IMG/VR virus record: IMGVR_UViG_3300017971_002536 | Span: 104,384-168,383 of that record | Strand: one strand, 5' to 3' | Length of the DNA: 64,000 nt | DNA from: a virus | The notes under the pieces: generated by a model | The model's input: only the letters and a program-made list of their open reading frames with translations | What the model was told of the DNA's origin: nothing | The model's database searches: none | Translations under genes and position numbers: made by a program | Part shown: positions 1-64,000 of the stretch, one piece after another | Layout: every line of letters begins with the position of its first letter | Position numbering within the stretch: position 1 is the first letter of the stretch

Positions 1-1065
1 TGCTGTTATGGCCGTTGACGCTTGACTTGATGATATAGCGGTATCAGCAAATGATGAACTAATTGACCAATCACTATATGAAGATGATAAAGAATTTTCA
101 GCAAATGAAGCACTTATAGAACGATCACTATATGATGAACTTTCAGCCCAACTTGCAGTTCCATACATCCTATTATCAGATCCACTTATATAAAAACTAC
201 CACTAACTTTTACGTCACCAAATCTCTCAATATGACCGTCAATACTTGATGTCCAATATGTATTAAGAGCATAAGATGCGGTAGTAGCATATGATGAACT
301 TATAGCCCAATCAGCATGACTTGCAGAACTTATCGTTCCAAGAACAACACTTGCTGTTTGAGAATAACTTGAACTTTCAGCCCAACTCGCAGTACCATAT
401 ACTCTATTATCCGATCCACTAATATATAAACTTCCACTAATTTTTACGTCACCATAATGAGATATTGAACCATCCGCACTCGATGTCCATTGTGAAATTG
501 TTCCACTAATAGAACTACTTGGAATGGCTCCAGGATCAGCAAGAGTTAATCCCGTATATTTATATACCGTTACACTATATGGAGTTGGATAAGAACCACT
601 CGCAGCATCAGCAACGTGAAGAACACCCGTCTTGTAATCAAATATCCAACTTATCGCATCAGTTTTGAAAATTTGACTTCCTGAAGCATCATAAAGTTTT
701 ACTTCATACGATGAACCATATTTATCACTTATAAAGTCGCCAATGAAATAACTCTGGGATGCTTCGTTGACCAACCAACCACTATTTATTGAGTCAGTTC
801 CTGGTGTAAATCCACTACCAGAAATAAAATAAAAGGCTTGATCGTTGAATGTTGGATCGGCAGTTAACGTGAATTGTTCGTAATATTCAGCATATCCGGA
901 TGTGATAGCAGACGCGGAATCCGTAGGAATAGTATTCATCCACACTTCGCGCATATGTGTGTTGATCGTATCTTTCCCTATCTCTTGAAAGAAATTCCTG
1001 TCAGGAGTCGTAAATCTTTTATTAATTAAAGTCTTAAATGACTTGTCAGTTTTATTTAAAGCCAC
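1..1065 (-). CDS. Virion fiber/appendage protein, C-terminus beyond the left edge
   Basis: Open frame of 355 codons that runs off the left edge. I place the start at a GTG at 1065, preceded by GGAGATAAGTAA and 13 bases after the stop of the upstream gene. No ATG lies near the N-terminus (MALNKTDKSFKTLINKRF). The protein is rich in Ser, Gly, Ala and Tyr. Its second half carries strings of the type TASWAESSSYS that are common in trimeric fibers of marine T4-like phages. A 43-residue block (SGSLYISGSDN and flanks) occurs twice with a period of 78 residues. It sits last in a run of neck and fiber genes, so a virion surface role is likely. I do not recognise a receptor-binding or chaperone domain, and the C-terminus is not visible. 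Confidence 0.7.
   Translation of the reverse strand, partial: MALNKTDKSFKTLINKRFTTPDRNFFQEIGKDTINTHMREVWMNTIPTDSASAITSGYAEYYEQFTLTADPTFNDQAFYFISGSGFTPGTDSINSGWLVNEASQSYFIGDFISDKYGSSYEVKLYDASGSQIFKTDAISWIFDYKTGVLHVADAASGSYPTPYSVTVYKYTGLTLADPGAIPSSSISGTISQWTSSADGSISHYGDVKISGSLYISGSDNRVYGTASWAESSSYSQTASVVLGTISSASHADWAISSSYATTASYALNTYWTSSIDGHIERFGDVKVSGSFYISGSDNRMYGTASWAESSSYSDRSISASFAENSLSSSYSDWSISSSFADTAISSSQASTAITA
127..255 (-). repeat. Copy 2 of a 43-codon internal repeat in the fiber gene
   Basis: Encodes WTSSIDGHIERFGDVKVSGS followed by FYISGSDNRM and TASWAESSSYS. It matches the block at 361-489 at about four of five residues, with a 234-base (78-codon) period. In-phase repetition indicates a repeated fold in the fiber shaft rather than a DNA-level element. 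Confidence 0.75.
361..489 (-). repeat. Copy 1 of a 43-codon internal repeat in the fiber gene
   Basis: Encodes WTSSADGSISHYGDVKISGS followed by LYISGSDNRV and TASWAESSSYS. It pairs with 127-255. Differences are mostly conservative (KISGSLY against KVSGSFY), as expected for an old internal duplication under selection. Confidence 0.75.
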
Positions 1066-1078
1066 TTACTTATCTCCA

Positions 1079-2788
1079 TTATCCATTATCAAATGTCACG
1101 GTTAATTGTGTCAAATAATCCGTATTCGATGTATCATTAAATCTTACCATTAAAACTAATGGATTACTATTCGTTGTTTGTTTACCACTTGGCAATCCCC
1201 ACGTTATAGTATCTCCACTTACCGCACCATTCCTTATTCCATATATACTACCACTGTCGTCGCCAACCTCGCGTCCTAAATCATAAATACTCGACCCACT
1301 TTCGTTGGCGAGAACGAAAGCCATTTGTAAATCATCACTGCCAGACCAAACACCTACTATGTCACTCAATCCACTAAAACCATTCCTCGCAATTACTATC
1401 GTTCCATTCTCGTTAGCATTTGTCGGTGTAAATGGACGATAATAAAACTGCTCCCCATCAGTAAATAAAACTCCACCATAACTACCCCACTTACCACTTA
1501 TCAAACGACCATTATTTACTTCCAAACGACCATCTATAAGCGTTTGTTGATTGTTCCATGAACCGGAATCAATAGCAAACCAACGTTTATCTTCATCGTC
1601 AAAATATTCCAGTAACACAGTACTTCTCGTCAAATATGTATTTATTGGACGATAACCAATATTTACATTAGCACTCGTTACATCACTTTTACCATCTTTT
1701 CTCAATCTCACATTAAATGTTCCTAAATCATTATATGAAGTCTTTACATCATTACTCAATGTTATTGATTGTGTTACCGTCAAATCCCATGAATGTGTAG
1801 GAACAGTCAATGATGAAGTTGACACCGTCGTATTTGAGAAATACGAACTTTGTATTCTCGATTCATCACCATTACTATAAATAGGATTGTACAAATCTTG
1901 ACCTACATAATTTACATCAAATTGTGTTGTCCTACCATAATAATGCATTCCACTCATATATTTCCACGCAGGAGTCAACGAAGATGTATATGGATTTGTG
2001 GCAAATGACTGATTTGGAAAATGATCAGCATTCGTTCCTACAAAATACATCGTTGTTACATCACTCTCTCCTGCACTATTGTCCGCTAACATCTTATATC
2101 TATATGATCCCGTACTAACAAATGTTCCTGTTATCTCAGCATTTACTTTCAACCAAATGTTACTATATGTCGATATATCTGTTATATTTATTCCACCTGT
2201 CGCCCCAACTCCACTCGATAAGGCTCTCTCACCAAATGAAATGAAGTTTTGTTGACTTCCACTTGATACTGAAGCAGACACTCCACCAACTATACTGGCG
2301 AAACTGGCAGAAGTTCCACCAGTAAATGTATCACTTTGATCAGGTGATACTAATACAATAGCATTAGCAGAATCATCGTTTGATAATGTTGTTAAATTAT
2401 CACCTGGTGACGCAAATGAATACCACGATCCACTTGTTAACCCAGCAGAAAGATAACCACTAAATAAACTTGGCGAACTTAAAGTTAAATCTTGTCCCGT
2501 TAACGCTTCGGGACTACTTGGAGCTATTTGTAATAATAATTCATTTACATCGTCAAACGCATTTGGTATTCTCGTATCAGGTGTCCAATAACTAAAATAT
2601 CCATCCGTATAAGTTCCGTCATCTGGATTTCCTATTGTACCACTACCTTGTATCGCAACCACATTCAACGCATCGGCTATCGACATCGAAGGATTTAGGG
2701 CGCCAATGTTATACCCGCCTGCGGTCGGTATACCTGCTTGTAAATCACTTCCACTTACTCTTAATTGTTTTGGATATATTAGTGCCAT
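1079..2788 (-). CDS. Putative virion structural protein (fiber or appendage)
   Basis: 569 residues, dominated by Ser, Thr, Gly and Asn with very few Cys, which is typical of beta-rich phage fibers. It opens MALIYPKQLRVSGSDLQAGI. This small polar N-terminal segment resembles the attachment ends of other fiber proteins in marine T4-like phages. The C-terminal third (NSNPLVLMVRFNDTSNTDYL) looks like a beta-sandwich. The ATG at 2788 shares a base with the stop of the upstream gene, and only 13 bases separate this gene from the next fiber gene, so the two are co-transcribed. No enzymatic motif is visible. The structural role rests on composition and position; the exact appendage is unknown. Confidence 0.6.
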   Translation of the reverse strand: MALIYPKQLRVSGSDLQAGIPTAGGYNIGALNPSMSIADALNVVAIQGSGTIGNPDDGTYTDGYFSYWTPDTRIPNAFDDVNELLLQIAPSSPEALTGQDLTLSSPSLFSGYLSAGLTSGSWYSFASPGDNLTTLSNDDSANAIVLVSPDQSDTFTGGTSASFASIVGGVSASVSSGSQQNFISFGERALSSGVGATGGINITDISTYSNIWLKVNAEITGTFVSTGSYRYKMLADNSAGESDVTTMYFVGTNADHFPNQSFATNPYTSSLTPAWKYMSGMHYYGRTTQFDVNYVGQDLYNPIYSNGDESRIQSSYFSNTTVSTSSLTVPTHSWDLTVTQSITLSNDVKTSYNDLGTFNVRLRKDGKSDVTSANVNIGYRPINTYLTRSTVLLEYFDDEDKRWFAIDSGSWNNQQTLIDGRLEVNNGRLISGKWGSYGGVLFTDGEQFYYRPFTPTNANENGTIVIARNGFSGLSDIVGVWSGSDDLQMAFVLANESGSSIYDLGREVGDDSGSIYGIRNGAVSGDTITWGLPSGKQTTNSNPLVLMVRFNDTSNTDYLTQLTVTFDNG

Positions 2789-3135
2789 TATTTCTCAAAT
2801 ACCCTTTTCTTGTTGTGTACCCATTTATCCATTTGATAAATAAATCCACCATTTTCTTTTTCAATTATTTCTAATCCATAAATAGGCTCTTTTCCTGGCG
2901 TCCCAGCAAAAAATAGTCCATTATTATCTCTATCTAAATCACTTTCACCAGGTTTTAACAAGTCTGATAGCTTAGTCCAACCAATGAGATTTATTTTATT
3001 CATTGATTCAAGTCGCCATTGTTCCCACTTTTTATCAATAATATTATTCGGGGCATGCGACCACGCTAATTCGCCCATCGCCATGTCGGTTTCCGCATTG
3101 GATACTTCCTTTAATAATTTCTTTAAACTAATCAT
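2788..3135 (-). CDS. CTS-tagged small protein of unknown function
   Basis: 115 residues. The first ten (MISLKKLLKE) form the amphipathic tag seen across this genome and end in L-K-E before VSNAETDMAM, a plausible gp21-type cleavage site. The rest (ELAWSHAPNNI, then GLFFAGTPGKEPIYGLEII) is mixed alpha/beta with no motif I recognise. The gene overlaps both neighbours at single-base stop/start junctions, directly downstream of another tagged protein. My inference is an internal head protein carried in the capsid. The alternative is a cytoplasmic protein with a chance basic helix, which is less likely given how often the same N-terminus recurs. Confidence 0.55.
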   Translation of the reverse strand: MISLKKLLKEVSNAETDMAMGELAWSHAPNNIIDKKWEQWRLESMNKINLIGWTKLSDLLKPGESDLDRDNNGLFFAGTPGKEPIYGLEIIEKENGGFIYQMDKWVHNKKRVFEK

Positions 3136-3494
3136 TAATATTCTATCTTTTTCATTACAAATTTATATTTTGGATTTTTTCTTTCTACTTTCTTTACATA
3201 TTTCTCAGGTACATCAACATTAGATAACCCTAACATAAATGTATCTGTATCTTGATACCGTTCCCAAGCAATATATCCCTTTCTACTATCTAATGGAATA
3301 TCTAACCATTGAGATAAATGTAAATGTAATGTTTTCCACGCATCGTCAACAACATATAAATCTCCGTTAGGCATACTCATTCCTCTCAACCCAGGTTCCA
3401 TTCTTCTAATAGATTTAGGGTTTTTATATACGTCAAATTCATCGAAAATTTGACCAATTAAATCTTCTTTTATTAATTTTTTTAACTTAATCAT
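3135..3494 (-). CDS. CTS-tagged protein, YKNPKS paralogue family, copy 1
   Basis: 119 residues. The tag MIKLKKLIKE is followed by DLIGQIFDEFDVYKNPKSIR. The YKNPKS(I/V)(R/K)RM box, a P-x-GDLYVVD strand, a helix with two His (TLHLHLSQWL), an aromatic Y-I-A-W-x-R strand and a basic KNPKYKF C-terminus are shared with the genes at 44148-44597 and 44602-45048. I do not know the fold. The three copies keep near-identical tag DNA (upstream bases 3455-3494), which suggests duplication of the whole gene including the tag. The gene overlaps the upstream gp15-like gene by four bases. Probably an injected internal protein. Confidence 0.6.
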   Translation of the reverse strand: MIKLKKLIKEDLIGQIFDEFDVYKNPKSIRRMEPGLRGMSMPNGDLYVVDDAWKTLHLHLSQWLDIPLDSRKGYIAWERYQDTDTFMLGLSNVDVPEKYVKKVERKNPKYKFVMKKIEY

Positions 3495-4771
3495 TCAAAT
3501 TTACCCCACGTTACTATTTCATCGTCACTCGTTAGCGCGTATCCTAAACTACCGGTGTCGGCGATAACTACAAACGCACTTCCACTTTGTTTTATTGTAA
3601 AAGCATCATGTTCCATATATTGACCATTTATAAATACCAAAAAATCATCTTCGTCAGTTGGAGTCATTGTAGATGTACTCGGTAAATCAGATGGAATTGA
3701 CGCTGTGTATACATTTGGATAAGTTACTATTGATTCTCCTACACTTGAACTCACCACCGTTGATCCCACCGTTGTAAATGATGAATATACTGCTAATTTA
3801 TTTTGGTAATTCACTTGATGTTGTAATTTCAATATTTTAGCATCAACCATATCCGATATTGTTTGATTACCACTTACTGCTGGTTGTTTTCTTGACGAAA
3901 CAATAATCTTTTCACAAAATGGATCAGGTTGTGTTACACTCAATACGTCTACTTCCGTTTCCGTATCTAAAATTATTTGTTGTGTTGTATACGTCTTTTG
4001 AGTTGTTATTAAGTCATTCGCCTCTTCCGGAATCAAAAATCCTTGTATATCTAAAGTAAAATTAGACCTAACCATTCTACCCTTTTCCGTACTCAACTCC
4101 GTATTCATGTCAAAATTGTCGATCTTAGCTTTAAACTTAAACTTTTCATCGTCGCCCCAATAATCGCCCTCGGCGAACTGCATTTGCTCAACAATCTTGT
4201 TCATTTGGGTTACAAACGATGTCCATATAATACACTCATACGTTATAATAACATAGTCCGGTACAACAATGTTATACATTTCATATGTTGGTTTTATATT
4301 ATTTTTTAACGAAAATCTATCATACTTGTTATGTTCGTTTGACCACTTTTTAGGAAAATAATGAACTAAATTCCGGTCAACCTTGTCAATAGGTATATTA
4401 TCATCACGACCTACATTTGTACGACGGTACATTACAATAGGTGCTATGATCTTCCCTTTACGATCACGTAAATAACCATCCTTTTGAGATGAAACCCACA
4501 TCTCAGGATCGCCATATTTGATCGGAACATCTATCAATATTCCATTCTCTAATACTCTCGGTTTTATTATATTTTTAAAGTAAAAAATTATCGCTTCATC
4601 AATGTCTTGTAAACCAATGGAAATATCTTTAAATGTATCATCACTTCGTTTTATTTGTTCTTCGCGTTTTTCACGAGCGGGTTTACCAGAATACCTGAGT
4701 GTTCCGTCAAAATTTTCCCTTCTTGTTCTTGGCAAAGGTTTTTGTCTTTTAGGTGTGTTACTAATAGCCAT
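3491..4771 (-). CDS. gp15-like tail completion / sheath terminator protein, paralogue 2
   Basis: 426 residues. The first ~275 align throughout with the neighbouring gene at 4771-5616: QDIDEAIIFYFKNIIKP, VPIKYGDPEMWVSSQKDGY, YECIIWTSFVTQMNKIVEQ, then VRSNFTLDIQGFLIPEEAN. This order (P-V-x-Y-G-D, an I-W-T-x-F-x-x-Q-M segment, and a R-S-N-F-x-L-x-x-x-G-F-L-I-P segment) resembles T4 gp15, which caps the tail tube and sheath at the neck. About 150 extra C-terminal residues (from QTISDMVDAKIL) have no counterpart in the sister gene and include Ser/Thr-rich strands ending in DDEIVTWGKFE. One copy may have taken on a second collar role. Confidence 0.65.
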   Translation of the reverse strand: MAISNTPKRQKPLPRTRRENFDGTLRYSGKPAREKREEQIKRSDDTFKDISIGLQDIDEAIIFYFKNIIKPRVLENGILIDVPIKYGDPEMWVSSQKDGYLRDRKGKIIAPIVMYRRTNVGRDDNIPIDKVDRNLVHYFPKKWSNEHNKYDRFSLKNNIKPTYEMYNIVVPDYVIITYECIIWTSFVTQMNKIVEQMQFAEGDYWGDDEKFKFKAKIDNFDMNTELSTEKGRMVRSNFTLDIQGFLIPEEANDLITTQKTYTTQQIILDTETEVDVLSVTQPDPFCEKIIVSSRKQPAVSGNQTISDMVDAKILKLQHQVNYQNKLAVYSSFTTVGSTVVSSSVGESIVTYPNVYTASIPSDLPSTSTMTPTDEDDFLVFINGQYMEHDAFTIKQSGSAFVVIADTGSLGYALTSDDEIVTWGKFE

Positions 4772-5616
4772 TATTTCATATCCTCAGCACTTACAACAGT
4801 TTCTACTCCAAGAACTACTTGTTGTTTTGTTCGTGTCTTTTGTGTCGTTACTAAATCGTCATATGTTTCCGGTATCAAGAATCCATTTATCAATAATGTA
4901 AAGTTTGACCTTACTAATCGACCTTTCTCCGTATTCACATCTACATTTTGATCAAATGAATCTATCTTTGACCTAAATTTATATTTGTTTTTGTCGCCCC
5001 AATAGGCGCCTTCACTGTATACAAGCTGTTCCACTATCGAATTCATTTGGGTTACAAATGATGTCCAAATTATACTCTCATATGTCACAGTTATATAGTC
5101 AGGTTGGATCACGGTGAAAACCTCATATTCCTTTTTCCTGTCTATACCGGTCAATAACGAAAATCGATCATATGAATTTTTCTTAGACCACTTTTTAGGA
5201 AATTGGTGTACTATATTCCTATCCGTTTTGTCCACGGGCATCCCGTCGTCACGAGCAATGTTCGTCCTACGTACCATTATGATTGGCGAAATCATTTTAC
5301 CCTTCTTGTCTCGTACATACCCATCCTTTTGTGTCGCTCGCCATAACTCCGGATCGCCGTACTTCACCGGTACGTCAATGATTTCTTCATTCTCAATGAC
5401 AGTTGGTTTTATGACATTCTTGAAATAAAATAGGATCGCCTCGTCAATGTCTTGAAGTTTTATGGATACATTTTTGAATGTATCATCACTTCTCTTGACT
5501 TGTTCTTCTCTTCGGTGGGGCACAGGTGGATTGTCTATGTCTTTGTGATATTCGTGCTCGCCCAAACGAGTCTTGACTAAAGGATTTTGTCTTTTTGGAG
5601 TTTTATCAATCGCCAT
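4771..5616 (-). CDS. gp15-like tail completion / sheath terminator protein, paralogue 1
   Basis: 281 residues, close to the 272 of T4 gp15. Segments that carry the call are VPVKYGDPELWRATQKDG, the YESIIWTSFVTQMNSIVEQ helix, and VRSNFTLLINGFLIPE near the C-terminus. In T4, gp15 forms a hexamer on the finished tail and mediates joining to the head via gp13/gp14. Here it follows gp13-like and gp14-like genes in that same order. The start shown follows ATGGAGAGACAAC; stop and start overlap the paralogous gene downstream. It is the shorter copy and the better candidate for the orthologue. Confidence 0.75.
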   Translation of the reverse strand: MAIDKTPKRQNPLVKTRLGEHEYHKDIDNPPVPHRREEQVKRSDDTFKNVSIKLQDIDEAILFYFKNVIKPTVIENEEIIDVPVKYGDPELWRATQKDGYVRDKKGKMISPIIMVRRTNIARDDGMPVDKTDRNIVHQFPKKWSKKNSYDRFSLLTGIDRKKEYEVFTVIQPDYITVTYESIIWTSFVTQMNSIVEQLVYSEGAYWGDKNKYKFRSKIDSFDQNVDVNTEKGRLVRSNFTLLINGFLIPETYDDLVTTQKTRTKQQVVLGVETVVSAEDMK

Positions 5617-5628
5617 GTTGTCTCTCCA

Positions 5629-6111
5629 TTATATTCTTTCATTCCTGTCACCTACCCTTACATTCTCAATTTGTAATTTGTCTCGTTGAGTCATTGCAGC
5701 GGTAGCAACGATGGAAAAGTTTTTATATACTTGTCCACCAATGAGTTGATTTTCTACTACGGTGTTAATCTCAAAATACGCTTCATTAAACTCAACAATG
5801 TCGCCGGTTTCAGGATAAAATCCCCTATCAGCTATCATTTCACGATGAAATGCTAATGTTATTGATTGATCGACAACAGGACCAAATCCTTCAGTTGAAT
5901 CAGTTGTTTGATCTTCACGGGAAATTAAACAGCCAATTTGAATACCTTTCGTGTATGTCTTTGTGACTGATTCACCGTATATATTATCTTCACTTTCTGT
6001 ACTAATCTTATATACTATAACGGGAGTTTGGATAATCCTATTCAATAGTTCATTACTATAAGAATTAAATAATTTTATATCCCGCCTACGATTGAATAAT
6101 GGTTTTACCAT
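5629..6111 (-). CDS. gp14-like neck protein
   Basis: 160 residues, shorter than T4 gp14 (256). The segment GFGPVVDQSITLAFHREMI followed by P-E-T-G-D-I-V-E-F-N-E-A-Y-F-E-I matches the core of T4 gp14, where a D-E-V-T-L-S-I strand precedes P-x-E-G-D-L-I-Y-F and an L-F-E-I strand. The C-terminus (GGQVYKNFSIVATAAMTQRD) resembles head-tail joining proteins. It lies between gp13-like and gp15-like genes, as in T4, where gp13 and gp14 complete the head before tail attachment. The start follows GGGAGATTAGA. The assignment rests on that core segment and gene order. Confidence 0.65.
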   Translation of the reverse strand: MVKPLFNRRRDIKLFNSYSNELLNRIIQTPVIVYKISTESEDNIYGESVTKTYTKGIQIGCLISREDQTTDSTEGFGPVVDQSITLAFHREMIADRGFYPETGDIVEFNEAYFEINTVVENQLIGGQVYKNFSIVATAAMTQRDKLQIENVRVGDRNERI

Positions 6112-6130
6112 TCTAATCTCCCTTTAAAAA

Positions 6131-7333
6131 TTAAGCAACATATATACCATGTTCAAACGGAACATTCTTTAAACTACTTATCATGGCTTCCTCTTGAGCC
6201 GTCTTTTTCTCCCACTGGCTTTGCATACTTGCATCTTCTAATGTCTCGCGAAGTTGTGTAATTAAAGCTTCTTTTTCAGTTTGTGCTTCACTTCTCATTG
6301 TTTCACCATCAAGTGTTACCTCAGCATTTGGAATAGGAATTTGTTGATACTTTGACCTAATCATACCTAATGTCTCTTTAGCACAAGCAAGTGCGTATGT
6401 CCTAATCCATTGTAAACCAGGTTGATTCAAACTACTATAAGGCATATCTTGATAACCAATATTTGAAAAGTCGCCTTGTGTTTGTGATCCGGTTGATTGT
6501 GAATATTCTTCCTCACTTGATCCACTTGGCGTTTGAATAACGTTATTATCTCTATCCTCAACAAAAATATATTCAAACCATAAATTGAATGTAGATGTCG
6601 GTCTTGGAAATAATCTTAGTTGATTGTTGACTATCTCAAATGAATACGCTGAACGTCTTATTTGATCATTTAATTCAACACTTTGTACCCTCAATAAATC
6701 TTCATAAATAGGAAATAAAACATATTCAATAGCTGGTTGCCATCCGCCCCAACCGAATTCATCCATCAAATTGTTTCTCGCCAGTCCGGTCTCTACAAAT
6801 GGATCATAATAACGAGATACCGCTGGGCGACCTTCATGAAATACCCTCTTGATTTCTATCGCTTTTCCATCAACATTGTCAGCAGCCCATTGATTCAAAT
6901 CGTAATTTTGACCTTGTGCTTGCGATACTTCAACAGATCCTTTTCGCCAGGTTATGTTTCCACCCGCTCCAGCTTCAGCACCATACTCGTGTGCTAATCT
7001 GATGATTTGATTTAATCCGGTAGATGTTATATTCTTTTGAGTTAGATTTACGTTTTTATCCAACCCTTGAGCAGCTAACCTGTTTTCTCGTATGTTGAAT
7101 TGATTGACCTGGTTCGCGAAGTCACTTACCGCTTGTTCGTATGCTGCATAAAAATTGTAGTCCGTCATTTCGATTTCTACAACAGGAAATCCTAATCTAC
7201 GAGCCGACCACTTGGCGAAATTTGGCGCGTCCTCTTGAAACTTTGGATCATTGTCATACAATCCAAAAGGTGTACTACCTGATACCGCTCCGGGAGTATC
7301 TTCCCATACTGGAGCTTCTTCAAATACTGCCAT
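6131..7333 (-). CDS. gp13-like neck protein
   Basis: 400 residues against 309 in T4 gp13. The N-terminal third (WSARRLGFPVVEIEMTDYNF and the YEQAVSDFANQVNQFNI helix) fits the head-completion fold in which a short helix pair precedes a beta region. Further on, LRLFPRPTSTFNLWFEYIFV and the helix QPGLQWIRTYALACAKETLG are the recognisable gp13-type C-terminal core. A Ser/Gln-rich insertion (SGSSEEEYSQSTGSQTQG) accounts for part of the extra length. It is the first gene of the neck unit, with a late-type promoter box 31 bases upstream of the ATG. It likely acts on the portal vertex after packaging. Confidence 0.7.
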   Translation of the reverse strand: MAVFEEAPVWEDTPGAVSGSTPFGLYDNDPKFQEDAPNFAKWSARRLGFPVVEIEMTDYNFYAAYEQAVSDFANQVNQFNIRENRLAAQGLDKNVNLTQKNITSTGLNQIIRLAHEYGAEAGAGGNITWRKGSVEVSQAQGQNYDLNQWAADNVDGKAIEIKRVFHEGRPAVSRYYDPFVETGLARNNLMDEFGWGGWQPAIEYVLFPIYEDLLRVQSVELNDQIRRSAYSFEIVNNQLRLFPRPTSTFNLWFEYIFVEDRDNNVIQTPSGSSEEEYSQSTGSQTQGDFSNIGYQDMPYSSLNQPGLQWIRTYALACAKETLGMIRSKYQQIPIPNAEVTLDGETMRSEAQTEKEALITQLRETLEDASMQSQWEKKTAQEEAMISSLKNVPFEHGIYVA

Positions 7334-7364
7334 TTATCCTCTCCTATAATGAATGTTTCTTTAC

Positions 7365-7377
7365 ACATATAAATATA
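7365..7377 (-). promoter_or_regulatory. Putative late promoter box for the neck operon
   Basis: Minus-strand TATATTTATATGT, ending 31 bases before the gp13-like ATG. No TTGACA-like -35 lies 17 bases upstream. The same box recurs in gene orientation at 7484, 12789, 23130, 25064, 34337, 41585, 54751 and 63349. Confidence 0.55.
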
Positions 7378-7483
7378 AAAGATTAGGAAAATTAGGTAAG
7401 TTGTAAGGTGTGTATTTTTTAAGCTGTTCCCTGACCCCGTTAGTAGTTTTACTATCTTCGGACAATAAAGTTCCCAACTTTTT
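7378..7483. other. Divergent intergenic core between two promoter boxes
   Basis: About 106 bases between the leftward neck promoter and the rightward promoter of the only plus-strand gene. I see no ORF with a start. On the minus strand a short hairpin is possible (TTATTGTC, loop CGAA, GATAGTAA, with two G-U pairs) but no T-tract follows it. No operator or attachment site can be supported. Confidence 0.4.
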
Positions 7484-7496
7484 TATATTTATATAT
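7484..7496 (+). promoter_or_regulatory. Putative promoter box of the plus-strand GIY-YIG gene
   Basis: Plus-strand TATATTTATATAT, 18 bases before the ATG at 7514, with CGGAG as ribosome binding site between them. This is the key orientation test for the motif: the one gene that points right has the box flipped with it. Confidence 0.55.
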
Positions 7497-7513
7497 ACTA
7501 ACGGAGAAATAAT

Positions 7514-7828
7514 ATGAGTTATATTTATCTAATAAAATGTGAAGTAGATGAAACTATATTGTATAAAATAGGATATTCTAAAGATGTGAAAAGACGATTG
7601 AAAGAGTTAAAAACAAGTAATCCTAACCCTCTTGAGATTGTCGCCACTTTCGAAACTAAACATAATCGAAAACTTGAAACATCATTCCATAACTATTATA
7701 AACATAAAAATGTCAATGGTGAATGGTTTTCACTATCATCAAATGAAGTCGAAAGATTTTTGGAAAATTGTCGCCAAATGGAAAGAAATTTTGATATAAT
7801 GGTGAAAATGGGAAATCCTTTTGTGTAA
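7514..7828 (+). CDS. GIY-YIG superfamily protein, T5orf172/Mug113 type
   Basis: 104 residues. YIYLIKCEVDETILYKIGYS holds the paired Y-I-Y-L and Y-K-I-G-Y strands typical of T5orf172/Mug113 proteins, a branch of the GIY-YIG nuclease superfamily. K-D-V-K-R-R-L-K-E-L supplies the expected Arg helix. F-H-N-Y-Y-K-H, then N-G-E-W-F-x-L supplies the catalytic Glu region. These are often mobile or accessory genes in phages. It is the only gene here on the plus strand, with its own promoter box and a bidirectional terminator, so it behaves as a self-contained insertion between the neck and accessory units. Whether it cuts DNA cannot be told. Confidence 0.7.
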   Translation: MSYIYLIKCEVDETILYKIGYSKDVKRRLKELKTSNPNPLEIVATFETKHNRKLETSFHNYYKHKNVNGEWFSLSSNEVERFLENCRQMERNFDIMVKMGNPFV

Positions 7829-7831
7829 AAT

Positions 7832-7860
7832 AAAAAACCCGACCGAAGTCGGGTTCTTTA
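7832..7860. terminator. Bidirectional hairpin terminator
   Basis: Stem CCCGAC/GTCGGG at 7838-7853 with a four-base loop. On the minus strand the loop is TTCG and six T follow (7832-7837). On the plus strand a weaker TTCTTT follows. It lies four bases past the plus-strand gene and just downstream of the minus-strand gene ending at 7872, so it serves convergent genes. Confidence 0.85.
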
Positions 7861-7871
7861 AAAATTAAATA

Positions 7872-8480
7872 TTAACCTGCATCATCGAAAAATTCAAATG
7901 ATATTGATGTGGTTAAATAACTAAATGCTCTATCTTGACTTCTATCTCCACTAAAAGTATTATATACTATACATTTATATGTATAGAAATTCATACTTTG
8001 TAATCCCCAACTTGAAGATACCGTTAATATCGGATTATCCGAATACACAGAATGAATCACCGTTGAACCATTTTTAATTTCATGTTTATATTTAACGGCT
8101 TCATTTTTCCAAGAAGATGAAATTGCATTAACACTTAAAGTTTGACCAATTTGACGCATAATACCATTAGATTGTTGTATAGAAGATTGATACGTTGCTT
8201 TCCCAACCTCAATAGCAAATTCATTTAAAATCGTTGTACCTGCACTATCAGTTACTCTACAAAAATTTAAACCACCTTGAAAACAATAATCTTTTAATTC
8301 GTCCGGTACATTAAGATTTGTTGAACTTATTTCACCAATTTGTAAAGAAAATCCAGGATCCCTAAAAATTTTTAGTTTAATACTTCCAAATATTAAATTC
8401 CAAATCTCAGGAATATCAGTATCATTTAAAACTTTATCATGTACTTGAGTAAATGTGTTGGCCCCAGAAAATATTTTCAT
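7872..8480 (-). CDS. Unrecognised protein, possibly virion-associated
   Basis: 202 residues from the ATG at 8480, chosen because TTAGGAGAAATTTA precedes it; the longer frame to 8534 has no ribosome site. The sequence begins MKIFSGANTFTQVHDKVLND and contains two polar beta-rich stretches (YQSSIQQSNGIMRQIGQTLS and NPILTVSSSWGLQSMNFYTY). No catalytic motif or membrane segment is visible, and I do not recognise the family. It is flanked on both sides by terminators (7832-7860 and 8587-8618), so it forms a single-gene transcription unit. Composition is compatible with a small head decoration or fiber protein, but this is a guess. Confidence 0.5.
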   Translation of the reverse strand: MKIFSGANTFTQVHDKVLNDTDIPEIWNLIFGSIKLKIFRDPGFSLQIGEISSTNLNVPDELKDYCFQGGLNFCRVTDSAGTTILNEFAIEVGKATYQSSIQQSNGIMRQIGQTLSVNAISSSWKNEAVKYKHEIKNGSTVIHSVYSDNPILTVSSSWGLQSMNFYTYKCIVYNTFSGDRSQDRAFSYLTTSISFEFFDDAG

Positions 8481-8586
8481 TAAATTTCTCCTAATTAAAA
8501 TTATATTATAATAAAATATAAGAACCTTTTCCACCTATAAGTATTGATATATATGTAAATAAAACAACAATATATACATATAAGCC
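8481..8586 (-). other. AT-rich upstream region of the 7872-8480 gene
   Basis: Nearly all A/T between a terminator and the gene. Several TATAAT-like strings are present on the minus strand but no clear -35, and the exact TATATTTATA box is absent. A promoter must lie here because both sides are terminated; I cannot choose its position. Confidence 0.4.
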
Positions 8587-8618
8587 AAAAAACCCGACTC
8601 AAATTAATGAGTCGGGCT
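8587..8618 (-). terminator. Rho-independent terminator after the 8640-8972 gene
   Basis: Minus-strand stem GCCCGACTC/GAGTCGGGT with an eight-base loop, followed by six T. It has the same CCCGAC core as the terminators at 7832 and 9777. It ends the DUF4375-type unit. Confidence 0.85.
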
Positions 8619-8639
8619 TAGTTTTAAATTCTCCTTGTT

Positions 8640-8972
8640 TTATAAAGATTCTCCATTAAAAGTAATACCAAAATTCAAATCATCACTATGACTTAATTCT
8701 TCGGGCATTTCCAATCCATCATCCTTGACAGATTTTTCGAATAAAAACCATTCGTGATATAAACCACTACCATAAAGTATTCTACTTACATTGTGTGACC
8801 CAAATATGTTCGGTCTATCAACCATGTATCGTATGACCGCATATTTCTTCGCACTCAGTATACCCTTTTCACCGGATTCAAAATTCGCTATTGATGCGTA
8901 ATCTTTAACTAAAACAGTTCCGTCACCATTTCCGGTATCTACAAGTTCAAAATCTAAAAATTTAATTCTCAT
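8640..8972 (-). CDS. Unrecognised accessory protein
   Basis: 110 residues from the ATG at 8972 (MRIKFLDFELVDTGNGDGTV), supported by AAAGGAAAAAGTT just upstream. The frame can be opened 10 codons further but that start overlaps the upstream gene and lacks a ribosome site. The protein is acidic with two short beta strands near the N-terminus and the segment SGLYHEWFLFEKSVKDDGLE. No motif is recognised. It is the second and last gene of a sigma-70-driven unit with the DUF4375-like gene (16 bases apart), so early or constitutive expression in the infected cell is likely. Function unknown. Confidence 0.55.
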   Translation of the reverse strand: MRIKFLDFELVDTGNGDGTVLVKDYASIANFESGEKGILSAKKYAVIRYMVDRPNIFGSHNVSRILYGSGLYHEWFLFEKSVKDDGLEMPEELSHSDDLNFGITFNGESL

Positions 8973-8988
8973 AACTTTTTCCTTTATT

Positions 8989-9672
8989 TTAAGAAAGTTC
9001 ACTTTTTACATAATTCTCAAACCATTTTTCCCATTCTTCATTTACTTCATAATAACGAGTATCAAGTGAATCCCATTCAGAAGTATTATAAGGATGTCCA
9101 TAATTTTCATTATAATTTTCTTCAGTACCAGATCCATCACAATTTGAACAAGTTACATATTCATCATTTTCAGGATCATCATAATCAGCCATTTCACCAG
9201 ATCCACCACACTCATAACAATAATCTTCAGTATATTCTTCGTCGTCTATTTCAACTTTAAAATCTTTCACAACATTATAAACTTTTTCAGTCAGATCATT
9301 GACACCTGGCAAAGCAAATTCATTCATTAATTCAGCTATTTCTTCGTGAAGAGCAATTTGTTCACCATGACTATGACCAAAACCACCTCTATAACTTCCA
9401 TCGTCGTCGCGAGAAGCATAACCATTATCGTAATACTGCATATGTCCACCATTACAAACTTGTTGGTTGAACTTTCCAAGTAAAATGACCATAACGGCGA
9501 AGTCACCATACTTTTCTCTTGTCCATTCAATCATCGAAGTATAAGAATTTACTTCTTTATTTTTATCATCTTGCCATTCGTTATAGGCTAAATCAAGTAT
9601 CGTTTGCCAGTAACCATCTTCTTTATTAAAGTTTTCTTTTACGTCTTTTGAAAGTTTTTCTAACTTAGTCAT
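8989..9672 (-). CDS. DUF4375 (DMP19-like) protein with a DnaJ-type zinc-binding insert
   Basis: 227 residues from the ATG at 9672, preceded by AAAAGGAGTAAAGTT. The segment FNQQVCNGGHMQYYDNGYAS is the N-G-G-x-x-Q-Y-x-x-N signature of DUF4375/DMP19-like proteins, around residues 65-85. Further on, CYECGGSGEMAD and CSNCDGSGTEE give a pair of C-x2-C-x-G-x-G repeats like half of a DnaJ zinc domain, so one zinc ion could be bound. The body is very acidic. The gene has a near-perfect host-type promoter, unlike the virion genes, which suggests an early accessory role. DMP19 is a DNA-mimic protein of Neisseria; mimicry here would be an inference from acidity and family. Confidence 0.6.
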   Translation of the reverse strand: MTKLEKLSKDVKENFNKEDGYWQTILDLAYNEWQDDKNKEVNSYTSMIEWTREKYGDFAVMVILLGKFNQQVCNGGHMQYYDNGYASRDDDGSYRGGFGHSHGEQIALHEEIAELMNEFALPGVNDLTEKVYNVVKDFKVEIDDEEYTEDYCYECGGSGEMADYDDPENDEYVTCSNCDGSGTEENYNENYGHPYNTSEWDSLDTRYYEVNEEWEKWFENYVKSELS

Positions 9673-9718
9673 AACTTTACTCCTTTTAAGGTTTTTTCTT
9701 TTCTCAATCAACATTATA

Positions 9719-9747
9719 AATATACGAAATTTCAGAGTAAATGTCAA
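9719..9747 (-). promoter_or_regulatory. Sigma-70 type promoter for the DUF4375-like unit
   Basis: Minus strand: TTGACA (9742-9747), a 17-base spacer, TATATT (9719-9724). The -10 lies inside TATATTTATA, the same core as the late-type boxes, but this copy alone has a consensus -35. The start codon is about 46 bases downstream. Confidence 0.8.
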
Positions 9748-9776
9748 CTGTTTTCTGTTTTTTTTTCACTTTTTTT

Positions 9777-9813
9777 CAAAAAAAAAACCCGACTACCGAA
9801 GTAGTCGGGCTTT
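9777..9813 (-). terminator. Strong terminator after the major capsid gene
   Basis: Minus-strand stem CCCGACTAC/GTAGTCGGG with a TTCG tetraloop, followed by nine or more T. It lies about 60 bases past the gp23 stop and separates the capsid unit from the sigma-70 promoter downstream. Confidence 0.9.
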
Positions 9814-9874
9814 CATCAGCGTTTAAATTAAGAATTTAACAGCTTATTGTTAATCTTTATTCTAAGAATTCAGA

Positions 9875-11512
9875 TTAAACTTGATCAATATGACCCACAT
9901 ATATCTTCCCGTAAAATTCTGGCCTTACGATTTTCTTCGCGTAACGAGTCATAACGCCTCTGCGAGGAGTAAAATTATCAGGATCATAAATCAATGGAGT
10001 CATAATAAGTGGAATGTAAGGTGAATACACAGCACCAGTTTCCAAGAAATTACTTCCTCTAAATCCGACCAAAGCGATATTTTCAGTAAGGTAAGGATTT
10101 TTGTAAACGGTGAAACGTGAATTCAACATACCAACTTTTTGTACACCCATTGCGAATGATTGTTGGTTTCCATCAGTATCAGCAGCATATCCAGGAATAG
10201 ATTCAATAACGGTAGCAACGTCAGGACTAACAACGATGAAGTTAGCTCCACCGCGAAGTGTTAATTGATGAATTTTGTTACTTACTTTTTGAATCTTATT
10301 TCCAAGAGTTTGATACCATTCATTCTTTGTACCAGTATGAGAACCAGCATCATAGAAATTGGTTTTACCATTGTTAATTTCATATCCAGGAAGAGCTGAC
10401 CAGTAATCAGTAGTAATAGCGTTAGAAATAAGCATGTCAAGGATTTCTAAGTCAATTTCCATTCCAATATATTCACTCAAGAGAGCAGTTAACTCAGCTT
10501 CAGCGTCAATAGAGTGATATGCGTTCAAGTCTTGAGCCAATTCAGGAGTCCAAATAGCTTTCAACTTACGAGTTTTGGCGACGATAGGTTCTTGAGCAAC
10601 CGACAAGTCGATTTCAGGAATATCAAGTTTAACAAGACTTCCAGACTCAGAAGTATCTTCGAAGTCACCACGAGTATCAGCAGTAGGTTGTTTGTGATAA
10701 CGAATATCATATTCACTTGCTGAGAAGTTAGCGAATGCAGCAGCACTACCAGAAACGATCCATCTTACTGTAGCACCAACTTGAGTTGTGTAAGCAGACA
10801 AATAAGATTGAATACCACTACCACTAACAGAAAAAGCACGAACACCTTCGACATCAAGGTCAGATAAGTTACCAGTGTTATATGAAAGAGCGAAAAGTGT
10901 ACCGGCAGCCATAGAAGCACTAATATGACCATCGTCAAAACCAACATCAGCCCATGTGACAGAAGCAGTAGCGAAAGCGTCACCACTTGGAGTAGTATCA
11001 AGATCAGCAGTTCCGCCATATCCATAATCATTAATTGAGTATCCGAAACGTCCACCACCGTAAAGACCACCAGTAGCTTCATCAGTCGTTCCAGGAGTTT
11101 TACCACCACCAGTTCCACCAAAAACAGATTGATTTTGGGTAAAACCAGGTTGTGTACCACTACCATACTTAAAGTCAATGTAAAATACAAGACCGGATGG
11201 TAAGTTCATAGGTTGAATCGATACGAATTCTTTAGCGGCAACTTCACCGAAAATTCTACGTACCAAAGGAAGAGCGACACCAGACCATTGTTCAGCACCA
11301 CTACCACCAGTTTGAGAAACTTCGTCCAATAATTGGCGAGCTTGATTCTCTAATAGAATAGCCATTCCATAAATTTCATGTTCTTCGTTCATACCATCAA
11401 GAAGACCTGTTGGCTCCCATTTTTTCACGAGTCCACGAGTTTGCTCTAAAAGAGCATCATATGGATTTTGACCTTCCATTAATTTGTTTAAATTAAATAA
11501 GGTTTTACTCAT
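9875..11512 (-). CDS. 23: Major capsid protein, gp23-like
   Basis: 545 residues (T4 gp23 has 521). The N-terminal region LVKKWEPTGLLDGM, the helix AILLENQARQLLDE and the strand ALPLVRRIFGEVAAKEFVSI followed by QPMNLPSGLVFYIDF are the gp23 landmarks. LLDE ends at residue 64 before VSQTGG, matching both the gp21 consensus and the T4 cleavage after residue 65, so the first 64 residues are probably removed on maturation. A Gly-rich stretch (GGTGGGKTPGTTDEATGG) marks an insertion. The start follows GGAGAAATAAA. It forms the hexameric shell, is the last gene of the scaffold-capsid unit, and is followed by the strongest terminator in the window. Confidence 0.95.
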   Translation of the reverse strand: MSKTLFNLNKLMEGQNPYDALLEQTRGLVKKWEPTGLLDGMNEEHEIYGMAILLENQARQLLDEVSQTGGSGAEQWSGVALPLVRRIFGEVAAKEFVSIQPMNLPSGLVFYIDFKYGSGTQPGFTQNQSVFGGTGGGKTPGTTDEATGGLYGGGRFGYSINDYGYGGTADLDTTPSGDAFATASVTWADVGFDDGHISASMAAGTLFALSYNTGNLSDLDVEGVRAFSVSGSGIQSYLSAYTTQVGATVRWIVSGSAAAFANFSASEYDIRYHKQPTADTRGDFEDTSESGSLVKLDIPEIDLSVAQEPIVAKTRKLKAIWTPELAQDLNAYHSIDAEAELTALLSEYIGMEIDLEILDMLISNAITTDYWSALPGYEINNGKTNFYDAGSHTGTKNEWYQTLGNKIQKVSNKIHQLTLRGGANFIVVSPDVATVIESIPGYAADTDGNQQSFAMGVQKVGMLNSRFTVYKNPYLTENIALVGFRGSNFLETGAVYSPYIPLIMTPLIYDPDNFTPRRGVMTRYAKKIVRPEFYGKIYVGHIDQV

Positions 11513-11542
11513 TTTATTTCTCCATAATCATTTTAATTATCA

Positions 11543-12664
11543 TTACTTTTTGTTGTGATTAATAAGTTTGTGAATGCGGCTTTTCACTTCATTATCTTCA
11601 TTGACGATTTGTTCTTTATCAACTTTCTTTTCAGAATCAGTTGATTGAACAACAGAAGAAGCACCTTCAACTAAACGTTGTGTTCTTTTGTTTTCTTTCT
11701 TTTCGCCAACCGCAAGGTTTTCCATAAGTGTAGCAAAAATAAGTTTTACTTCACGTACATTCTTAGCACGATCAAAATTCTCAATGACTTTAACCTTGGC
11801 TTTGTTGTCAAGATTATAACCACGAAATACTTTATTCGTGAAAAGAAGTTTTGCATTCAAAATGTTCGTTTCGTTAATGACTTTACGTTGTTTTTTGATT
11901 GCAGATACAGCTTCACCAAGTTGAGCTTTAAGTTCAGCTATTTGATTTTCAAGAGCAGCAATTTGTCCAGGATAATCGATTTCATCAGCTTCATCAACAA
12001 GACCTTCTAAGTCTAATTCTTCATCGTCCTCAACTTCATCTTCAACTTCAGGTTCTACTTCAACTTCAGGTTCTACATCAACTTCAGGTTCCGCTTCAAC
12101 TTCGGCTTCAGGTTCAACTTCAATGTCAAGTTCTTCATCTTCGTCGTCGTCTTCTGTTACTTCCATTTCCATTTCATCTTCCGGTTCCATTTCCATTTCT
12201 ACCTCGTCGTCAACTTCAACTTCATCGTCGGCTTCTTCTTCTAATTCACTAATAACGGAATCAAGATCAAAATCCTCGTCCAACTCAACATCTTCAGTCA
12301 ATCCAGAATCTTCTTGAGCTTTTTCACCAGCTTTAACTTCAGTTTCACCACCAGGATCTTCAGTAGTTTCTTCAGAAGAGGCTTTTGAAGGCTCTTTGTT
12401 ATCACCTTGTCCAATATCAGACGAATCTGCAACTTCCTCTAAAGATTCATCTTCAGTGAGACCGGAATCTTCTTGAGCCATTTCAAATTCTTCCTCTAAT
12501 TCGACATCTTCCTCAACTTCATCCATCTCGGATTGAATTTTTTTGGTGATGACAGAATGAATTTGCGGTTCAAACGCTTCTTCAAGAGCAGCTTTAGCTT
12601 GTGCTACAGCCATTTCTCTCATAGCTTTTGCGTCTGCAATCGCTTCTTTAATTAAATTACTCAT
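11543..12664 (-). CDS. 22: Prohead core/scaffold protein, gp22-like
   Basis: 373 residues from the ATG at 12664, preceded by TTGGAGAAACGTA; an upstream in-frame start at 12700 lacks a ribosome site. The N-terminal helix (KEAIADAKAMREMAVAQAKA) and a C-terminal helical region (QIAALENQIAELKAQLGEAV) flank a very acidic centre of Glu/Asp/Val repeats. AQEDSGLTED occurs twice. T4 gp22 is also an acidic, mostly helical core protein, and lies between gp21 and gp23, as here. Several L-x-E sites would let gp21 degrade it on maturation. The identification rests on composition, helices and position, since gp22 is poorly conserved. Confidence 0.75.
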   Translation of the reverse strand: MSNLIKEAIADAKAMREMAVAQAKAALEEAFEPQIHSVITKKIQSEMDEVEEDVELEEEFEMAQEDSGLTEDESLEEVADSSDIGQGDNKEPSKASSEETTEDPGGETEVKAGEKAQEDSGLTEDVELDEDFDLDSVISELEEEADDEVEVDDEVEMEMEPEDEMEMEVTEDDDEDEELDIEVEPEAEVEAEPEVDVEPEVEVEPEVEDEVEDDEELDLEGLVDEADEIDYPGQIAALENQIAELKAQLGEAVSAIKKQRKVINETNILNAKLLFTNKVFRGYNLDNKAKVKVIENFDRAKNVREVKLIFATLMENLAVGEKKENKRTQRLVEGASSVVQSTDSEKKVDKEQIVNEDNEVKSRIHKLINHNKK

Positions 12665-12788
12665 TACGTTTCTCCAATATTTTAATATGGAATTTAACAC
12701 TATTCGGTGAGTGTCAATGACATTATAATAGTTACTACGTGACGTTATATAAGATAACGTATTTAGGTAGGTCTGATTTTTTCAAATC
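12665..12788 (-). other. Long 5' leader of the scaffold-capsid unit
   Basis: About 120 bases between a promoter box and the scaffold ATG, unusually long for this genome. It contains a perfect 7-bp inverted repeat, ACGTTAT/ATAACGT (12742-12760, loop of five), and a weaker ACACT/AGTGT hairpin (12697-12714) about 15 bases before the ribosome site. No ORF is visible. A role in translation or mRNA stability of the most abundant virion proteins is possible. Confidence 0.45.
12742..12760. repeat. Perfect 7-bp inverted repeat in the scaffold leader
   Basis: ACGTTAT, five bases, ATAACGT. No T-tract follows it on either strand, so it is not a terminator. It is a candidate mRNA hairpin or protein-binding site. 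Confidence 0.5.
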
Positions 12789-12801
12789 ATATATAAATAT
12801 A
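12789..12801 (-). promoter_or_regulatory. Putative late promoter box for scaffold and capsid genes
   Basis: Minus-strand TATATTTATATAT immediately after the terminator at 12805-12840. No -35 box is visible. It would start a transcript covering gp22-like and gp23-like genes and ending at the 9777 terminator. Confidence 0.5.
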
Positions 12802-12804
12802 TAG

Positions 12805-12840
12805 AAAAAAGCGAAACGTGCCATTTTTCACGTTCCGCTA
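12805..12840 (-). terminator. Terminator after the ADP-ribosyltransferase-like gene
   Basis: Minus-strand stem GCGGAACGTG/CACGTTTCGC with a loop of about eight bases and one mismatch, then TTTTTT. It closes the long unit of core-type genes before the scaffold-capsid unit. Confidence 0.85.
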
Positions 12841-12859
12841 AAGAAAATAAAGAAACTTT

Positions 12860-13183
12860 TTATTTTAAAGAGTCCGTTTTAGAAATATTACCTTTACCAA
12901 TAGTACCTTTTACTACTACAGCGTTTCCTTTAGGAGTTATTTCTAAACCCTTTGGTTTTACGTGATGAATAACTATATCACTTTTCTTTTTCGCCAATCC
13001 TTTTTTCATGGCGGCCATGATCGCGTCCTCTTTTGATTTCGCTAACCAAATGTTCTTGTCCTTCGTCTTTGAAGAATCTAATGGAAGTTTTACATCACTT
13101 GTAGTTCCATGATACAGCGTCGCTTCGTTTAAAAATTTATTAACTTCCTCTTTAATGATTTCTTTGAGTCTTTCCATTTTCAC
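12860..13183 (-). CDS. CTS-tagged ADP-ribosyltransferase-like protein
   Basis: 107 residues, starting at a GTG (13183) with GGAGAAATAAA before it; an ATG two codons on is the alternative. Residues 1-20 form the amphipathic tag and end FLNE before ATLYHG, a clear (L)xE site. The mature part opens with LYHGTTSD, the Y-H-G-T motif of the PARP/KptA branch of ADP-ribosyltransferases, and continues with NIWLAKSKEDAIMAA, which matches the second beta-x-S-x-x-x-x-A element of that fold. T4 Alt is a head-packaged ADP-ribosyltransferase with the same tag logic, though much larger. I do not see a convincing catalytic Glu, so activity is uncertain. Confidence 0.6.
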   Translation of the reverse strand: MKMERLKEIIKEEVNKFLNEATLYHGTTSDVKLPLDSSKTKDKNIWLAKSKEDAIMAAMKKGLAKKKSDIVIHHVKPKGLEITPKGNAVVVKGTIGKGNISKTDSLK

Positions 13184-13196
13184 TTTATTTCTCCAA

Positions 13197-13439
13197 TTAT
13201 AATGATTGTCGCCGTGTCTCGTGTCTCTGACGAGCCTTAGCTTTAGAAAGTTTGTCTCGTTTGATTGCAGATGGTTTTGTGTATTGTTGTGTCTTTTGTA
13301 TGTCCAACATTAACTCACTATCTTTTATTATTCTCTTTAATTTCTTTAACGCATACTCTAAGGCTCGATCCTTATCAATCTTTTTATTTAATTCAACATA
13401 ATAACCTCTTAACCGTATGTTATCTACATTCTCTGGCAT
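13197..13439 (-). CDS. rpsU: Ribosomal protein bS21 homologue
   Basis: 80 residues from the ATG at 13439. That start is preceded by AGGAGGT with a five-base spacer, the best Shine-Dalgarno in the window; an upstream start at 13472 has only AAAGG. The core DRALEYALKKLKRIIKDSEL, then QQYTKPSAIKRDKL and a basic tail rich in Arg, matches bS21 (d-x-A-L-r-x-x-K-R, then Y-x-K-P-S). bS21 sits near the anti-Shine-Dalgarno end of 16S rRNA, and some aquatic phages encode a copy thought to bias ribosomes toward phage messages. It is embedded in the head gene unit, so it is probably made late. There is no tag. Confidence 0.8.
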   Translation of the reverse strand: MPENVDNIRLRGYYVELNKKIDKDRALEYALKKLKRIIKDSELMLDIQKTQQYTKPSAIKRDKLSKAKARQRHETRRQSL

Positions 13440-13449
13440 AATACCTCCT
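13437..13449 (-). promoter_or_regulatory. Near-perfect Shine-Dalgarno of the bS21 gene
   Basis: Minus-strand AGGAGGT (13443-13449), spacer GTATT-like, then ATG (13437-13439). It decides the start of bS21 and is stronger than the sites of the surrounding genes (GGAG, AAGG). Confidence 0.7.
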
Positions 13450-13483
13450 GTTGTTTTGCTTCTTTGTGACATTTATATTACCT

Positions 13484-13786
13484 TTATTTTTTTAATCCTC
13501 GTGCTAATTCACGATAAAATTTTGCTATTTTTTGAGCAGCCATAATGTCAAGAGACGCAAAAGCATCATGATAATCACTACTTTTAGGCTCCCTACTCGG
13601 CAACGCAGCAATTAATTTTTCTTTCATTTCATCAGTATCATTTTGATCTAATAAATCAGTTACTGATACTATATCGTCAGCTATTCTTAATAAATAACTA
13701 CTCACCACTCCAGCTACTCTATCAACTTTATCTTCCGTTATTAGAGTATTCTCATTTAAAATCTTGTTCCATTGTTCTTTTTTCAT
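13484..13786 (-). CDS. CTS-tagged core-type protein, WNKILNENTL tag subtype
   Basis: 100 residues. The N-terminus MKKEQWNKILNENTLITEDK is almost the same as the starts of the genes at 20574 and 20838, with L-N-E at residue 12 and I-T-E at 18 as possible cleavage sites. The rest is helical (VSSYLLRIADDIVSVTDLLD, AFASLDIMAAQKIAKFYREL), has no Cys and shows no enzymatic motif. It is separated from bS21 by a dozen bases and overlaps nothing. It is probably a small helical head-core protein that is processed and either kept or injected. Its family is not recognised. Confidence 0.55.
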   Translation of the reverse strand: MKKEQWNKILNENTLITEDKVDRVAGVVSSYLLRIADDIVSVTDLLDQNDTDEMKEKLIAALPSREPKSSDYHDAFASLDIMAAQKIAKFYRELARGLKK

Positions 13787-13787
13787 A

Positions 13788-14657
13788 TTATTTCACCTTG
13801 TTATATTCTCTCTCTTGAACAGAATCACCTAATACATAAGTGTTAAACAATACTTCTAATCCCGTTCCAGTTTTAAACTGAGCATTTAAGAACTTGTCTT
13901 TTTTGACAAACTTTTCCATTTTTTTCTTATCAAATTTAGCAGCTTCACTCAATCGACCAATGACTTTTGTCAAAGAGTTTGTTGGTACTTCCACTTCAAA
14001 CAAACCAACATCCCCACCACCAACAGTCGCCATATTATCATTGATTTCATAAATCTTTACACTACCATTTCCTCTTGTTATTTCAGTATTAACTTTCTTA
14101 ACATATCTTGGAGTTGGATTGTGTTTTCTAATGACATTCATATTGACTTTCGCCCGATCACCTTGATATAAAGTTGTGTCGGCGTTTGCGGTAACAGGTG
14201 GAGCTTCTTCAGCAATCGAAGCAATCTCAAAATACCTGTTGAGAATATGACCCATATCTTCATATAAGGACGCCATACGATCTTGATGTTCTTGGACGGC
14301 AGACGCTACCTTACCAAATTCACCGGAAAAGGTTTTCAATTCTTTCATATTTCGTTGAATAGTTACACCGTCAAACCAATCGTTAGCACCTTCGATTGTG
14401 TATTGTTCGGCGAACGTAGCTATTTCACTTAACGATTTCGCTAAATCGACAAGATTTCCTTCACGATAAATCATTTTACCAAGTTTATTATATTCCTTAA
14501 TAGAATTCATTATACGTTCTTTTACATCAGCAGGAATTTCTTGTTTTTGTTCGAAATAGTTTTCCTCAATTAATTCTTTTCTCATTTCTTCTCTTGCTTC
14601 AAAATCTTTTTGTTCTTCTTTAGAAAAGAAATGATCTACTAATTTCTTTTTCGCCAT
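13788..14657 (-). CDS. Unrecognised helical protein of the head module
   Basis: 289 residues. Unlike its neighbours it has no CTS-like tag; it begins MAKKKLVDHFFSKEEQKDFE. The first half is charged and helical (LAKSLSEIATFAEQYTIEGA, then VQEHQDRMASLYEDMGHILN). The second half has short strands (NGSVKIYEINDNMATVGGGD) and a Lys-rich segment. Position between scaffold and protease suggests a structural or assembly role. The start follows GGGAGTAATAAA. The DNA just upstream (14658-14700) is a 43-base AT-rich spacer. I cannot name the family. Confidence 0.5.
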   Translation of the reverse strand: MAKKKLVDHFFSKEEQKDFEAREEMRKELIEENYFEQKQEIPADVKERIMNSIKEYNKLGKMIYREGNLVDLAKSLSEIATFAEQYTIEGANDWFDGVTIQRNMKELKTFSGEFGKVASAVQEHQDRMASLYEDMGHILNRYFEIASIAEEAPPVTANADTTLYQGDRAKVNMNVIRKHNPTPRYVKKVNTEITRGNGSVKIYEINDNMATVGGGDVGLFEVEVPTNSLTKVIGRLSEAAKFDKKKMEKFVKKDKFLNAQFKTGTGLEVLFNTYVLGDSVQEREYNKVK

Positions 14658-14700
14658 TTTATTACTCCCTTTATTTATTTACATTTTTTTCTTGACTTTT

Positions 14701-16512
14701 TCACTTTTTTTTCGTAAATTTCTTGATTTTCCCTTTTAAAATATTAACTAATTTATCTATATCTTCCTCAGTTTTTATCTTTTTCTTTGTTCCATATAAT
14801 AACTCGGCATCAGATCGTCCTCTCTTATCAGTACCAACAACCGCTATTTCTACCTCAACAATATTACCATATATTGATACATCCAACACAGTTTTCCAAT
14901 CATCCGATTGTATAGATGTCCCTTTACCAGGAACTAAAGTTAAATTCCAACCTCTTTTTCCATAACGTCTAATTTTATTGTCTAATGTCTTTAGTTTTTT
15001 ATCTAAAAGAGTACCTATTCTTCTTTCACTTAATTCATTTTCTTCTGTTACTAATGTATTCTCTTTTAACTTATTTGGTTTAAACTGTATTCGTTGTCTC
15101 ATTTTTCCTGGATATGGTTCTAATTCAAGTGTATAACTACCATCATTGTTTTTATGTAACCACACACCATCATGTCCAGTCCCCAAACCAAAACCAGCTT
15201 TATTTAATTTAGCAACCAACTTACCAGCATTCTTTAATGTCAATTCACCTTTAGATACCACTACTTCACCATCACCATTATCAGCAACATATTTAGACGC
15301 TTCATTCATCATTATTTCTTTCACTACACTACGAATAACTTCTTTTATTTCGCCCATCATCATTTCATCATGGCGAAAATCTATGTACGCTTCCATACTT
15401 GGTTGATCATCAATTTCACCGGATTGAATGTACATCAATGTATCTTTAGCTAATTCCTTCATTTCCTTAGCGTTATATTTATACTTTTTCTTAGCATACT
15501 TGAGTCCATCTTTTACCATATCCTTGTCAGATTTGATTTCATTCACTCCCTCTCTGCGGGCTTTCTCTCCAGCAGATGCTTGAGCAAAATGTTTGTATTG
15601 TTTTTTAGTCATTCCACCTTTTTTACCACCTTTTTCTCCAGCACTGGCTTTAGCAAAATGTTTGTATTGTTTTGGAGTCATTTTTTCGTCAAGTATGTCG
15701 CCTTCTTTTAACTCGGATAAATCGGGCGCGTATATCATTTGAAACTTTGATCCAGGATTTTTTATCCGGTCTGCTTTCATCCTCGTCAAACAAGTATTCT
15801 TGGACGCAATACATTGTACCACTCCATCACGAGTATATCCGTATTCAGCGTCAGTTGGTAAATCAGTTACAGTATTTTCCTCAACACTCTCTTTTATAGT
15901 TTTCAACATATCAACAGGAATTACCATTTCACTACCCTTCATATGTCCAGTCAATATTTCAACATCGGCTAATTTGTCAGTCGAATAATTCATAATTCTT
16001 CCAGTGTCGCCTTTCAAACTTGTAAAGTTCTTAAAAAATTGTTTTGGAATATATTTCGATGTTACTTTATATATTTTTACTTTATCTCCGATACCTTCAT
16101 TCATTGTACTCTCCTTTACAAGTAAATCTGCATTGTTGATATATCCTTTTTCTTTTCCAACTTTTACTATAGCGTACCCGCTCGCTGGAGCTTCGTCACT
16201 TACTTTACCCATTTTACCTTTATGTTTTCCATACATTACTTTAACTTTCGATCCAACAGGTATTTCACTATCAGGATATTCCTTAGAATAGTTTATCCAA
16301 CCTTCATTTACACTCTCAGGAACTTCCTCAGGTAATCCCTTATGTTTTGTCTTAGCAAACTTTTCAGTATCCTTGTCTTTCATTGTTTTAGCAATACCTT
16401 TGATTTTATCCTGCAACGCCTTAGGAAGTTTACCCATTTCTAACTCACCCTTTTCATAGGCATGTACCATACCCATTAATCGTTGCTGCGATTTACTCAC
16501 TGCTGGACACAT
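14701..16512 (-). CDS. Multi-domain core polyprotein: DUF3008-like, KOW-like and further modules
   Basis: 603 residues. Residues 2-30 (PAVSKSQQRLMGMVHAYEKG) and TKHKGLPEEV (55-64) fit DUF3008. Residues 80-132 and 140-205 are two KOW-like beta modules (VGSKVKVMYGKHKGKMGKV; IGDKVKIYKV to GRIM). A twin M-T-x-K-Q-Y-K-H-F-A-x-A-S-A-G-E-K repeat follows at 278-318. Then come a helix like the tags (GEIKEVIRSVVKEIMMNE, to 404) before ASKYVADNGDGE, and LKENTLVTE (to 490) before a final domain. Candidate cleavage points are after residues 70, 139, 404 and 490. An internal ATG at codon 137 has its own AAAGGAG. Probably a head-core precursor cut into several pieces. Confidence 0.6.
   Translation of the reverse strand: MCPAVSKSQQRLMGMVHAYEKGELEMGKLPKALQDKIKGIAKTMKDKDTEKFAKTKHKGLPEEVPESVNEGWINYSKEYPDSEIPVGSKVKVMYGKHKGKMGKVSDEAPASGYAIVKVGKEKGYINNADLLVKESTMNEGIGDKVKIYKVTSKYIPKQFFKNFTSLKGDTGRIMNYSTDKLADVEILTGHMKGSEMVIPVDMLKTIKESVEENTVTDLPTDAEYGYTRDGVVQCIASKNTCLTRMKADRIKNPGSKFQMIYAPDLSELKEGDILDEKMTPKQYKHFAKASAGEKGGKKGGMTKKQYKHFAQASAGEKARREGVNEIKSDKDMVKDGLKYAKKKYKYNAKEMKELAKDTLMYIQSGEIDDQPSMEAYIDFRHDEMMMGEIKEVIRSVVKEIMMNEASKYVADNGDGEVVVSKGELTLKNAGKLVAKLNKAGFGLGTGHDGVWLHKNNDGSYTLELEPYPGKMRQRIQFKPNKLKENTLVTEENELSERRIGTLLDKKLKTLDNKIRRYGKRGWNLTLVPGKGTSIQSDDWKTVLDVSIYGNIVEVEIAVVGTDKRGRSDAELLYGTKKKIKTEEDIDKLVNILKGKIKKFTKKK
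16102..16117 (-). promoter_or_regulatory. Internal Shine-Dalgarno and ATG inside the 14701-16512 gene
   Basis: Minus-strand AAAGGAG (16111-16117), six bases, ATG at 16104. It would open MNEGIGDKVKIYK, the second KOW-like module. It is in frame, so a shorter product with the same C-terminus is possible. Confidence 0.5.
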
Positions 16513-16525
16513 ATTTTATCTCCTA

Positions 16526-17086
16526 TTATCTTACACTATTTACAAGTTTATACGCTTGTTTCAACGCTTTAGCTGCGTGTTTAGCACTTTGAAATACTTC
16601 GTAATCTTCACCAATGTTTACCAACTCATTCAATCCATCTTCAACATCGGCTAATAGATTTTTGTAGTATTTGTAATCAGGTTTTTCTTTCTCTTGTAAT
16701 GGCTGTCCTTGTTCATCAAGAAATTTTTCGCCTTTTTCATTAAATTGTCCAGGAAGTCCTTTAAACTCAAAATTATCTTCCCTTTTTGGCGACAATCCTA
16801 CAACTTGACCCACTGGTAATAAACTTGAAATCATTACCATTCCTTCATCTAACTTTTCTTTTTTAGATGTTTTGTTTTCACCTACATTTTCTTTTAAAGG
16901 TTGTATTACATCAATAGGTACAACAATCGTAGCACCTTTCCATTCACCATCTAACATTTTAATGGTTACAGAATCTTCAGGTTGAACTACTCCAGAATCA
17001 CCTACAAATTTTTTAAAAGTGCTTCCCGAAATCTTCCCTTTGGCGCGATGAATTTTTACTTTATCACCGGGTTTAAATTTAGCCAT
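16526..17086 (-). CDS. KOW-like plus LDEGMVM-module protein
   Basis: 186 residues. The first ~70 (FKPGDKVKIHRAKGKISGST, GDSGVVQPEDS) resemble the second KOW-like module of the neighbouring polyprotein. KEKLDE before GMVMISSLLPVG is a possible processing site, and it opens a block of about 50 residues (DNFEFKGLPGQFNEKG) that is nearly identical in the next upstream gene at 17100-17789. The C-terminus is a helical hairpin (YYKNLLADVEDGLNELVNIG). It is translated from GGAGAAATTAA. It appears to be assembled from the same parts as its neighbours; function unknown, with a likely head-core or injected role. Confidence 0.5.
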   Translation of the reverse strand: MAKFKPGDKVKIHRAKGKISGSTFKKFVGDSGVVQPEDSVTIKMLDGEWKGATIVVPIDVIQPLKENVGENKTSKKEKLDEGMVMISSLLPVGQVVGLSPKREDNFEFKGLPGQFNEKGEKFLDEQGQPLQEKEKPDYKYYKNLLADVEDGLNELVNIGEDYEVFQSAKHAAKALKQAYKLVNSVR

Positions 17087-17099
17087 TTAATTTCTCCAT

Positions 17100-17789
17100 T
17101 TATTTAAAAGGTTGTATCTTTCCTAATTTTGACATTTCTTTTTCAAATGCTTTAAAAGCATCTTCAACTGTTTTTTCAATTTTCTTCGGATCGGCTTCTT
17201 TCATTTTGATAGTCCACGTATGATCATTACCAAAACCAAAACTAACTTGATAATAATCCCAAAGTTTTGTTATTCGAACAGGAAAATATGTATTTATTAT
17301 ATTTTTTGGACGAGGGCTTAAATATTCAGTATCCCTTTTTTCGTTTATAGTTTCTTCCTCAATCTTATTACCCATTTCATCTAATACCTTTACGCCTTCT
17401 TCGTTGAATTGACCAGGTAATCCCTTAAACTCAAAATTGTCTTTTCGTTCTGGCATTAAACCAATGACACCACCAACAGGTAAAAGGCTCGACATCATTA
17501 CCATACCTTCATCAAGTTTTTGCTTACTTTCACTTACAACTTTTTTCGCAGCAGCAAGCACATCTTTTTGATTTGTTTCAATCTCCTTTACAGCAGCTAC
17601 AAAGAATTTTTGAGCGACACCCTTTTCACTCTTAGCTTTTTTCTTCGCTTCCTCATACATATCAAGAAACATCTGTGACGCTTCTTTTTTGTCTTTAGCT
17701 TTCTCAATACTCTTTGCACGAATTGTCCAATCTTTAGTCAATTTTGCTACAGTAGCAATATCTTTAAAGAATCCTTCATCTAATTTCAT
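17100..17789 (-). CDS. LDEGMVM-module protein with short N-terminal processing site
   Basis: 229 residues. It starts MKLDE before GFFKDIATVAKL, giving an L-x-E site only five residues in. A helical region follows (DKKEASQMFLDMYEEAKKKA). KQKLDE then precedes GMVMMSSLLPVGGVIGL and DNFEFKGLPGQFNEEG, the block shared with 16526-17086. The last third (TEYLSPRPKNIINTYFPVRI, SFGFGNDHTWTIKMK) is a separate alpha/beta domain. A ribosome site GGAGATATAAA supports the start. The two adjacent genes share the middle block but differ on both sides, a sign of module exchange. Function unknown. Confidence 0.5.
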   Translation of the reverse strand: MKLDEGFFKDIATVAKLTKDWTIRAKSIEKAKDKKEASQMFLDMYEEAKKKAKSEKGVAQKFFVAAVKEIETNQKDVLAAAKKVVSESKQKLDEGMVMMSSLLPVGGVIGLMPERKDNFEFKGLPGQFNEEGVKVLDEMGNKIEEETINEKRDTEYLSPRPKNIINTYFPVRITKLWDYYQVSFGFGNDHTWTIKMKEADPKKIEKTVEDAFKAFEKEMSKLGKIQPFK

Positions 17790-17802
17790 TTTATATCTCC
17801 TA

Positions 17803-18108
17803 TTATAAATTTTCTATTTTTAACGCGGCTTTCCGTAGCGCCATTGTGATTTCTTCTAATAATATTTTATGAGCTTCATCAAAATTCTCTGGGCTAACAT
17901 ATTTACGAATATGATCTTGACCCTTTGTAATACCACTTAAACCAGCTTTATGATTACCTATAAGAGCAACAACAATCGCGTCAGCCAACCAAGCAAGTGC
18001 TCGTTTGTCTATTACTTCATTTACTTCATCTTTCATTTCTTGAAGGCGATAATCTCTCCATTTGAAACTCATATCGGTATATGTTTTTGCTTTCTTTTTA
18101 TCTCTCAT
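17803..18108 (-). CDS. Unrecognised small helical protein
   Basis: 101 residues. The N-terminal 25 are basic, followed by DEVNE before VIDKRALAWLADAIVVALIG, a hydrophobic helix that could be buried rather than membrane-spanning. A polar segment (KAGLSGITKGQDHIRKYVSP) and a C-terminal helix complete it. The V-N-E pattern resembles the looser processing sites of the polyproteins, but the classical tag is missing. Four bases separate it from the small membrane protein upstream. The gene is real by position and ribosome site; no function can be assigned. Confidence 0.45.
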   Translation of the reverse strand: MRDKKKAKTYTDMSFKWRDYRLQEMKDEVNEVIDKRALAWLADAIVVALIGNHKAGLSGITKGQDHIRKYVSPENFDEAHKILLEEITMALRKAALKIENL

Positions 18109-18112
18109 TGAA

Positions 18113-18328
18113 TTACCCCTTATATTTTTTCTTCAATACATAAGCAACAAAAATTAACCATAACGGAACGATCAACGCGAACGGCCATCCAAATACGGCA
18201 GCAAGAAGTCCGCCACCCGCAATCAATCCACACAACATTACAATCGTTTTCCAATGTTTGAATGAATATTCTTGAGCATCCTTGATCCACTCATTCCACT
18301 TTACCAAAAATTTTTCCCAAAAATTCAT
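18113..18328 (-). CDS. Small inner-membrane protein
   Basis: 71 residues. The N-terminal half is amphipathic and rich in Trp and Lys (WEKFLVKWNEWIKDAQEYSF). Two hydrophobic segments follow: TIVMLCGLIAGGGLLAAVFG and PFALIVPLWLIFVAYVL, ending in KKKYKG. This gives two membrane helices with a basic cytoplasmic end. It lies two bases from the prohead protease gene. Prohead assembly in T4 starts at the membrane with a membrane-bound chaperone (gp40), so a portal-assembly role is conceivable, but a holin-like role is equally open. Confidence 0.5.
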   Translation of the reverse strand: MNFWEKFLVKWNEWIKDAQEYSFKHWKTIVMLCGLIAGGGLLAAVFGWPFALIVPLWLIFVAYVLKKKYKG

Positions 18329-18330
18329 TT

Positions 18331-18939
18331 TTATTCTCCCATATCTATAAGAATATCAGTTACGATTTCTTGTACTTTACAATATTTGTTTACACATACT
18401 TGACCATACTTATCAACACTTTCTTGAATAGGTTTCATAAACGCACCGTGTGTCGATGGATTACTTACCATATCAAAAGCAATCAACTCAAAATCGTCTT
18501 GGACGACCGCACCATGTTCAGCAGATTCTTGAACCGATCCCAACCCACGAGAAGAAATACCTACAAGAATACCACCTTTCAATAATTCTTGAAGAATTTT
18601 TCCTGCAGGAGTATTCAACACTTCTATTGTACCGATTAAGTCTTTACCTTCCCAATGCATTTCAACTATATTATGACTTACATTAGCTAAGTTTACGACA
18701 GAAGAATCGGGATGATCTAACTCACCCAATGCTCGTTTTTCGCCAATCAACTGTTCATATTTTTTCGCTTCCCTGGCGAGAATAGGTTGTGGATATACAC
18801 GACCATTTTGATTTTGTGCTTCTGCTCGTTGTAATATACCCTTGATCAAAATCTTACCATTGTGTACTTTCATTGATTCTCGTATTACACCACCCGCTAT
18901 TTCTAAAGGCATATACTCCGCTAATATCTGCTTATTCAT
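18331..18939 (-). CDS. 21: Prohead core protease, gp21-like
   Basis: 202 residues (T4 gp21 has 212). GRVYPQPILAREAKKYEQLI is the conserved N-G-R-V-Y-P-x-x-I entry helix. LGELDHPDSS holds the catalytic His at residue 76, and GISSRGLGSV the catalytic Ser at 129 or 130. These are the hallmark residues of the T4-type S77 prohead proteases. In T4 the enzyme cuts scaffold, gp23 and tagged internal proteins at (L/I)-x-E inside the closed prohead. The many tagged proteins in this window are its expected substrates. The start follows GGAGAATAAAGA. Its position between core genes and scaffold is as in T4. Confidence 0.92.
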   Translation of the reverse strand: MNKQILAEYMPLEIAGGVIRESMKVHNGKILIKGILQRAEAQNQNGRVYPQPILAREAKKYEQLIGEKRALGELDHPDSSVVNLANVSHNIVEMHWEGKDLIGTIEVLNTPAGKILQELLKGGILVGISSRGLGSVQESAEHGAVVQDDFELIAFDMVSNPSTHGAFMKPIQESVDKYGQVCVNKYCKVQEIVTDILIDMGE

Positions 18940-18955
18940 TCTTTATTCTCCACTA

Positions 18956-19612
18956 TTATTTTATAGGTTTTTTCAAATTTTTCAAGGCTTCTTGTTTCGC
19001 TTTAATATCGTTTTCTAAATCTTTTATTGTAGAATTTAAATCACTTTTATTTGATTCAAGAGCAGTATACCAACTACCTTTTTTACCAATTTTTTCAAGA
19101 GATTCATTCCGTGTACGAGCATATACAGCAAACAAAGGAGTTCCCATACTATTGCCTTCCATATCACTTTGATATATCAAAAATAATTTTTCAGGAACTA
19201 CTTTTGGATCAATCTCAACTAATTCATCATCAGAAAAACTATATCTATAAACATTTCCTTTCTTTCCATTAAATAAATATACATCTCCGTAATCTTTATT
19301 CCTTTTCGCTTGAGAAAATAAAGATTTGATTTTATTTCCCGCAAATTCTACATACCAATCGGCTAATACACCAACTTCTTTCGGCTTTCTTGTTCTTGGA
19401 TTACCATAATTTTTCCAATTATCCATAGTCCAATCTGATACATCCAAGTTAGGAGTATTCTTTAGAGCATCCAAAAATTTATCTCTATTTTTCAAAGTAA
19501 GTTTGACGGCTTTCTTACCATATTTCTTAAAAAACGCACCACCAACATTTTCATTCAATAAAAAATTTTGAACTTCCTCTTTAATTATTTCATTCAATCT
19601 TGAACGTTTCAT
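18956..19612 (-). CDS. CTS-tagged protein of unknown function
   Basis: 218 residues. The tag (RLNEIIKEEVQNFLLNE, ending at residue 21) is a close relative of the tag on the ADP-ribosyltransferase-like protein, with L-N-E before NVGG. The mature part starts GGAFFKKYGKKAVKLTLKNR and includes a beta-rich middle (GDVYLFNGKKGNVYRYSFSD, then PEKLFLIYQSDMEGN) and a coiled-coil C-terminus (NSTIKDLENDIKAKQEALKN). I do not recognise the domain. It lies directly upstream of the protease in the same transcript. An internal, possibly injected, protein is the best guess. Confidence 0.55.
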   Translation of the reverse strand: MKRSRLNEIIKEEVQNFLLNENVGGAFFKKYGKKAVKLTLKNRDKFLDALKNTPNLDVSDWTMDNWKNYGNPRTRKPKEVGVLADWYVEFAGNKIKSLFSQAKRNKDYGDVYLFNGKKGNVYRYSFSDDELVEIDPKVVPEKLFLIYQSDMEGNSMGTPLFAVYARTRNESLEKIGKKGSWYTALESNKSDLNSTIKDLENDIKAKQEALKNLKKPIK

Positions 19613-19621
19613 TTTTTCTCC

Positions 19622-19999
19622 TTATACCCACATTTGACGTTTCTTAAATAAATCAAAAAAGACGGCAGCAATCTCGGCTCGTATTATATCTTTAATCTCT
19701 GCAAAATCTTTTCTACTCAATGCTTCATCTAATCTTTGTTGTTGTAATTGTCTTTCCTCATAAAGAATAAGTAAATTGTTGTCTAACTCCGCTACCGTCT
19801 TATTTTTATCATACCATGTAAAACCATGCACCTCTTTTTCTTCGTCAGTATATTTTACTTTCATTCTTTTAAGTTGTTTAAGAGCTTCTGCTTTGTCTTT
19901 TACTCTAATAAATACTTTACCTTGAGAAGGCAATCCCTTAAACTCTTTTATCATTTCTTCACGAATAATTTCTTTTATTCTATCTTTTGAAATTTTCAT
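19622..19999 (-). CDS. CTS-tagged small protein
   Basis: 125 residues. The tag DRIKEIIREEMIKEF offers I-R-E and I-K-E sites before KGLPSQGKVFIRVKDKAEAL. The mature region has a ferredoxin-like look: a strand (GKVFIRVKDK), a helix (EALKQLKRMKVKY), then HGFTWYDKNKT and a second helix. The C-terminal third is a long helix (LYEERQLQQQRLDEALSRKD) followed by FAEIKDIIRAEIAAVFFDLF, which itself resembles a tag. No catalytic residues stand out. It is four bases from the upstream gene and belongs to the same run. Confidence 0.5.
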   Translation of the reverse strand: MKISKDRIKEIIREEMIKEFKGLPSQGKVFIRVKDKAEALKQLKRMKVKYTDEEKEVHGFTWYDKNKTVAELDNNLLILYEERQLQQQRLDEALSRKDFAEIKDIIRAEIAAVFFDLFKKRQMWV

Positions 20000-20003
20000 A
20001 TCT

Positions 20004-20567
20004 TTACCTTATCTTTTTGGCGGCCGCATTCATTTTACCTGAATCCAACACTTGTTGTATCAAATGATATGTATCTAATGGATTAGCATATCCAAGTTTT
20101 TTATGTTCCGTACTTAAAAAATCTAATATGTCTTTCCTTACTTGATTTAGTGTTTCGCCAGTGAAATGTAATTCATTGACCCTCTCACCACCTAAATTAT
20201 CCTCACCAGGTTCCTCAGTCAAATCTATTAAATCCCACGACATAGGCCAGTTGTATTTTATGTTCTTTATCTTTTCACCACTTAATCGGGCTGCTTCATC
20301 TCGTTTCATTGTCGTTGTCGGTGTGTGAATGTTTCCACCTTTGTAATACTCGCCCGTTGTCTTTCGTTGTAATAAATAATATTTATTCTTATCAACATCA
20401 ATACTATTTGGAGTCATTTGTTGCCCAACTGGCTTTATCGCTTCTTGTCTAATTTTAGGATTAAGAAGTTCTTTCATTTTTATAGGATTTTCATTCAATC
20501 TATAATATGTTGAACGATCATACGCATCCTCTTTTCCTAACATTTTATACCAAAGTTTTTTATCCAT
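20004..20567 (-). CDS. CTS-tagged protein, MDKK subtype, unknown function
   Basis: 187 residues. MDKKLWYKMLGKEDAYDRST is a diverged form of the MDKKTWNKILNE tag of its neighbours. A possible cleavage follows YYRLNE at residue 26. The body is mixed (KYYLLQRKTTGEYYKGGNIH, NWPMSWDLIDLTEEPGEDNL) and ends with a helical region (TLNQVRKDILDFLSTEHKKL). No known motif is present. Because the first 11 residues follow the tag although the rest is unrelated to the neighbours, the tag seems to be a transferable N-terminal module. Confidence 0.5.
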   Translation of the reverse strand: MDKKLWYKMLGKEDAYDRSTYYRLNENPIKMKELLNPKIRQEAIKPVGQQMTPNSIDVDKNKYYLLQRKTTGEYYKGGNIHTPTTTMKRDEAARLSGEKIKNIKYNWPMSWDLIDLTEEPGEDNLGGERVNELHFTGETLNQVRKDILDFLSTEHKKLGYANPLDTYHLIQQVLDSGKMNAAAKKIR

Positions 20568-20573
20568 TTCGTT

Positions 20574-20828
20574 TTATCCCTTTTGAGCATCCATTATACG
20601 AGCCCTTACCCATTCTTGTAATTCTCTAAGCATTAACAACTTGATCATTTTATGATCATATGGTACATTCACTCTTTTTTTGATAAAATCCATTTGTTTC
20701 ATTTCAGCTTTAACCGCAGCATTTATCACTTTATTTAGAACTTCTTTAGCAGCTTTCGCATCATGATTTTTATCTTCACTAACTAAAGTGTTTTCATTTA
20801 ATATTTTGTTCCAAGTTTTTTTATCCAT
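20574..20828 (-). CDS. CTS-tagged small helical protein, MDKKTWNKILNE tag
   Basis: 84 residues. The first 12 (MDKKTWNKILNE) are identical to those of the adjacent gene at 20838-21047, and NTLVSEDK continues the similarity to the gene at 13484. Cleavage could follow L-N-E (12) or V-S-E (18). The mature part is about 66 residues of mostly basic helix (AAKEVLNKVINAAVKAEMKQ, DHKMIKLLMLRELQEWVRAR). No enzyme motif is present. It looks like a small core or DNA-associated head protein. Confidence 0.55.
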   Translation of the reverse strand: MDKKTWNKILNENTLVSEDKNHDAKAAKEVLNKVINAAVKAEMKQMDFIKKRVNVPYDHKMIKLLMLRELQEWVRARIMDAQKG

Positions 20829-20837
20829 GATTCTTCC

Positions 20838-21047
20838 TTAAAAAGTAATTTCAATTTTCTTAGGCTTATTTTTCATTTTTTTTATTAACGCAACTAACTT
20901 ATCATATAATTTTTGATCGTGATCGTGTTTTTTATCAGATGTATTATTAAAAATAATAACTGTACCTTGATAAGACGCAACAAAATCATTCCCACCTTCA
21001 TTTAAAGTATTTTCATTTAAAATTTTATTCCAAGTTTTCTTATCCAT
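20838..21047 (-). CDS. CTS-tagged mini-protein, MDKKTWNKILNE tag
   Basis: 69 residues. The tag is identical to its downstream neighbour for 15 residues and then runs NTLNE before GGNDFVASYQGTVIIFNN. The mature peptide would be about 51 residues: two strands, a His/Asp-rich turn (DKKHDHDQKLYDK) and a Lys-rich end. It is too small for a recognisable fold. The ATG overlaps the next gene upstream by one base. The near-identical tag DNA of the two adjacent genes shows a recent duplication of only the tag region. Confidence 0.55.
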   Translation of the reverse strand: MDKKTWNKILNENTLNEGGNDFVASYQGTVIIFNNTSDKKHDHDQKLYDKLVALIKKMKNKPKKIEITF

Positions 21048-22171
21048 TAGAATCTCCGTATCTTATTAATGATCCTTGTCATTTTTTCATTTATCTTGTT
21101 CAAGGCTCTATGAGTATTTTTCCAATATTTTTGTGAATCAATTCCGGTCTCTTGTTTCAAACGAAGATTCAAGTCAATCGTTTTTTCTATCGATTCAAGT
21201 TGATTTCTTACGTCTCTAATGGCGACACCGATTTTTTGTTTGTTGTTCATTGTATCATCGTCACGATAATTTTGATAAGCTCCACGGCGACCCTCTTTGA
21301 CCACTTTTATTACTTGACCAGAAGAATCTTCTACAGATATTTTAGCCCCTTTGTTATCCTTTTTCATCACACTAATAACATCGTCTATCTCTTTGTGATC
21401 AGTTGTATGAAATTGATCCACTACCTTATTATTCTTTATAGCAACTATTGAATAACTTTTTCTCGCTTCATTTACACTTTCATTCGTTGATCCCATATAT
21501 GATTTTATTTCATTTAAAAAATAAGTTAAATCGGACAACTCAGCTAATCCCCAACTCTCATTTCGCCGTCTCGCTAAATTTAACTTTTTAATATAAGAAT
21601 CTAACTTTTTCATCATTCCTTTTTTGTCGGCTTTCGCTTCATTTATAATACCTTCCTCTAACTTGTCGCCACCACCGGTAAATGGACGCTTACCACCAAA
21701 ATTACCAAAATCTTGTTTATCAGATTGAGTTACTTCTTGATATAATTCAATCGTTATTTCTTCATTCAATCCACTTCTTACTTTCATTTCAGCAAACTTC
21801 TTACGATATACTAATGATTCTTTACGAGCATTTGCTAAATCTTCCCAATCCCGATCCTCAGGATCATTTACAAGTTTATATCCAAGTTGTTGTGAAATTT
21901 CCCTTGTCCTATCCTTCAAACTCTTGGCGAAAGCATATGGAGTTTGGTATCCATCTTGACCGCCCATGGCAGTTACTGAACTCACTTCGTCAAGTTCTTC
22001 ATCTTTTCGTTTATCACACGTTTCATTCTTTTCACATTTCTCACACGGCGTTCCACATTCGCCAATATCACATTTATCTTTTTCCTCGTCCTCAATGTCA
22101 AATTGATCCATTTCTTGTTCAATCATTGTTCGTATCAATTCACGAATATCACTTTCATTTAAATTAGCCAT
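21047..22171 (-). CDS. Multi-part core protein with Cys-rich segment
   Basis: 374 residues from the ATG at 22171 (AAGGAGAAAGTCA before it), eight bases inside the upstream gene. The N-terminal helix SDIRELIRTMIEQEMDQF resembles the tags. A Cys cluster follows (CDIGECGTPCEKCEKNETC, six Cys in 19 residues), able to bind metal. After ELDE comes VSSVTAMGGQDGYQTPYAF, a segment type known from core proteins of marine T4-like phages. Further possible sites are IINE before AKADKKGMM and SVNE before ARKSYSIVAI, which opens a small alpha/beta module. It is probably a precursor cut into several peptides in the prohead. Confidence 0.5.
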   Translation of the reverse strand: MANLNESDIRELIRTMIEQEMDQFDIEDEEKDKCDIGECGTPCEKCEKNETCDKRKDEELDEVSSVTAMGGQDGYQTPYAFAKSLKDRTREISQQLGYKLVNDPEDRDWEDLANARKESLVYRKKFAEMKVRSGLNEEITIELYQEVTQSDKQDFGNFGGKRPFTGGGDKLEEGIINEAKADKKGMMKKLDSYIKKLNLARRRNESWGLAELSDLTYFLNEIKSYMGSTNESVNEARKSYSIVAIKNNKVVDQFHTTDHKEIDDVISVMKKDNKGAKISVEDSSGQVIKVVKEGRRGAYQNYRDDDTMNNKQKIGVAIRDVRNQLESIEKTIDLNLRLKQETGIDSQKYWKNTHRALNKINEKMTRIINKIRRF

Positions 22172-23081
22172 TGACTTTCTCCTTGTTAGGACAATCAACA
22201 ACTTTTTTGACTTCTTTCAATAACTCAAAATATCTCATAAGTTGAACAAGTTGTTCTTCACTTACTACTTTACCACGTTTTAGTTTTTCAATGTTTGGTA
22301 TAACACCTTCAACTTTTATTTGAGTCGCCTTATCTTCTATTTTAGGAATAAGTTGTGTTACTTCATCATTCACTCTATCAACTTCAGCATCAACGTATTC
22401 ACGGAATTGATTTGTGTTTGACACATTATAGATATATTCACGAAGTAAGTTCTTTTGAGCAGAATCTAAACCATCGTATTTCTCATTGAATTTTTCAGTC
22501 ATAGTTTTATATGTGATCAATCTCAAATCTTCAGTCATCTTCTTATATTCTTCGATAGCTTTATCATTTTCACTAACTTCAGGTTTAGTAGGTTGAGTTT
22601 GTGTTCCAATGATATGTTCTATAAGAGTTGATTGACATTGAACTTTTTCGGCAGGTGGCAACTCACCATCTTCAGATGTAGCTGCTTCGAAAAGCTGATA
22701 TATGGATGCTAAATTTTTGTAATTAGGTAATTTACTCCTAAAAAATTCATCCACATTATAATTTTCTTTAATCTCTTTAATAAGATTATATTTTTCTTTA
22801 CGTAAAGATGTATTGTTGATCTTCTTACGAGAATCAATAGATTCACTAATTAAATCTTTTGCTCGATTTTCAGATTGAAATTTGGTTTCCATTAATCCTT
22901 TGTATAAAGACAACTCTTTAGATAATGGTTTTCCATTTCCATAATATCTTTTAATCAACTTTATCGCAAACGATTCATCGTTATCTTTACTTTCGTTTAA
23001 CGCATCCGCAGTAGTTTGTCTTACTAAAAGCTCAAATAATAGTCCCGTGTTTTTGAACTTAGAATGTTTGATTCTTTTCAT
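22164..23081 (-). CDS. Conserved head-module protein between portal and core genes
   Basis: 305 residues from the ATG at 23081, after GGGGAATATTG; a TTG one codon earlier is also open. The opening KHSKFKNTGLLFELLVRQTT is a segment I associate with a protein encoded next to the portal in many marine T4-like phages, although it has no established name. The remainder is helical and charged (LYKGLMETKFQSENRAKDLI, NLLREYIYNVSNTNQFREYV). There is no tag. It has its own late-type promoter box 49 bases upstream. A prohead core or portal-associated role fits position and composition. Confidence 0.55.
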   Translation of the reverse strand: MKRIKHSKFKNTGLLFELLVRQTTADALNESKDNDESFAIKLIKRYYGNGKPLSKELSLYKGLMETKFQSENRAKDLISESIDSRKKINNTSLRKEKYNLIKEIKENYNVDEFFRSKLPNYKNLASIYQLFEAATSEDGELPPAEKVQCQSTLIEHIIGTQTQPTKPEVSENDKAIEEYKKMTEDLRLITYKTMTEKFNEKYDGLDSAQKNLLREYIYNVSNTNQFREYVDAEVDRVNDEVTQLIPKIEDKATQIKVEGVIPNIEKLKRGKVVSEEQLVQLMRYFELLKEVKKVVDCPNKEKVNG

Positions 23082-23129
23082 CAATATTCCCCTTATCAGA
23101 TTTTTTCTTCTAATAAATCATATTCTATC

Positions 23130-23142
23130 ACATATAAATATA
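23130..23142 (-). promoter_or_regulatory. Putative late promoter box downstream of the portal gene
   Basis: Minus-strand TATATTTATATGT, identical over 13 bases to the boxes at 7365, 34337 and 54751. It precedes the ATG at 23081 by 48 bases. No -35 element is seen. Confidence 0.55.
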
Positions 23143-23155
23143 ATATAATTTTCTT

Positions 23156-25030
23156 TTACTCTTTATTTTCTTCAATTTCGTCGCCAGAACCACTATTTTC
23201 GGTTATTTCTTGTCCTTCATCAACAAAATAGTTTTCTAACTTCTTAAAATCCACTTCCGTGATAACTTTTTTTGTTGTTAATATTTCTTTACCAAAAGCA
23301 GCTTCAGCTTTCCGTTTATTTCTTTGTAAATGTTTCTTTTTATTGGCGTCATATCCAACATCTTGATCCAATTTCATAATGTTTTGATAATCTTTTTTAC
23401 CTATTGGATCATCACCAAATGGATCATCTTTTTTTCTTGTTCGAGCATTCCCGCTTTTACGACCATCTTCCGACGGCTTCACAGGAACATATTCTTTTTC
23501 TTCATCGAATTGTAAATTAAAGTTTTTATTCTCACCAAATTGATCAGGATTACTTCCACCAAAACCTTGATCACTTTCAGCGGGATCATTACCCTCGTCC
23601 TCAATTTGTTGTAATCTATAAACTCTCTTTTGATCGTCAATGACACCTTTCTTTTCTTCGGCGATTTCATCTTCCGTCATCTTCCATACATTTTTGTAAA
23701 TCCAATTATCACTCAACATTTTCAAATCTTTTATATCTCTCGCCAAACTTGTTTTTGAATTCCAAATCTCGATTTTTTCTTGTTCGTAAATCGTAGATGG
23801 ATTTGTTAACTCAATCTCAAAATCAACTAAATCATTACCCTCAAATCCTTGAATGTATAAATGAACAAGGGCGACCTTTGTAAGCTCAGATACGATAATT
23901 TTTTGAATTCTCTCTATCGTTCGAGCAAATCGAACATCCTCAGCAGCCAACGTCGCTTTTCCACCGACTTCTTCCTCATATCCCAAGAACGCTTTAGGAA
24001 TTTTAAGGGCAGCCATTAACTTGTTTCTCAAGTATTCAATATCATCTATTTGACCATCATTTGACAAACCACTCAAAGAATCAATGTCAGTTCCACTATC
24101 CCCACCACGAACAGGAAGATAAAAATCTTCCGTCATATTTTGAAGATTGAACTTTAAGTTATATTCGCCAGTTTGTGGATCAATGTAAGGAACTTTCTTA
24201 ACTTGTGAAATAATCTTTTTCATGTAGGCGTCAACTTCATTCGGAGCAATATTTCCTACATCAACTTTAAAAATTCTTCGTTCAGGAGCTCTCATGATTC
24301 TATGAATCAACATAGCATCTTCCATAAGAATTAATTGTTTCCAAACCCTACGACCTGGCTCAATCATTGATTTTCCATATGGTAAAAAGTTTGAATCAGT
24401 CATCATTCTAAAATGAGCAACTTCAAACATTTCCAATTCAGCCTTTCCGCTCGGCCCCTCAACTACAAATTGAACCGCAGTTGGTTTATTTGGATCAGCA
24501 CCTTCCACACGTTTTACATCATAAACAGGTAATGGTAAAACATTCACTACTCCAAACTTTTCTGCTAACTCTAATTGTAAATAATAATCACCATATTTAC
24601 ACATTCCCCTTATCCATGTTGGTAAGGTGAATTCTACATTCATAATATCATAAAATAAATTCTCTAACACTTTTCTTACATTAGAACTTCCAGCTTTAAT
24701 TCTAATCATGTCGCCCATTTCATTCTTCGTTGTCGTTTCTTCAGAATAAATGTCAAGTGCTGACGCTATGATCGAATCACTGTCCATAACTTCATAATCA
24801 CGAAATAACTGCAGACGCTGTGCTTCCATTCCATATAACGCTTGTTGTTGACGAAGGGCGTAATTAACGGTTGAATACATCCTCGTGAATTTATCATTAC
24901 GATGTGTCAAACCAAATCGTTGTATTTGCCCAGTATCAACAACCTTGAGTTGTTTTCCACCAATATTGCGAATAACAACATCGGAAGAAAACATCTTTTT
25001 TAATTGTGCAAATAATTTGTTGTCTGCCAT
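23156..25030 (-). CDS. 20: Portal vertex protein, gp20-like
   Basis: 624 residues against 524 in T4. The central region is strongly gp20-like: MDSDSIIASALDIYSEETTT, WIRGMCKYGDYYLQLELAEK, ILMEDAMLIHRIMRAPERRI and IDDIEYLRNKLMAALKIPKA, followed by FLGYEEEVGGKATLAAEDVR. The last ~130 residues are an acidic and Lys-rich extension (EEKEYVPVKPSEDGRKSGNA) with several helices and an E-rich end, not found in T4. Twelve subunits form the DNA channel, the site of prohead initiation and terminase docking. The start follows AAAAGGATAAAAA. A promoter box lies 34 bases upstream. Confidence 0.93.
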   Translation of the reverse strand: MADNKLFAQLKKMFSSDVVIRNIGGKQLKVVDTGQIQRFGLTHRNDKFTRMYSTVNYALRQQQALYGMEAQRLQLFRDYEVMDSDSIIASALDIYSEETTTKNEMGDMIRIKAGSSNVRKVLENLFYDIMNVEFTLPTWIRGMCKYGDYYLQLELAEKFGVVNVLPLPVYDVKRVEGADPNKPTAVQFVVEGPSGKAELEMFEVAHFRMMTDSNFLPYGKSMIEPGRRVWKQLILMEDAMLIHRIMRAPERRIFKVDVGNIAPNEVDAYMKKIISQVKKVPYIDPQTGEYNLKFNLQNMTEDFYLPVRGGDSGTDIDSLSGLSNDGQIDDIEYLRNKLMAALKIPKAFLGYEEEVGGKATLAAEDVRFARTIERIQKIIVSELTKVALVHLYIQGFEGNDLVDFEIELTNPSTIYEQEKIEIWNSKTSLARDIKDLKMLSDNWIYKNVWKMTEDEIAEEKKGVIDDQKRVYRLQQIEDEGNDPAESDQGFGGSNPDQFGENKNFNLQFDEEKEYVPVKPSEDGRKSGNARTRKKDDPFGDDPIGKKDYQNIMKLDQDVGYDANKKKHLQRNKRKAEAAFGKEILTTKKVITEVDFKKLENYFVDEGQEITENSGSGDEIEENKE

Positions 25031-25063
25031 TTTTTATCCTTTTCTATTATATCTAACTATCCT

Positions 25064-25076
25064 ACATATAAATATT
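25064..25076 (-). promoter_or_regulatory. Putative late promoter box for the portal gene
   Basis: Minus strand AATATTTATATGT, one base off the consensus TATATTTATATGT, 34 bases before the portal ATG. A palindromic CAAATATTTG lies just upstream. Confidence 0.5.
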
Positions 25077-25099
25077 TATTTATCAAATATTTGTTTTTT

Positions 25100-25459
25100 T
25101 TATATGTCCACTACTTTTGTTCCGGGTTTCGGCTTAAATCCAACTTTTTTCATTACAGTTATAATCGTCAACTCTAATATATCACCTTTTTCTTTTAATA
25201 TACCTACAAGATTTAGTTTTGTCCTTGAATCTCGTATAAGAATATAATCTCCAACATTTATGTTGTCGCCAATTAATTCCCGACTTATCGGCTCAATCGC
25301 TCTCTGAGCAACCGCAAGAATCTCCTTGTCAGTAATTTCCTCAGCGTGTCTAAATTGACGCTGACCGGCATGAACAGTCTTGTCTAACTCAATCGTTACA
25401 TTGATCTTGCGAGATACTTTACCAATAGATTTTTCCATAAGTTGTTTTAGTTTTATCAT
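25100..25459 (-). CDS. CTS-tagged DUF4258-like / mRNA-toxin-fold protein
   Basis: 119 residues. The tag MIKLKQLMEK gives L-M-E at residue 9. The mature part starts with a strand (SRKINVTIELDKT) and then VHAGQRQFRHAEEITDKEIL, a H-x-x-x-R-x-x-R helix followed by an ITDKEI helix, as in DUF4258 and related small BECR-type folds. It ends with strands DYILIRDSRTKLNLVGILKE and LELTIITVMKK, as in that fold. Similar proteins occur in T4-like marine phages without known activity. If related to RelE-like nucleases it could act on RNA after injection, but key residues cannot be verified. Its ATGA overlaps the upstream stop. Confidence 0.5.
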   Translation of the reverse strand: MIKLKQLMEKSIGKVSRKINVTIELDKTVHAGQRQFRHAEEITDKEILAVAQRAIEPISRELIGDNINVGDYILIRDSRTKLNLVGILKEKGDILELTIITVMKKVGFKPKPGTKVVDI

Positions 25460-26340
25460 AATCCCGTAGCACCTTCACCTTTTTTCCAACCTTGTTTCGC
25501 CCGAATGGCGAAAAGAAGTTGACCCATAAGTTTTTTATCGGCTTCAGTTGATGTCTTTTTCGCTTTAAGAGCAGCAACTTGTTTTTTAAGTTGTCCAATG
25601 GTTTTATCGGCATGTTGTCCCGTACTCTTTACATCTACATCACCTTCCCATTTTTCCATCAATACCTCTCTAACCACTTTGCGAATCATTTCTTTCAATT
25701 CACTTTTCTTCATGGTTATTTCTCCCAAATGATCTTTTAATATAAGGGCATATTTTGACCAATCTTTAGGTAAAATCATACTCTTATCTTTTGGTTGTCC
25801 TTTTAACACCTTTATTCCATCTGGCGTAAACAACATAAGTTTTTTAGATTTTGGTAATTGTCCAATAATACCTTTTCCACTAAGAAAGTTTTTTGTTAAC
25901 TCTTTCTTTTGATCTTGTGGAATGGGCATTTTTTCTATTCTAAAATCTATTCCATCAATACCCTTTTCATCATAGTCGCCGTGTGGCAATTCACATATCA
26001 AACTTTCATTCACAATACTTTCTCCTATATTTCCAACAAACCCAATTTTCCAAGGCGTTGGCGAATATTCACTCCATTTTGACTTGTCTACCTCAACATC
26101 AAACATCTTTCCCATAAATGTAAATCGACCCGCTAACTTGTCGATTGTTCCCGTTTTCGCCGAGTTCGCGATCTTCTTTATGATGTTTTTGTATTTTGGT
26201 ACTTCGTCTGGCGATTTTTTCAAGGCTTCATATACTTTCTTCCAAATCTTACCAAACTCTTGTAAGGTTTTCCGGTCTTCTGGTAAATTGACAGTCCCTC
26301 TATCAACCTGAACCTTGACCTTTTCTAATAATTTTTCCAT
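25456..26340 (-). CDS. Two-part core protein with internal tagged start
   Basis: 294 residues. The N-terminal part is helical (VDRGTVNLPEDRKTLQEFGK) and leads to ESIVNE before SLICELPHGDYDEKGIDGID, a possible processing site. A mixed region ends HLGEIT, and at residue 210 a complete tag begins (MKKSELKEMIRKVVREVLME) before KWEGDVDVKSTGQHADKTIG. The last 60 residues (QLKKQVAALKAKKTSTEADK, LLFAIRAKQGWKKGEG) match a small basic module common in phage and bacterial proteins. The internal ATG has its own GGGAG, so both a fusion and a separate 85-residue tagged protein may be made. Confidence 0.5.
   Translation of the reverse strand: MEKLLEKVKVQVDRGTVNLPEDRKTLQEFGKIWKKVYEALKKSPDEVPKYKNIIKKIANSAKTGTIDKLAGRFTFMGKMFDVEVDKSKWSEYSPTPWKIGFVGNIGESIVNESLICELPHGDYDEKGIDGIDFRIEKMPIPQDQKKELTKNFLSGKGIIGQLPKSKKLMLFTPDGIKVLKGQPKDKSMILPKDWSKYALILKDHLGEITMKKSELKEMIRKVVREVLMEKWEGDVDVKSTGQHADKTIGQLKKQVAALKAKKTSTEADKKLMGQLLFAIRAKQGWKKGEGATGL
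25711..25726 (-). promoter_or_regulatory. Internal Shine-Dalgarno and ATG at an internal tag
   Basis: Minus-strand GGGAG (25722-25726), eight bases, ATG at 25713, in frame within the 25456-26340 gene. The product would start MKKSELKEMIRKVVREVLME and run 85 residues. Confidence 0.55.
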
Positions 26341-26504
26341 TACTTACTTTCTATCCCTAAAATGTTTTGTACATCTATTAAAGGAATGTCTAAAATCTTT
26401 GTAAGTGATTCCACACTAAGTTCCTTATCTTTATAAATAGTTTCCACTTCCAATTTAACCTTTTCTTCCACTTCCGTGACATTTTCCTTTACTTGATCGG
26501 CCAT
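26340..26504 (-). CDS. Small acidic protein, 54 residues
   Basis: A short gene from the ATG at 26504, with GGGGAATTACG as ribosome site, to a TAA whose last base is the first base of the next ATG (TAATG). The translation begins MADQVKENVTEVEEKVKLEV and continues ETIYKDKELSVESLTKILDI, ending NILGIESK. It is acidic and predicted helical, with a C-terminal segment (LTKILDIPLIDVQNILGIE) that could be a short leucine-rich pairing helix. The perfect start/stop coupling and ribosome site on both sides make it a real gene. Its role is unknown; position near terminase and basic core proteins suggests head assembly. Confidence 0.7.
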   Translation of the reverse strand: MADQVKENVTEVEEKVKLEVETIYKDKELSVESLTKILDIPLIDVQNILGIESK

Positions 26505-26515
26505 CGTAATTCCCC

Positions 26516-26791
26516 TTACTTCATTCCCATTGATTTTCGTTTTCTCATTGAAATTCTTCGTTTTCTATTTATTTGTGATTTTTTCGCCTTTCGTTTCTTG
26601 GCGGCTTTCCTCTGCGCGATCTTTCGCCTCATTTTCTCGCCCGCTGACATTTTTTTGTACTTACCACCTACTACCTTGAAGCCCTTTTTGGGTTTCTTCC
26701 GACGTATCTTCTTACCCTTGCGGATTACATACTTGTACGCCTCACCTAAAATTTCCTCGTCTATGTCCTCTAATATATCAAATAGTTTCAT
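26516..26791 (-). CDS. CTS-tagged, extremely basic head protein
   Basis: 91 residues. An acidic N-terminal segment (MKLFDILEDIDEEILGE, 17 residues) ends in L-G-E before AYKYVIRKGKKIRRKKPKKG. After cleavage, 74 residues remain with roughly half Lys or Arg and no acidic patch, including GEKMRRKIAQRKAAKKRKAK. This switch from an acidic, cleaved leader to a very basic mature chain is what one expects of a DNA-condensing internal protein that must enter the prohead before DNA. It lies between the terminase and a small acidic protein. It has no resemblance to HU or histone folds. Confidence 0.65.
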   Translation of the reverse strand: MKLFDILEDIDEEILGEAYKYVIRKGKKIRRKKPKKGFKVVGGKYKKMSAGEKMRRKIAQRKAAKKRKAKKSQINRKRRISMRKRKSMGMK

Positions 26792-26792
26792 A

Positions 26793-28424
26793 TTAATAAA
26801 ATTGTTTTAAACTAATTACTTCTTTTCCAATGTCCATTTCATTAGGATCACGAGTTATTATTCCTGGCTTGTAAACACCTAAATCTAACTCAGATTTTCC
26901 TATCCTATCTAACGCCATCTTAGTCAACTCAATCCCTTCACTTCTTAGCCGTAACGCTGTGTCCCTGACCCATAATAAAATACCTAACGACATTACTAAA
27001 TCGTCATTTCGTCCACTTTGAGCCTCAGCTTTACCGTGATTCCAAATGAATACCTTTAATTCATTTATCAATCGTTGAGAATAAATTTTGAAGGCATTAT
27101 CTTCATTATTATTATCCTCAAAATATCTTTCTATTTTAGCAATTAATAGGGCTCTATTTCTATGTGTTGTGGCGAAACCTGGTTTCATCTTTTTCATGTC
27201 ACGATTTATTTTGTTGTTTATGTTTCGCATCGAATCAACATATTGTAAATCGTTACTTGAGTAAAATAAGTTTTGATAATTTATATCAATAAGTTCTTGA
27301 ATAGTATCCCAACCGACATTCTCACGTTCAACAACGATCAAAGCGTTGTTGTATTCCACTCCAACGGCAGCAAGGAGTCTACCATATTCACGAGTGTTAG
27401 CTTGACCTTTATACTCAGCAACCTGAGTTAAACTTTCCGCATCAAATACATGGAACGCGGAATAATCACTCCCGTCGCCTCGAGCAACGTCAGCAGCTAT
27501 AATGTAAGAACGAGAATAATCGGGATATTCCCAAATCCATAACCCTTTATCAATAGAACGTTTTTCATTAGGCTCTCTTACAAAAGAATCTTCATAAAAT
27601 TTCAATGTCATAAGATCAACAACATTATTACCTGAAGCAAGAAAGTCAGCATCACATTCCTGAGAGGCAAGTCTTACACCTAAATCAACATCTTGTTTGT
27701 CTCTCCATTTTTGATCTCTTTCCGGATGAACAGTCCATTTCAATGAAATAGTTTCGAAATTATTTTTCTTTTCTGTAGCGTCACTCCACATATCATAAAA
27801 CCAATTACCCATACCGTTAGGAGTTGATAATACAATACAATCTCCACCAGTATCAAGAGTTGATTTAGCAGCACCCCAGATTTCAACGATGTCACGAACG
27901 AACGCAGCTTCATCAATAATAAGAAGTGACAATGCTTCAGAACGACCAGCAGTTGGCGAACTTGAGACAGCTTTTATTTGTGATCCATTTTTAAAGGCAA
28001 GAGACATTTTGTTATCTTCCAATGTTTGAGTTTTTAACCAACTTGGAAGTCCATCATACATAACTCTTACTTTTGTTATTAAGTTTTTCGCCACTTCCTT
28101 TTTCGTGGCGATTACCAATATGTTTTGATCCTCGTTGAATAACATTAACCATAACGCGTAGGCAGCAGTCAACGTCGATAATCCTAACTGACGTGACTTT
28201 AAAATAATAGTATAAGCAGCTTCCTCAGTCCCACGATTACGAGCAAATACATTCGTACAATCCTCTTGAAATGGATATAAAATGAACGGTACTTTCCCAC
28301 GTTTCGGATGTTGAATAATACAATACTTCTTAAAGAAATAATTAGCTTCCCGAGCACAATGTTTATACTCACCAGCTATTATTTGTTTTAATGTCTTTTT
28401 CTTTACAGGTAATTGTTGTACCAT
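26793..28424 (-). CDS. 17: Terminase large subunit, gp17-like
   Basis: 543 residues (T4 gp17 has 610). The ATPase half shows Walker A in ILKSRQLGLSTLTAAYALW, a C-motif region (VIATKKEVAKNLITKVR) and Walker B in LSLLIIDEAAFV, with LSTPNGMGNWFYDMW after it. The nuclease half begins near IIAADVARGDGSDYSAFHVF, holding the first catalytic Asp of the RNase H fold, with VVERENVGW the second acidic site. It cuts concatemeric DNA and pumps it through the gp20 portal. T4 lacks intervening genes between 17 and the tail genes 18-19, which are missing here. Confidence 0.95.
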   Translation of the reverse strand: MVQQLPVKKKTLKQIIAGEYKHCAREANYFFKKYCIIQHPKRGKVPFILYPFQEDCTNVFARNRGTEEAAYTIILKSRQLGLSTLTAAYALWLMLFNEDQNILVIATKKEVAKNLITKVRVMYDGLPSWLKTQTLEDNKMSLAFKNGSQIKAVSSSPTAGRSEALSLLIIDEAAFVRDIVEIWGAAKSTLDTGGDCIVLSTPNGMGNWFYDMWSDATEKKNNFETISLKWTVHPERDQKWRDKQDVDLGVRLASQECDADFLASGNNVVDLMTLKFYEDSFVREPNEKRSIDKGLWIWEYPDYSRSYIIAADVARGDGSDYSAFHVFDAESLTQVAEYKGQANTREYGRLLAAVGVEYNNALIVVERENVGWDTIQELIDINYQNLFYSSNDLQYVDSMRNINNKINRDMKKMKPGFATTHRNRALLIAKIERYFEDNNNEDNAFKIYSQRLINELKVFIWNHGKAEAQSGRNDDLVMSLGILLWVRDTALRLRSEGIELTKMALDRIGKSELDLGVYKPGIITRDPNEMDIGKEVISLKQFY

Positions 28425-28433
28425 TTCATTCTC

Positions 28434-28820
28434 TTATTTCAATAATAATACGGCTGCTACTACTAAAATTAGTCCACCACCACGAGTTACCCACAACTCA
28501 AGATTTTGTTTTTGTATCTTCCTATTCAATAGGGCAATTTGTTCTTTTCTCATTTCAAGTTGTTCGTCTTTCTTCGTCACAATCGAGTCACACAACATAT
28601 TCGCTTGTGTTAAATCGCTCACTTCCATTTGAAATAAACTCATTCGTTGTTCATACATCGTATTCAATGTATCACAATCATCAAGGGCTTGTTCAAGTTC
28701 CTTTGTTGTTTCTTGAATGTAATTCCAATCTTCTTTCGCCACTTTTAATGAATCATCTTGAGCAAATACGATTGAAGATGTCATTAAAATAGTCAAAATA
28801 AATATAATCGATAACCTCAT
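28434..28820 (-). CDS. Putative envelope protein with signal peptide, coiled coil and C-terminal membrane helix (spanin-like)
   Basis: 128 residues. RLSIIFILTILMTSSIVFA is a typical signal sequence with an A-x-A-like end before QDDS; no lipobox Cys follows. The next 85 residues are a heptad-like coiled coil (EDWNYIQETTKELEQALDDC, then LNRKIQKQNLELW). The C-terminus is GGGLILVVAAVLLLK, a membrane helix. A periplasmic coiled coil between two membrane anchors is the plan of a spanin or holin-associated protein that bridges envelope layers at lysis. It overlaps nothing and sits two bases from the TM/coiled-coil gene upstream. Confidence 0.5.
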   Translation of the reverse strand: MRLSIIFILTILMTSSIVFAQDDSLKVAKEDWNYIQETTKELEQALDDCDTLNTMYEQRMSLFQMEVSDLTQANMLCDSIVTKKDEQLEMRKEQIALLNRKIQKQNLELWVTRGGGLILVVAAVLLLK

Positions 28821-28822
28821 GA

Positions 28823-29149
28823 TTAACTCCCATTCTTTTTATTATACTTATCGAAGATGTTTTTCATCTTCTCTCTCTTGTCACTCAAATCAACCTTTTG
28901 AGATTTCTTCTTTTTAATTTCCTTATCTAACTTCTTTCCCTCTTTTGAAGTGGCGTCGGCAGAATCTAAATGTTTCTTCCGCTTGTCCTCTAAATCCTTG
29001 ATCTCTTTTTCCTTTTCGCCAATCTTGTCCTCTAACGCTGCAACCTTCTCGTCGGTTTTGTCCTTCGATGTTAAAACATACAAAGCAACAGCTCCAACTA
29101 TCGCCAGAGCGCCAAGAATCCACTTCCACGCGGTTTTTAACCAACTCAT
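28823..29149 (-). CDS. Membrane-anchored coiled-coil protein (inner-membrane spanin-like)
   Basis: 108 residues. The N-terminal KWILGALAIVGAVALYVLTS is a single membrane helix with an N-in orientation favoured by the flanking Lys and Trp. Then a highly charged Lys/Glu coiled coil fills the rest (KVAALEDKIGEKEKEIKDLE). This matches the plan of inner-membrane spanins, with the partner possibly the adjacent 28434-28820 gene. The sequence itself is low-complexity, so the function is inferred from topology and pairing only. Confidence 0.45.
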   Translation of the reverse strand: MSWLKTAWKWILGALAIVGAVALYVLTSKDKTDEKVAALEDKIGEKEKEIKDLEDKRKKHLDSADATSKEGKKLDKEIKKKKSQKVDLSDKREKMKNIFDKYNKKNGS

Positions 29150-29167
29150 AACTTTTCCCCTTTCTTT

Positions 29168-29845
29168 TTATAAGGATTTTTTAGTTGAACCAGTTTGTGC
29201 TATTCGTTTCTTGGCAACTTTACGAGAAATTGTACCAGGAACTTCATTAAACATAACAAATTTAAGCTCTTCGCGAACCAACTTACGTACATAATTCTCA
29301 ACTTTTTCTTGAGCAAGAATTTGATCACGTTTTTTAGCTTTCAAGCGTTGTGTTGGATTGTGTTCAGGTTCACCAGCAGCTTGAGAAACAGGTTCTAATG
29401 TTTCCTCAACAGCTTCTTCACCACTACCACCTTCACCTTTTGCTTTCCATTCGGCATCAACATCAGCAAAAAAGGTTTTCTTTTCTTCGTCACTCATTTG
29501 ACCTAAATTACGGCCACCAAGTTTTTCTTTGAAAAACTTTTGGTATTCGGTTTCTTCTTGTAAAACTTCTTTGATAAGTTCTACAAGTTGTGTTCTTGTC
29601 ATCTTCATTGTGTTTTCTCCTTGTTTATTTTCAGCTAATCCCACTATATTTACGTGCGGGATTGTTATATTATTTATTAAATATTGAGGCTTCCCTGTAA
29701 AATCTTTAGTCCTCTTTGCGATACGGCCAACTTTCTCTTTACTCTTTTCGGCTTTCGATCCAGCTACCATCGGGCTTGCCCCGTAATCAATGTAGTATTT
29801 TACCTTGTCGCCTTTTTTGTACATCTTTTTAGTTTTTTCTGCCAT
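29168..29845 (-). CDS. KOW-like protein fused to a CTS-tagged protein
   Basis: 225 residues. Residues 1-79 are a small basic beta module (YKKGDKVKYYIDYGASPMVA). Residue 80 starts a full tag (MKMTRTQLVELIKEVLQEE). It is followed by TEYQKFFKEKLGGRNLGQMS and DEEKKTFFADVDAEWKAKGE, a segment also found in the gene at 32054. A second tag-like helix (ENYVRKLVREELKFVMFNE) precedes VPGTISRKVAKK at the C-terminus. The internal ATG at 29608 is preceded by AAGGAG, so the tagged protein may be made on its own. The last 20 residues are basic, like a DNA-binding tail. Confidence 0.55.
   Translation of the reverse strand: MAEKTKKMYKKGDKVKYYIDYGASPMVAGSKAEKSKEKVGRIAKRTKDFTGKPQYLINNITIPHVNIVGLAENKQGENTMKMTRTQLVELIKEVLQEETEYQKFFKEKLGGRNLGQMSDEEKKTFFADVDAEWKAKGEGGSGEEAVEETLEPVSQAAGEPEHNPTQRLKAKKRDQILAQEKVENYVRKLVREELKFVMFNEVPGTISRKVAKKRIAQTGSTKKSL
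29606..29622 (-). promoter_or_regulatory. Internal Shine-Dalgarno and ATG at an internal tag
   Basis: Minus-strand AAGGAG (29617-29622), eight bases, ATG at 29608, in frame inside the 29168-29845 gene. The product would be 146 residues starting with a complete tag. Confidence 0.6.
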
Positions 29846-29855
29846 TGTATTACTC

Positions 29856-30383
29856 CTATCTTACCAATTCATGATCTTTACAATATTTTATTAATTTTTG
29901 TATATCTTCATCAGGAAAATCTTTACCATATACATTTCCTGCTCTACCTTTTCTTAAAAAATTCTCAAACCCTTTGTCCACTCGACCTTGAGCAGCTTGA
30001 ACAGCAAGAGCAACATAATTCCTCTCCGCATCGTCTAAAAGATTTCCATTACTCAATACAAAATTTCTCAACTCAGGATACGCATCTTCATAAAACTTTC
30101 CTTGTGTCTTGAAACTAATGTTTGGTTTTTTCTCAGGTTCCTTTTGACCTGGCTCACCTTTTTCCTTTTCCTTCTCTTGTTCGGCTTCCTCGCGATCTTC
30201 CTCTTTTTCTTCCTCATGATCAAATCGTTGTTTACTCAAATCTAACTTTTGTTGTTGTATGTCAGCTTTCTGTTTCGCAATGTCCTCTTTGTCCTTATCG
30301 ATTTTTTCTTTTTCATCTTCAGGTTGTTCCATAATCCTATTTATTTCTTCTATAATGATTTCCCTTATTCTTTGTATATCCAT
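29856..30383 (-). CDS. CTS-tagged charged coiled-coil protein
   Basis: 175 residues. The tag DIQRIREIIIEEINRIMEQ ends with I-M-E. A long Lys/Glu/Gln region follows (DKEDIAKQKADIQQQKLDLS, EEEKEEDREEAEQEKEKEKG), which is helical or disordered. The compact C-terminal ~75 residues (GKFYEDAYPELRNFVLSNGN and GFENFLRKGRAGNVYGKDFP) form an unrecognised small domain. It may tether a small folded domain in the head core. The gene overlaps nothing and uses a site near the ATG at 30383. Confidence 0.5.
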   Translation of the reverse strand: MDIQRIREIIIEEINRIMEQPEDEKEKIDKDKEDIAKQKADIQQQKLDLSKQRFDHEEEKEEDREEAEQEKEKEKGEPGQKEPEKKPNISFKTQGKFYEDAYPELRNFVLSNGNLLDDAERNYVALAVQAAQGRVDKGFENFLRKGRAGNVYGKDFPDEDIQKLIKYCKDHELVR

Positions 30384-30387
30384 TTTA

Positions 30388-30657
30388 TTATTCCCCTATT
30401 TGAGATTTTATTAACATCGCAATTACAACTCCCAAAAGTCCAGCAAGTAAACCCCACACACCGGATTTAACTTGTAGTTTAGTTATCTCTCTTTCTAACT
30501 CATTTAATTTCGGTACTATATCATCCTCTATCTTTTCCCTTATCTTGTCAACTTCTTTACGGAGTCGCCGTAAAGTTTCTATAACATATATCTTGTATCT
30601 GCCCCAACTCTTATCATCATTCTCGACATTTCCAAGATCGCCAAATTTTTCATCCAT
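30388..30657 (-). CDS. XhlA-like / holin-associated membrane protein
   Basis: 89 residues. A coiled coil (ETLRRLRKEVDKIREKIEDD, VPKLNELEREITKLQVKS) ends in a single membrane helix, GVWGLLAGLLGVVIAMLIKS. This plan, with a helix of about 45 residues before one C-terminal anchor, resembles XhlA-family proteins, which act with holins. A three-helix hydrophobic protein is encoded ten bases upstream. The family match is by topology more than sequence identity. Confidence 0.5.
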   Translation of the reverse strand: MDEKFGDLGNVENDDKSWGRYKIYVIETLRRLRKEVDKIREKIEDDIVPKLNELEREITKLQVKSGVWGLLAGLLGVVIAMLIKSQIGE

Positions 30658-30667
30658 GTTTCACCTT

Positions 30668-30940
30668 TTATTTTGCACTTTTGTTGAAAATACTATCTGC
30701 AGCAAATCCTACTCCAAATGAAGCAACCCATCCTAAACCACCACTGGCAACTAACGCTCCAAACGCTACTATAGCAGCTATCACCGTTACTACAGATTCT
30801 TTTAAATGAGTTTTAAAATATGTTTTAATATCGGCTAAAGTTTCACCTTTGATTTTTCTTTTCGCAAAGTGTGAAATAACACCTAATAACATAATAAAAA
30901 AGTTTAATAATACATACCAAAATGTATATTCACCAAACAT
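30668..30940 (-). CDS. Putative holin
   Basis: 90 residues with two or three membrane segments: YTFWYVLLNFFIMLLGVIS near the N-terminus, ESVVTVIAAIVAFGALVASG, and GLGWVASFGVGFAADSIF. The intervening loop is basic (KRKIKGETLADIKTYFKTHL). Size and topology fit a class I or II holin that opens the inner membrane to the endolysin. The candidate endolysin (M15 peptidase, 47503-48036) is encoded elsewhere. It overlaps the upstream ATG by one base. Confidence 0.5.
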   Translation of the reverse strand: MFGEYTFWYVLLNFFIMLLGVISHFAKRKIKGETLADIKTYFKTHLKESVVTVIAAIVAFGALVASGGLGWVASFGVGFAADSIFNKSAK

Positions 30941-31524
30941 TAATCCTCTCCCTCTTTAAGTTTATCTAACTCTTTATTCACTTCCTCAAGTTCTTTTTCC
31001 CAAAATTTGATCAAATCATTTATATCAACATCCATCTTTTTCACTTCACCTTCAGATGTTACATATTCCAAACATCCCTTTTCTTTCATTTGTTTTATGT
31101 AACTCTCAATCTCAAGTTTAGAATCTTCATAAAATCCATTTTTCTTGTTATTCATATACTTTTCTTGATAACCAATAAAAGTACCCTCTTTCTCCATCTG
31201 GGCGTCCCGATCAAGTAAACATTGTAAACAAAACCCAAACTTATAATATACTTCAGTATCCTTTGACCTTTTACCCATTATTCCACTACATTTTGGGCAA
31301 AACAATGGTACTCTTACATCAGAAAACTTTGGAATACTTCTTACGATTCCATCTTTCATTTCCCACTCTTTACCATATTCATCTGTCCATGTGTCGCCTT
31401 CTTCGTGGCGCTCTTCTACCTTATCATAACCTATTTGAATCTTCTTGTCCGCTACACCGTGTAACGTCTCTTGAATCTTCTTTGGTTTTATGTAACCCAT
31501 AGGCCTTAAACTTGACTTCGCCAT
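30940..31524 (-). CDS. Zinc-ribbon protein of unknown function
   Basis: 194 residues. The centre holds a zinc ribbon: FCPKCSGIMGKRS and, 20 residues later, FCLQCLLDRD, giving C-x2-C...C-x2-C. The C-terminus is a long helical region (INDLIKFWEKELEEVNKELD). The N-terminus (SLRPMGYIKPKKIQETLHGV) is basic. Similar small ribbon proteins occur in T4-like marine phages without assigned roles. Translation starts after GGAGGCAGT, a good site. Confidence 0.5.
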   Translation of the reverse strand: MAKSSLRPMGYIKPKKIQETLHGVADKKIQIGYDKVEERHEEGDTWTDEYGKEWEMKDGIVRSIPKFSDVRVPLFCPKCSGIMGKRSKDTEVYYKFGFCLQCLLDRDAQMEKEGTFIGYQEKYMNNKKNGFYEDSKLEIESYIKQMKEKGCLEYVTSEGEVKKMDVDINDLIKFWEKELEEVNKELDKLKEGED

Positions 31525-31532
31525 ACTGCCTC

Positions 31533-32042
31533 CTATAATTTATTTTTTATCAAATTTTTTAATTTTATTCTCGTCTCTACCAAACCAAATTCTTTGGCTA
31601 ATTTTATAGCTTCCGGTTCATCAGCCAAACCACTTTTTACAAGTTTTGTATAATACTCAGGATCTTCCACTAAATGATCAATGGCAATCTCTTTAGCAGC
31701 TTCAGGATCAGGAGTATGTTCCATTTCTACCGCAATACCAACTTTTAGTTGTTTTGGACAAACCTTTTCTTCAGGTGTCCCGCTTCCTTTACCACCAGGT
31801 ATTATATCTTCTCTCGTCAAATGTTTTGGGAATGGAAACATCGGCTTACCACCAGCAGCTTTATTTTTTGGAGCATATTTATTCCATAATTTCTCAGCAA
31901 CTTTCTTGTCCACTTGTCCTAATAAGCTGTGTATCTTCTTTTGAACTTCATTCCCTTTTCGCCATTGATGTCCACTCGCCGTATGATCATAATACCAATT
32001 ATGACCCTTCATTAACGATTCTAATTCTTGAGCAACTCCCAT
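31533..32042 (-). CDS. DUF5661-like protein with a tag-like C-terminus
   Basis: 169 residues. The segment CPKQLKVGIAVEMEHTPDPE followed by EIAIDHLVEDPEYYTKL is the conserved core of DUF5661-type proteins (G-I-x-V-E-x-E-H-T, then D-H-L-x-E-D-P-x-Y-Y). The function of that family is unknown; it often appears in phage head genes and in fusions. The N-terminal half (GHNWYYDHTASGHQWRKGNE) is separate. Unusually, the last 13 residues (TRIKLKNLIKNKL) look like the genome's tag, but at the C-terminal end and without an L-x-E site. Confidence 0.6.
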   Translation of the reverse strand: MGVAQELESLMKGHNWYYDHTASGHQWRKGNEVQKKIHSLLGQVDKKVAEKLWNKYAPKNKAAGGKPMFPFPKHLTREDIIPGGKGSGTPEEKVCPKQLKVGIAVEMEHTPDPEAAKEIAIDHLVEDPEYYTKLVKSGLADEPEAIKLAKEFGLVETRIKLKNLIKNKL

Positions 32043-32053
32043 ATCATTACTCC

Positions 32054-32527
32054 TTATATTTTACCTTCATACCCAATAGCTTTATCACCAACAACTAATT
32101 CGGCATCATCGGCATATTTTTTATTGACAATCACTAATGTTTTTCCACCATGTTTAATTCTAAAATGAGCAACAGGTGACATAACAAAATCAATGTCCTT
32201 TTTCTTGAAAATAGCTTCTAATGGTTTTCTCATACTCATTAAAGCATTATCTTTAGCTATTTCACCAACCTTAGCAATTATCGGGTCTGTCGCCTCATTT
32301 ATATTTTTATCCTCTAAAACCTCAACAATCATTTCACGAATCTCTTGACGTATCACACCCTCTTTGATTTTTTTCTTCGCCGCTGGCCACTCTTTCTTGA
32401 TACGATTGAAAAATTCACTTCTCTTGTCGCCTAATTGAACAGGTGATTTCACTTCGTATTCGTCCATAAGAGCTTTGAAAAACTCCCGGTACGCTTGTTG
32501 TAATTTACTTAACTTTACTTTCGCCAT
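32054..32527 (-). CDS. Core-type protein with internal tag
   Basis: 157 residues. The first ~45 (LQQAYREFFKALMDEYEVKS, then RSEFFNRIKKEW) match the FFKEKL/SDEEKK helix pair in the 29168 gene. An internal tag (IRQEIREMIVEVLEDKNINE) ends at about residue 76 before ATDPIIAKVGEIAKDNALMS, leaving an ~80-residue mature domain with DFVMSPVAHFRIKHGGKTLV strands. Either the leader is removed with its tag, or the two halves are separated in the prohead. It overlaps the upstream gene by 23 bases. Confidence 0.5.
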   Translation of the reverse strand: MAKVKLSKLQQAYREFFKALMDEYEVKSPVQLGDKRSEFFNRIKKEWPAAKKKIKEGVIRQEIREMIVEVLEDKNINEATDPIIAKVGEIAKDNALMSMRKPLEAIFKKKDIDFVMSPVAHFRIKHGGKTLVIVNKKYADDAELVVGDKAIGYEGKI

Positions 32528-33434
32528 TGTTTATCTCCTTATAGCTCTTTTTATTTTTCATTTCTTCTTTATGATACCCCTTTTTGAGTCTCAAATGTTC
32601 CTTGTCAAAAATACCCTCTTTTACACCTTTTTTCAAATAATAACCTATTGACGAAATAGCATCACTTAAAAAATCTTCGTCAAATCTCAGATAATACCTG
32701 GCTCTCTTTTTACCCAAATCTTTTTCACTTTGAATGGCGATTTGTTTTATCATATCATCTTGTTTCATACCTTTTTTGACTTTTTTATCTTTAATCAACT
32801 TTTTCGCCAATTCTTCGTGATAATATTCCTCTTTCAATATATGTTGGTATTCCTCTACAATAATCTCATAAAGTCTTTCTCTTGTGATTCCCATTTTCAC
32901 ATTCTCCTTTTTGAGCCGTGATTTTTCTCGGCGACCCTTATTAGTTGATTCATCCTCAAATCCACTTATCTTGCCACCTTTATGTGACGCATCCTTTCCA
33001 TCACCATTTCCATATGTACCTTTATCCCTATTGTACTTATTCAACTCTGCTCGATATTTCTTCATCTTATCTGATGATTGAAATTTCTTGTATTCATCCT
33101 TGTAATCTCGTTCTTTTTCTTCTTTCATCAACCCACGATTTACAAACCATTGTTTGTAAAATTGTGGAACATTGTTGAATTCCCTTATGGGAAATTCTTT
33201 GAGTACCGTCCAATAGGCTTCCATTTGTAAAGATTGTCGTTCATTGTTTTGTGATGAAATAGGTACAATCTCATATTTGTCGCCAATCTTCTCGGCGCTC
33301 ATCCACGAGGCAAATGAGTTGTTTGTCTTGATCGCAATACGGTCACCATACGATTGTGTACCATATTTCTCAACCATCGCCTCATATAAAGCCTTGTCCG
33401 CATATAATTTAAAATTTTTAAACTCTACAATCAT
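32505..33434 (-). CDS. Fusion of a small alpha/beta protein with a CTS-tagged protein
   Basis: 309 residues. The N-terminal ~115 (ALYEAMVEKYGTQSYGDRIA) form an unrecognised domain. Then follows a basic, glycine-rich stretch (KYRAELNKYNRDKGTYGNGD, KDASHKGGKISGFE), a segment known from other T4-like phage proteins. At residue 181 a new start-like tag begins (MGITRERLYEIIVEEYQHIL), followed by a Lys-rich helical region with repeated Glu/Lys (HEELAKKLIKDKKVKKGMKQ). The internal ATG at 32894 has AAGGAG nine bases before it, so a 129-residue tagged protein may also be made. Confidence 0.5.
   Translation of the reverse strand: MIVEFKNFKLYADKALYEAMVEKYGTQSYGDRIAIKTNNSFASWMSAEKIGDKYEIVPISSQNNERQSLQMEAYWTVLKEFPIREFNNVPQFYKQWFVNRGLMKEEKERDYKDEYKKFQSSDKMKKYRAELNKYNRDKGTYGNGDGKDASHKGGKISGFEDESTNKGRREKSRLKKENVKMGITRERLYEIIVEEYQHILKEEYYHEELAKKLIKDKKVKKGMKQDDMIKQIAIQSEKDLGKKRARYYLRFDEDFLSDAISSIGYYLKKGVKEGIFDKEHLRLKKGYHKEEMKNKKSYKEINNGESKVK
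32892..32909 (-). promoter_or_regulatory. Internal Shine-Dalgarno and ATG at an internal tag
   Basis: Minus-strand AAGGAG (32904-32909), nine bases, ATG at 32894, in frame inside the 32505-33434 gene. A GTG two codons earlier is an alternative. Confidence 0.55.
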
Positions 33435-33697
33435 ACTTTCAACTCATTTATTCTTTTACCAATACGTGTAGATGATTCATACACTACTTGTTGTTTACCG
33501 GTTTCGGTGTTAATCACTTTGATGAATCCCCAATCTTTTTGATTCGCCCAACGATTGATAGTTTCAATAGCTTCCGTCATAGAAACAACATTATTGTGTC
33601 CACTGGCCCACTGTAATCTGTAGATTCTTGGATTATCTTCTTTGTTTTCATTTGTTTCGTCGATAATCTTTTGGACGATGTTTTCATAATCACTCAT
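33431..33697 (-). CDS. Unrecognised small protein
   Basis: 88 residues from the ATG at 33697, chosen for AGGAGAGATTAAA upstream; the longer frame to 33733 overlaps the next gene. MSDYENIVQKIIDETNENKE gives a helical start without a basic tag. The remainder (PRIYRLQWASGHNNVVSMTE, WGFIKVINTETGKQQVVYES) has three strands and a helix, a possible small OB or SH3-like fold. It overlaps the 32505-33434 gene by four bases. Function unknown. Confidence 0.5.
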   Translation of the reverse strand: MSDYENIVQKIIDETNENKEDNPRIYRLQWASGHNNVVSMTEAIETINRWANQKDWGFIKVINTETGKQQVVYESSTRIGKRINELKV

Positions 33698-33713
33698 TTT
33701 AATCTCTCCTATA

Positions 33714-34313
33714 TTATGTTGGTATCTTGTCAAATTCTAAACCATACTTTTCACACAACTTTATACAATTTCTGTACGCTGAAAAGGCTTCATGTTCATT
33801 ATCACTTTTTGACAATCTTTTTAATTTTTTTACTTTTTTAAATTCTTCATGAGTCATATTCCCATAAATAAAATTTTCCACCGTAGGAACATTATCTCGT
33901 TCTATTTCTTCATGTAACAAACGACCGACTTTCCTATCATGTTCTTTCGTCGCAGTTAACGAATTTCCAAACATCATATTCGAAATGTTTTCATTACGTT
34001 GTGCGTCTTCATCTTTATATTCATACATCAAAAAATAAAGAAAATTCAATATTGGTGTATGTACCGTAGGAATAAACCCATGTTCCTTTACAACATCGGC
34101 TTCCGATTTTCCTCGTCTTTTACCATCTTCAAGTAAAAGTTGTTGTTTTCGTGTTCCTTCCTCAATCCTTTTTTGGTATCGCTCATTATAATTATTAGCG
34201 ACCTCATTCAAACCCTCTTTTGATTTTTTGACCTTTTTGACCTGATCCACTATTCTATTACTCAAAATTGGATCATCTTTTAATATCGCCATGAGCGATG
34301 TACTCTTATTCAT
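33714..34313 (-). CDS. Unrecognised protein with a DUF2786-like C-terminal helix pair
   Basis: 199 residues. The N-terminal half is helical and charged (RIVDQVKKVKKSKEGLNEVA, ERYQKRIEEGTRKQQLLLED). The C-terminal ~50 (KRLSKSDNEHEAFSAYRNCI, KLCEKYGLEFDKIP) resemble DUF2786, where a N-x-x-E-A-x-x-A helix precedes a Y/G-L helix. The function of that family is unknown. The gene has a promoter box 24 bases upstream and is the first of the unit that runs toward the terminase. There is no tag. Confidence 0.5.
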   Translation of the reverse strand: MNKSTSLMAILKDDPILSNRIVDQVKKVKKSKEGLNEVANNYNERYQKRIEEGTRKQQLLLEDGKRRGKSEADVVKEHGFIPTVHTPILNFLYFLMYEYKDEDAQRNENISNMMFGNSLTATKEHDRKVGRLLHEEIERDNVPTVENFIYGNMTHEEFKKVKKLKRLSKSDNEHEAFSAYRNCIKLCEKYGLEFDKIPT

Positions 34314-34336
34314 ACGTCACCTTTCTATTATACACT

Positions 34337-34349
34337 ACATATAAATATA
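34337..34349 (-). promoter_or_regulatory. Putative late promoter box at 34.3 kb
   Basis: Minus-strand TATATTTATATGT, 24 bases before the ATG at 34313. It begins the unit of tagged and lysis-like genes that precedes the terminase. Confidence 0.55.
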
Positions 34350-34373
34350 TCTTTATTTTATTTACCCTCTTTT

Positions 34374-37172
34374 TTACCCAAATTTAATAGAACCAAGTAT
34401 TTGATTTATAGGGGCAAACGTTCCGGTCAACTTATAAAGTTTATCCTTATACATAAATGTAATTCCTTCAGTTGGCACTATAGCATCAAATCCACCGATT
34501 GCATTCAATCTATCAAGTTGTACTTTCAACTTTTCCATCTTCTTTACATCATTCGCCGTTTCAAGTTCCTTTATCGTAGAGTCCAATTCTTTCTTCATTC
34601 GTTGTTGTGACGATTCTGGGGCGACCGCAAGAAATTCATTCAAATTCTTTAACACCTGAGCACCTAACTCCAAAAATAATAATTCAAATGGTTGTAAATT
34701 CTTCTTAACTTGAACAGCATGTTTCGTCTTGTCATACTTTAACGCCCAATCCAAAAACTTCTTGTCGTCTATTTCCTTTTTCATATCGTTGACCTTGTAT
34801 GACTTGTCATTGTACGCCCAACGTTTTATCAAATTCGTCAATACACTGTTTGGAAGTTTATATTTCTTCTTTTTCGCCTCTTTTGTAATAAAATCTTCCC
34901 ACCATTTTTGATGATACATAATGATTAAATCACTATCTTTTAATCCATATTTACTTTTTAACTTATTTAACCTATTATTGAACTTCGATTTTTGTTTTGA
35001 AAAATCTTGTGACTTTGGTAATGTGATAATTGGATTTTTTGAAAGTTTGAAATTCTCTTGAACCTCTTGATTTATTTGACGTATCATTCCATCTAACATT
35101 CTCGCTGATTCAGTACTTCCGCCCACAGGATTTCCATCTTCATCATATTCAATCGATCCGTGAAAGATTAAAATAGGAAAATCATAAGGTACTACATTCG
35201 TTGTTGCTGGATAAACTACTTCAATGTTCATGAAATTTTTACCTTCATCAAATACTTTTCTTCGTTGTTTTTCACTCAACTTTGATATAGCATTTTCCAT
35301 ATCTTTCATAGCAAATGTAAACGCATCATGAATCGCACCACGTCCGGCAAACATATCACTTATTTGTTGTGTCGTAAGGGCTTCCGCTCCAAAATTTTTG
35401 ATGTGTCCTTTGTTTCTTGCAGCGATTAATTTTCCATCTTTCCACGAAACCATAATGTTTTGACCATCTATTTTTTCTTGTACATTTTCAAGGCTTCCCT
35501 CAAGAGCCGTATCAATCATTGTTTTTAAGTCGCCAAAAGTTAAATCCCAATCATCAAATGGATGGGCAAGATGTCCAAACGCACCGCCTTCATTCAATAC
35601 TTGTTTGTCGGTCATTACATTGTTTGTCCACCATTCTTTTGAAAAAATACTTTCCTCTAATGGTTGTGATGCGTCACTCGTATCTTGTACTAATGGTTCA
35701 TGAGTCGCCATTTCTTTCTTTGGATCATCGATGATATTATCTTTCTTCTTATCACCTAATAACCAATCAACTACCTCATATCCCAAACGATTGGCGATGT
35801 GATCCATGTGTGATTTGTATTTCGCTATTGGATCAGGATAAGTTGTGTCTCTTACTCCCACGTCACCAAATGAAACATCACTTACATGATCATATTTATA
35901 TCTTTGATCAGCATATTCCTCTTTATCACCAGCTAAATAATCTACAATCTGCCATCCTAACTTGCCAGTTATTTCGTCCACGTCTCTATGATAATTGTTT
36001 GGATGTTTATAGAATGTGGCTGGCCCGTCGTCAACGGAAGCATCATCCGCTTGAGTTACCTCAAGTAATAGTTGTTTTACATTTACTTCACTTAAAAAAT
36101 CCTCTATTACGCTTGTCGCCAAGATTACACTCTCACTAAGTTTATTCGTGATCAAATCAAATGTTTTTTGATCAAATTTTCCATAAAGTTTTTTGTATAA
36201 AGCTTTCTTTCCCTTTTCACTTAATTGATCACTACCAAATAAATTTCTTAGTTGTGTTCCACTTATATTCTTTCCTGCTACATCTATCTTGAGTATAGGA
36301 GCAGTAATGTAATAACCCTCTTGATCAAATCCTTTTACATTTTTTCCGGTCCACGGTTTAAAATATTTTCCACCAAGGCGACCAGCATCTTTTTCACTAA
36401 ATACCGTCACATAAGCAGTTTTACTTGGATCATATTTCTTTTTAATTTCTACAGGATTAAATGGATTTTTTACTTTAACTATATTACCCTTTGGTATATC
36501 AAAGTTTTTAGAAATTATTTGTTTCTTTTCCATAAAGTTAAAAGGCGATCTTCCTGGCTCAACTTTATCAGATGTACCGATAAAAGTATTCTTCTTTCCA
36601 AACTTTTTCGCTAATAAATCATACATAGAATAATGACCTTTATGAAATGGTTGAAATCGACCTGCAGTTACAGCAACTACGTCCTTTACTTCGTTTTCTT
36701 CCTCTTTCACTACCATTTTCTTCGGATTCGCCAACCATGAATCATTACCAAATCTACCCTCTCCAAGTTGTGAAGCACTATCATCAAAAGTCGTTAACGC
36801 TTGTTCTAATGGTAAATCTACTTTCGTTACTGGAATGGTGTAATCGTCGCCATGTACTTCTTTATAGGCTAACCATCTATGATGTCCATCAAGTATCTTT
36901 CCCTCTTTTGATACAAATAAAGGATGTGTTACCCAATCAGTTTCCTGTATTTTCTTTTTTAAACTCTCAAGTTTCTCCGGTATATAATCTTCTTGAGTCG
37001 GTTTTAAATCACTACATTTAGCATTTCCTTGTTCATATCCAATATCATTTTCATCAAAGATTTTCAATACCTCGTCCACATCCTTGCCCTTGACCTGAGG
37101 CATATCTTTCCTCTCGATCTCTTGTATCATTTCTAAAATTATCGTTTCACTAAACTTCTTTATGTTATCCAT
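34374..37172 (-). CDS. Tagged polyprotein: ParB-like, NMN-adenylyltransferase-like and RNA-ligase-like domains
   Basis: 932 residues. After a tag-like helix (residues 5-22) comes a ParB/Srx-type domain with ILDGHHRWLA at 93-102. Next is a nucleotidyltransferase: GRFQPFHKGH at 171-180 and ISGTQLRNLF at 303-312. A middle region (375-500) has a twin L-G-(W/Y)-x-(I/V)-V-D-(Y/W)-L-x-G-D-K repeat. The last ~400 residues are a ligase: EKIDGQNIMVSW with the adenylated Lys at 567, FMNIEVVYP, and EGITFMYKDKLYKLTG near the end. Sites matching gp21 lie between domains: QLGE138, FLSE362, LLLE371, VLNE528. It would supply NAD synthesis and RNA sealing activities. Confidence 0.75.
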   Translation of the reverse strand: MDNIKKFSETIILEMIQEIERKDMPQVKGKDVDEVLKIFDENDIGYEQGNAKCSDLKPTQEDYIPEKLESLKKKIQETDWVTHPLFVSKEGKILDGHHRWLAYKEVHGDDYTIPVTKVDLPLEQALTTFDDSASQLGEGRFGNDSWLANPKKMVVKEEENEVKDVVAVTAGRFQPFHKGHYSMYDLLAKKFGKKNTFIGTSDKVEPGRSPFNFMEKKQIISKNFDIPKGNIVKVKNPFNPVEIKKKYDPSKTAYVTVFSEKDAGRLGGKYFKPWTGKNVKGFDQEGYYITAPILKIDVAGKNISGTQLRNLFGSDQLSEKGKKALYKKLYGKFDQKTFDLITNKLSESVILATSVIEDFLSEVNVKQLLLEVTQADDASVDDGPATFYKHPNNYHRDVDEITGKLGWQIVDYLAGDKEEYADQRYKYDHVSDVSFGDVGVRDTTYPDPIAKYKSHMDHIANRLGYEVVDWLLGDKKKDNIIDDPKKEMATHEPLVQDTSDASQPLEESIFSKEWWTNNVMTDKQVLNEGGAFGHLAHPFDDWDLTFGDLKTMIDTALEGSLENVQEKIDGQNIMVSWKDGKLIAARNKGHIKNFGAEALTTQQISDMFAGRGAIHDAFTFAMKDMENAISKLSEKQRRKVFDEGKNFMNIEVVYPATTNVVPYDFPILIFHGSIEYDEDGNPVGGSTESARMLDGMIRQINQEVQENFKLSKNPIITLPKSQDFSKQKSKFNNRLNKLKSKYGLKDSDLIIMYHQKWWEDFITKEAKKKKYKLPNSVLTNLIKRWAYNDKSYKVNDMKKEIDDKKFLDWALKYDKTKHAVQVKKNLQPFELLFLELGAQVLKNLNEFLAVAPESSQQRMKKELDSTIKELETANDVKKMEKLKVQLDRLNAIGGFDAIVPTEGITFMYKDKLYKLTGTFAPINQILGSIKFG

Positions 37173-37173
37173 A

Positions 37174-37728
37174 TTATTTTCCTACTTTTTGATACAACTT
37201 ATCTTTTATCTTTGGATTTATTTCTATCTTTTTCGCCTCTAAATAATCCAAGGCTTTCTTGTATTTTAATTGTTGTTTTGGTGAAGGCTTATCACTCAAG
37301 TTGTCCTCTAAATCTAATAACTTTATATCAAACGCGGTTGGCGACATCTTAGCCAATTTGTAAAGATATGTAGAATAATCTATACCTTTATCATGTGACA
37401 TAATCGTTACTAACTTAGCAATCGTTCCACCAAATAACTCTTTTATCCTCTTTAGAGTCCTTTGTGGATTTTTAGAATCTTCATACGTATCATGTAATAT
37501 AGCAAGAATTTGATGTTTCTTTGATAACCCTCTCTTTTTTGCGCGGTGATACACCCGCATTGGATGTACCATATAGGGCAACGGAGATTTCTTTCTCCAT
37601 TGACCGGAATGAACGTCACGAGCTAAATCAATAGCTTGTGTGACTTGATCTATTTCTACTAACGCAATATTGAAACGAAAGTCGTCATATTCTTCGCTTA
37701 TTAATTGACGTATCGATTCTCTTAACAA
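37174..37728 (-). CDS. CTS-tagged (p)ppGpp hydrolase-like HD enzyme
   Basis: 184 residues, starting at a TTG (37728) with CGGAGAATACTC upstream. The tag LRESIRQLISE ends I-S-E at residue 12. The catalytic domain matches SpoT/MESH1-type hydrolases: DVHSGQWRKKSPLPYMVHPM (His 40 and 55), LAILHDTYEDS (HD at 79-80) and DIKLLDLEDNLSD, where K-x-x-D-x-x-x-N corresponds to K-L-A-D-R-x-x-N. Length is typical for a small alarmone hydrolase with no synthetase domain. It would lower (p)ppGpp at injection or counter alarmone-type toxins. The stop is one base from the next gene. Confidence 0.75.
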   Translation of the reverse strand: MLRESIRQLISEEYDDFRFNIALVEIDQVTQAIDLARDVHSGQWRKKSPLPYMVHPMRVYHRAKKRGLSKKHQILAILHDTYEDSKNPQRTLKRIKELFGGTIAKLVTIMSHDKGIDYSTYLYKLAKMSPTAFDIKLLDLEDNLSDKPSPKQQLKYKKALDYLEAKKIEINPKIKDKLYQKVGK

Positions 37729-37740
37729 GAGTATTCTCCG

Positions 37741-38286
37741 TTATTGTAATATATTCTCCACTTGATACATGACCATTTTGGCTTGTATTGTATCTAAATC
37801 GTGAAATCTCTTTTTCGCCCAAGCTTTGACTTTTGCACTCGGCTTGTAATCAAACTCAACATATTCCTTCAAAGTCTTTTTGTGTTTCTTTGGAAGTTTG
37901 TTGAATTTCTCAATCAAGTTTTTGACCATCTTTTTGTCAGGTATTGAAATGTTCTCCGTAAATAATTGTTGTTTTGACTTCTCAACAACTTTTACTTCAT
38001 TCACTAACACTTGACGTTTTTCAATCAAATATTCTTCTCTCAAAGGCTCAAATACTACATCCTTTACCTTTACTTCCATTGACGCCTTTCCCTTTGGATT
38101 TTTGAAATTGTCCATCGGTGGTAATTGGATTTTACAATTACCTAATACGTCAATCGTTCCTTCGAATACTCGATTTACATCCTCGTCTTGTAATACCAAT
38201 CGCGCGGTCGCATCCTTTAATTCTGCTCCCTCAATCTTGATTTTACATTCCAAAACTTGTTTACGATCACTATGAAATCTTAACAT
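37741..38286 (-). CDS. Unrecognised structural-type protein
   Basis: 181 residues. The N-terminal ~90 form a beta-rich domain (VLECKIKIEGAELKDATARL and GKASMEVKVKDVVFEPL). QVLVNE precedes VKVVEKSKQQLF, a possible processing site. The C-terminal ~75 (KKMVKNLIEKFNKLPKKHKK and AWAKKRFHDLDTIQAKMVMY) is a basic helical region. It begins after GGAGATAAATA, 13 bases past the stop of the 952-residue fiber-like gene, so the two are probably co-expressed and may interact. I do not know the family. Confidence 0.5.
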   Translation of the reverse strand: MLRFHSDRKQVLECKIKIEGAELKDATARLVLQDEDVNRVFEGTIDVLGNCKIQLPPMDNFKNPKGKASMEVKVKDVVFEPLREEYLIEKRQVLVNEVKVVEKSKQQLFTENISIPDKKMVKNLIEKFNKLPKKHKKTLKEYVEFDYKPSAKVKAWAKKRFHDLDTIQAKMVMYQVENILQ

Positions 38287-38298
38287 TATTTATCTCCA

Positions 38299-41157
38299 TT
38301 AAAATTGATGTCCACCTTCACACCATTTTGTATATCTCGCAGTTAAATTTATAATAGCAACATTACCATCATACGGATCACCTACTGGACGTTCTATTGA
38401 TACCCACAACATATCACCAAATGAACCGCTTCCTCGACGAGAAACCATATCATCAACTGTCAAGTCAACATCATATGTTTTTTGTACATTGAGAGCAGAT
38501 GGCGGAGGCACACTAATAGACATTGATTGTTGTGATCCATTTCCGGCATATGTTGGAGCATCACCCGTACCAGTATAAACACCATCACCATCACCAGAAT
38601 ATCCCCAACGAATATTCCAAGATATATTATTTGCTTCGGTTGTTGTTCCAATAACAGACCACCTTATTTGAATTGGACAACTTGTATCCAAATCTTCAGG
38701 TAAATAGGCATTCAAACCAATCCTATCTGTTGCCCCATTGGCGAATAAGTTTTCAAGACGACCAACATCTAATGTGTCGCTCAAATAAACGTCTTGATTA
38801 CCTGGTGAAGCTGCAGCAGCTTGAACCAAGTTTTGATCCCACGGTAATGTTCCCCACGGTCTTGCACGACCAAAATATTCCATAAATCCATCTTCATTTA
38901 TTTCCATTCTATTTGAATGTACCTTTACTTGATCTAACTTTACTGACCTTGATATAGGAGATGTTATTCTCCAGCGTGTCCAATATAAGTCAGTTCCATA
39001 TCCAACCGGATCATTCTTTTCCCAATCTTGACCCATTCTCCAATCAAATCTATATTGAAATGAACCAGTACGACCAGTTTGTGATAAACCTAATGGAAGA
39101 TATTCGGCGGATGCTTCAGTTACCATATGATTATATTTCTTCCATCCACCTGCAGTATAATATTCACCAATAACAAGTCCACTACCAGTTTCTAATGCTT
39201 CTATTGAAGTCATTTTTTGACCAAATACTTTTTTGTAACCAACAGAATCCCGCATAGTAGAAGCAAAATAAAGCATATTGTCACTACCAGTATTAGTAAA
39301 CTCAACATATAAACCATCATCTATTGTACTTCCCGACACAGTTACATCTTTATATGTCAATGTTCCAGTATCAAAAGTATAAATCAACATTCCACGAGTA
39401 TACGAATCACCTTCACCAAGACAAGTTTCAGATGGAAATTCTGGTGAACCAACATGAAGTTCTCCAATAACATTTAATCCTTCATCACCTGTTACATCAG
39501 ATAAAAATGATGTATATATGCCAGCACTTTGTGTTACGTCAAGTTTTGTACTATCAAACTCATTTCCATTACCAAAGAATTCGCCGGTCGGCGACAAAAC
39601 TTGTAAATCATATTCGACAGAGTTTTGAGCGGAAATACTATTACCAACTAATTTAGAATTTGATCCGCTATTTCCTACTTGAGCTGAAATAAGCGCATAT
39701 TCTACATCACAAGCCGTTATATGCATTTCTCCACCATCGTTTACAGAAAATGGGCGGTTCACATGATGAAATGACAAAGCAACTCCATCTACTTTTGATG
39801 CTGTACCATTATATGAACCTTCACATAATATACCAAAACTATTTGTACCAGTATTTGTAGCCGGAACAATATGAAAAGTAGAAACATCCGCATGACTTCC
39901 ACTTGTTACCCATAAACCTTTATTTATATTTTTACTTCTTGTTGATAAACCCGATACAATAAGATCTGATGCCGTACCTTCAGAAATAATAGCTGCCGTA
40001 TCAATGGGCGTTTGAAGTAATATTTCAAATCCAGTAACCCTAACCGTTCCATTTTTTAAGTGTAAAAATCTATCAGTAGAACCTCCACTATAATTAACAT
40101 ACGTCTTATACATTGTAACACCGATATTTGGATTATCTACCTCAATACAATAACTACAACTATTGAATAATATATTTTCTATTGGAATACCACCCGCTTC
40201 ATTAAGTAAAATTACAGGTACAGTTCCATAATGTTCAAGTTGAAGATTCGCTATTGCTCCTCTATTACTGAATGTAAACAAATTTTCGCTATTATTATTA
40301 GCTCGTAAAACCGTCGAATACCAAGACCCTTGCCCCATTACAGATACATATGTTGGTATATGAATAGGATTATCTTCATAGTAAATACCAGGTCCTACGG
40401 AAACTACATATCTATTTACATTTGAACTATCATTTATTGAAGCAACGGCACCACTAACATTTGTAAAATCGCCACCCGACGCTTCAACGCGAATGGTTTT
40501 TATATTATATTCTTTCACTTCCCCAACATCCAACAAAAGCCTTCCCGTAAACGGATCGGATTTTAAAACATGACCTACTTGAATTGCATAATTTGGAGGC
40601 GTAGGCTTATCTCCAGTTAATTCACCAGCAACAGTAGGTGAAAGATATGCCACTTCACCTTCACTAATACCACTCGTATCTATATCATTTACTATACCAA
40701 ATGATGTTATATATCCAATAGAACCGGTTTCTATATCATGTGTTGCAACACCAACTACATTTTCTGACGTTTGAAGTTTATCAGCTTGAGCAAGATACGC
40801 ATTTGGAATAGAGTCACCACCGGTTGAACCACTAATATAAACTGCTGATCCATTTGTAAGAGGCACACCATTATCATTATATACCCTTACCCACATTTCT
40901 TGACCAACTTGTAATGTTATGTCACTTTCATCATTGTATACTGCTAATGCTTTTGAACTACTATCGTAAAATATCAATCCCTCTTTCCATGATGGATTTG
41001 GCACATCAGTAGCAAGTTGTATCTCACTCGCGGTCAATTCAATCGGAATAGGATCACCACGACCATCTAATAACTTATTACTTCCCGATTCATATTGTAC
41101 AACTCTATGATAAGTAGCACTTATTCTTTGTCCTCTTAAATCATATTGTCCTGGCAT
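38299..41157 (-). CDS. Virion protein with a parallel beta-helix domain (tailspike/fiber-like)
   Basis: 952 residues. Residues 1-210 form a polar N-terminal domain (PGQYDLRGQRISATYHRVVQ). From about 225 a right-handed beta-helix is suggested by short strands and turns: VEASGGDFTNVSGAVASIND, then GPGIYYEDNPIHIPTYVSVM and GAIANLQLEHYGTVPVILLN, a pattern typical of pectate-lyase-like phage spikes. The last ~400 residues are a separate beta-rich region (YFASTMRDSVGYKKVFGQKM). A cell-surface binding or polysaccharide-cutting role is plausible; I do not see catalytic acids that I can defend. It is flanked by packaged enzymes, not by other tail genes. Confidence 0.65.
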   Translation of the reverse strand: MPGQYDLRGQRISATYHRVVQYESGSNKLLDGRGDPIPIELTASEIQLATDVPNPSWKEGLIFYDSSSKALAVYNDESDITLQVGQEMWVRVYNDNGVPLTNGSAVYISGSTGGDSIPNAYLAQADKLQTSENVVGVATHDIETGSIGYITSFGIVNDIDTSGISEGEVAYLSPTVAGELTGDKPTPPNYAIQVGHVLKSDPFTGRLLLDVGEVKEYNIKTIRVEASGGDFTNVSGAVASINDSSNVNRYVVSVGPGIYYEDNPIHIPTYVSVMGQGSWYSTVLRANNNSENLFTFSNRGAIANLQLEHYGTVPVILLNEAGGIPIENILFNSCSYCIEVDNPNIGVTMYKTYVNYSGGSTDRFLHLKNGTVRVTGFEILLQTPIDTAAIISEGTASDLIVSGLSTRSKNINKGLWVTSGSHADVSTFHIVPATNTGTNSFGILCEGSYNGTASKVDGVALSFHHVNRPFSVNDGGEMHITACDVEYALISAQVGNSGSNSKLVGNSISAQNSVEYDLQVLSPTGEFFGNGNEFDSTKLDVTQSAGIYTSFLSDVTGDEGLNVIGELHVGSPEFPSETCLGEGDSYTRGMLIYTFDTGTLTYKDVTVSGSTIDDGLYVEFTNTGSDNMLYFASTMRDSVGYKKVFGQKMTSIEALETGSGLVIGEYYTAGGWKKYNHMVTEASAEYLPLGLSQTGRTGSFQYRFDWRMGQDWEKNDPVGYGTDLYWTRWRITSPISRSVKLDQVKVHSNRMEINEDGFMEYFGRARPWGTLPWDQNLVQAAAASPGNQDVYLSDTLDVGRLENLFANGATDRIGLNAYLPEDLDTSCPIQIRWSVIGTTTEANNISWNIRWGYSGDGDGVYTGTGDAPTYAGNGSQQSMSISVPPPSALNVQKTYDVDLTVDDMVSRRGSGSFGDMLWVSIERPVGDPYDGNVAIINLTARYTKWCEGGHQF

Positions 41158-41169
41158 AATTTATACCCC

Positions 41170-41574
41170 TCATATTATTTCAACGTTCTCTATCGTAACT
41201 TTATACTTTTCGTATTCTTCTAAAACCAATTCCAAATCTTCTATCGTTACGTTGTATTCATTTATATCTTGTTCGGCAATATGGCGCACACCTTTAAGCG
41301 TCAAAATGACCTTGACAACTTTTTTCTTATTTACATTGTCAATTTCATCCCACGCGTTCCAGGTATCTTGTTTCGTCCGGACGCCACCTCGGCTGCCACC
41401 ATAGGCAACTTGTTTTAAAATCTCAACGACATCATCCGTCCACAAAGCAGCGGTTTCATTCCAAACTTCACCACTACTACCAGCTTGAACTTCTTTACCT
41501 TGATACCTTATTACCGTTGTTTCAACTCCGTCCCACGTTAAAGGAGCATCAACCCATACATTTCTTTTCGCCAT
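41170..41574 (-). CDS. Unrecognised small protein, possibly virion-associated
   Basis: 134 residues. KRNVWVDAPLTWDGVETTVI and GSSGEVWNETAALWTDDVVE are Trp-rich strands. The helical centre ends in a basic KKKVVKVILTLKGVRHIAEQ. The acidic C-terminus (IEDLELVLEEYEKYKVTIEN) is amphipathic. A promoter-like box lies in the short gap upstream but only about a dozen bases before the ATG. It precedes the beta-helix gene by 13 bases, so it may be a small fiber base or chaperone. No family recognised. Confidence 0.45.
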   Translation of the reverse strand: MAKRNVWVDAPLTWDGVETTVIRYQGKEVQAGSSGEVWNETAALWTDDVVEILKQVAYGGSRGGVRTKQDTWNAWDEIDNVNKKKVVKVILTLKGVRHIAEQDINEYNVTIEDLELVLEEYEKYKVTIENVEII

Positions 41575-41584
41575 ACTTTACCTC

Positions 41585-41597
41585 AAGTATAAATATA
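41585..41597 (-). promoter_or_regulatory. TATATTTATA box in the gap before the 41170-41574 gene
   Basis: Minus-strand TATATTTATACTT, only 11 bases before the ATG at 41574 and overlapping the ribosome site. A start of transcription here would leave almost no leader, so this copy may be inactive or serve a leaderless message. Confidence 0.35.
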
Positions 41598-41600
41598 TAT

Positions 41601-42458
41601 TTATTTTACTTTCATCTTTTTTAGTCGCCTTTTTAAGGCAAATCTATAATCATCTTTCTTTACCCACGTTCCTTTGATTGGCGATTTTCCTGAAGGCTCC
41701 CATTTGAAGTATAATAATCTATCAACTACTCCATCATCTTTTTGACCATCAGCAACATAATTGTGAAACGCATTACTCATTTCTTTAGCATAGTTTACTA
41801 TAATAGGAACACCTACGCTACGTCCTTCATGTTCCTTTCTCCATTGATCACGCTGTATCGCTAACTCCGGAGATATGTGTAAACAAATAATCGTATTATG
41901 AAACCCTTTCTCTTTTGTTTTTTCTAATCGGGCTAACATCTTGTCAGATTTAGCACCGACAGTATCAATGATTAAAATATTTCCTGCACTCACTATTTTT
42001 GTTTTGAATAAATCTTTTTCTTTAGATTTCGCCAAATCTCGTATGTCAAAATATGTGGCATAATACGGCCTATAAAATGACTTATAAAAATATCGTAATC
42101 CCTTTTTACCATTCATTTGCCACCACTCAAATGTTAAAGGAAATACTACTTTTTTTCCATCATTATCTTTATATTGAGTTTGTTTTACAAAAAGATCAAT
42201 GTCTTGTGGCGATCCTTTAGATTTTTCCAACCAATTAAAATGTTTCTTCGCCGTTTCATACTGGGCAGCTAAAACTTGTTTGTCCGAATTAGTCACCTTA
42301 TATCCACTAAAACCGGGAATATATCTCGTTATCTCATTATTAATGAATGTAGATTTTCCGGCGCCAGGAAGCCCCATGAGAACAATACATTGTTTTCCAA
42401 TGTCCTCTTTGAACTCATTGAGAACTTCATTTATCAACTCTCGTATTAGTTCCCGCAT
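41601..42458 (-). CDS. CTS-tagged P-loop polynucleotide kinase-like protein
   Basis: 285 residues from the ATG at 42458, preceded by GGGGAATAAT; an ATG four codons earlier overlaps that site. The tag RELIRELINEVLNE ends L-N-E at residue 15. CIVLMGLPGAGKSTFINNEI is a Walker A with GLPGAGKST, and the Ser-Asp-Lys after it (VTNSDKQVLAAQYETAKKHF) resembles the substrate loop of zeta-toxin or PNK families. ILIIDTVGAKSDKMLARLE is the Walker-B-like strand. EGRSVGVPIIVNYAKEMSNA closes the fold. T4 Pnkp repairs cut tRNAs with Rnl1; the ligase here is in the neighbouring polyprotein. A nucleotide-sugar kinase of zeta type is the alternative. Confidence 0.65.
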   Translation of the reverse strand: MRELIRELINEVLNEFKEDIGKQCIVLMGLPGAGKSTFINNEITRYIPGFSGYKVTNSDKQVLAAQYETAKKHFNWLEKSKGSPQDIDLFVKQTQYKDNDGKKVVFPLTFEWWQMNGKKGLRYFYKSFYRPYYATYFDIRDLAKSKEKDLFKTKIVSAGNILIIDTVGAKSDKMLARLEKTKEKGFHNTIICLHISPELAIQRDQWRKEHEGRSVGVPIIVNYAKEMSNAFHNYVADGQKDDGVVDRLLYFKWEPSGKSPIKGTWVKKDDYRFALKRRLKKMKVK

Positions 42459-42469
42459 ATTATTCCCCA

Positions 42470-42697
42470 TTATCTATTATATTTTTCACGATATTTAGCA
42501 TGTAAAAATGCTATATACATTGATCCACTACCACCAGTATTACTTACCGTCATTCCATCAAGAATATACCCACCAGAAATTAAATCAGTTAATTCCTCAG
42601 AAAAACTTCCTGCTCCATTCAAAGTAGCATTGGATATTGTTGCGGTTGTGAAGTCACTTGCAGCATCATATGATCCTGTTTGAAAAGTTATCGACAT
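42470..42697 (-). CDS. Small beta-rich protein, probably structural
   Basis: 75 residues, Ser/Thr/Gly-rich: ITFQTGSYDAASDFTTATIS, then LNGAGSFSEELTDLISGGYI and GGSGSMYIAFLHAKYREKYN. The composition matches virion fiber segments rather than the enzymes around it. The stop overlaps an in-frame ATG of the kinase gene (TAATG). It may be a small head or fiber accessory. No motif is visible. Confidence 0.45.
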   Translation of the reverse strand: MSITFQTGSYDAASDFTTATISNATLNGAGSFSEELTDLISGGYILDGMTVSNTGGSGSMYIAFLHAKYREKYNR

Positions 42698-42699
42698 TA

Positions 42700-44148
42700 T
42701 TATTCTCCTATTGTTTTATACATTCTATCTGTTATAGCAAAAGCTTGTTTTTTCGTCAATCCGGGATTTCCTAACAACTCACTATCTATTGCTTTTAATA
42801 ATTGTCCTATTATCATCCCGTGTGTTTTATTATTTATTTTATATCGTTTCATTATATCATTTCCATCTATCGGGCGTTTCAGCACATCTGGCTCACTTTC
42901 AAGGGCTTTCAATCTATCCTTCAACTTTGGGATTTGTAACGGCATATTATAATCATCCGCATGACTTATATTGTCAGCATGAATTAAATCCAATGTTGTT
43001 TGTAAGTGATCTTTCATATCATTTTTTAACTTCCTCAAAGTCTTATCAGTTACTCCCTCACTCTCTCCACCATATTGTTTTGTCCTCATATGATTTTGTA
43101 TAGCTTTTTTAACCTTAATGACAACTTCTTTTGGATATTTTAATCGTCGTAAAATAGCTTCCGCCATTTCCGCACTCACATCTTCGTGTTCGTAAAAATG
43201 AACTTCGTTATCAACTACCTTTTTGGTTGTCGCCTTTCCAATGTCGTGAAATAGGGCGGCGAGGCGAGTCTCTAACTCAGGTGGAGTATTCTTCAATACT
43301 TCCAATGTGTGCTTCATTGCGTCAAATTTGTGATACTTATTTTGTTCTAATCCCTTCAACTCGTCTAACTCATGAGCAACATACTTATTCAAGTTAGTCA
43401 TTTGTAATAAACGAACCGCTTTGTCAGGAGCTTTACTTATCATCATTTTACTTAACTCACTCATTACCCTCTCAGCACTTATCGTCTTTAACATATGTGA
43501 GTTACGCTTTAACGCTTTGATCATGAACATAGGTAAATCCCAACCATACTTTACGGTAAACCGGATCGCTCTTAACATCCTCAATGGATCATCTTTGAAG
43601 ATGACATCAGGATCTAATGGAGTTTGGACAACACCTTTCTTTAGATCAGTTTTACCCATTCCTGTAAGATCAAGGATTTCGCCAGTCGTTAAATCTTTCA
43701 GGAGTGAGTTTACTGTAAAGTCTCGGCGTTCAACGTCATCCTTCAGGGATCCTGGAGAAACCTTTGGTTTTCTATCTCCAAGTTTATATTGTTCCTTACG
43801 AGTCATTACGGCTTCAATCTCAATCTTACTCAAATCATATCCTTTATGATTCACTCCATATAAACGAAACGCAGCAGTACCGAATTTAGGATATACAACA
43901 GGATTCGAACCTTTCTTGTATATCTTTAGTTCCTTTGTAATCCACTCGGCAAACTTTATTCCACCTTGCGGAAACTCGATAACAATGTCTATGTCCTTTG
44001 GATTAAGACCGAGTAACTCGTCTCTTACATATCCACCTGCAAGAAATACTTTTCCTTTCCACTTTGATTTCTTTACCATTTTAGAAAGAAAATCTACCGC
44101 AGCTCGATCTATCGCTCCCTCTTGTAATAAGTTTTTTAGTTTAATCAT
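42700..44148 (-). CDS. cca: CTS-tagged CCA-adding enzyme / tRNA nucleotidyltransferase with HD domain
   Basis: 482 residues. The tag MIKLKNLLQE ends at residue 10 before GAIDRA. The class II nucleotidyltransferase head follows: FLAGGYVRDELLGLNPKDID, with GG at 38-39 and the metal-binding D-x-D at 52-54, then RDFTVNSLLKDLTTGEILDL and DDPLRMLRAIRFTVKYGWDL. A C-terminal HD domain contains LAALFHDIGKATTKK. Bacterial CCA enzymes with an HD domain have this size. It rebuilds the CCA ends of tRNA. A packaged copy could repair tRNA cut by host defences on entry. Poly(A) polymerase is the alternative. Confidence 0.8.
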   Translation of the reverse strand: MIKLKNLLQEGAIDRAAVDFLSKMVKKSKWKGKVFLAGGYVRDELLGLNPKDIDIVIEFPQGGIKFAEWITKELKIYKKGSNPVVYPKFGTAAFRLYGVNHKGYDLSKIEIEAVMTRKEQYKLGDRKPKVSPGSLKDDVERRDFTVNSLLKDLTTGEILDLTGMGKTDLKKGVVQTPLDPDVIFKDDPLRMLRAIRFTVKYGWDLPMFMIKALKRNSHMLKTISAERVMSELSKMMISKAPDKAVRLLQMTNLNKYVAHELDELKGLEQNKYHKFDAMKHTLEVLKNTPPELETRLAALFHDIGKATTKKVVDNEVHFYEHEDVSAEMAEAILRRLKYPKEVVIKVKKAIQNHMRTKQYGGESEGVTDKTLRKLKNDMKDHLQTTLDLIHADNISHADDYNMPLQIPKLKDRLKALESEPDVLKRPIDGNDIMKRYKINNKTHGMIIGQLLKAIDSELLGNPGLTKKQAFAITDRMYKTIGE

Positions 44149-44597
44149 TAAAATATTCTCTTTAATATAAATTTATATTGTGGATTTTTTTGTTGAACTT
44201 TCTTTACACTTTTTTTAAGATATTTCATTAATTGCATTTCTTTAAACCAATCAACATCAGGATAAGTTGATTCACTCAAATAAAATGTATTAGAATCACC
44301 TTTTCTTTGCCAGTAAATATATCCCTTTTTAATCATGTCGCCAAACGCTTTCGGCCAATTCCGTGTATCCCAATCAGCAGACTTATCCTTTGTATGACCC
44401 TTATTTTTTAACCATCTTTCTAAATCCATATGAATAGCAAAATATTGATCGTCCATTACATATAAATTACCTTGTGGATCGCTCAATCCTCTCAATGCAG
44501 GCGCCATACGTTTTATGGATTTGGGATTTTTGTATACTTCTATACTACCAAGATTACCAAGTAATTCTTCTTTTATTAATTTTTTTAGTTTAATCAT
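44148..44597 (-). CDS. CTS-tagged protein, YKNPKS paralogue family, copy 2
   Basis: 149 residues. The tag MIKLKKLIKE is identical for ten residues to that of the genes at 3135 and 44602. Then comes SIEVYKNPKSIKRMAPALRG, followed by SDPQGNLYVMDDQYFAIHMD. The C-terminal end (LKKSVKKVQQKNPQYKFILK) is strongly basic, like its two sisters. The middle holds a short extension (NKGHTKDKSADWDTRNWPKA) not present in the 3135 copy. Stop and start overlap the cca gene by one base. Confidence 0.6.
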   Translation of the reverse strand: MIKLKKLIKEELLGNLGSIEVYKNPKSIKRMAPALRGLSDPQGNLYVMDDQYFAIHMDLERWLKNKGHTKDKSADWDTRNWPKAFGDMIKKGYIYWQRKGDSNTFYLSESTYPDVDWFKEMQLMKYLKKSVKKVQQKNPQYKFILKRIF

Positions 44598-44601
44598 AAT
44601 T

Positions 44602-45048
44602 TTACCAATATGGTGGCTCAGGTATAAACTTCAAGCCAGGATTTTTCGCCTTTATTTTCGGTATATGCTGTTTTATTATCTTTTGGTATTCCTTCCAATC
44701 ATATCCGCCATCTTGCATTACCACATTGACAGATTCACTCAAATAAAACTTATTCGTATTTCCGTTACGTATCCAACCAATGTAACCTCTTTTCATTCCT
44801 TTCGCTATTTTATCCATGTAATAAAATATTTCAGATGGAATTTTTACTCCAAATGGTTTTAGGTATTTCTCTATATCTGCGTGAATTATATTGTAATAAT
44901 CAACTACATAAAAATCTCCACTTGGAACACTAACACCTTTTATATCATCATCCATTCGTTTTACACTTTTAGGATTTTTATATATCTCATATCCATCTTT
45001 AGTTGTTCCTACAAAATCCTCTTTTATTAATTTTTTTAGTTTAATCAT
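44602..45048 (-). CDS. CTS-tagged protein, YKNPKS paralogue family, copy 3
   Basis: 148 residues from the ATG at 45048, with AAGGAGTTTGGCG upstream; a start at 45069 would overlap more of the preceding gene. The tag MIKLKKLIKE is followed by DFVGTTKDGYEIYKNPKSVK and RMDDDIKGVSVPSGDFYVVD, as in the sister genes, then GYIGWIRNGNTNKFYLSES and the basic KAKNPGLKFIPEP end. The conserved Y-x-N-P-K-S box, the G-(D/N)-(F/L)-Y-V strand and the F-Y-L-S-E-S strand (also in copy 2) mark a small unnamed domain. It is downstream of the 585-residue polyprotein and translationally coupled to it. Confidence 0.6.
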   Translation of the reverse strand: MIKLKKLIKEDFVGTTKDGYEIYKNPKSVKRMDDDIKGVSVPSGDFYVVDYYNIIHADIEKYLKPFGVKIPSEIFYYMDKIAKGMKRGYIGWIRNGNTNKFYLSESVNVVMQDGGYDWKEYQKIIKQHIPKIKAKNPGLKFIPEPPYW

Positions 45049-46798
45049 CGCCAAACTCCTTCTTTCCATATCTCGCTGATTGTGGTTTTCTTATCATAAA
45101 CTCACTCTTGTATACTTTTATTGGACGTTTTTCAACAGACTCGGCGAAAATTACGATGTCGTCTAATAATTTCTTGTGTCGTTGTAATGATTTTTTGGTA
45201 GCAGTAAATCCTATTTCCCCTTTTCTACCGGAAATTCTTACCCAACCGTCCTTCATCGCTTCGTTGATAACCGCTTCATATATTATAGACCACTCATTAG
45301 CATCAGCATGAGCTAATCGAGATTTGAATGGCTTAAACTTACCTACATTTTTTACTAACCAATCAACGTGTTCTAATTCCGGAACAGCATGAACTTGACC
45401 CTTTGGATCAACTAAACCATTTCTACCTTTAGCAATTTTTACCAACTCGTCCGATTGATCTTCATATAAAATAATTATTTCACGTATCAAATCTTTGAAT
45501 CTAATTACTCCATCACCTAAACCCTTACGCATTCTATGACGAGCTGCGGCAGGAAGTTCGCCTTTCTTGGCGCCCCGTACATCTTTCTTCGATCCCATTC
45601 CTTTAGGTACTTGCTTGTCCTTTTTAAGCATTGGTGAAACCGCATGAGATTTTCCCTTTCCAACTTGTTTTTCACTTCCTTGATAATCTTCTAACGGTAT
45701 TAATTTTTGAGCCGTTCCTGCAGGAAAATCATCCCACGCGCCCCAGCGTTTATCTTTTGGATCATATATTTTTCCACCTTTATCTAAAATTTCTATCTTA
45801 TATCCATTATTCCAAATCTTTATCGTTTTTCCATGTTCTTCTTTAAATGCATCTTCAATCTTAGATACAATAGATTTCATTTGGTTCTTTTTTGGAAATT
45901 CCCAGAATGTAATAACTTTCTTTTTATACCAAAGGCGACCCGGAAATTTCAATGATTTTCGTGATAACCAACCATCTGGCGATTGCATGTCTCCGTGTGT
46001 ATATCCTTCACTACCGACATACATTTTATTTTTCCACATACCAAAAGGTACGGCATTTCTATGCCATTCTAAATTATATTTTCCTATACTTACTCCATCA
46101 GGATTTTCTAATAATAATTCTCCAAGTTTTATTGTTCCATCACCTAAACCTTTACGAATACGATGTCTGGCAGCAGCAGGTGTCTCTCCCTTTCGTTGTC
46201 CTTTTACCTTTTTCTTTGATCCCATGCCCATAGGAACTTCGCGTCTACCTTTCTTGAGTAACGGAGATTTCATATGTGAGATTTCTTTACCACGTTGTTT
46301 TTGACTTCCCTCATACTTCTCTATTGGAATTAACATCAAATCACCTTGTACATCGTATGCATCCCATGAAGGCTCTCTCGGATCGTCTTCTCGTGAATCC
46401 GGACGATATATTTTTCCACCTTTATCTATTACCTCTACTTGCCATCCGTTATTCCAAATCTTTAACCCTGACCCACGTTCTAACTTAGATATAATACTCT
46501 TGATTTGATTTTGTTTTGGAAATTCCCAAAATGATATGACTTTATCCTCGGCCCATAACCTACCGGGATATTTGTAATCTCCCCGCAAATATGGGAAATC
46601 ATCATAATCTTTTTCCTTTATTTCGCCACGATCTAATAAATGATCACGGATCGCGAAATGAACTCCACCAGGATCACTGAAATAGGCTTTACCTTTGTGT
46701 ATTCCAAATGCGTGAGCGTCACCTTCAGTATAACTTAAACGTGTATTACCTACATATACACCATCAGGGTTCTCTCTCAACAATTTTTTTAGTTTCAT
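45041..46798 (-). CDS. CTS-tagged tandem polyprotein (two ENPDG repeats plus third domain)
   Basis: 585 residues built of a duplicated ~210-residue unit. Unit 1 (1-220) starts MKLKKLLRE then NPDGVYVGN; unit 2 (221-430) starts TIKLGELLLE then NPDGVSIGK. Both share ISFWEFPKQNQIKSI / ITFWEFPKKNQMKSI and end in a GMGSKK...AAARHRxRKGLGDG linker. A third tag-like stretch VIRFKDLIREIIILYE (431-446) precedes a 140-residue end domain (LVKIAKGRNGLVDPKGQVHA) distantly like the YKNPKS family. Cleavage after E9, E231 and E440 or E446 would release three mature domains. This is the clearest case of the tag repeated inside one chain. Confidence 0.65.
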   Translation of the reverse strand: MKLKKLLRENPDGVYVGNTRLSYTEGDAHAFGIHKGKAYFSDPGGVHFAIRDHLLDRGEIKEKDYDDFPYLRGDYKYPGRLWAEDKVISFWEFPKQNQIKSIISKLERGSGLKIWNNGWQVEVIDKGGKIYRPDSREDDPREPSWDAYDVQGDLMLIPIEKYEGSQKQRGKEISHMKSPLLKKGRREVPMGMGSKKKVKGQRKGETPAAARHRIRKGLGDGTIKLGELLLENPDGVSIGKYNLEWHRNAVPFGMWKNKMYVGSEGYTHGDMQSPDGWLSRKSLKFPGRLWYKKKVITFWEFPKKNQMKSIVSKIEDAFKEEHGKTIKIWNNGYKIEILDKGGKIYDPKDKRWGAWDDFPAGTAQKLIPLEDYQGSEKQVGKGKSHAVSPMLKKDKQVPKGMGSKKDVRGAKKGELPAAARHRMRKGLGDGVIRFKDLIREIIILYEDQSDELVKIAKGRNGLVDPKGQVHAVPELEHVDWLVKNVGKFKPFKSRLAHADANEWSIIYEAVINEAMKDGWVRISGRKGEIGFTATKKSLQRHKKLLDDIVIFAESVEKRPIKVYKSEFMIRKPQSARYGKKEFGDD

Positions 46799-46995
46799 TA
46801 CTTGATCTCTCTTGATAGTTTAGCTATATCAATCATATATGGTTTTAACATTTCTAAAGCTTTCTTATATGTCTCAGGATCTTTATCCTTTAACGCTCTC
46901 TTAATAAGTGATAAAGATAATTCGGCTTTTTGATTTATCACTTTTATATGACCTTTCGCCTTTCCACTTACCAAATCTTTTAATTTAGGTATCAT
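46798..46995 (-). CDS. Short basic protein with diverged tag
   Basis: 65 residues. I take the ATG at 46995, which forms an ATGA overlap with the stop of the upstream HAD gene; the longer frame to 47073 would run 78 bases inside that gene. The start MIPKLKDLVSGKAKGHIKVI keeps the K-L-K-x-L pattern of the tag but lacks L-x-E. The rest is a helical segment (KAELSLSLIKRALKDKDPET, YKKALEMLKPYMIDIAKLSR). Probably a small core peptide or degenerate tagged protein. Confidence 0.5.
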   Translation of the reverse strand: MIPKLKDLVSGKAKGHIKVINQKAELSLSLIKRALKDKDPETYKKALEMLKPYMIDIAKLSREIK

Positions 46996-47510
46996 AGTCC
47001 TAACTCCTTGAGTTTCTTTATCGTTGATGAGGCAGACTTGTGTAAAATCCCAATTCCACCACGTGCCTTCCATTGTTTTATATTTTCATCCATATCGTCA
47101 ATCAATATAGCATCTTTCTTAGCAAAATCTTGTTTATCTCTCGCCCGTCGAAGTATCAACTCAACATTACCAAGATTACCCTTGACCCACATATGCTTGC
47201 CACGTGGGCTCTCAGGTATTGTCCTTGCAGGAGCGGATAAAATTTTTACATTCTTGTTCTTGATGTAATCCCATAATTTTTTACCGTCCTTCATCCAAGG
47301 CATTTCACTCCAATACTTGAGTCCACCTTTACCGATTTCGCTCCAAAAGGCTTCCGTTCCCTCTTTCTTCTCATATTTTCGACCATCTTTTATTCCAGTA
47401 AAATTCTCAAGTTGTTTGTCGAAATCAGTAAGTACGCCATCCATATCACAATAAACGGTATACTTATATTGATAAATATATTCTTTTATTAGTTTCGATA
47501 ATTTAAGCAT
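46992..47510 (-). CDS. CTS-tagged HAD-family phosphatase / 5'-nucleotidase
   Basis: 172 residues. The tag MLKLSKLIKE ends I-K-E at residue 10. Right after it, YTVYCDMDGVLTDFD is the HAD motif I with both Asp at 22 and 24. The cap and motif II region (KYWSEMPWMKDGKKLWDYIK, then VKILSAPARTIPESPRGKHM) and motif III/IV (KKDAILIDDMDENIKQWKAR) are in the usual order. The size fits 5'(3')-deoxyribonucleotidase or small phosphatase types. A nucleotide or 3'-phosphate substrate would fit the RNA-repair neighbours, but specificity cannot be told. Confidence 0.75.
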   Translation of the reverse strand: MLKLSKLIKEYIYQYKYTVYCDMDGVLTDFDKQLENFTGIKDGRKYEKKEGTEAFWSEIGKGGLKYWSEMPWMKDGKKLWDYIKNKNVKILSAPARTIPESPRGKHMWVKGNLGNVELILRRARDKQDFAKKDAILIDDMDENIKQWKARGGIGILHKSASSTIKKLKELGL

Positions 47511-48036
47511 AGTCTAACCCTTCCATTACTTGCTCTTTTTTGTAATGTGTATAAACAGTTTTATTATTTTCATTCTTTTTCGCCAATGTATTCTTTCTTC
47601 TATTCGTTCCTACCCTTTTATGTGATATATGAATCCATCGACCAAACTCCCAAATGATCTGATCATAGGGCAAGCCCGAGTCGAGCACAACCCATTCGAA
47701 AATTTCCTGAATCGTGTTGGGCGGTATCTTGATGTCCGCAGCTTGACCAAACCTGTGTTGTGATCGAGTCGATCCACCAACGGCTGTGTTGAGTTTTTTA
47801 TTCCGGAATCCTGAATGAATCTCTACGTATGTTCCGTAATGAGTCCGTATTGGTTCTAAAATGATGCTGCATAACGCCTCAAGGTTTCTCATTTCATCTT
47901 CATTTGGTTGATTATTTATATTCTTACGAATAGCTGTTTGACTTATCGTAAATTCGCCATATGTAAAATGTGGCGATAACCTATATGAATCCTTATACCC
48001 TATTACTTCAATGGGCTCTATATGTTCATTACTCAT
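47503..48036 (-). CDS. M15-family peptidase, probable endolysin
   Basis: 177 residues. FTYGEFTISQTAIRKNINNQ is the N-terminal region of M15A/M15C-like peptidases. The zinc site is HSGFRNKKLNTAVGGSTRSQ, then HRFGQAADIKIP (H-x6-D type), and WIHISHKRVGTN supplies the third ligand. These enzymes cut D,D or L,D bonds in peptidoglycan stem peptides. No signal peptide or tag is present, so release would depend on a holin (candidate at 30668-30940). It overlaps both neighbours by 8 bases. Confidence 0.85.
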   Translation of the reverse strand: MSNEHIEPIEVIGYKDSYRLSPHFTYGEFTISQTAIRKNINNQPNEDEMRNLEALCSIILEPIRTHYGTYVEIHSGFRNKKLNTAVGGSTRSQHRFGQAADIKIPPNTIQEIFEWVVLDSGLPYDQIIWEFGRWIHISHKRVGTNRRKNTLAKKNENNKTVYTHYKKEQVMEGLDYA

Positions 48037-48523
48037 TTTCTCTCTCCCTAATATTCAATTTTTGTGACCAAATACTACCACTTTGTATAATTTCAACATA
48101 ATAATGATCTTCAGCTTCTAATTTATCTTTATCTTTTTTACACTTTATTGCTTTATCTCTAAATCTTTTATCCGATGATAATATATACTCTATATCAAAA
48201 CTTGGAGTGGTAAATCCATCAGGATAATGATAAACAAAACCCCAATTACCAGGCCCATATATTTCATCACCTTTTTGTTCTAAATAAGGAAGCATTTCAA
48301 AATAATATCTATCAGCATATCCATCTACAACTATTCCATGACCACTTGCTTCAGTTGTAGCTTTTGTTAGATCGGTTTTAGTAAAACAACCTATAATTAA
48401 ATCTTTATTATTTTTACCTTTCCAATTAAGAACGATTGAGCCGTTACTACCTGTTGGGCTTCCATAAATCCACTCGTTTATTTTACTTGCTTTTAATTCA
48501 CATAATGGACAATCTTTAGCCAT
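48029..48523 (-). CDS. Unrecognised protein with N-terminal C-x2-C
   Basis: 164 residues. The start MAKDCPLCELKASKINEWIY has one C-x2-C pair, and single Cys residues at GCFTK and KCKKD could complete a metal site. The middle has alternating strands (SNGSIVLNWKGKNNKDLIIG, DGYADRYYFEMLPYLEQKGD). No catalytic triad is evident. It lies between the virion Hint protein and the endolysin, so a role in entry or lysis would fit, but I have no direct evidence. Confidence 0.45.
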   Translation of the reverse strand: MAKDCPLCELKASKINEWIYGSPTGSNGSIVLNWKGKNNKDLIIGCFTKTDLTKATTEASGHGIVVDGYADRYYFEMLPYLEQKGDEIYGPGNWGFVYHYPDGFTTPSFDIEYILSSDKRFRDKAIKCKKDKDKLEAEDHYYVEIIQSGSIWSQKLNIRERENE

Positions 48524-48539
48524 TTTTTACTCCTATCTA

Positions 48540-49466
48540 TTATGGTTCTTCATTCTTTTCTGCATTTTTCGCCCATATTCCATTGGCAAAATATGCATCT
48601 ATATCCTCAACATCTAAACATATTGTATTTACTTTCTCATTATGAAATGTTATACTTTGTATTTCCCATTCCGTTTCATCTTCTTTAAATAATTTGTCGC
48701 CAACTCTAAGATTTATTACCCTTATCCACGACCATTTATTATCTCTTTTTGTAAATATTCTATGTTCAAATGTTACCTTTAACTCATTTAATGACCCAGA
48801 ATTTATTGTAAAATATCCTTGCCAAATACTTGGCTTAACTTGTCTAACTTCAGAATAATCTATATGCCCATCAAAACTTTCCGTTGACCAAGTATTTAAA
48901 AATTCTCTCCCTTCAGGATGTTTATCAGCTGGAGTTGGTATTCCGGCATTATAAGTTTTTATCCAATCTCCAACTTTTACATCTTCCATATTTATTATTG
49001 AACCATCTTGTTTCTCAACTTTTGTTCCATACAAAAAACATCCACCACCTGCTGGTTGAACTGATACACCCAATGACAAATCAAATGTTGTATAATTACT
49101 CATATTACCGGCATCAGTAACATAAACCGTATCCGCAAATTGATCATCCCAATTATATACTGCTTGATCACCTTGATTTAGTATTGTACAAGATGATTCT
49201 CCAATTTGATTTGTCCACGAATAATATTGTGTAGCATCAAAAACTCCAGACGCAATCCAACCGCCTTGTAGAGTCCACACTATAGCATATGTTGTATTTT
49301 GTAATTCCGTAGGAGTTGTGTCTCCTGTTATACTTCCTGCAGTCAAACCAAAATTACCTTCATTTAATTCAATTTCGCCGGAAATCCAACCGCCTTCTGT
49401 GGCGACACTTATAAAATCAGCCGCACTTTGTTGTAAATCTGCTAACTCGCTAAGACCGATCGCCAT
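48540..49466 (-). CDS. Virion protein with a C-terminal Hint (hedgehog/intein) domain
   Basis: 308 residues. Residues 1-140 form a beta-rich tail-type domain (GSITGDTTPTELQNTTYAIV). After AGGG, Cys143 opens a Hint domain: CFLYGTKVEKQDGSIINMED, VKVGDWIKTYN (block A-type), LKVTFEHRIFTKRD (the T-x-x-H of block B) and NLRVGDKLF. It ends YFANGIWAKN at residue 301, where intein-like domains normally end in HN; here Lys precedes the Asn. Seven residues follow. Self-cleavage at Cys143 with partner ligation is plausible; full splicing is not, since no real C-extein exists. It overlaps the S74 fiber gene, its possible partner. Confidence 0.75.
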   Translation of the reverse strand: MAIGLSELADLQQSAADFISVATEGGWISGEIELNEGNFGLTAGSITGDTTPTELQNTTYAIVWTLQGGWIASGVFDATQYYSWTNQIGESSCTILNQGDQAVYNWDDQFADTVYVTDAGNMSNYTTFDLSLGVSVQPAGGGCFLYGTKVEKQDGSIINMEDVKVGDWIKTYNAGIPTPADKHPEGREFLNTWSTESFDGHIDYSEVRQVKPSIWQGYFTINSGSLNELKVTFEHRIFTKRDNKWSWIRVINLRVGDKLFKEDETEWEIQSITFHNEKVNTICLDVEDIDAYFANGIWAKNAEKNEEP

Positions 49467-52400
49467 CTTCCAAGTCCTTTATTCGTTTTTCTAAATCACT
49501 TATCTTTTCATTTTGTTCCTTTATCGCTTCTACTAACAATGGAACAAGTTTTTCATAATGTATACCTTTATATCCATCGCCCATCTTTACAACGGCTTCA
49601 GGTATTACCTTTTCTACATCTTGTGCGATGAGTCCTACATCATGTTTTCCATCTTCATGCGGGATACCTGAATCCTTCTTATCCCAATCAAACTCAACTC
49701 CACGAAGTTGTATCACTTTTTGTAGTGGATTTAATAGTTGTGATATATTCTTTTTAAGATTTATATCAGATGTCGTTAACGCTGTTATATTTCCACTCGC
49801 ACCTATATTTCCACCTACATAAAGTTTGAATGTTCCTGTCCATCCAGTATTAGCAAGAACTCCAATACCAACATCACCACCGTGATGTATATTCAATCTT
49901 GAATCGGCCCTCGTCACTTCACCTGCAGAACCACTTGAATTCAACGCAAAGTGTAATCTACCACGACCCCACGAATCTATATCTTGAAATAAAATCGCAC
50001 CTTTATACGTATTTGCAGTAGTTCCGTTTTGGAAGATAAATCCACTTTGAACATTAGTACTGGTATTAGTATTGTTTAATCGTTGATATGTACCATCAGT
50101 TCCGTCAGTAGTTGCAACATTAAATTGTACCAATGGTTCAGCTTCAAAAGTAGCGACATTTTCAAAAGTAGATGTACCTGCAAAGTTAGCACTACTTGTT
50201 ACTCCTAATTGAATAGTATTAACCATACTACTTGATATTACTCCGCGAACATCTAATTTCGTTTGTGGCACCCAAACTCCAAGTCCTACTCTACCTGCTA
50301 TATCATCATTCGCTACGTTTTTATAACCTGCTGGTGCAGCACCCGCACCTTTTTTATAAGCTGAAAATTCAGGTGGATAAATAATCAATCCACAATGTTT
50401 ATCTTCTATTGTTGTAACTGCATGAAAATTAGATCCAGGACTTGTCCACAAATCATTCAATGAACCGGTCCACGGATTACCAAATACTGACGGTCTAAAA
50501 CGAGTCACAAAAGCCCAAGCAGAAGAACCTGGATTACCCGCACCACCACTAATATCTTTTACTACTCCATCTGCAAGAATACCACAAGAAAAATAATGAT
50601 CATTACAACTACCCCAAATACCAGATTTTATTGAATCTCCACCACCACGACCTTGATACCCTTTTATTGCTGCGTTCACATTTGAACCTGTATAATCACC
50701 CCAACCTGCAGCAGATTGTGTCGTTACCGGCCATATTTCTCCACTTAAATTATCGTTTTGAGCATATAACGTATATGAATGTTGATCAGGTTCCATTCCG
50801 GAAATATTTCCAGTATTATTTTCTTTATAATAATTGTACGCTGTCCATCGTCCAACCGGAGATTCTCGTTGTTCTACATGGAATTGAACTTCGTCAAGTT
50901 TCATTCTATCACCAGTAACCACTGTATGTCCTATTATTTCCGTTGTTTCCGCATCAGCATCAACAGTTACAGCAGCAGTTGATGCGGAAATTCTAAGTAT
51001 TTCAAAATCAGAAACTAAATCTGCCGATCTTGAAACAAAAACAATAGAAGCTTCATCAGGATCAAATCTTATAGCCGTATTACGACCACCAGGACTTGTA
51101 TAACTTCCAATTAACGCATCTTCATCAATCGTAAAACCCGCAATTCGTCCTGCACTCGCACTTATTACTCCATTTGCACCTACTTGAAATTCCGATGAAG
51201 ATATAAATAATGTTTCCTTCAACGTTCCACCGGTCACAGCTGCGCCACTAATAAAGAAATTAGGACAACATTGATCATCACCAGAATAAAGAGCATCAGG
51301 ACTTAAATTAAATCCACCTATTTTACCATATGTAGCATCAACAGAACCTGTAATTTTCAATGTGGTACTATCCCACTCCATATTATTAGTAGAATTACCA
51401 ACTTTGAAGTCGCCATTGTCATACCAATAATTGTTGTTGTTGATAAAAATACCATGATTTGAACTACTAACATTTGATCCAATAAGTAAATTACCAGCAT
51501 GAACTTTTCCGGTAAACGATCCCGTTGTAGCAGTAATTTTACCAGTCAAATAAACATTTTCAGTAAAGAGTCCAAATCCAGGTTGTGTATCACCATAAAG
51601 AAGTCCAGGAGATAATCCACTCAAATCTCCAAGTCTTACTTTCAAATCTAAATCATATACTCCACTACCAGTTCTTTCTACTATATCTATATAAGGTGTA
51701 TACGGATCGCGTGGATTCGCATTCAATCTAATATATCCACTTTGACTTATACCAGTTGAAACAACTACTTGTCCAGGTTCATAACTAAACGCACCACTTC
51801 CGCTATCACCAATAATTGAGTCGCCACTTGGATCGGCGAGCTGTCCAAAATTCCACGGTTCATCACTCTGCCAACTTCTCGTTACGTAAATGTAACCCCG
51901 AAAATCTGTTGAACTCGCGGGATCAAGTCGAGACGAACTCGTTACTAAAACATATTCCGTTGTAAAACCGGTGTCGGTTACTTTCTTGACCTTCGCCACT
52001 TCACCATTCGTCCAACCTGAAGCATTTTCTACAGGCCACTCATTATACGTTTGATCCGCAGGATTTGCGGACATCGTTACACTTCCACTTATCGTTGTCG
52101 AATTGGCGACCCATAATTGACCACCAACCGCATTGACGGTCTCTTTCTCAAATACGGTCGTCCTCAACGTTCCACGAATACGTACATTCTCAAACTCACC
52201 ATATCCATTAAACGCACTCGTTATTCTCCATCCCCGTTCGCCAGATACATAGTCAGCAGTTTGTAACGTTCCATTACTATCTATTATTATGTTACTCGCA
52301 GATAAGAAATAATGTCCTATCTTCCATCCACCTATTGAACCCGTACCAGCAACCAACGTTCCATAAATCGTTGCGTTTGACGCGGTCAAGGCTCCGGCTT

Positions 52401-54723
52401 CATTTACATAAAAATTTGACGATGATATAATACCACTACCACTTAACATAAATGTTTGGTTGGGCGCCATTAACTTGCCTTCAGGTTGAATCTGCCATCC
52501 ACCTATCGAACCACTCATAAAATGAGCATATCCAACTTGTGTGATAGCAGCTCGATAATAGTTACCAGTGTCCGGATCATAATAAGCATGTGGATCAGGA
52601 GAAATACCACCAAGCGGTACTTTGATTTGATTAGCTTCAATCGATCCACTAAAGAAACCATCAGTAGCATAAATCGAACCGGTTACCTCAAGTCGTCCAG
52701 TATCCGTTCTAAATCGAATAGCGTGTGGGCGATCAGACCCTGATGGTATTTTTTGACCACCATGTATTTCTAATCCCACTCCATCATAGCCACCAGGATT
52801 ATCTACCGTTAAAACTGATCCACTCCACAACATAAATCCACTTGGACCTGTACCATCAATAGCATGCGACCAACCACGATAACCTACGTTTCTCAAATAA
52901 GCAGACCTTACACCCGCCATTTCAATACCTTCGCCAATAGCATTTCCAATATATACCGATCCCGTAAGAACGTTATCAGTTCCCTCTATATAAATGTTAC
53001 TTCCTCTAAAACTAAACTCAGATGAAGTAGCAAAAGTATCAGCTCTTTTACCCTCAAAATCATAAAACTCTGCTTTAAACTCTAACTTGTCGTCTCTTTG
53101 CCAGTCAAGTATTGGTATAGTAAGTATAGCATTATCGGGCGAAAATCCGGTCTCTTGTGATGGTTTTATAGACATTTGAGATATATACCAATCACCAGAT
53201 GGAATAACAAATCGTATGTGTCCCGTTCCAGTATTATCAGCTATAAAGGATGCTTCTACTTCACCAAAATTTTTCTCGTCGCCAGATATGTTTTGTAAAT
53301 CAACCTTCCCTACTAACTTTCCTAATCCACCAACTAAATCAGTCTCGGAATCATTGAAAGCAGAACCTGACATATAAATTTGAAATTCACCTTCACTTCC
53401 GGTAATCGTCTCGCCAACCATTTCAACTATCTTTGGTTTTCTAACACCAACAAGTCTCGCGGTAAAAGTGTATTCACTTCCTTCATTGAAATTTATATCT
53501 TGAACCGGGAATACGGTATAAAAGAAATCTTTGGGGCGACCCGTTTGACTTCCACTAATATAAATAGCATCCCTTATCTTAGAACTATCCCTTGATAAAC
53601 TTGGAAACGCATCATTTGAACTAAATCTTGAAGATGTCCAAAATGAATCTATTATTGTTTCATTATATATCAATCCATAATGTATATCATAATTAACAGT
53701 ATTTTCGTCAATCATTAAATCTGGGCTCTCAAGAACAACGTCACCCATTAAATCAAAATCTCGATCACTACCTGCAGACTTCATAAAAAGTTTGAGAGCA
53801 TAAACATCGCCAGAGAATGTTTCCATATCCGCAATGTTTACTTTAGCAAAAGATTTATAATTTTCAGTAGCTGAATAAGTTGGTTCTATCTCATATCGTA
53901 ATGAATAAGGACTGTTTATAAAATCTTTTGTATTACCTTTTGTTCCTATCGCCAGTGTACGATCTATAAATGATTCAGGTAAATATGAACGTTGTGTATC
54001 CGGTGGGCTATATGGTTCACCTGCAATAGCAGAATTAACATTTACCACTTCCTTTATTGTCGTTTGATATTCATCATTGTCGCCTGCGATAACATATGGA
54101 GTTGGTACGGTTAACGTTCCACCTTCCATCTGGCGTATAAATGCTCCACCGGAAATGGATAACATATAATCACTTCCTACCATTTGTCCCGCAACAGAAC
54201 CACTCGTATAATCAACCGATTCAGGACTTGAACTTGTAGTATATGACCTAACTAAATAAGGTGTATATAATTCCTGTGCGGATATAATAGGAGGCTTATA
54301 AAATTTTATCGGAGATACATTTCTTAAGGCAGGATCAACGGTAATCGTCTTTTGCCATCTTACATTTAGATGATTTTCCCATTCAGGAGGAACATTCTTT
54401 GCTTCCCCTGCAATGGTTAATGTCGCAGCACCATAAAGTTCATCGGAATACACATAAATAGAAACCACCCTGGATGAACCTTCAATATAATCAGGATACT
54501 CTGAATATATTACATTCCCTTCAGCATTCAATACCTCAACTTTTACTTCACTATTCAGCTTGAGTAAATCAGAGCCATCGATGCGGAAAGCGGTCTTACC
54601 ACCTGGGAAAACTTCAGGAATACCTGATACACGAAAATATTGAGAATTTGGGTCGGTATCTTCTATAAAAACATCGATAAGGTGTAACCCAATGTATTGA
54701 TTACTCTTTCTTTTGATCGCCAT
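49450..54723 (-). CDS. Giant virion fiber with C-terminal S74 chaperone domain
   Basis: 1757 residues from the ATG at 54723; the ATG four codons upstream is part of the ribosome site (GGAGATTTTT). The N-terminal part has beta domains (DSQYFRVSGIPEVFPGG-like strands). The shaft contains repeated GSIGGWKIG / GSIGGWQIQ / GKIGGFNLS units, each followed by a S-G/ISSS-x-F strand, a known fiber repeat in marine T4-like phages. The end is a peptidase S74 domain: TTSDINLKKNISQLLNPLQK (catalytic Ser-Asp-x-x-Leu-Lys), then DVGLIAQDVEKVIPEAVVKM, YEKLVPLLVEAIKEQNEKI and a coiled coil. It trimerises, then cuts itself off. Confidence 0.85.
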   Translation of the reverse strand: MAIKRKSNQYIGLHLIDVFIEDTDPNSQYFRVSGIPEVFPGGKTAFRIDGSDLLKLNSEVKVEVLNAEGNVIYSEYPDYIEGSSRVVSIYVYSDELYGAATLTIAGEAKNVPPEWENHLNVRWQKTITVDPALRNVSPIKFYKPPIISAQELYTPYLVRSYTTSSSPESVDYTSGSVAGQMVGSDYMLSISGGAFIRQMEGGTLTVPTPYVIAGDNDEYQTTIKEVVNVNSAIAGEPYSPPDTQRSYLPESFIDRTLAIGTKGNTKDFINSPYSLRYEIEPTYSATENYKSFAKVNIADMETFSGDVYALKLFMKSAGSDRDFDLMGDVVLESPDLMIDENTVNYDIHYGLIYNETIIDSFWTSSRFSSNDAFPSLSRDSSKIRDAIYISGSQTGRPKDFFYTVFPVQDINFNEGSEYTFTARLVGVRKPKIVEMVGETITGSEGEFQIYMSGSAFNDSETDLVGGLGKLVGKVDLQNISGDEKNFGEVEASFIADNTGTGHIRFVIPSGDWYISQMSIKPSQETGFSPDNAILTIPILDWQRDDKLEFKAEFYDFEGKRADTFATSSEFSFRGSNIYIEGTDNVLTGSVYIGNAIGEGIEMAGVRSAYLRNVGYRGWSHAIDGTGPSGFMLWSGSVLTVDNPGGYDGVGLEIHGGQKIPSGSDRPHAIRFRTDTGRLEVTGSIYATDGFFSGSIEANQIKVPLGGISPDPHAYYDPDTGNYYRAAITQVGYAHFMSGSIGGWQIQPEGKLMAPNQTFMLSGSGIISSSNFYVNEAGALTASNATIYGTLVAGTGSIGGWKIGHYFLSASNIIIDSNGTLQTADYVSGERGWRITSAFNGYGEFENVRIRGTLRTTVFEKETVNAVGGQLWVANSTTISGSVTMSANPADQTYNEWPVENASGWTNGEVAKVKKVTDTGFTTEYVLVTSSSRLDPASSTDFRGYIYVTRSWQSDEPWNFGQLADPSGDSIIGDSGSGAFSYEPGQVVVSTGISQSGYIRLNANPRDPYTPYIDIVERTGSGVYDLDLKVRLGDLSGLSPGLLYGDTQPGFGLFTENVYLTGKITATTGSFTGKVHAGNLLIGSNVSSSNHGIFINNNNYWYDNGDFKVGNSTNNMEWDSTTLKITGSVDATYGKIGGFNLSPDALYSGDDQCCPNFFISGAAVTGGTLKETLFISSSEFQVGANGVISASAGRIAGFTIDEDALIGSYTSPGGRNTAIRFDPDEASIVFVSRSADLVSDFEILRISASTAAVTVDADAETTEIIGHTVVTGDRMKLDEVQFHVEQRESPVGRWTAYNYYKENNTGNISGMEPDQHSYTLYAQNDNLSGEIWPVTTQSAAGWGDYTGSNVNAAIKGYQGRGGGDSIKSGIWGSCNDHYFSCGILADGVVKDISGGAGNPGSSAWAFVTRFRPSVFGNPWTGSLNDLWTSPGSNFHAVTTIEDKHCGLIIYPPEFSAYKKGAGAAPAGYKNVANDDIAGRVGLGVWVPQTKLDVRGVISSSMVNTIQLGVTSSANFAGTSTFENVATFEAEPLVQFNVATTDGTDGTYQRLNNTNTSTNVQSGFIFQNGTTANTYKGAILFQDIDSWGRGRLHFALNSSGSAGEVTRADSRLNIHHGGDVGIGVLANTGWTGTFKLYVGGNIGASGNITALTTSDINLKKNISQLLNPLQKVIQLRGVEFDWDKKDSGIPHEDGKHDVGLIAQDVEKVIPEAVVKMGDGYKGIHYEKLVPLLVEAIKEQNEKISDLEKRIKDLEDGDRS

Positions 54724-54750
54724 AAAAATCTCCATTACACATAGTTATTC

Positions 54751-54763
54751 ACATATAAATATA
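54751..54763 (-). promoter_or_regulatory. Putative late promoter box of the giant fiber gene
   Basis: Minus-strand TATATTTATATGT, 28 bases before the ATG at 54723. The plus-strand sequence ACATATA-AA-TATATGT is also a near-perfect palindrome. Confidence 0.55.
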
Positions 54764-54782
54764 TGTAACGAAGATTATTACA

Positions 54783-57700
54783 TTAATTTACGATCTTACT
54801 AAAACCATTTTCTTTTTTGATTTCTAATGCGGAATCAACCATGTCTTTTACATAATCTAAGTGAGAAATGATCAAAACAAAATCAAATTGTGTCTTGAGA
54901 TAATCAAATAACATATATAAATTATTGGCGTTGTCGGCATCCAAGCTTCCAAAACCTTCATCAATAACTAAAAAGTTTGGACGAGGCAAACTCGATACGC
55001 CGATAAGAGCAACCCGAATCGCTACGTTGACGATAAACCTTTCCATTCCACTTATCAACTCAATGGGCCAGACATCTTCCTCACTATATACTATCTTTCC
55101 ATATATGTCTTTATCGTCTACATCAACTCCGAGTATAATACCAAAATCAACCATTTGAGATAATATGTTGTTTACTTCACTCTCTACAACAGGTAAAATC
55201 CTCTCCATCAAATCAAGTGGAATACCATTCTTTTCTACAGCTTCCATGTAAAACCGGTACGCTGTACTTCTTTGTTCCAAATCTTTTACATAATCTATTT
55301 CTTTGTTTATCTTCTTTATTTGATCTTCATACACTTTTATTTTGGCATGGATGTCCATAATTTCTTGATTTATTTCACTAATACCATTTTCAACAACTAC
55401 AAGTTTACTTTCCCAATCATCTATTTTGTCTTGTGTTTCTCGATTCTTCTTTATCGTCTTTTCATTTTTCTCATATGTCTTTATACTTTTTTCTACATCC
55501 TTTAATTCTATTTTCGCCTCTTTTAATGACGATTCTCTACTAAATTTTGACTTTTCTTCGTCACTCAATTCCATCGAGTAGGCATTTATGTTTCCATTGA
55601 GTTGGTTGTAATGAGTATATTTAGTTTCTACATAACTACCCTTTTCTAACATCTTATCAAACTCAGAGATTTTATCCTCAAAGGTTTTCATAATCATTCT
55701 ATTTTCTTCAATATCATCTTCCTCTAACTTTGAGTTGACAAAAACTTTATTGTCACCACAAACATTACATTCATCATTGTATTGTATCTTGGCGAAATCT
55801 CCTAACTCTTTTGTTTTTGATTCTACCTTTATCTTGTATTTGTCAAAATCATGTTTCGCCTCATGTCGATGTTTTTTTATCTCCATGATAAGTTCATACT
55901 TCTCTACAATATCACTATCTATATCCTTGAGTAATGTTTTGTTCTCTTTTATTTCCTCTTTCAAATTATTTATCTTTTCCTTGATCTCAACTATTTCTTG
56001 TTCATATGTTTCTATATCCGTTCCAAGATTTATTCGTTTTCGTCGTAAACCCTCTATATCGGATATACTATCAAATCGAACAAGTTTACTCGTAAGTTTC
56101 TTTATTTCATTATTAATTTGTTTGTATAACTTGTCATATTCTTTTTTACGAGCAGTTCTTTCTTTATATTCTTTATTATGTTTCTTCAATGATAATTCTG
56201 CACCAGACAACTCTTTACTAAACTCTCGTCTCTCAAAATCTTTCAAAACCGCATTTGTTTCTCTAACCGCTTCAAAGGCTAAATCATATAGTTGACCAAA
56301 TACATTGAAATCTAAGAAGTTAGCCAGATGTTCCTTACGATCAGATTGTTTCATTGTTGTAAAGTTTTTGTGATTACTAATAAATTGTGGGATAAGAGCA
56401 GTTGTTTGAAAATCGTCATAATCTCCTAAATAACTTCTTATACTGGCGTTCGTTGAACTTCGTCTATCTCCATTCAATGATTTTCTCTCTCCATTTAACA
56501 TTCGTACAGAAAAGTCAGTCTTTACATTTACCATTCCCCTTTTATTTGTAGTCGCCTTTCGTTTGATACGATATATCTTGTCGTCAATGTCAAACTCAAA
56601 CTTCGAATCAAAATTATCCCTCTTACTATTGAGTGCGTTCTTGGCCTTCCATGCACGCGCAGACTTGTCGAAAATAGTGAATGATAACGATTCTATAAAA
56701 TTACTCTTTCCACTCGCATTCGGAGCAAATAAGCCGACAACACCTTTGAGATTTGTGAAATCTACTTTGTTGCCGTCTCCATATGAAAATAAGTTGGAAA
56801 ATGTAAATGTCTGCGGTTTCCAAACTACATTCCGTGCAATGTCACGCGGTGGTAACTTTCCATTTAACTCGGTGTTGATTTCAAATATCTTTGTTATTGT
56901 CGATTCATCAAGAAAATGTTTCTTTTCTAAAAATTCTCGTATCAACTCATTTTGAAAATTTATATCCCTAACATCCCCAATATCTATTTTCTTCAATACC
57001 GATGATCCATTCTTATTCAATAAATCATGAATCTTTACTTCAGATACTTCATGTATATGTGGATATTGTTTTCGAATCACCGTCATTATTTCCGTGATCC
57101 GTGATGGAAGTGTATCTTTTATTTTTAATCGGAGGCGAGCTTTCTCAGGTAATCCTTGTATATCTGGTATCACACCTTTATCAATGAATAATGTTCTATA
57201 TCCATAATCATTGTGTACCTTGATGAACTCCGCTTTCCTCTTTGACACATCCCATTTCAATATACCCTTGTTATCATCTTCGCCATGATTTTGTTGTATC
57301 AACGAGCCAGGGAACGCCATTGTCTTTTGTTTATTCATATATTGATGTTTATGAATGTCACCTAATAATACAATGTCATATCCCTTGAATATGTCTTGTT
57401 TTACCTTGTCATTGTGTAACTTGAAGCCAGTGTCGGCGACCGCCTGGTGTATCGTGCCGTGATATAAAGCTATTTTCGTGCTGTCGCCCTCTACCTGATC
57501 CGCCGATATGAAGTTCTCCACTTTGTCAAATACGGACATTACAACAAATTTTGTGTTCGCTATGTCGTAGACGCCAGAATGTTTGAGATAAAATAGATTG
57601 TGACTGTCAAGATTTTTTACTATCGATGTCAATGTGTCCATTCTACTCATATTATTCAAATTACAATCATGATTACCTGCTATCACGATTGTAGGTATAA

Positions 57701-57950
57701 TATTTGTCAATCTCTTGAATAACTCAAATGTCAAATCAACTAACTCAGGTGACATTTCTAACTTAGCATGTACGATGTCACCAGCTAAAACAACTACTGC
57801 ATTCTCGGTGTCCTTTTGTACTTCATAATACAATCTTTCAAATACTTGTCGATATTCCTTGTGACGCCTGACATTACGTATATGAATGTCCGCCGTATGA
57901 TAAATGGTTTTCAACTCGTCGAAGTTTACCGGTATCTTGTCTTTCATCAT
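54783..57950 (-). CDS. Fused SbcD-SbcC (T4 gp47-gp46) recombination nuclease
   Basis: 1055 residues carrying both subunits of the Mre11-Rad50 type enzyme in one chain. Residues 10-380 are SbcD/gp47: IYHTADIHIRNV, VVLAGDIVHAKLE, VIAGNHDCNLNN, ALYHGTIHQAV and LLGDIHKHQYM are the five metallophosphoesterase motifs. From about 385, SbcC/gp46: VVGLFAPNASGKSNFIESLS (Walker A), a long coiled coil with a CNVCGDN zinc hook, ELISGMERFIVNVAIRVALI (signature) and FLVIDEGFGSLDADNANNLY (Walker B). T4 makes these as two proteins. It resects DNA ends for recombination-dependent replication. It overlaps the upstream gene by 77 bases, and no later ATG would keep HTADIH. Confidence 0.9.
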   Translation of the reverse strand: MMKDKIPVNFDELKTIYHTADIHIRNVRRHKEYRQVFERLYYEVQKDTENAVVVLAGDIVHAKLEMSPELVDLTFELFKRLTNIIPTIVIAGNHDCNLNNMSRMDTLTSIVKNLDSHNLFYLKHSGVYDIANTKFVVMSVFDKVENFISADQVEGDSTKIALYHGTIHQAVADTGFKLHNDKVKQDIFKGYDIVLLGDIHKHQYMNKQKTMAFPGSLIQQNHGEDDNKGILKWDVSKRKAEFIKVHNDYGYRTLFIDKGVIPDIQGLPEKARLRLKIKDTLPSRITEIMTVIRKQYPHIHEVSEVKIHDLLNKNGSSVLKKIDIGDVRDINFQNELIREFLEKKHFLDESTITKIFEINTELNGKLPPRDIARNVVWKPQTFTFSNLFSYGDGNKVDFTNLKGVVGLFAPNASGKSNFIESLSFTIFDKSARAWKAKNALNSKRDNFDSKFEFDIDDKIYRIKRKATTNKRGMVNVKTDFSVRMLNGERKSLNGDRRSSTNASIRSYLGDYDDFQTTALIPQFISNHKNFTTMKQSDRKEHLANFLDFNVFGQLYDLAFEAVRETNAVLKDFERREFSKELSGAELSLKKHNKEYKERTARKKEYDKLYKQINNEIKKLTSKLVRFDSISDIEGLRRKRINLGTDIETYEQEIVEIKEKINNLKEEIKENKTLLKDIDSDIVEKYELIMEIKKHRHEAKHDFDKYKIKVESKTKELGDFAKIQYNDECNVCGDNKVFVNSKLEEDDIEENRMIMKTFEDKISEFDKMLEKGSYVETKYTHYNQLNGNINAYSMELSDEEKSKFSRESSLKEAKIELKDVEKSIKTYEKNEKTIKKNRETQDKIDDWESKLVVVENGISEINQEIMDIHAKIKVYEDQIKKINKEIDYVKDLEQRSTAYRFYMEAVEKNGIPLDLMERILPVVESEVNNILSQMVDFGIILGVDVDDKDIYGKIVYSEEDVWPIELISGMERFIVNVAIRVALIGVSSLPRPNFLVIDEGFGSLDADNANNLYMLFDYLKTQFDFVLIISHLDYVKDMVDSALEIKKENGFSKIVN

Positions 57951-58833
57951 ATTCCTTTACCACTCCTATAATTATTCGTTCAAATGTATCTCCCATAATC
58001 TCTAATGATAAGTTTTCCTCTATCAATCGTTTATTTATTTTTCCTTGTCGCCAGTCATATTTTTGTATTAGATTTTGTAAACCATTCAAATCATATTTAC
58101 ATTGTGTATACCAACCTGAACAATTACCCCTAAGAAATTCTTTGAAATTCCATTCATTTACCCAACCGTCACAACCATTCACACCATAAACCAATGATGG
58201 GCGACCACACGCCATTCCCTCATATATTGATCGTCCATAACCTATTACAAAATCAACCATGTTGATCGCCTCACTTACATTGGGCATCAACCTACCATGA
58301 TGTAACTCTATTCCCAAATTTTCACATACAATATTTAAAGCCGTTGGTACATCACCACGATAAAGATATAACGCAGAAAATGGTTTTACACTTATACTTG
58401 TGTTTGAATAAAATTCATTTATGTTTACTCCATTATAAACAACTTTGTCACAACCTAAATCCTCTTTTACTCTATCACTTATTCCAACATGACATTCATG
58501 TTTGTATTTTGGAAAATACCATTCTTCCATTGATCCATGACTTACAAATATAACAGGTACATTTACATTCTTTATCATATCTTCATGAATACTATAATTC
58601 AATATAATTACATCATAATCACCAAACCATGTTCCTTTATCATCAAACATATTATTGATTATTTTTTCATAAAAGACAGTATATCCTGGCACATAATTTA
58701 TTTCATTATCTTTATCAGGTGAAATGTGAAAATGAACTTGATGTCCTTTCTTTATCAACTCATTTGATAAATCGTTAGCCCATAAATTAACACCGGTTAA
58801 CCTATTATGTCCTAATATAATCAATATTCTCAA
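57874..58833 (-). CDS. GT4-family glycosyltransferase
   Basis: 319 residues. RILIILGHNRLTGVNLWAND is the N-terminal Rossmann strand and G-rich loop of GT-B enzymes. VIFVSHGSMEEWYFPKYKHE and KVVYNGVNINEFYSN follow (Y-N-G-V-(N/D) is the GT4 hallmark). FVIGYGRSIYEGMACGRPSL and VYGVNGCDGWVNEW hold the E-x7-E-type donor site. It would transfer a sugar from a nucleotide donor to DNA bases, lipid or protein; DNA glucosylation would fit a T4-like phage but is not shown. It overlaps the next gene by four bases upstream and the SbcDC gene by 77 bases downstream. Confidence 0.7.
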   Translation of the reverse strand: MRILIILGHNRLTGVNLWANDLSNELIKKGHQVHFHISPDKDNEINYVPGYTVFYEKIINNMFDDKGTWFGDYDVIILNYSIHEDMIKNVNVPVIFVSHGSMEEWYFPKYKHECHVGISDRVKEDLGCDKVVYNGVNINEFYSNTSISVKPFSALYLYRGDVPTALNIVCENLGIELHHGRLMPNVSEAINMVDFVIGYGRSIYEGMACGRPSLVYGVNGCDGWVNEWNFKEFLRGNCSGWYTQCKYDLNGLQNLIQKYDWRQGKINKRLIEENLSLEIMGDTFERIIIGVVKEYDERQDTGKLRRVENHLSYGGHSYT

Positions 58834-59792
58834 ACTAATCCTACCTTATATTTCATTAATTCAGGAAAATCCATTCTCGTAGTTTGTTGTTTTATGACCC
58901 TAACCATTTCCATAAATCCTAAATCCGCCGGGTCTTTCGCTCCAAGATTTACAACGTGTGTTTCTATTCCCTCTTTTAAAAATGTCTCAACTATTATAGC
59001 TATATTTTTCTTAGCATCTTCGTCTAAAGATATATAAATTTTTGGTGGGCGATTTGTAAGTATTTTATCGTGTAGTTTCTCCATAATCGTTTTACCAAAT
59101 AACGGTATCGCGTTCCGGCGAATGGCAATCGCATCGAACACTCCCTCAACTAAAACTATTGGTATGTTCCAATTTATCATATTCTCAAACCCTATTATGT
59201 CCTTTGTTATTTCAGGATTTTTATACTTGATATATGCGTCCTCATAATAACTACGAGCAGAAAAGAAATTCAATCTATTATCTTCATCATATGATGGAAT
59301 GATTATTCTATTTTTATATTCGCCTTCTTTACAAAATCCTATTTGATACTTTATTATATCTCCCCAACTTATCTTCCTCTTATTCAAATAGACGGCAGCG
59401 CGGCGAAACTCTAAATCGTCAGGTGTCCCTGGGTAGCCCCAAATAGGTAAAAATTCTTGTGGTAAAGATAAAACTTTCTTCGTCTCGTCTTTCTTCTCAA
59501 TACTATAATGTCTCTCACCTAAAATGTCGCTGAGTTCCTCAAGCTGAACCGGAGTCGCTTTGAACCTCTTGAATAACGTCCAAAGATTTTTTCCTTTCGT
59601 GTTGTCATAATCTTGACAGACCCAACACGCCCATTTGCCGAACTTCGGCGATGATCTATTTATATTGATTGACAATTTCCTCTTGTAATGATTACAAGAC
59701 GGACAAAAATATAAATAGTCGCCTTTTGATCCTTGTTTCTTGTTCGAACCTAAAAGGGATTCTAATAATTGTAATAACTTTATTTCACTCAT
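58830..59792 (-). CDS. DNA primase, DnaG/gp61-type with zinc and TOPRIM domains
   Basis: 320 residues. The zinc-binding domain is FCPSCNHYKRKLSININRSS, followed by WACWVCQDYDNTKGKNLWTL, giving a C-x2-C...C-x2-C site. The TOPRIM domain contains IVLVEGVFDAIAIRRNAIPL (E at the metal site) and PKIYISLDEDAKKNIAIIVE (D-E-D motif). This is the two-domain plan of T4 gp61 and short DnaG. It makes RNA primers; its helicase partner (gp41) is not in the window. ATGA overlap joins it to the glycosyltransferase gene. No tag. Confidence 0.8.
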   Translation of the reverse strand: MSEIKLLQLLESLLGSNKKQGSKGDYLYFCPSCNHYKRKLSININRSSPKFGKWACWVCQDYDNTKGKNLWTLFKRFKATPVQLEELSDILGERHYSIEKKDETKKVLSLPQEFLPIWGYPGTPDDLEFRRAAVYLNKRKISWGDIIKYQIGFCKEGEYKNRIIIPSYDEDNRLNFFSARSYYEDAYIKYKNPEITKDIIGFENMINWNIPIVLVEGVFDAIAIRRNAIPLFGKTIMEKLHDKILTNRPPKIYISLDEDAKKNIAIIVETFLKEGIETHVVNLGAKDPADLGFMEMVRVIKQQTTRMDFPELMKYKVGLV

Positions 59793-59803
59793 ATATTTTA
59801 TAC

Positions 59804-60145
59804 TTATTTCTTGTTTAGTAGTTCCAATAACTTTTCAAATTCCAATACAGCATATGTCTTTGACCTATTCCGCTTAAATACTAATAATGGAATTCGACCT
59901 TCTTTTTGATTTGATTCCGCTTGTTCTAAAGCAGACCATATAGATAATTTTTCTTGATTTTTGGCTTCAATGTCAAATGGTATCTCGTCTTCCGCTGCCG
60001 GAGATAAAATTATATCTCTACCAGATTCGCCCATTACCGCGGTTTTTATGTCACCTTCTCGTAATGATGTGTAAGTTTCCATTAATAATTTCTTGACGGC
60101 GTCTTGTAACCGACGACCTTTAGCTTTCGCTGAACGTGTTTTCAT
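59804..60145 (-). CDS. PDDEXK-like nuclease, putative resolvase/repair endonuclease
   Basis: 113 residues. GRRLQDAVKKLLMETYTSLR is the N-terminal helix, VMGESGRDIILSPAAEDEIP has an E-x-x-x-D strand, and PFDIEAKNQEKLSIWSALEQ carries the D/E-x-K (I-E-A-K) with a following helix and Gln. This arrangement matches small PDDEXK nucleases seen near recombination genes in phages. It is followed by the primase and SbcDC, so a role in DNA end or Holliday junction processing is likely. Exact specificity is unknown. Confidence 0.65.
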   Translation of the reverse strand: MKTRSAKAKGRRLQDAVKKLLMETYTSLREGDIKTAVMGESGRDIILSPAAEDEIPFDIEAKNQEKLSIWSALEQAESNQKEGRIPLLVFKRNRSKTYAVLEFEKLLELLNKK

Positions 60146-60195
60146 TCGTAAACTCCTTTGTCTTTATTATACTATTTTATGTTAGAAAAGTTCCA

Positions 60196-61542
60196 TTAAA
60201 TGATGTATAACTCCATTGGTGAAATCTTTAATCCAATGTTATTCCTTATACGAAAATAACCGGTTGATGAACCAGGTGGTATTCTAAAACTCATATGTCT
60301 ACGATCATATATTTCTACTTGTCTCATATTTAATTCCGATCCCGTATCATTGATGTAACCACCAATCGTACCAAGAAATTGGCTTCCGGTTACATATATC
60401 CTATCTCCTGCAGAACCGGTTTTTGGATTGAAATCATTTATAGTCGCTTTCTTTGATGATACACCTGGCATCCAAATAAAATCTTCACCCGATGACGCTA
60501 CCAAACTTTGACTATTTTGTACTCTTATTCTATGTGGGCTCGCATTTTCAGGTAATGTAAATCGTATATGATTATCATTTACAATCGTAAATGATCCTGT
60601 TGTTTGGTGTACCGCAACAGCAGTAACTCCAAGAAATCTACTTCCCCAAATATGAAGTATGTCGCCATATGGGGCGTATGTTGGATAAAATGTTTGGATG
60701 TTTGTATCGGCTTCCGGTTCAACATAAACTTCCTCAGGTGTTACAAATACATTATTATCAAAATCAACTAATCTTACCGGATTTGTTTGAGCACCAGCAG
60801 GAATATAAAAAGTTATTTCGTGATTGTTATTCAATACCCATTGATTACGATTAACTATAACATTTCCTACTCTCAACCTTTTTGTATATTGAAGATTGTC
60901 GCCAAAAAGTGTTATTGGTGTGTAATATGATCCGGTTCGAGGCACAAATCGACCAAATGTTGGCGATTGTATCTGTGTGCCAGAAATCTGCATCCAACCA
61001 TCAGCTTTATCAAACTCTTGATTGTAGTTGTATACCGTTAAAAACCCAGTCTCACTTCCACTTGGAACGCGAACCCGTATATTGTTGTTATCTAAAATTC
61101 TCAACTCTTTCGTTTTACGCCAACTAAATCCTACCTTAGCAGTTCCAAGAAAATCACTACCACTTATCCTAACTATTTGACCCTCGGAAGCAGTTAATGG
61201 GGCGAAACTATGTATAATAGGATTTGTTTTTCTCCACCTACTTACATTCTTGGCGTCCTTTAATTCCTCTTTAGATGGAAATGGATATGAACCACTTATT
61301 TCTTCCATCAATCCATATACTCTCGGTGTTCCTGTATAAACTCCCCATCCTTGATAATCTTCGTAATCATCCCTTTCAAGTTGATCTATATCATAATACC
61401 CTTCCTCATGATCATCGGATATATCATCACTTCCACTATATGACCCACTTGTTATACGCCAAACATAAATGTCTCGGCGAGCCCAGTCAGGATCGCCAGG
61501 TTGTCCGTTTGGAATAAACTGCTTTATTACCCGAAACGCCAT
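60196..61542 (-). CDS. Virion protein with repeated IPT/TIG domains
   Basis: 448 residues from the ATG at 61542, with GGGGAGTTACGAT upstream. Four IPT/TIG-type Ig-like repeats: PIIHSFAPLTASEGQIVRIS (~110), PTFGRFVPRTGSYYTPITLF (~205), QTFYPTYAPYGDILHIWGSR (~285) and NDFNPKTGSAGDRIYVTGSQ (~370), each with a G-S-(D/R/Q)-F-L-G turn. Such domains decorate phage tails and bind cell surface sugars or proteins. The N-terminal ~100 residues (FIPNGQPGDPDWARRDIYVW) are the attachment part. It follows a virion gene 13 bases upstream. Confidence 0.75.
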   Translation of the reverse strand: MAFRVIKQFIPNGQPGDPDWARRDIYVWRITSGSYSGSDDISDDHEEGYYDIDQLERDDYEDYQGWGVYTGTPRVYGLMEEISGSYPFPSKEELKDAKNVSRWRKTNPIIHSFAPLTASEGQIVRISGSDFLGTAKVGFSWRKTKELRILDNNNIRVRVPSGSETGFLTVYNYNQEFDKADGWMQISGTQIQSPTFGRFVPRTGSYYTPITLFGDNLQYTKRLRVGNVIVNRNQWVLNNNHEITFYIPAGAQTNPVRLVDFDNNVFVTPEEVYVEPEADTNIQTFYPTYAPYGDILHIWGSRFLGVTAVAVHQTTGSFTIVNDNHIRFTLPENASPHRIRVQNSQSLVASSGEDFIWMPGVSSKKATINDFNPKTGSAGDRIYVTGSQFLGTIGGYINDTGSELNMRQVEIYDRRHMSFRIPPGSSTGYFRIRNNIGLKISPMELYII

Positions 61543-61555
61543 ATCGTAACTCCCC

Positions 61556-62533
61556 TTACCAATCAAGTCTCACTACAAATGTTATCGCTAAATCAGGATC
61601 ATTTTTTATCGGTTGAGCGGTCTTTCCAACCGCCATAAGATTTAAGTTGTCGTCATATAACCCTATTGTCGTTACATAAGAAGAAAAGTCAGAACTCGTC
61701 ACATAACCTAACGGTTCTGCTAACATCAATGACCTACTTACTCTCGCACTTGGATTCATCGGCATATTAAACTCACCCGCTTTCGCTGTACAATACGCTT
61801 CTAACTCATATATCCTTTGAATCGATTTAAACTTTACGGTGTATACACTTGAGCCAGTTCCAAAATACTGATACTGGGAACCTGTACTCGTTATGACCAT
61901 ATTACCATGTTCGTAAAATACATTTCCTACCGTCCACGCTGATGCTGTTGCGGAAAAACTTGCTGAATTCGCATTGTCGTAAAGATTTCCCTTTCCATCG
62001 TCATATAATGTAAATGATTGTGAAACACCAGCATATGAAGCAGAAACTTGTTCAATGTGTATCGTTCCCGGTTTCATACCATCACCAAAGCGTTCCTGTG
62101 GCACGGACACAACAACCGCACGATCACCTAACATTTTATATACATTGAGACTGTTTGGCCCGAAGTTTTTGAATGGTTCAAAATATTTCACTACAACAGC
62201 AGAACCGGTCGTAAAATCTTGACTTCCTATTTGATGTAGTTTATCTTTTACTTGTAAACTCGTGTCAGGACGATATACAGATGAGCCAGTAAAACTTACT
62301 ATACTTGTCTCATTATAGTACATATGTTTTATACTATCGTAAAGTGTCCTTGTAGGAATAACAGAACCACTTACCACTCCATCAACCGAAGGCGTATACC
62401 AACTTCCGGTACGCTGGAACGCACTTCTTACTTGTACTATATCCGTATCATCTTGAGTGAATGTCCATAATTTATTCGCCTCAAACTCACGAAAACTAAC
62501 ATTATCAGGTGGTAATTCTTTATACGCGCTCAT
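61556..62533 (-). CDS. Virion structural protein, shares a C-terminal domain with the gene at 63434
   Basis: 325 residues. Beta-rich and Ser/Thr/Tyr-rich: VQVRSAFQRTGSWYTPSVDG and RVSRSLMLAEPLGYVTSSDF. The last ~45 residues (SDFSSYVTTIGLYDDNLNLM, then DPDLAITFVVRLDW) match those of the partial gene at the right edge (DPHSYITTVGLYNESNELLA ... LIKVKLDY), with I-G-L-Y-(D/N)-(D/E) conserved. This pairing indicates a shared folding domain of tail or baseplate-wedge proteins. Its ATG lies 14 bases inside the homing-endonuclease gene. Confidence 0.6.
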   Translation of the reverse strand: MSAYKELPPDNVSFREFEANKLWTFTQDDTDIVQVRSAFQRTGSWYTPSVDGVVSGSVIPTRTLYDSIKHMYYNETSIVSFTGSSVYRPDTSLQVKDKLHQIGSQDFTTGSAVVVKYFEPFKNFGPNSLNVYKMLGDRAVVVSVPQERFGDGMKPGTIHIEQVSASYAGVSQSFTLYDDGKGNLYDNANSASFSATASAWTVGNVFYEHGNMVITSTGSQYQYFGTGSSVYTVKFKSIQRIYELEAYCTAKAGEFNMPMNPSARVSRSLMLAEPLGYVTSSDFSSYVTTIGLYDDNLNLMAVGKTAQPIKNDPDLAITFVVRLDW

Positions 62534-63329
62534 TTATTCTCTCTATAATTAAATTAGGATTTTTCTTAACTTCACTTTCCCATATTCGTATAACTTCAAA
62601 TCCGTTTTCCATCGCAAGTTGTTCCTTAAACTTATCATTTTCTTTAACTTCATTTACCCCTTTAAAATAATCATGTTTATGTCCAGGACCACCATGCCAA
62701 TAATCTCCATCTACTTCTATAAATAGTTTCTTATTTTTTATTTTGAAATCAAATGACTTACAAATACCGCCCCTCGTTAAAAAATATTGAAAATGATACT
62801 CTATACTATTTTTCGCCAATTCGTCGGCAACCATTTTTTCAACACTATTCATTTCTTTATGAGAAAATATTTTTTTAATAACTTCAGGTGAATGTGTTTT
62901 TCCTTGCATTGGATTTATGTAATCCGGTTGTTGAGCTCGTTTTAATGCGGATTTACTCATATTATTACGTGCGTTTATTGTATTTTTCAAACCGATTCGC
63001 CAATGTCCTTCTTTTTCTATTTTATCTTTATGTGTTTTACTTATTTTTTCTTTTGATTTTTTTGATAATTTAGCTCCATATCGAGGCGCCTTTTCACCAA
63101 CTAAAATTGTTTTTCTATATTCATTACTACACTTCATCGAACAAGTTTTATGACCTTTTACTATCGTCTCACAAATTCTACATCTATACCAATTATTAAA
63201 ATCATTTGGAAATTGATCTATAAACTTTTCTACATATTGAATATATAACATTTGATGTTGTGATTTTATATGCCATCCAATAGCCTTGTTACCAATTTCT
63301 TTCCCACATATTCTACATATTCTTTTCAT
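62520..63329 (-). CDS. Homing endonuclease, NUMOD3 plus Vsr/EDxHD-type nuclease
   Basis: 269 residues. Two zinc-type motifs at the N-terminus (CRICGKEIGNKAIGWH and CRICETIVKGHKTCSMKC). KLSKKSKEKISKTHKDK is a NUMOD3 DNA-binding motif, with NPMQGKTHSPEVIKKIFSHK after it. The C-terminal 100 residues are a Vsr-like nuclease: FIEVDGDYWHGGPGHKHDYF and the ENGFEVIRIWESEV strand, as in EDxHD homing enzymes (an E-x-D-x-D-x-x-W-H core). It is free-standing between two virion genes that share a C-terminal domain. It has its own promoter box and overlaps the next start by 14 bases. No intron is evident. Confidence 0.75.
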   Translation of the reverse strand: MKRICRICGKEIGNKAIGWHIKSQHQMLYIQYVEKFIDQFPNDFNNWYRCRICETIVKGHKTCSMKCSNEYRKTILVGEKAPRYGAKLSKKSKEKISKTHKDKIEKEGHWRIGLKNTINARNNMSKSALKRAQQPDYINPMQGKTHSPEVIKKIFSHKEMNSVEKMVADELAKNSIEYHFQYFLTRGGICKSFDFKIKNKKLFIEVDGDYWHGGPGHKHDYFKGVNEVKENDKFKEQLAMENGFEVIRIWESEVKKNPNLIIERINERV

Positions 63330-63334
63330 AATAA

Positions 63335-63370
63335 AAAACCGCCTTTCTATATATAAATATAAAAAAGCGG
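63335..63370 (-). terminator. Weak hairpin overlapping the homing-endonuclease promoter
   Basis: Minus-strand CCGC (63367-63370) can pair with GCGG (63339-63342), followed by six T. The stem is only four pairs with a 24-base AT loop that contains the TATATTTATA box, so attenuation is possible but not certain. Confidence 0.35.
63349..63361 (-). promoter_or_regulatory. Putative late promoter box of the homing-endonuclease gene
   Basis: Minus-strand TATATTTATATAT, 20 bases before the ATG at 63329, with AAAGG between them. Confidence 0.5.
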
Positions 63371-63433
63371 AATTTTTAATATATTCTATCTTTATTTTTA
63401 ATAAAACAACACAACTACAATAAAAACAATGTG

Positions 63434-64000
63434 CTAATAGTCAAGCTTCACCTTGATTAGCGCCTCGCGATCAAATGACTTCAATAATGGAACACTTACT
63501 TTAGCGACCGCAAGAAGTTCATTAGATTCATTATAAAGACCAACCGTAGTAATATATGAATGTGGATCACCAATAAATGTAGGTACTTTTAATGTACCAT
63601 CAGATGATGTATAATAAGTTGGATTATTACTTAAATTATAGTCTTTATTCTTTATTCTTACAAAATAATTCGTTGATGTTATTACTTCCTCGTTTCTCGC
63701 CGTAAAATATGAAGCAGATTTGATCATTTCATATAACTTGAAATGATTGTCGGCTAATGTAGTTGACGCAGAACCGGTCGAAACAAACGATCCCATATGT
63801 GCTTCTAATGCGTTTGGATTGAGAATAATAAGTCCACGATCAGGATAAAATAATCCATATCCACCGGACGCTTCACTTGCAGCATCCTTGTAAACAGTCG
63901 CTGTAGCACCAACATTCAAACTACCACTAACTACATTAAAAAGTCGTCCACCTTGAGATACCGCTTGATCAAATTTTTGAGCACTATCATCAATCAAACG
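63434..64000 (-). CDS. Virion structural protein, N-terminus beyond the right edge
   Basis: 188 codons plus stop; the frame is open at the right edge (RLIDDSAQKFDQAVSQGG), so a TTG there is unlikely to be the real start. The visible part is Ser/Ala/Tyr-rich with strands LFNVVSGSLNVGATATVYKD and GLFYPDRGLIILNPNALEAH. The last ~45 residues align with the end of the gene at 61556-62533. A homing endonuclease gene separates the two. The pair looks like a tail-structure family in which each gene keeps the shared C-terminal domain. Confidence 0.6.
   Translation of the reverse strand, partial: RLIDDSAQKFDQAVSQGGRLFNVVSGSLNVGATATVYKDAASEASGGYGLFYPDRGLIILNPNALEAHMGSFVSTGSASTTLADNHFKLYEMIKSASYFTARNEEVITSTNYFVRIKNKDYNLSNNPTYYTSSDGTLKVPTFIGDPHSYITTVGLYNESNELLAVAKVSVPLLKSFDREALIKVKLDY

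Follow-up and report, generated by a model that had tools for sequence, protein, structure and literature searches.

Organization of the locus

The window analysed here is a stretch of 64,000 nucleotides of a viral genome (positions 104,384 to 168,383 of IMG/VR record IMGVR_UViG_3300017971_002536), which carries a set of T4-like head genes together with numerous genes that begin with a short tag (Table 1; genes are named by their lower coordinate). All 18 tagged N-termini listed in an earlier sequence-only reading were found, each on the minus strand, and the gp21-like protease and the gp23 with LLDE up to residue 64 that it had named are likewise present. The copy of the protease in record G021 is 100% identical to that of the window and matches PF03420, and Peptidase_S77 (PF03420) is found in all eight tag-selected records of at least 65 kb. 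This protease is predicted to be the enzyme that cuts the tags. In the gp23 of relatives, the predicted maturation site reads LLDE↓A.

Table 1. Head genes, tags and internal motifs in the window.
Feature	Position	Strand	Gene or basis
Tag MISLKKLLKE	3106..3135	-	2788-3135, body without assigned function; motif LKKLLKE, E10; PWM_A 16.5
Tag MIKLKKLIKE	3465..3494	-	3135-3494, paralogue of 44148 and 44602
Major capsid protein gp23	9875..11512	-	phrog_138, 3e-70
Predicted gp23 maturation site LLDE↓V, residues 61-64	11321..11332	-	sequence
gp22-like acidic scaffold, MSNLIKEAIADAK...	11543..12664	-	sequence and position adjoining gp23; without PHROG match
Tag MKMERLKEIIKEEVNKFLNE	13124..13183	-	12860-13183; PWM_C 4.1
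Tag MKKEQWNKILNE	13751..13786	-	13484-13786; motif WNKILNE
gp21-type prohead protease (Peptidase_S77)	18331..18939	-	phrog_207 head maturation protease, E 3e-55
Tag MKRSRLNEIIKEEVQNFLLNE	19550..19612	-	18956-19612; PWM_C 7.6
Tag MKISKDRIKEIIRE	19958..19999	-	19622-19999
Variant tag MDKKLWYKMLGKE	20529..20567	-	20004-20567; inexact motif fit
Tag MDKKTWNKILNE	20793..20828	-	20574-20828; repeat D7
Tag MDKKTWNKILNE	21012..21047	-	20838-21047; repeat D7
Portal protein gp20	23156..25030	-	phrog_213, 6e-64
Weak tag MIKLKQLME	25433..25459	-	25100-25459; PWM_A 11.4, outside unified motif
Tag MDIQRIREIIIE	30348..30383	-	29856-30383
Candidate tag MDNIKKFSETIILEMIQE	37119..37172	-	34374-37172, cytidylyltransferase-like (CTP_transf_like)
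Tag (M)LRESIRQLISE	37693..37728	-	37174-37728, HD domain
Tag MGNNMRELIRELINEVLNE	42414..42470	-	41601-42470, zeta-toxin-like P-loop kinase
Tag MIKLKNLLQE	44119..44148	-	42700-44148, CCA-adding/poly(A) polymerase plus HD
Tag MIKLKKLIKE	44568..44597	-	44148-44597
Tag MIKLKKLIKE	45019..45048	-	44602-45048
Internal motif FKDLIRE, residues 434-440	45479..45499	-	start of unit 3, 45041-46798
Internal motif LGELLLE, residues 225-231	46106..46126	-	start of unit 2, 45041-46798
Tag MKLKKLLRE	46772..46798	-	start of 45041-46798 (585 aa, three units)
Tag MLKLSKLIKE	47481..47510	-	46992-47510, NT5C deoxyribonucleotidase

Gene 45041 encodes a fusion of three units, of which units 1 and 2 are 49% identical, tag included, and the motif is confined to the three unit starts. 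In gene 44602 the tag begins at an internal ATG (45048), the true start, and not at the start of the longest ORF (45069). The tag positions of gene 42700 are retained in its orthologues, body residues 19-134 of gene 34374 match DarB-like/PLxRFG proteins, and orthologue scans with 12860 and 46992 returned a near-identical contig as the sole match. For 12860, a low-confidence model places a single helix at 3-21 preceding the body; the assignment of this protein as an ADP-ribosyltransferase on account of an LYHGTT motif was rejected, since it gave no Pfam, PDB-sequence or phage relative, and the model (pLDDT 66) gave no fold match with E <0.4.

A shared N-terminal motif

The sequence-only reading had distinguished three types of tag, nearly all ending in (L/I)-x-E. 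The ending was borne out, with (L/I)xE lying within the first 30 residues in 18/18 N-termini and at the conserved helix position in 16/18 (in gene 20004 it lies at residue 26 and not at the tag end). The three types were not upheld: 16 of the 18 N-termini match one motif, Φxx[L/I/F/M][L/I/M/F/V]xE (scored as [LIFYWMV]xx[LIFM][LIMFV]xE), with 25100 and 20004 as the exceptions, which indicates that they are variants of a single helix. Genes 3135, 44148 and 44602 are full-length paralogues with bodies 30-42% identical, so that the 18 cited bodies reduce to 16 families. The claim of at least 20 unrelated proteins thus slightly overstates the cited list, and holds only when further candidates are added, of which there are at least five (genome 72025, 72284 and 72505; window 21047 and 34374).

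Among the late genes the motif occurs in 24 of 94, compared with a shuffled mean of 3.5 (sd 1.8, maximum 12; 2000 shuffles), whereas in the early half it is at background level (5 of 90 genes, 4.0 expected from shuffling). A proteome scan with position-weight matrices, which had been suggested as a check, points the same way: matrices trained on other contigs only gave 9 and 11 matches in this genome, where 0.9 were expected for each. The bare [LI]xE, present in 43% of late N-termini vs 16% of internal stretches, is weak as a sole criterion. TerL and a few other proteins start with similar helices (e.g. KSLKEIIAEEYKKC in TerL of these phages), so that the motif alone yields false positives.

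Distribution in related contigs

Related contigs encode 160 proteins that start with MKKSELRxII[R/K]EE, and their bodies are very diverse and for the most part singletons, 155 of them falling into 137 unrelated clusters. Beyond residue 20, no common consensus was found in 89 tagged proteins. Third codon positions are varied under fixed residues across the 160 genes, and the Glu is fixed, indicating conservation at the protein level. A second [LIMVF]xE is present in 145/160 (background 21%) and is phased at residues 17/19/20. Judged by sequence, the tag has moved between bodies by natural transfer. Tag stretches were found 92 times in viral contigs vs once in 257 Gb of cellular genomes, the latter on a phage-like contig. 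When 20-aa tags were compared with annotated phages by tblastn, the matches were immuto and one uncultured phage only, or nothing; the tags of Flavobacterium phage immuto_2-6A read MKKSELVKLIKE, MKKSQLREIIRKE, MENFDLKKFLVE and MRLLELLRE. Across the whole genome of a 292 kb relative (G001) the broad motif shows no enrichment, although strong tags are clustered near the protease gene there.

Comparison with known head-targeting systems

The T4 internal proteins IPI-IPIII and Alt carry a short N-terminal capsid-targeting sequence (CTS) ending in (L/I)xE. The likeness lies in a short helix-like N-terminal peptide with this ending, common to unrelated proteins (here 10-20 residues on 18 N-termini of 16 families), and in the presence of a gp21-type S77 protease. 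T4 IPIII (MKTYQEFIAE) and gp24 (MAKINELLRE) follow the same motif pattern, and T4 gp22, gp67 and gp68 have N-terminal L/I-x-E sites of a like kind; in the part of the T4 genome analysed, motif enrichment was not significant. Relative to MKTYQEFIAE, the spacing of hydrophobic residues and Glu is the same while the residues differ (MIKLKKLIKE, MDKKTWNKILNE or RLKEIIKEE..FLNE here; the best pair is KTWNKILNE vs KTYQEFIAE). The present phage also differs in having about 20 tagged genes, compared with a handful in T4, in tagging metabolic and RNA-repair type enzymes as well, and in bearing tags internally in the fused three-unit protein.

Prohead proteases also cut head proteins in phiKZ and SPN3US, where one N-terminus is common to two paralogous ejection proteins, but their propeptides are mostly >100 residues with an A/S-x-E cleavage motif; such propeptides were not found here, where the tags measure 9-21 residues and contain L/I-x-E. 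P1 DarB has an N-terminal head signal that can carry a reporter, and DarB-like/PLxRFG proteins have a domain in common with gene 34374. The DarB signal is on one large protein and perhaps needs folding, in contrast to a short tag on many small proteins.

Virion proteomes of T4-like cyanophages

In the S-CREM2 virion proteome, 4/4 non-lysis virion enzymes start in a T4-CTS-like manner, compared with 0/24 structural proteins: a SAM hydrolase (MKDFDSFLEE), a kinase (MKRFDAFLTE), a cytidylyltransferase (MKNFSSFLTE) and a Cas9-like protein (RFASFMAE). In the same proteome, the motif occurs in 6/28 virion non-structural, 0/24 structural and 8/164 undetected proteins (p=0.007) and is absent from most virion hypotheticals, and the authors note that the virion enzymes may be co-purified. 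S-SM1 and S-CRM01 add the cytidylyltransferase GC190, found in S-SM1 virions (MKKFSAFLNE), and an S-CRM01 kinase (MISFDQFLSE). Tagged proteins are thus found in purified virions of S-CREM2 and S-SM1, and CTS-like N-termini are borne by virion-detected SAM hydrolase, APH kinase and cytidylyltransferase of the three cyanophages; the passages at hand propose virion carriage and do not mention a targeting tag. The cyanophage tags (MKxFxxFLxE) are nearer to the T4 form, so that the bridge to this phage is the shared motif. Literature searches found no virion proteome of immuto or Mel-JY01, nor of any phage whose tags have precisely form A, B or C.

Proposed function and alternative interpretations

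The match to the T4 CTS and gp24, the phage-only distribution, the transfer between bodies, the S77 protease with a gp23 L/I-x-E, and the virion proteomes all support the capsid-targeting reading. It is highly probable that the tag acts as a T4-type capsid-targeting sequence, which gp21 cuts and which serves a far larger set of cargo proteins than that of T4; for this phage we infer core binding, cleavage, packaging and injection. The short amphipathic helix would recruit a late-expressed protein to the prohead core via the scaffold, the gp21-type protease would cut after the Glu of (L/I)-x-E with loss of the tag peptide, and the mature cargo would remain alongside the DNA inside the head and then enter the next host cell. 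Cargo acting early in infection, probably in its first minutes, would include the CCA-adding enzyme, the HD-domain protein, the P-loop kinase, the 5'-deoxyribonucleotidase and the cytidylyltransferase. Since the tag transfers between unrelated bodies, this phage and its relatives would load about 15-25 kinds of protein, and T4-like labels on ~20 proteins together with the virion findings in related phages suggest that these phages probably deliver many more proteins into the host at infection than had been appreciated. The mechanism is known; the scale, the generality in sequence and the cargo are new.

With more reserve, we lean towards a general head-sorting code, in which a helix Φxx[L/I/F/M][L/I/M/F]xE would turn a late protein into injected cargo, and a large group of uncultured T4-like phages would each possess fast-turning cassettes of 15-25 injected effectors, some of them polyproteins cut apart in the head, so that an unrecognised effector repertoire could be read from sequence alone. 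If the capsid-targeting reading is right, the cargo of many uncultured T4-like phages could be listed from their sequences, dozens of proteins without assigned function would become testable injected effectors, many of them likely counter-defence, the recurrent enzymes in cyanophage virion proteomes would be accounted for, and a natural range of tags would be at hand for loading proteins into phage heads.

A less probable, still plausible reading is that the tag does target the prohead core, but that many tagged proteins, especially small ones in the portal-gp23 region (12860-21047), belong to the core or scaffold, as T4 gp67/gp68 do, and are broken down in maturation instead of reaching the host as cargo. 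Their position from portal to gp22/gp23 matches the gp67-gp68-gp21 order of T4, whose gp22, gp67 and gp68 bear the similar sites noted above, and several of these proteins lack a recognisable domain. However, the same tag is borne by the CCA-adding enzyme, NT5C and the kinase, the bodies are too diverse and too often singletons for scaffold, and tagged enzymes are retained in the related virion proteomes. It is unlikely that the helix serves for generic docking to a partner outside the head core, be it membrane, terminase or host factor, with L/I-x-E incidental to helix composition: TerL N-termini are similar and amphipathic Lys/Leu/Glu helices are common, but the Glu is fixed, the second L/I-x-E keeps a set phase and greatly exceeds background, the predicted gp23 site has the same L/I-x-E, and in S-CREM2 the tag is carried by virion-detected enzymes and by none of the 24 structural proteins. 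A nucleic-acid origin of the repeated N-terminus, as a DNA or RNA element such as a translation start or late promoter, is very improbable, as is its being a relic of recent duplication with diverged bodies, even though the tag DNA forms recurring 30-60 nt repeats, since third-position variation under fixed residues speaks against the former, which was dropped, and the 137 clusters and the lack of consensus past residue 20 against the latter, which was dropped save for the true paralogues 3135, 44148 and 44602.

A Single N-Terminal Tag on Late Proteins

All 18 N-termini cited by the sequence-only reading are present and contain (L/I)xE within the first 30 residues, but their division into three types dissolves into one pattern once they are aligned on the Glu (position 0), with a hydrophobic residue at -6 and hydrophobics at -3 and -2. 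LKKLIKE, WNKILNE and LKEIIKE all follow this pattern, as do YQEFIAE of T4 IPIII, INELLRE of T4 gp24 and FGSFLTE of T4 gp23, and 16 of the 18 fit the motif (Φxx[L/I/F/M][L/I/M/F/V]xE) exactly. The window comprises bases 104384-168383 of a record of 168,383 bases, of which the other 104 kb were also read and 184 genes called. Among the late genes, which lie beyond genome position 71 kb, 24 of 94 N-termini carry the motif (shuffled mean 3.5, maximum 12; 2000 shuffles), while the early half shows no excess (5/90 vs 4.0 shuffled), "early" and "late" being labels for genome halves assigned by gene content and position, not by transcription. [LI][LI]xE is concordant (23/94 late and 3/90 early N-termini, 3% of internal windows). 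Since the motif was partly chosen post hoc, with the data already seen, two position weight matrices trained solely on other contigs served as a guard; the proteome scan that had been proposed gave 9 and 11 matches with these in this genome, against 0.9 expected each. The claim of at least 20 unrelated proteins was slightly too high for the cited list, which holds 16 families because 3135, 44148 and 44602 are paralogues, but further candidates bring the phage to about 20. The terminase also has a tag-like N-terminus (KTLKQIIAGEYKHC; SLKEIIAEEYKKC in terminases of related contigs), which may be either a false positive or a shared core contact.

Coordinates of the head module and of tagged genes (window positions unless stated)
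Feature	Position	Strand	Remark
Terminase (TerL)	26793-28424	-	T4-type head module
Portal	23156	-	T4-type head module
gp21-type protease	18331	-	T4-type head module
gp22-like scaffold	11543	-	T4-type head module; E/D-rich acidic repeat tract at 12005-12248
gp23	9875	-	T4-type head module
Head-module protein	14701-16512		603 aa
CCA-adding/poly(A) polymerase + HD domain	42700		tagged
HD protein	37174		tagged
Zeta-toxin-like P-loop kinase	41601		tagged
NT5C	46992		tagged
Cytidylyltransferase-like protein	34374		tagged; additional candidate
Three-unit protein	45041-46798		585 aa
Additional candidate	21047
Additional candidates	genome 72025, 72284, 72505
S-CREM2 gp12, Cas9-like nuclease	L243 7704-10313		in virion

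Transfer Between Bodies and the Protease

In contigs with a related protease, [LI][LI]xE is found in 22% of N-termini vs 5% of internal windows. The most striking form, MKKSELRQIIREE, starts up to nine genes of one 14-kb contig and is specific to phages: its DNA pattern matched 92 stretches in viral contigs and, in 257 Gb of cellular genomes, a single 3-kb contig of phage-like appearance with three tagged genes. The tag has moved between bodies, as selection has fixed residues 1-12 across 160 collected proteins but not the remainder, and their 155 bodies fall into 137 BLAST clusters (126 singletons). Third codon positions vary under the fixed residues, so that selection acts on the protein. 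A second [LIMVF]xE lies at residues 13-28 in 145/160, compared with 21% among body windows. Its Glu is phased, falling at residue 17, 19 or 20; P3 is L/I and P1' chiefly A, G, E, S, T or D, a preference matching LLDE|A, the predicted gp23 site in these phages. When 89 tagged proteins were aligned, the consensus was MKKSELRxIIxEEIxxxxxE, with nearly nothing beyond. Peptidase_S77 is encoded in 8/8 tag-selected records of at least 65 kb and absent from five fragments below 48 kb; with the base rate for large viral records lacking, this is consistent with, rather than strong evidence for, a link between tag and protease.

Predicted Cargo Bodies

The tagged bodies include several enzymes (see table), and a SAM-lyase-like protein outside the window also starts with a tag. 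M[IL]K[LM]xxL[LV]xE is kept in relatives of the CCA enzyme that are just 50-62% identical to it, and alignments of NT5C from other phages mostly begin only at residue 12-19. DarB-like and PLxRFG proteins match residues 19-134 of the cytidylyltransferase-like protein; in P1, DarB is packaged into the phage head (PMC9024508). The three units of 45041 each open with the motif, which occurs exactly three times (residues 9, 231 and 440), and units 1 and 2 share 49% identity, tag included, a layout as would be expected of a fused cargo protein cut apart inside the head.

Three SAM-lyase-like matches were seen in a 292-kb phage record (70804-71130 and 94160-94991), the one near 94749 within a gene opening with MKMKSLIKE.

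Tagged Enzymes in Cyanophage Virions

An independent test came from virions of relatives, in which tagged enzymes are detected. In the S-CREM2 virion proteome as tabulated (52 proteins; PMC10665884, Table 3), with N-termini taken from the genome sequence, 4/4 non-lysis enzymes have a CTS-like N-terminus, namely the SAM hydrolase (MKDFDSFLEE), kinase (MKRFDAFLTE), cytidylyltransferase (MKNFSSFLTE) and Cas9-like nuclease (RFASFMAE near residue 25), as do two hypotheticals (MKDLHSFLTE, MQTFSMFFSE). The motif occurs in 6/28 virion non-structural, 0/24 structural and 8/164 undetected proteins (p=0.007), and F[LIMF]xE in 6/28 non-structural vs 4/164 undetected (p=0.0008). The cytidylyltransferase detected in S-SM1 virions (PMC3037559) begins MKKFSAFLNE, and the kinase reported in S-CRM01 virions (cited in PMC10665884) MISFDQFLSE, with tagged neighbouring genes. 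The S-CREM2 authors caution that virion enzymes may co-purify (PMC10665884). Most of the hypotheticals in S-CREM2 virions are without the motif, so the tag is not the sole route.

Proposed Mechanism

The CTS of T4 is already known, as are modular internal proteins in T-even phages, with at least ten such proteins reported across the group (PMC12373910); in the open-access literature we found no report of these tag forms, their spread or a link to cyanophage virion enzymes. In T4, a protein enters the scaffold core by means of its CTS, loses 10-20 residues to gp21 cleavage and then remains with the DNA (PMC9958956; PMC5694885); once injected, Ip1-Ip3 inhibit type IV restriction enzymes (PMC12373910). 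By analogy, the simplest account of the tag is reuse of this pathway with larger, faster-changing cargo, which in this phage would bind the core, be cut, packaged and injected. The small proteins whose genes lie between those for portal and gp23 may instead be core or scaffold parts.

The 603-aa head-module protein has several internal xNE or ENTL stretches (e.g. VRSVVKEIMMNEASKY, LKENTLVTEE) and a KVKVMYGKHKGK segment. In an uncultured 735-kb phage (LR756501), neighbouring genes share the N-terminus MIxKFK[L/I]FE, possibly a counterpart of the tag in huge phages; a homologue of the CCA-adding enzyme lies at the end of a long protein with DPYGEEDWE repeats. Judged solely by N-terminal sequences, 1-24 kb of the genome studied here holds a long run of sugar-nucleotide, epimerase and transferase-like genes.

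What the first reader, a model, noticed from the sequence alone, without database searches (positions are those of the whole stretch)
34374..37172. Polyprotein of ParB-like, nucleotidyltransferase and RNA-ligase-like domains with gp21-type sites at the domain borders
Seen: ILDGHHRWLA, GRFQPFHKGH, KIDGQN and ISGTQLRNLF motifs in one 932-residue chain, with QLGE138, FLSE362, LLLE371 and VLNE528 falling between the domains rather than inside them. Inference: prohead protease could free three or more packaged enzymes, including NAD-synthesis-type and RNA-sealing-type activities, delivered in equal amounts.
Basis: partly seen in the sequence, partly recalled or inferred. Interest (0 to 1): 0.85.

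Follow-up and report, generated by a model that had tools for sequence, protein, structure and literature searches.

The report
Phage head polyprotein with self-tagged enzymes
This phage gene encodes three enzyme-like domains strung together, each preceded by a short tag like the ones T4-type phages use to load proteins into the virus head and then cut off, and hundreds of related phages keep either that cutting site or a built-in second start codon at the same border, so the enzymes are very probably made as one chain, released, and injected into the host with the DNA.

Summary
The 932-residue chain is real and its domains are as described: ParB/sulfiredoxin, NMNAT, and an RNA-ligase-type nucleotidyltransferase. 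AlphaFold puts all proposed sites outside folded cores. L/I-x-E alone is weak evidence (14 in the chain, about 9 by chance), so I tested the borders in relatives.

In 63 non-redundant ligase chains, the residue before the ligase is Glu in 46, nearly always L/I-x-E, while the linker upstream is unconserved. In 15 others it is Met, preceded by AAGGAG and a 9-base spacer (13 of 15 exact): an internal translation start at the same residue. The two states interchanged at least four times. The NMNAT, 'DDGP' and kinase-module borders also carry the Glu, whether terminal or internal. The same tag opens many other head-module proteins here, and matches T4's capsid-targeting sequence in register.

So a head-targeted polyprotein cut by the gp21-type protease is well supported (about 0.75), but no protein data exist. 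Corrections: VVKE157 fits the family's NMNAT border better than QLGE138; an N-terminal tag (E14/E18) was missed; equal dosage is not general, because some relatives use an internal start. Cleavage, packaging and enzyme activity remain untested.

The parts
37119..37172 (-). N-terminal tag, residues 1-18, MDNIKKFSETIILE14|MIQE18|: capsid-targeting-like tag with one or two candidate gp21 cuts
   Evidence: strict CTS-like pattern at E18; pLDDT < 50; the relative L117 has ..FSEQILLEMIQE|IERK
36762..37100 (-). ParB/sulfiredoxin-like domain, residues 25-137 (DGHHRW)
   Evidence: PHROG 2859 at 3.9e-21; tblastn to DarB-like/PLxRFG virion proteins, best 5e-8; Foldseek to ParB-N 5k5d 6.4e-4 and to sulfiredoxin
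36696..36761 (-). linker 138-159 with QLGE138|G and VVKE157|E; E157 is the family-consistent cut before NMNAT
   Evidence: pLDDT < 50; [LIVM]xE 5-7 residues before the first NMNAT strand in 14 of 16 internal cases against 11% background
36138..36695 (-). NMNAT (NadM-type) nucleotidyltransferase, residues 160-345, GRFQPFHKGH and ISGTQLR
   Evidence: Pfam CTP_transf_like 1.1e-4; Foldseek to NadM 2r5w 2.9e-5
36060..36137 (-). double tag, residues 346-371: SVIEDFLSE362|VNVKQLLLE371|
   Evidence: strict CTS-like pattern at both; Glu exactly 9 residues before DDGP in 13 of 17 relatives; pLDDT < 50 for 360-364 and 366-391
35652..36059 (-). DDGP module, residues 372-507, mostly disordered with two short repeated helices (LGWQIVDYLAGD / LGYEVVDWLLGD)
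   Evidence: conserved in relatives
35589..35651 (-). third tag, residues 508-528, SIFSKEWWTNNVMTDKQVLNE528|
   Evidence: P1 Glu in 46 of 63 nr chains, P3 L/I/M in all 43 with long upstream sequence
34377..35588 (-). RNA-ligase-type nucleotidyltransferase, residues 529-932
   Evidence: K567, D569, G570, R586, E651, E902 and K914 invariant in 49 sequences; AF2 pLDDT 90, pTM 0.84; Foldseek top hits archaeal Rnl3 RNA ligases, prob 0.97 but E 7.7e-3
18331..18939 (-). gp21-type prohead protease (S77), the presumed cutting enzyme
   Evidence: Pfam PF03420 4.7e-30
9875..11512 (-). gp23-type major capsid protein with a predicted maturation cut QLLDE64|VSQT, like the chain's QLLLE371|VTQA
   Evidence: Pfam Gp23 1.5e-79; site seen
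45041..46798 (-). second probable polyprotein, 585 aa: two NPDG modules, each directly after a tag (MKLKKLLRE9|NPDGV, IKLGELLLE231|NPDGV), then FKDLIRE440|
37174..37728 (-). neighbouring HD_4 hydrolase with N-terminal tag MLRESIRQLISE|
   Evidence: Pfam HD_4 3.9e-7; tag
42700..44148 (-). CCA-adding tRNA nucleotidyltransferase with N-terminal tag MIKLKNLLQE|G
   Evidence: PHROG 2244 1.2e-54; tag
41601..42470 (-). P-loop kinase (zeta-toxin-like) with N-terminal tag MRELIRELINEVLNE|F
   Evidence: Pfam Zeta_toxin 1.6e-6; tag

Best explanation
The chain is a cargo polyprotein of a T4-type phage head. The N-terminal capsid-targeting-like tag, and probably the second (double) tag, draw it into the prohead core. 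The gp21-type protease then cuts after Glu in hydrophobic-hydrophobic-x-Glu sites in the linkers (E14/E18, E157 and/or E138, E362, E371, E528). This frees a ParB/Srx domain, an NMNAT, a small DDGP module and an RNA-ligase-type enzyme that stay in the head and enter the host with the DNA. Shown by sequence: domains, linkers, tags, their conservation and exchange. Inferred: cutting, packaging, delivery, and a role in RNA repair and NAD replenishment in the first minutes of infection.
For: (1) gp21-type S77 protease in the same head module, and in 10 of 12 relative contigs searched. (2) The T4-CTS-like pattern opens 30 of 171 proteins of this genome against 6.4 in shuffles, concentrated in the head module. 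The same pattern finds T4's ipII E10, ipIII E10, gp23 E65 and gp24 E10. T4 rule: L/I-x-E cut, residues 4 and 7 targeting, 8 and 10 processing (PMC9026906). (3) Ligase border in 43 nr chains: P1 Glu 43/43, P3 L/I/M, P4 hydrophobic, upstream unconserved. The search patterns lay deep in the domain, so the border was not selected for. (4) 15 nr chains have instead an internal Shine-Dalgarno and ATG at the same residue; codons AAG 14/15 and GAG 14/14, p 1e-7 and 3e-9. None of the 46 Glu chains has it, and their Glu codons match background. At least 4 interchanges on the tree. (5) DDGP border 15/17, NMNAT internal border 14/16, kinase module 13/13. (6) Stand-alone ligases carry the tag N-terminally: L003 MKFLKSYEEFLNENLILE|GG, L110 MIRLHKILNEVLLKE|GG; fused L151 carries EEMIRLKKLLNEVLLTE|GG internally. 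(7) AF2 places the sites in linkers.
Against: No virion proteomics or cleavage data. L/I-x-E is short and common. The ligase-border tag usually lacks the targeting hydrophobic at -7, so it looks like a cut site only. QLGE138 is poorly conserved. Avoidance of the motif inside the ligase domain (0.13 of expected) is matched partly by control motifs and is absent in the NMNAT, so it proves nothing. LR756508 lacks the ligase-border Glu.
Confidence: 0.75

Rival explanations
1. Packaged but delivered as an uncut multidomain polyvalent protein, like the phage N4 virion RNA polymerase; the linker Glu residues are remnants of older separate genes.
For: Polyvalent proteins with ParB domains are often packaged, and some are transferred uncut (PMC5512222). 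The ParB domain matches DarB-like/PLxRFG virion proteins.
Against: Remnants would not keep an invariant Glu in otherwise unconserved linkers at several kinds of border, nor be exchanged repeatedly for an internal start at the same residue.
Confidence: 0.12
2. Not packaged: a cytoplasmic fusion enzyme for RNA repair and NAD supply made late in infection, with the tags serving as flexible linkers.
For: Some relatives make the ligase from an internal start without any tag, so that free ligase may act in the infected cell.
Against: Head-module position next to terminase, portal and gp21 here and in Mel-JY01; tags in the T4 CTS register on many unrelated neighbours.
Confidence: 0.1
3. The border pattern is structural: hydrophobic-hydrophobic-x-Glu-Gly-Gly is the first element of the ligase fold and has nothing to do with proteolysis.
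For: The motif directly abuts the domain and is almost invariant.
Against: The first residues of the ligase model are disordered and the border has low confidence in the full-chain model. Glu is replaced by Met with a Shine-Dalgarno site in 15 nr chains. The same motif precedes unrelated domains.
Confidence: 0.03

Closest known systems
T4 internal head proteins with capsid-targeting sequence (IPI-III, Alt), cut by gp21
   Same: short N-terminal hydrophobic tag ending in L/I-x-E, same register as MKTYQEFIAE|A and gp24 MAKINELLRE|; S77 protease encoded nearby
   Different: T4 cargo is one protein per gene with one N-terminal tag; here several enzymes share one chain with tags or cut sites between them
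Polyvalent proteins (Iyer et al. 2017, PMC5512222)
   Same: multidomain phage proteins near virion genes, including a ParB/Srx domain; some packaged and processed
   Different: those are thought to be cut by their own built-in metallopeptidase domain; none found here, and the sites fit the separate prohead protease
phiKZ/SPN3US head proteins cut by gp175/gp245
   Same: many head proteins cut after Glu, often at several sites (PMC5694885, PMC10052503)
   Different: A/S-x-E motif; nearly all cuts remove propeptides rather than separate enzyme domains
NadM-type NMN adenylyltransferase
   Same: HxGH and ISGTxxR motifs, Foldseek to 2r5w 2.9e-5
   Different: embedded in a phage chain; some relatives have GPHH or GAHH in place of HxGH
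Archaeal Rnl3-type RNA ligases
   Same: KxDG, Glu and Lys catalytic motifs; Foldseek top hits, prob 0.97
   Different: remote: 13-14% identity, E 7.7e-3; no Pfam family (3 of 49 members touch RNA_ligase weakly)

Membership tests
T4-type CTS-tagged, gp21-processed head protein | S77 prohead protease encoded by the same phage | tested here: met
   18331-18939, PF03420 4.7e-30; 10 of 12 relatives
T4-type CTS-tagged, gp21-processed head protein | N-terminal 10-20 residue tag with hydrophobics at 4, 7 and 8 and Glu at 10, or equivalent | tested here: met
   strict pattern at E18; 31 of 51 relatives at the N-terminus against 0.5% background
T4-type CTS-tagged, gp21-processed head protein | cut site L/I-x-E in an accessible segment | tested here: met
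   E157 has V at P3
T4-type CTS-tagged, gp21-processed head protein | cut form present inside virions | not testable with these tools
   needs virion proteomics
Polyvalent protein | several conflict-type domains in one chain near virion genes | tested here: met
   ParB/Srx, NMNAT, ligase; head module
Polyvalent protein | resident metallopeptidase domain for self-cutting | tested here: not met
   no peptidase match in Pfam or PHROGs; it is frequent but not universal in that class
NMN adenylyltransferase (NadM-like) | fold and HxGH / ISxTxxR motifs | tested here: met
NMN adenylyltransferase (NadM-like) | NAD synthesis from NMN and ATP | not testable with these tools
   needs enzyme assay
ATP-dependent RNA ligase | KxDG lysine and downstream Glu/Lys motifs in order | tested here: met
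   invariant in 49 sequences
ATP-dependent RNA ligase | significant match to a known ligase family or fold | tested here: inconclusive
   Foldseek Rnl3 prob 0.97 but E 7.7e-3 and low TM; weak Pfam hits in 3 of 49

The most novel reading that the evidence does not exclude
Uncultured T4-type phages, found here in hundreds of viral contigs, assemble their head cargo from interchangeable tag-plus-domain cassettes. Enzymes for RNA sealing, NAD synthesis, nucleotide phosphorylation and others are shuffled between separate genes and giant polyproteins, and each domain border keeps either a prohead-protease site or an internal ribosome start. The result is a programmable, virion-delivered enzyme kit acting before any phage gene is expressed, probably against host RNA-cutting and NAD-depleting defences.
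Probability: 0.45. Interest if true: 0.88.

Novelty: new variant of a known kind. Interest (0 to 1): 0.77.

Why it matters
Known T4-type cargo is one protein per gene. A chain whose borders alternate between a protease site and an internal start codon would be a true polyprotein strategy in a tailed phage, and would let packaged enzymes be read from sequence by their tags. It also gives a direct test of what phages inject besides DNA: here an RNA ligase and an NAD-making enzyme, and probably a CCA-adding enzyme and a kinase from neighbouring tagged genes. It explains a widespread annotation ('cytidyltransferase-like protein') as part of a larger system.

Tried and rejected
Counting L/I-x-E alone: too common to be evidence. 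Avoidance of the motif inside domains: control motifs are depleted too, and the NMNAT shows none; dropped. HNH inserts at the borders of L006, L120 and L145 as group I introns: Rfam found none, so they are treated as in-frame insertions of unknown fate. An intein explanation for those inserts was rejected because the junctions lack the intein ends. Literature search for virion proteomics of Flavobacterium phage immuto, Pelagibacter phage HTVC008M or Microcystis phage Mel-JY01: none found in the library. Host genomes: matches only in MAG contigs, mostly short and probably viral carry-over; no host assigned. PDB profile hits to ribosomal protein eS6 taken as Lys-rich chance.

Full report
What is there. 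The ORF at 34374-37172(-) encodes 932 residues. It lies in the head module of a T4-type phage (168-kb virus record) with a gp21-type protease, gp23-type capsid protein, portal and terminase. Domain identities: ParB/sulfiredoxin, NMNAT of NadM type and an RNA-ligase-type nucleotidyltransferase with invariant catalytic residues. AlphaFold2 shows three folded blocks (about 25-137, 160-345, 530-932) separated by low-confidence linkers that hold the proposed sites.

Is it more than chance? L/I-x-E alone is not: 14 against 9.1 expected, although 8 of the 14 fall in 112 linker residues. So I turned to relatives. The searches used patterns deep inside the ligase and NMNAT domains, not at their borders, so the borders were not pre-selected.

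The ligase border. In 63 chains non-redundant at 85% identity the residue before GGA[YA]GH is Glu in 46, Met in 15 and Cys in 2. Among 43 Glu chains with long upstream sequence, P1 is Glu in all, P3 is L, I or M in all, P4 is hydrophobic in all, P2 is free, and positions -5 to -24 show no conservation. That is the T4 gp21 rule (L/I-x-E; PMC9026906). The Glu codon is GAA or GAG at background ratio, so selection is on the amino acid.

The alternative. In the 15 Met chains the DNA reads AAG GAG TTA then two Leu codons then ATG GGN (13 of 15 exact AAGGAG; AAG 14/15 and GAG 14/14 against backgrounds of 0.27 and 0.25, p 1e-7 and 3e-9). None of the 46 Glu chains has such a Shine-Dalgarno site. In L118 the ligase is a separate gene starting at that very ATG. 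A ligase tree needs at least four changes between the states by well-supported branches, eight by parsimony. Two unrelated devices that both yield a polypeptide beginning at the same Gly-Gly, exchanged repeatedly, are hard to explain unless the free ligase is the needed product.

Other borders. The DDGP module has hydrophobic-L/I-x-Glu upstream in 15 of 17, with Glu exactly 9 residues before DDGP in 13 (background 0.9%). Internal NMNAT borders have [LIVM]xE 5-7 residues before the first strand in 14 of 16 (background 11%); in the window this is VVKE157, not QLGE138. A kinase module found in marine relatives is preceded by [LIVF]xE|G in 13 of 13, whether at a chain start or inside. Pelagibacter phage HTVC008M has that kinase as a separate gene, MIPFILKE|GLYDPGIFK. 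Stand-alone ligases keep the tag at their N-terminus (L003, L110, L182). In L095-L109 the domain order is reversed and the ligase still follows a Glu.

The tag. A T4-CTS-like pattern opens 30 of 171 proteins in this genome against 6.4 in shuffles, mostly in the head module, typically MIKLKKLIKE. As a positive control the same pattern returns E10 of ipII and ipIII, E65 of gp23 and E10 of gp24 (MAKINELLRE) in T4; that these are mapped gp21 cuts is established knowledge. It misses ipI. N-termini of complete relative chains match in 31 of 51 against 0.5%. The window's 585-aa ORF 45041-46798 has two NPDG modules, each beginning directly after such a tag. The predicted capsid-protein cut QLLDE64|VSQT resembles the chain's QLLLE371|VTQA.

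Mechanism. Shown by sequence: domains, linkers, tags, conservation, exchange, linkage to the protease. Inferred: targeting to the core by the N-terminal (and perhaps second) tag, cutting by gp21, retention and injection. The ligase-border tag usually lacks the targeting hydrophobic and is probably a cut site only. Function is inferred: RNA sealing plus NAD synthesis, next to tagged genes for a CCA-adding enzyme, a kinase and an HD hydrolase, suggests a repair kit acting at the start of infection.

Compared with what is known. It works like T4 internal head proteins, but as a polyprotein. It overlaps polyvalent proteins (PMC5512222) but no resident peptidase was found. Searches of the paper library found no description of this arrangement. 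Relatives sit in databases as 'cytidyltransferase-like' proteins. I file it as a new variant of a known kind.

Noticed in passing
window 45041-46798 (-): 585-aa ORF with two NPDG modules each directly after a capsid-targeting-like tag, and further internal tags: a second probable polyprotein; the same module is inserted in the relative chain L117 after NVMTE.
   Followed up: partly
L006:5995-9411, L120:5956-9105, L145:5956-9117: HNH/NUMOD-type endonuclease domains inserted in frame at or next to the domain borders; no Rfam intron match. L158 has only a 16-codon insert at the same place. In these the Glu at the ligase border is replaced by Cys.
   Followed up: partly
L140:2688-6234, L141:947-4493: Probable intein in the ligase catalytic motif: the second ORF begins with an intein-like end ..GILVHN|TDGQ, right at the active-site KTDG.
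   Followed up: no
window 12860-13183 (-): 107-aa protein MKMERLKEIIKEEVNKFLNE|ATLYHGTT..: tag followed by a YHGT segment that resembles a small ADP-ribosyltransferase; T4 packages the ADP-ribosyltransferase Alt.
   Followed up: no
window 37174-37728 (-): HD_4 (SpoT/Mesh1-like) hydrolase with N-terminal tag, directly upstream of the chain; a possible packaged alarmone hydrolase.
   Followed up: no
window 42700-44148 and 41601-42470 (-): CCA-adding enzyme and P-loop kinase, both with capsid-targeting-like N-termini: possibly a packaged tRNA repair kit together with the ligase.
   Followed up: no
L173 (Flavobacterium phage immuto) and L174 (Pelagibacter phage HTVC008M): Cultured phages with single-domain versions of the same modules carrying the same tags (e.g. 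MKKSQLRQIIKE|ALD, MIPFILKE|GLY): usable laboratory models.
   Followed up: partly
L095-L109: Reversed domain order, ligase before NMNAT, in a separate clade of viral contigs, some chains starting with further unknown domains.
   Followed up: partly
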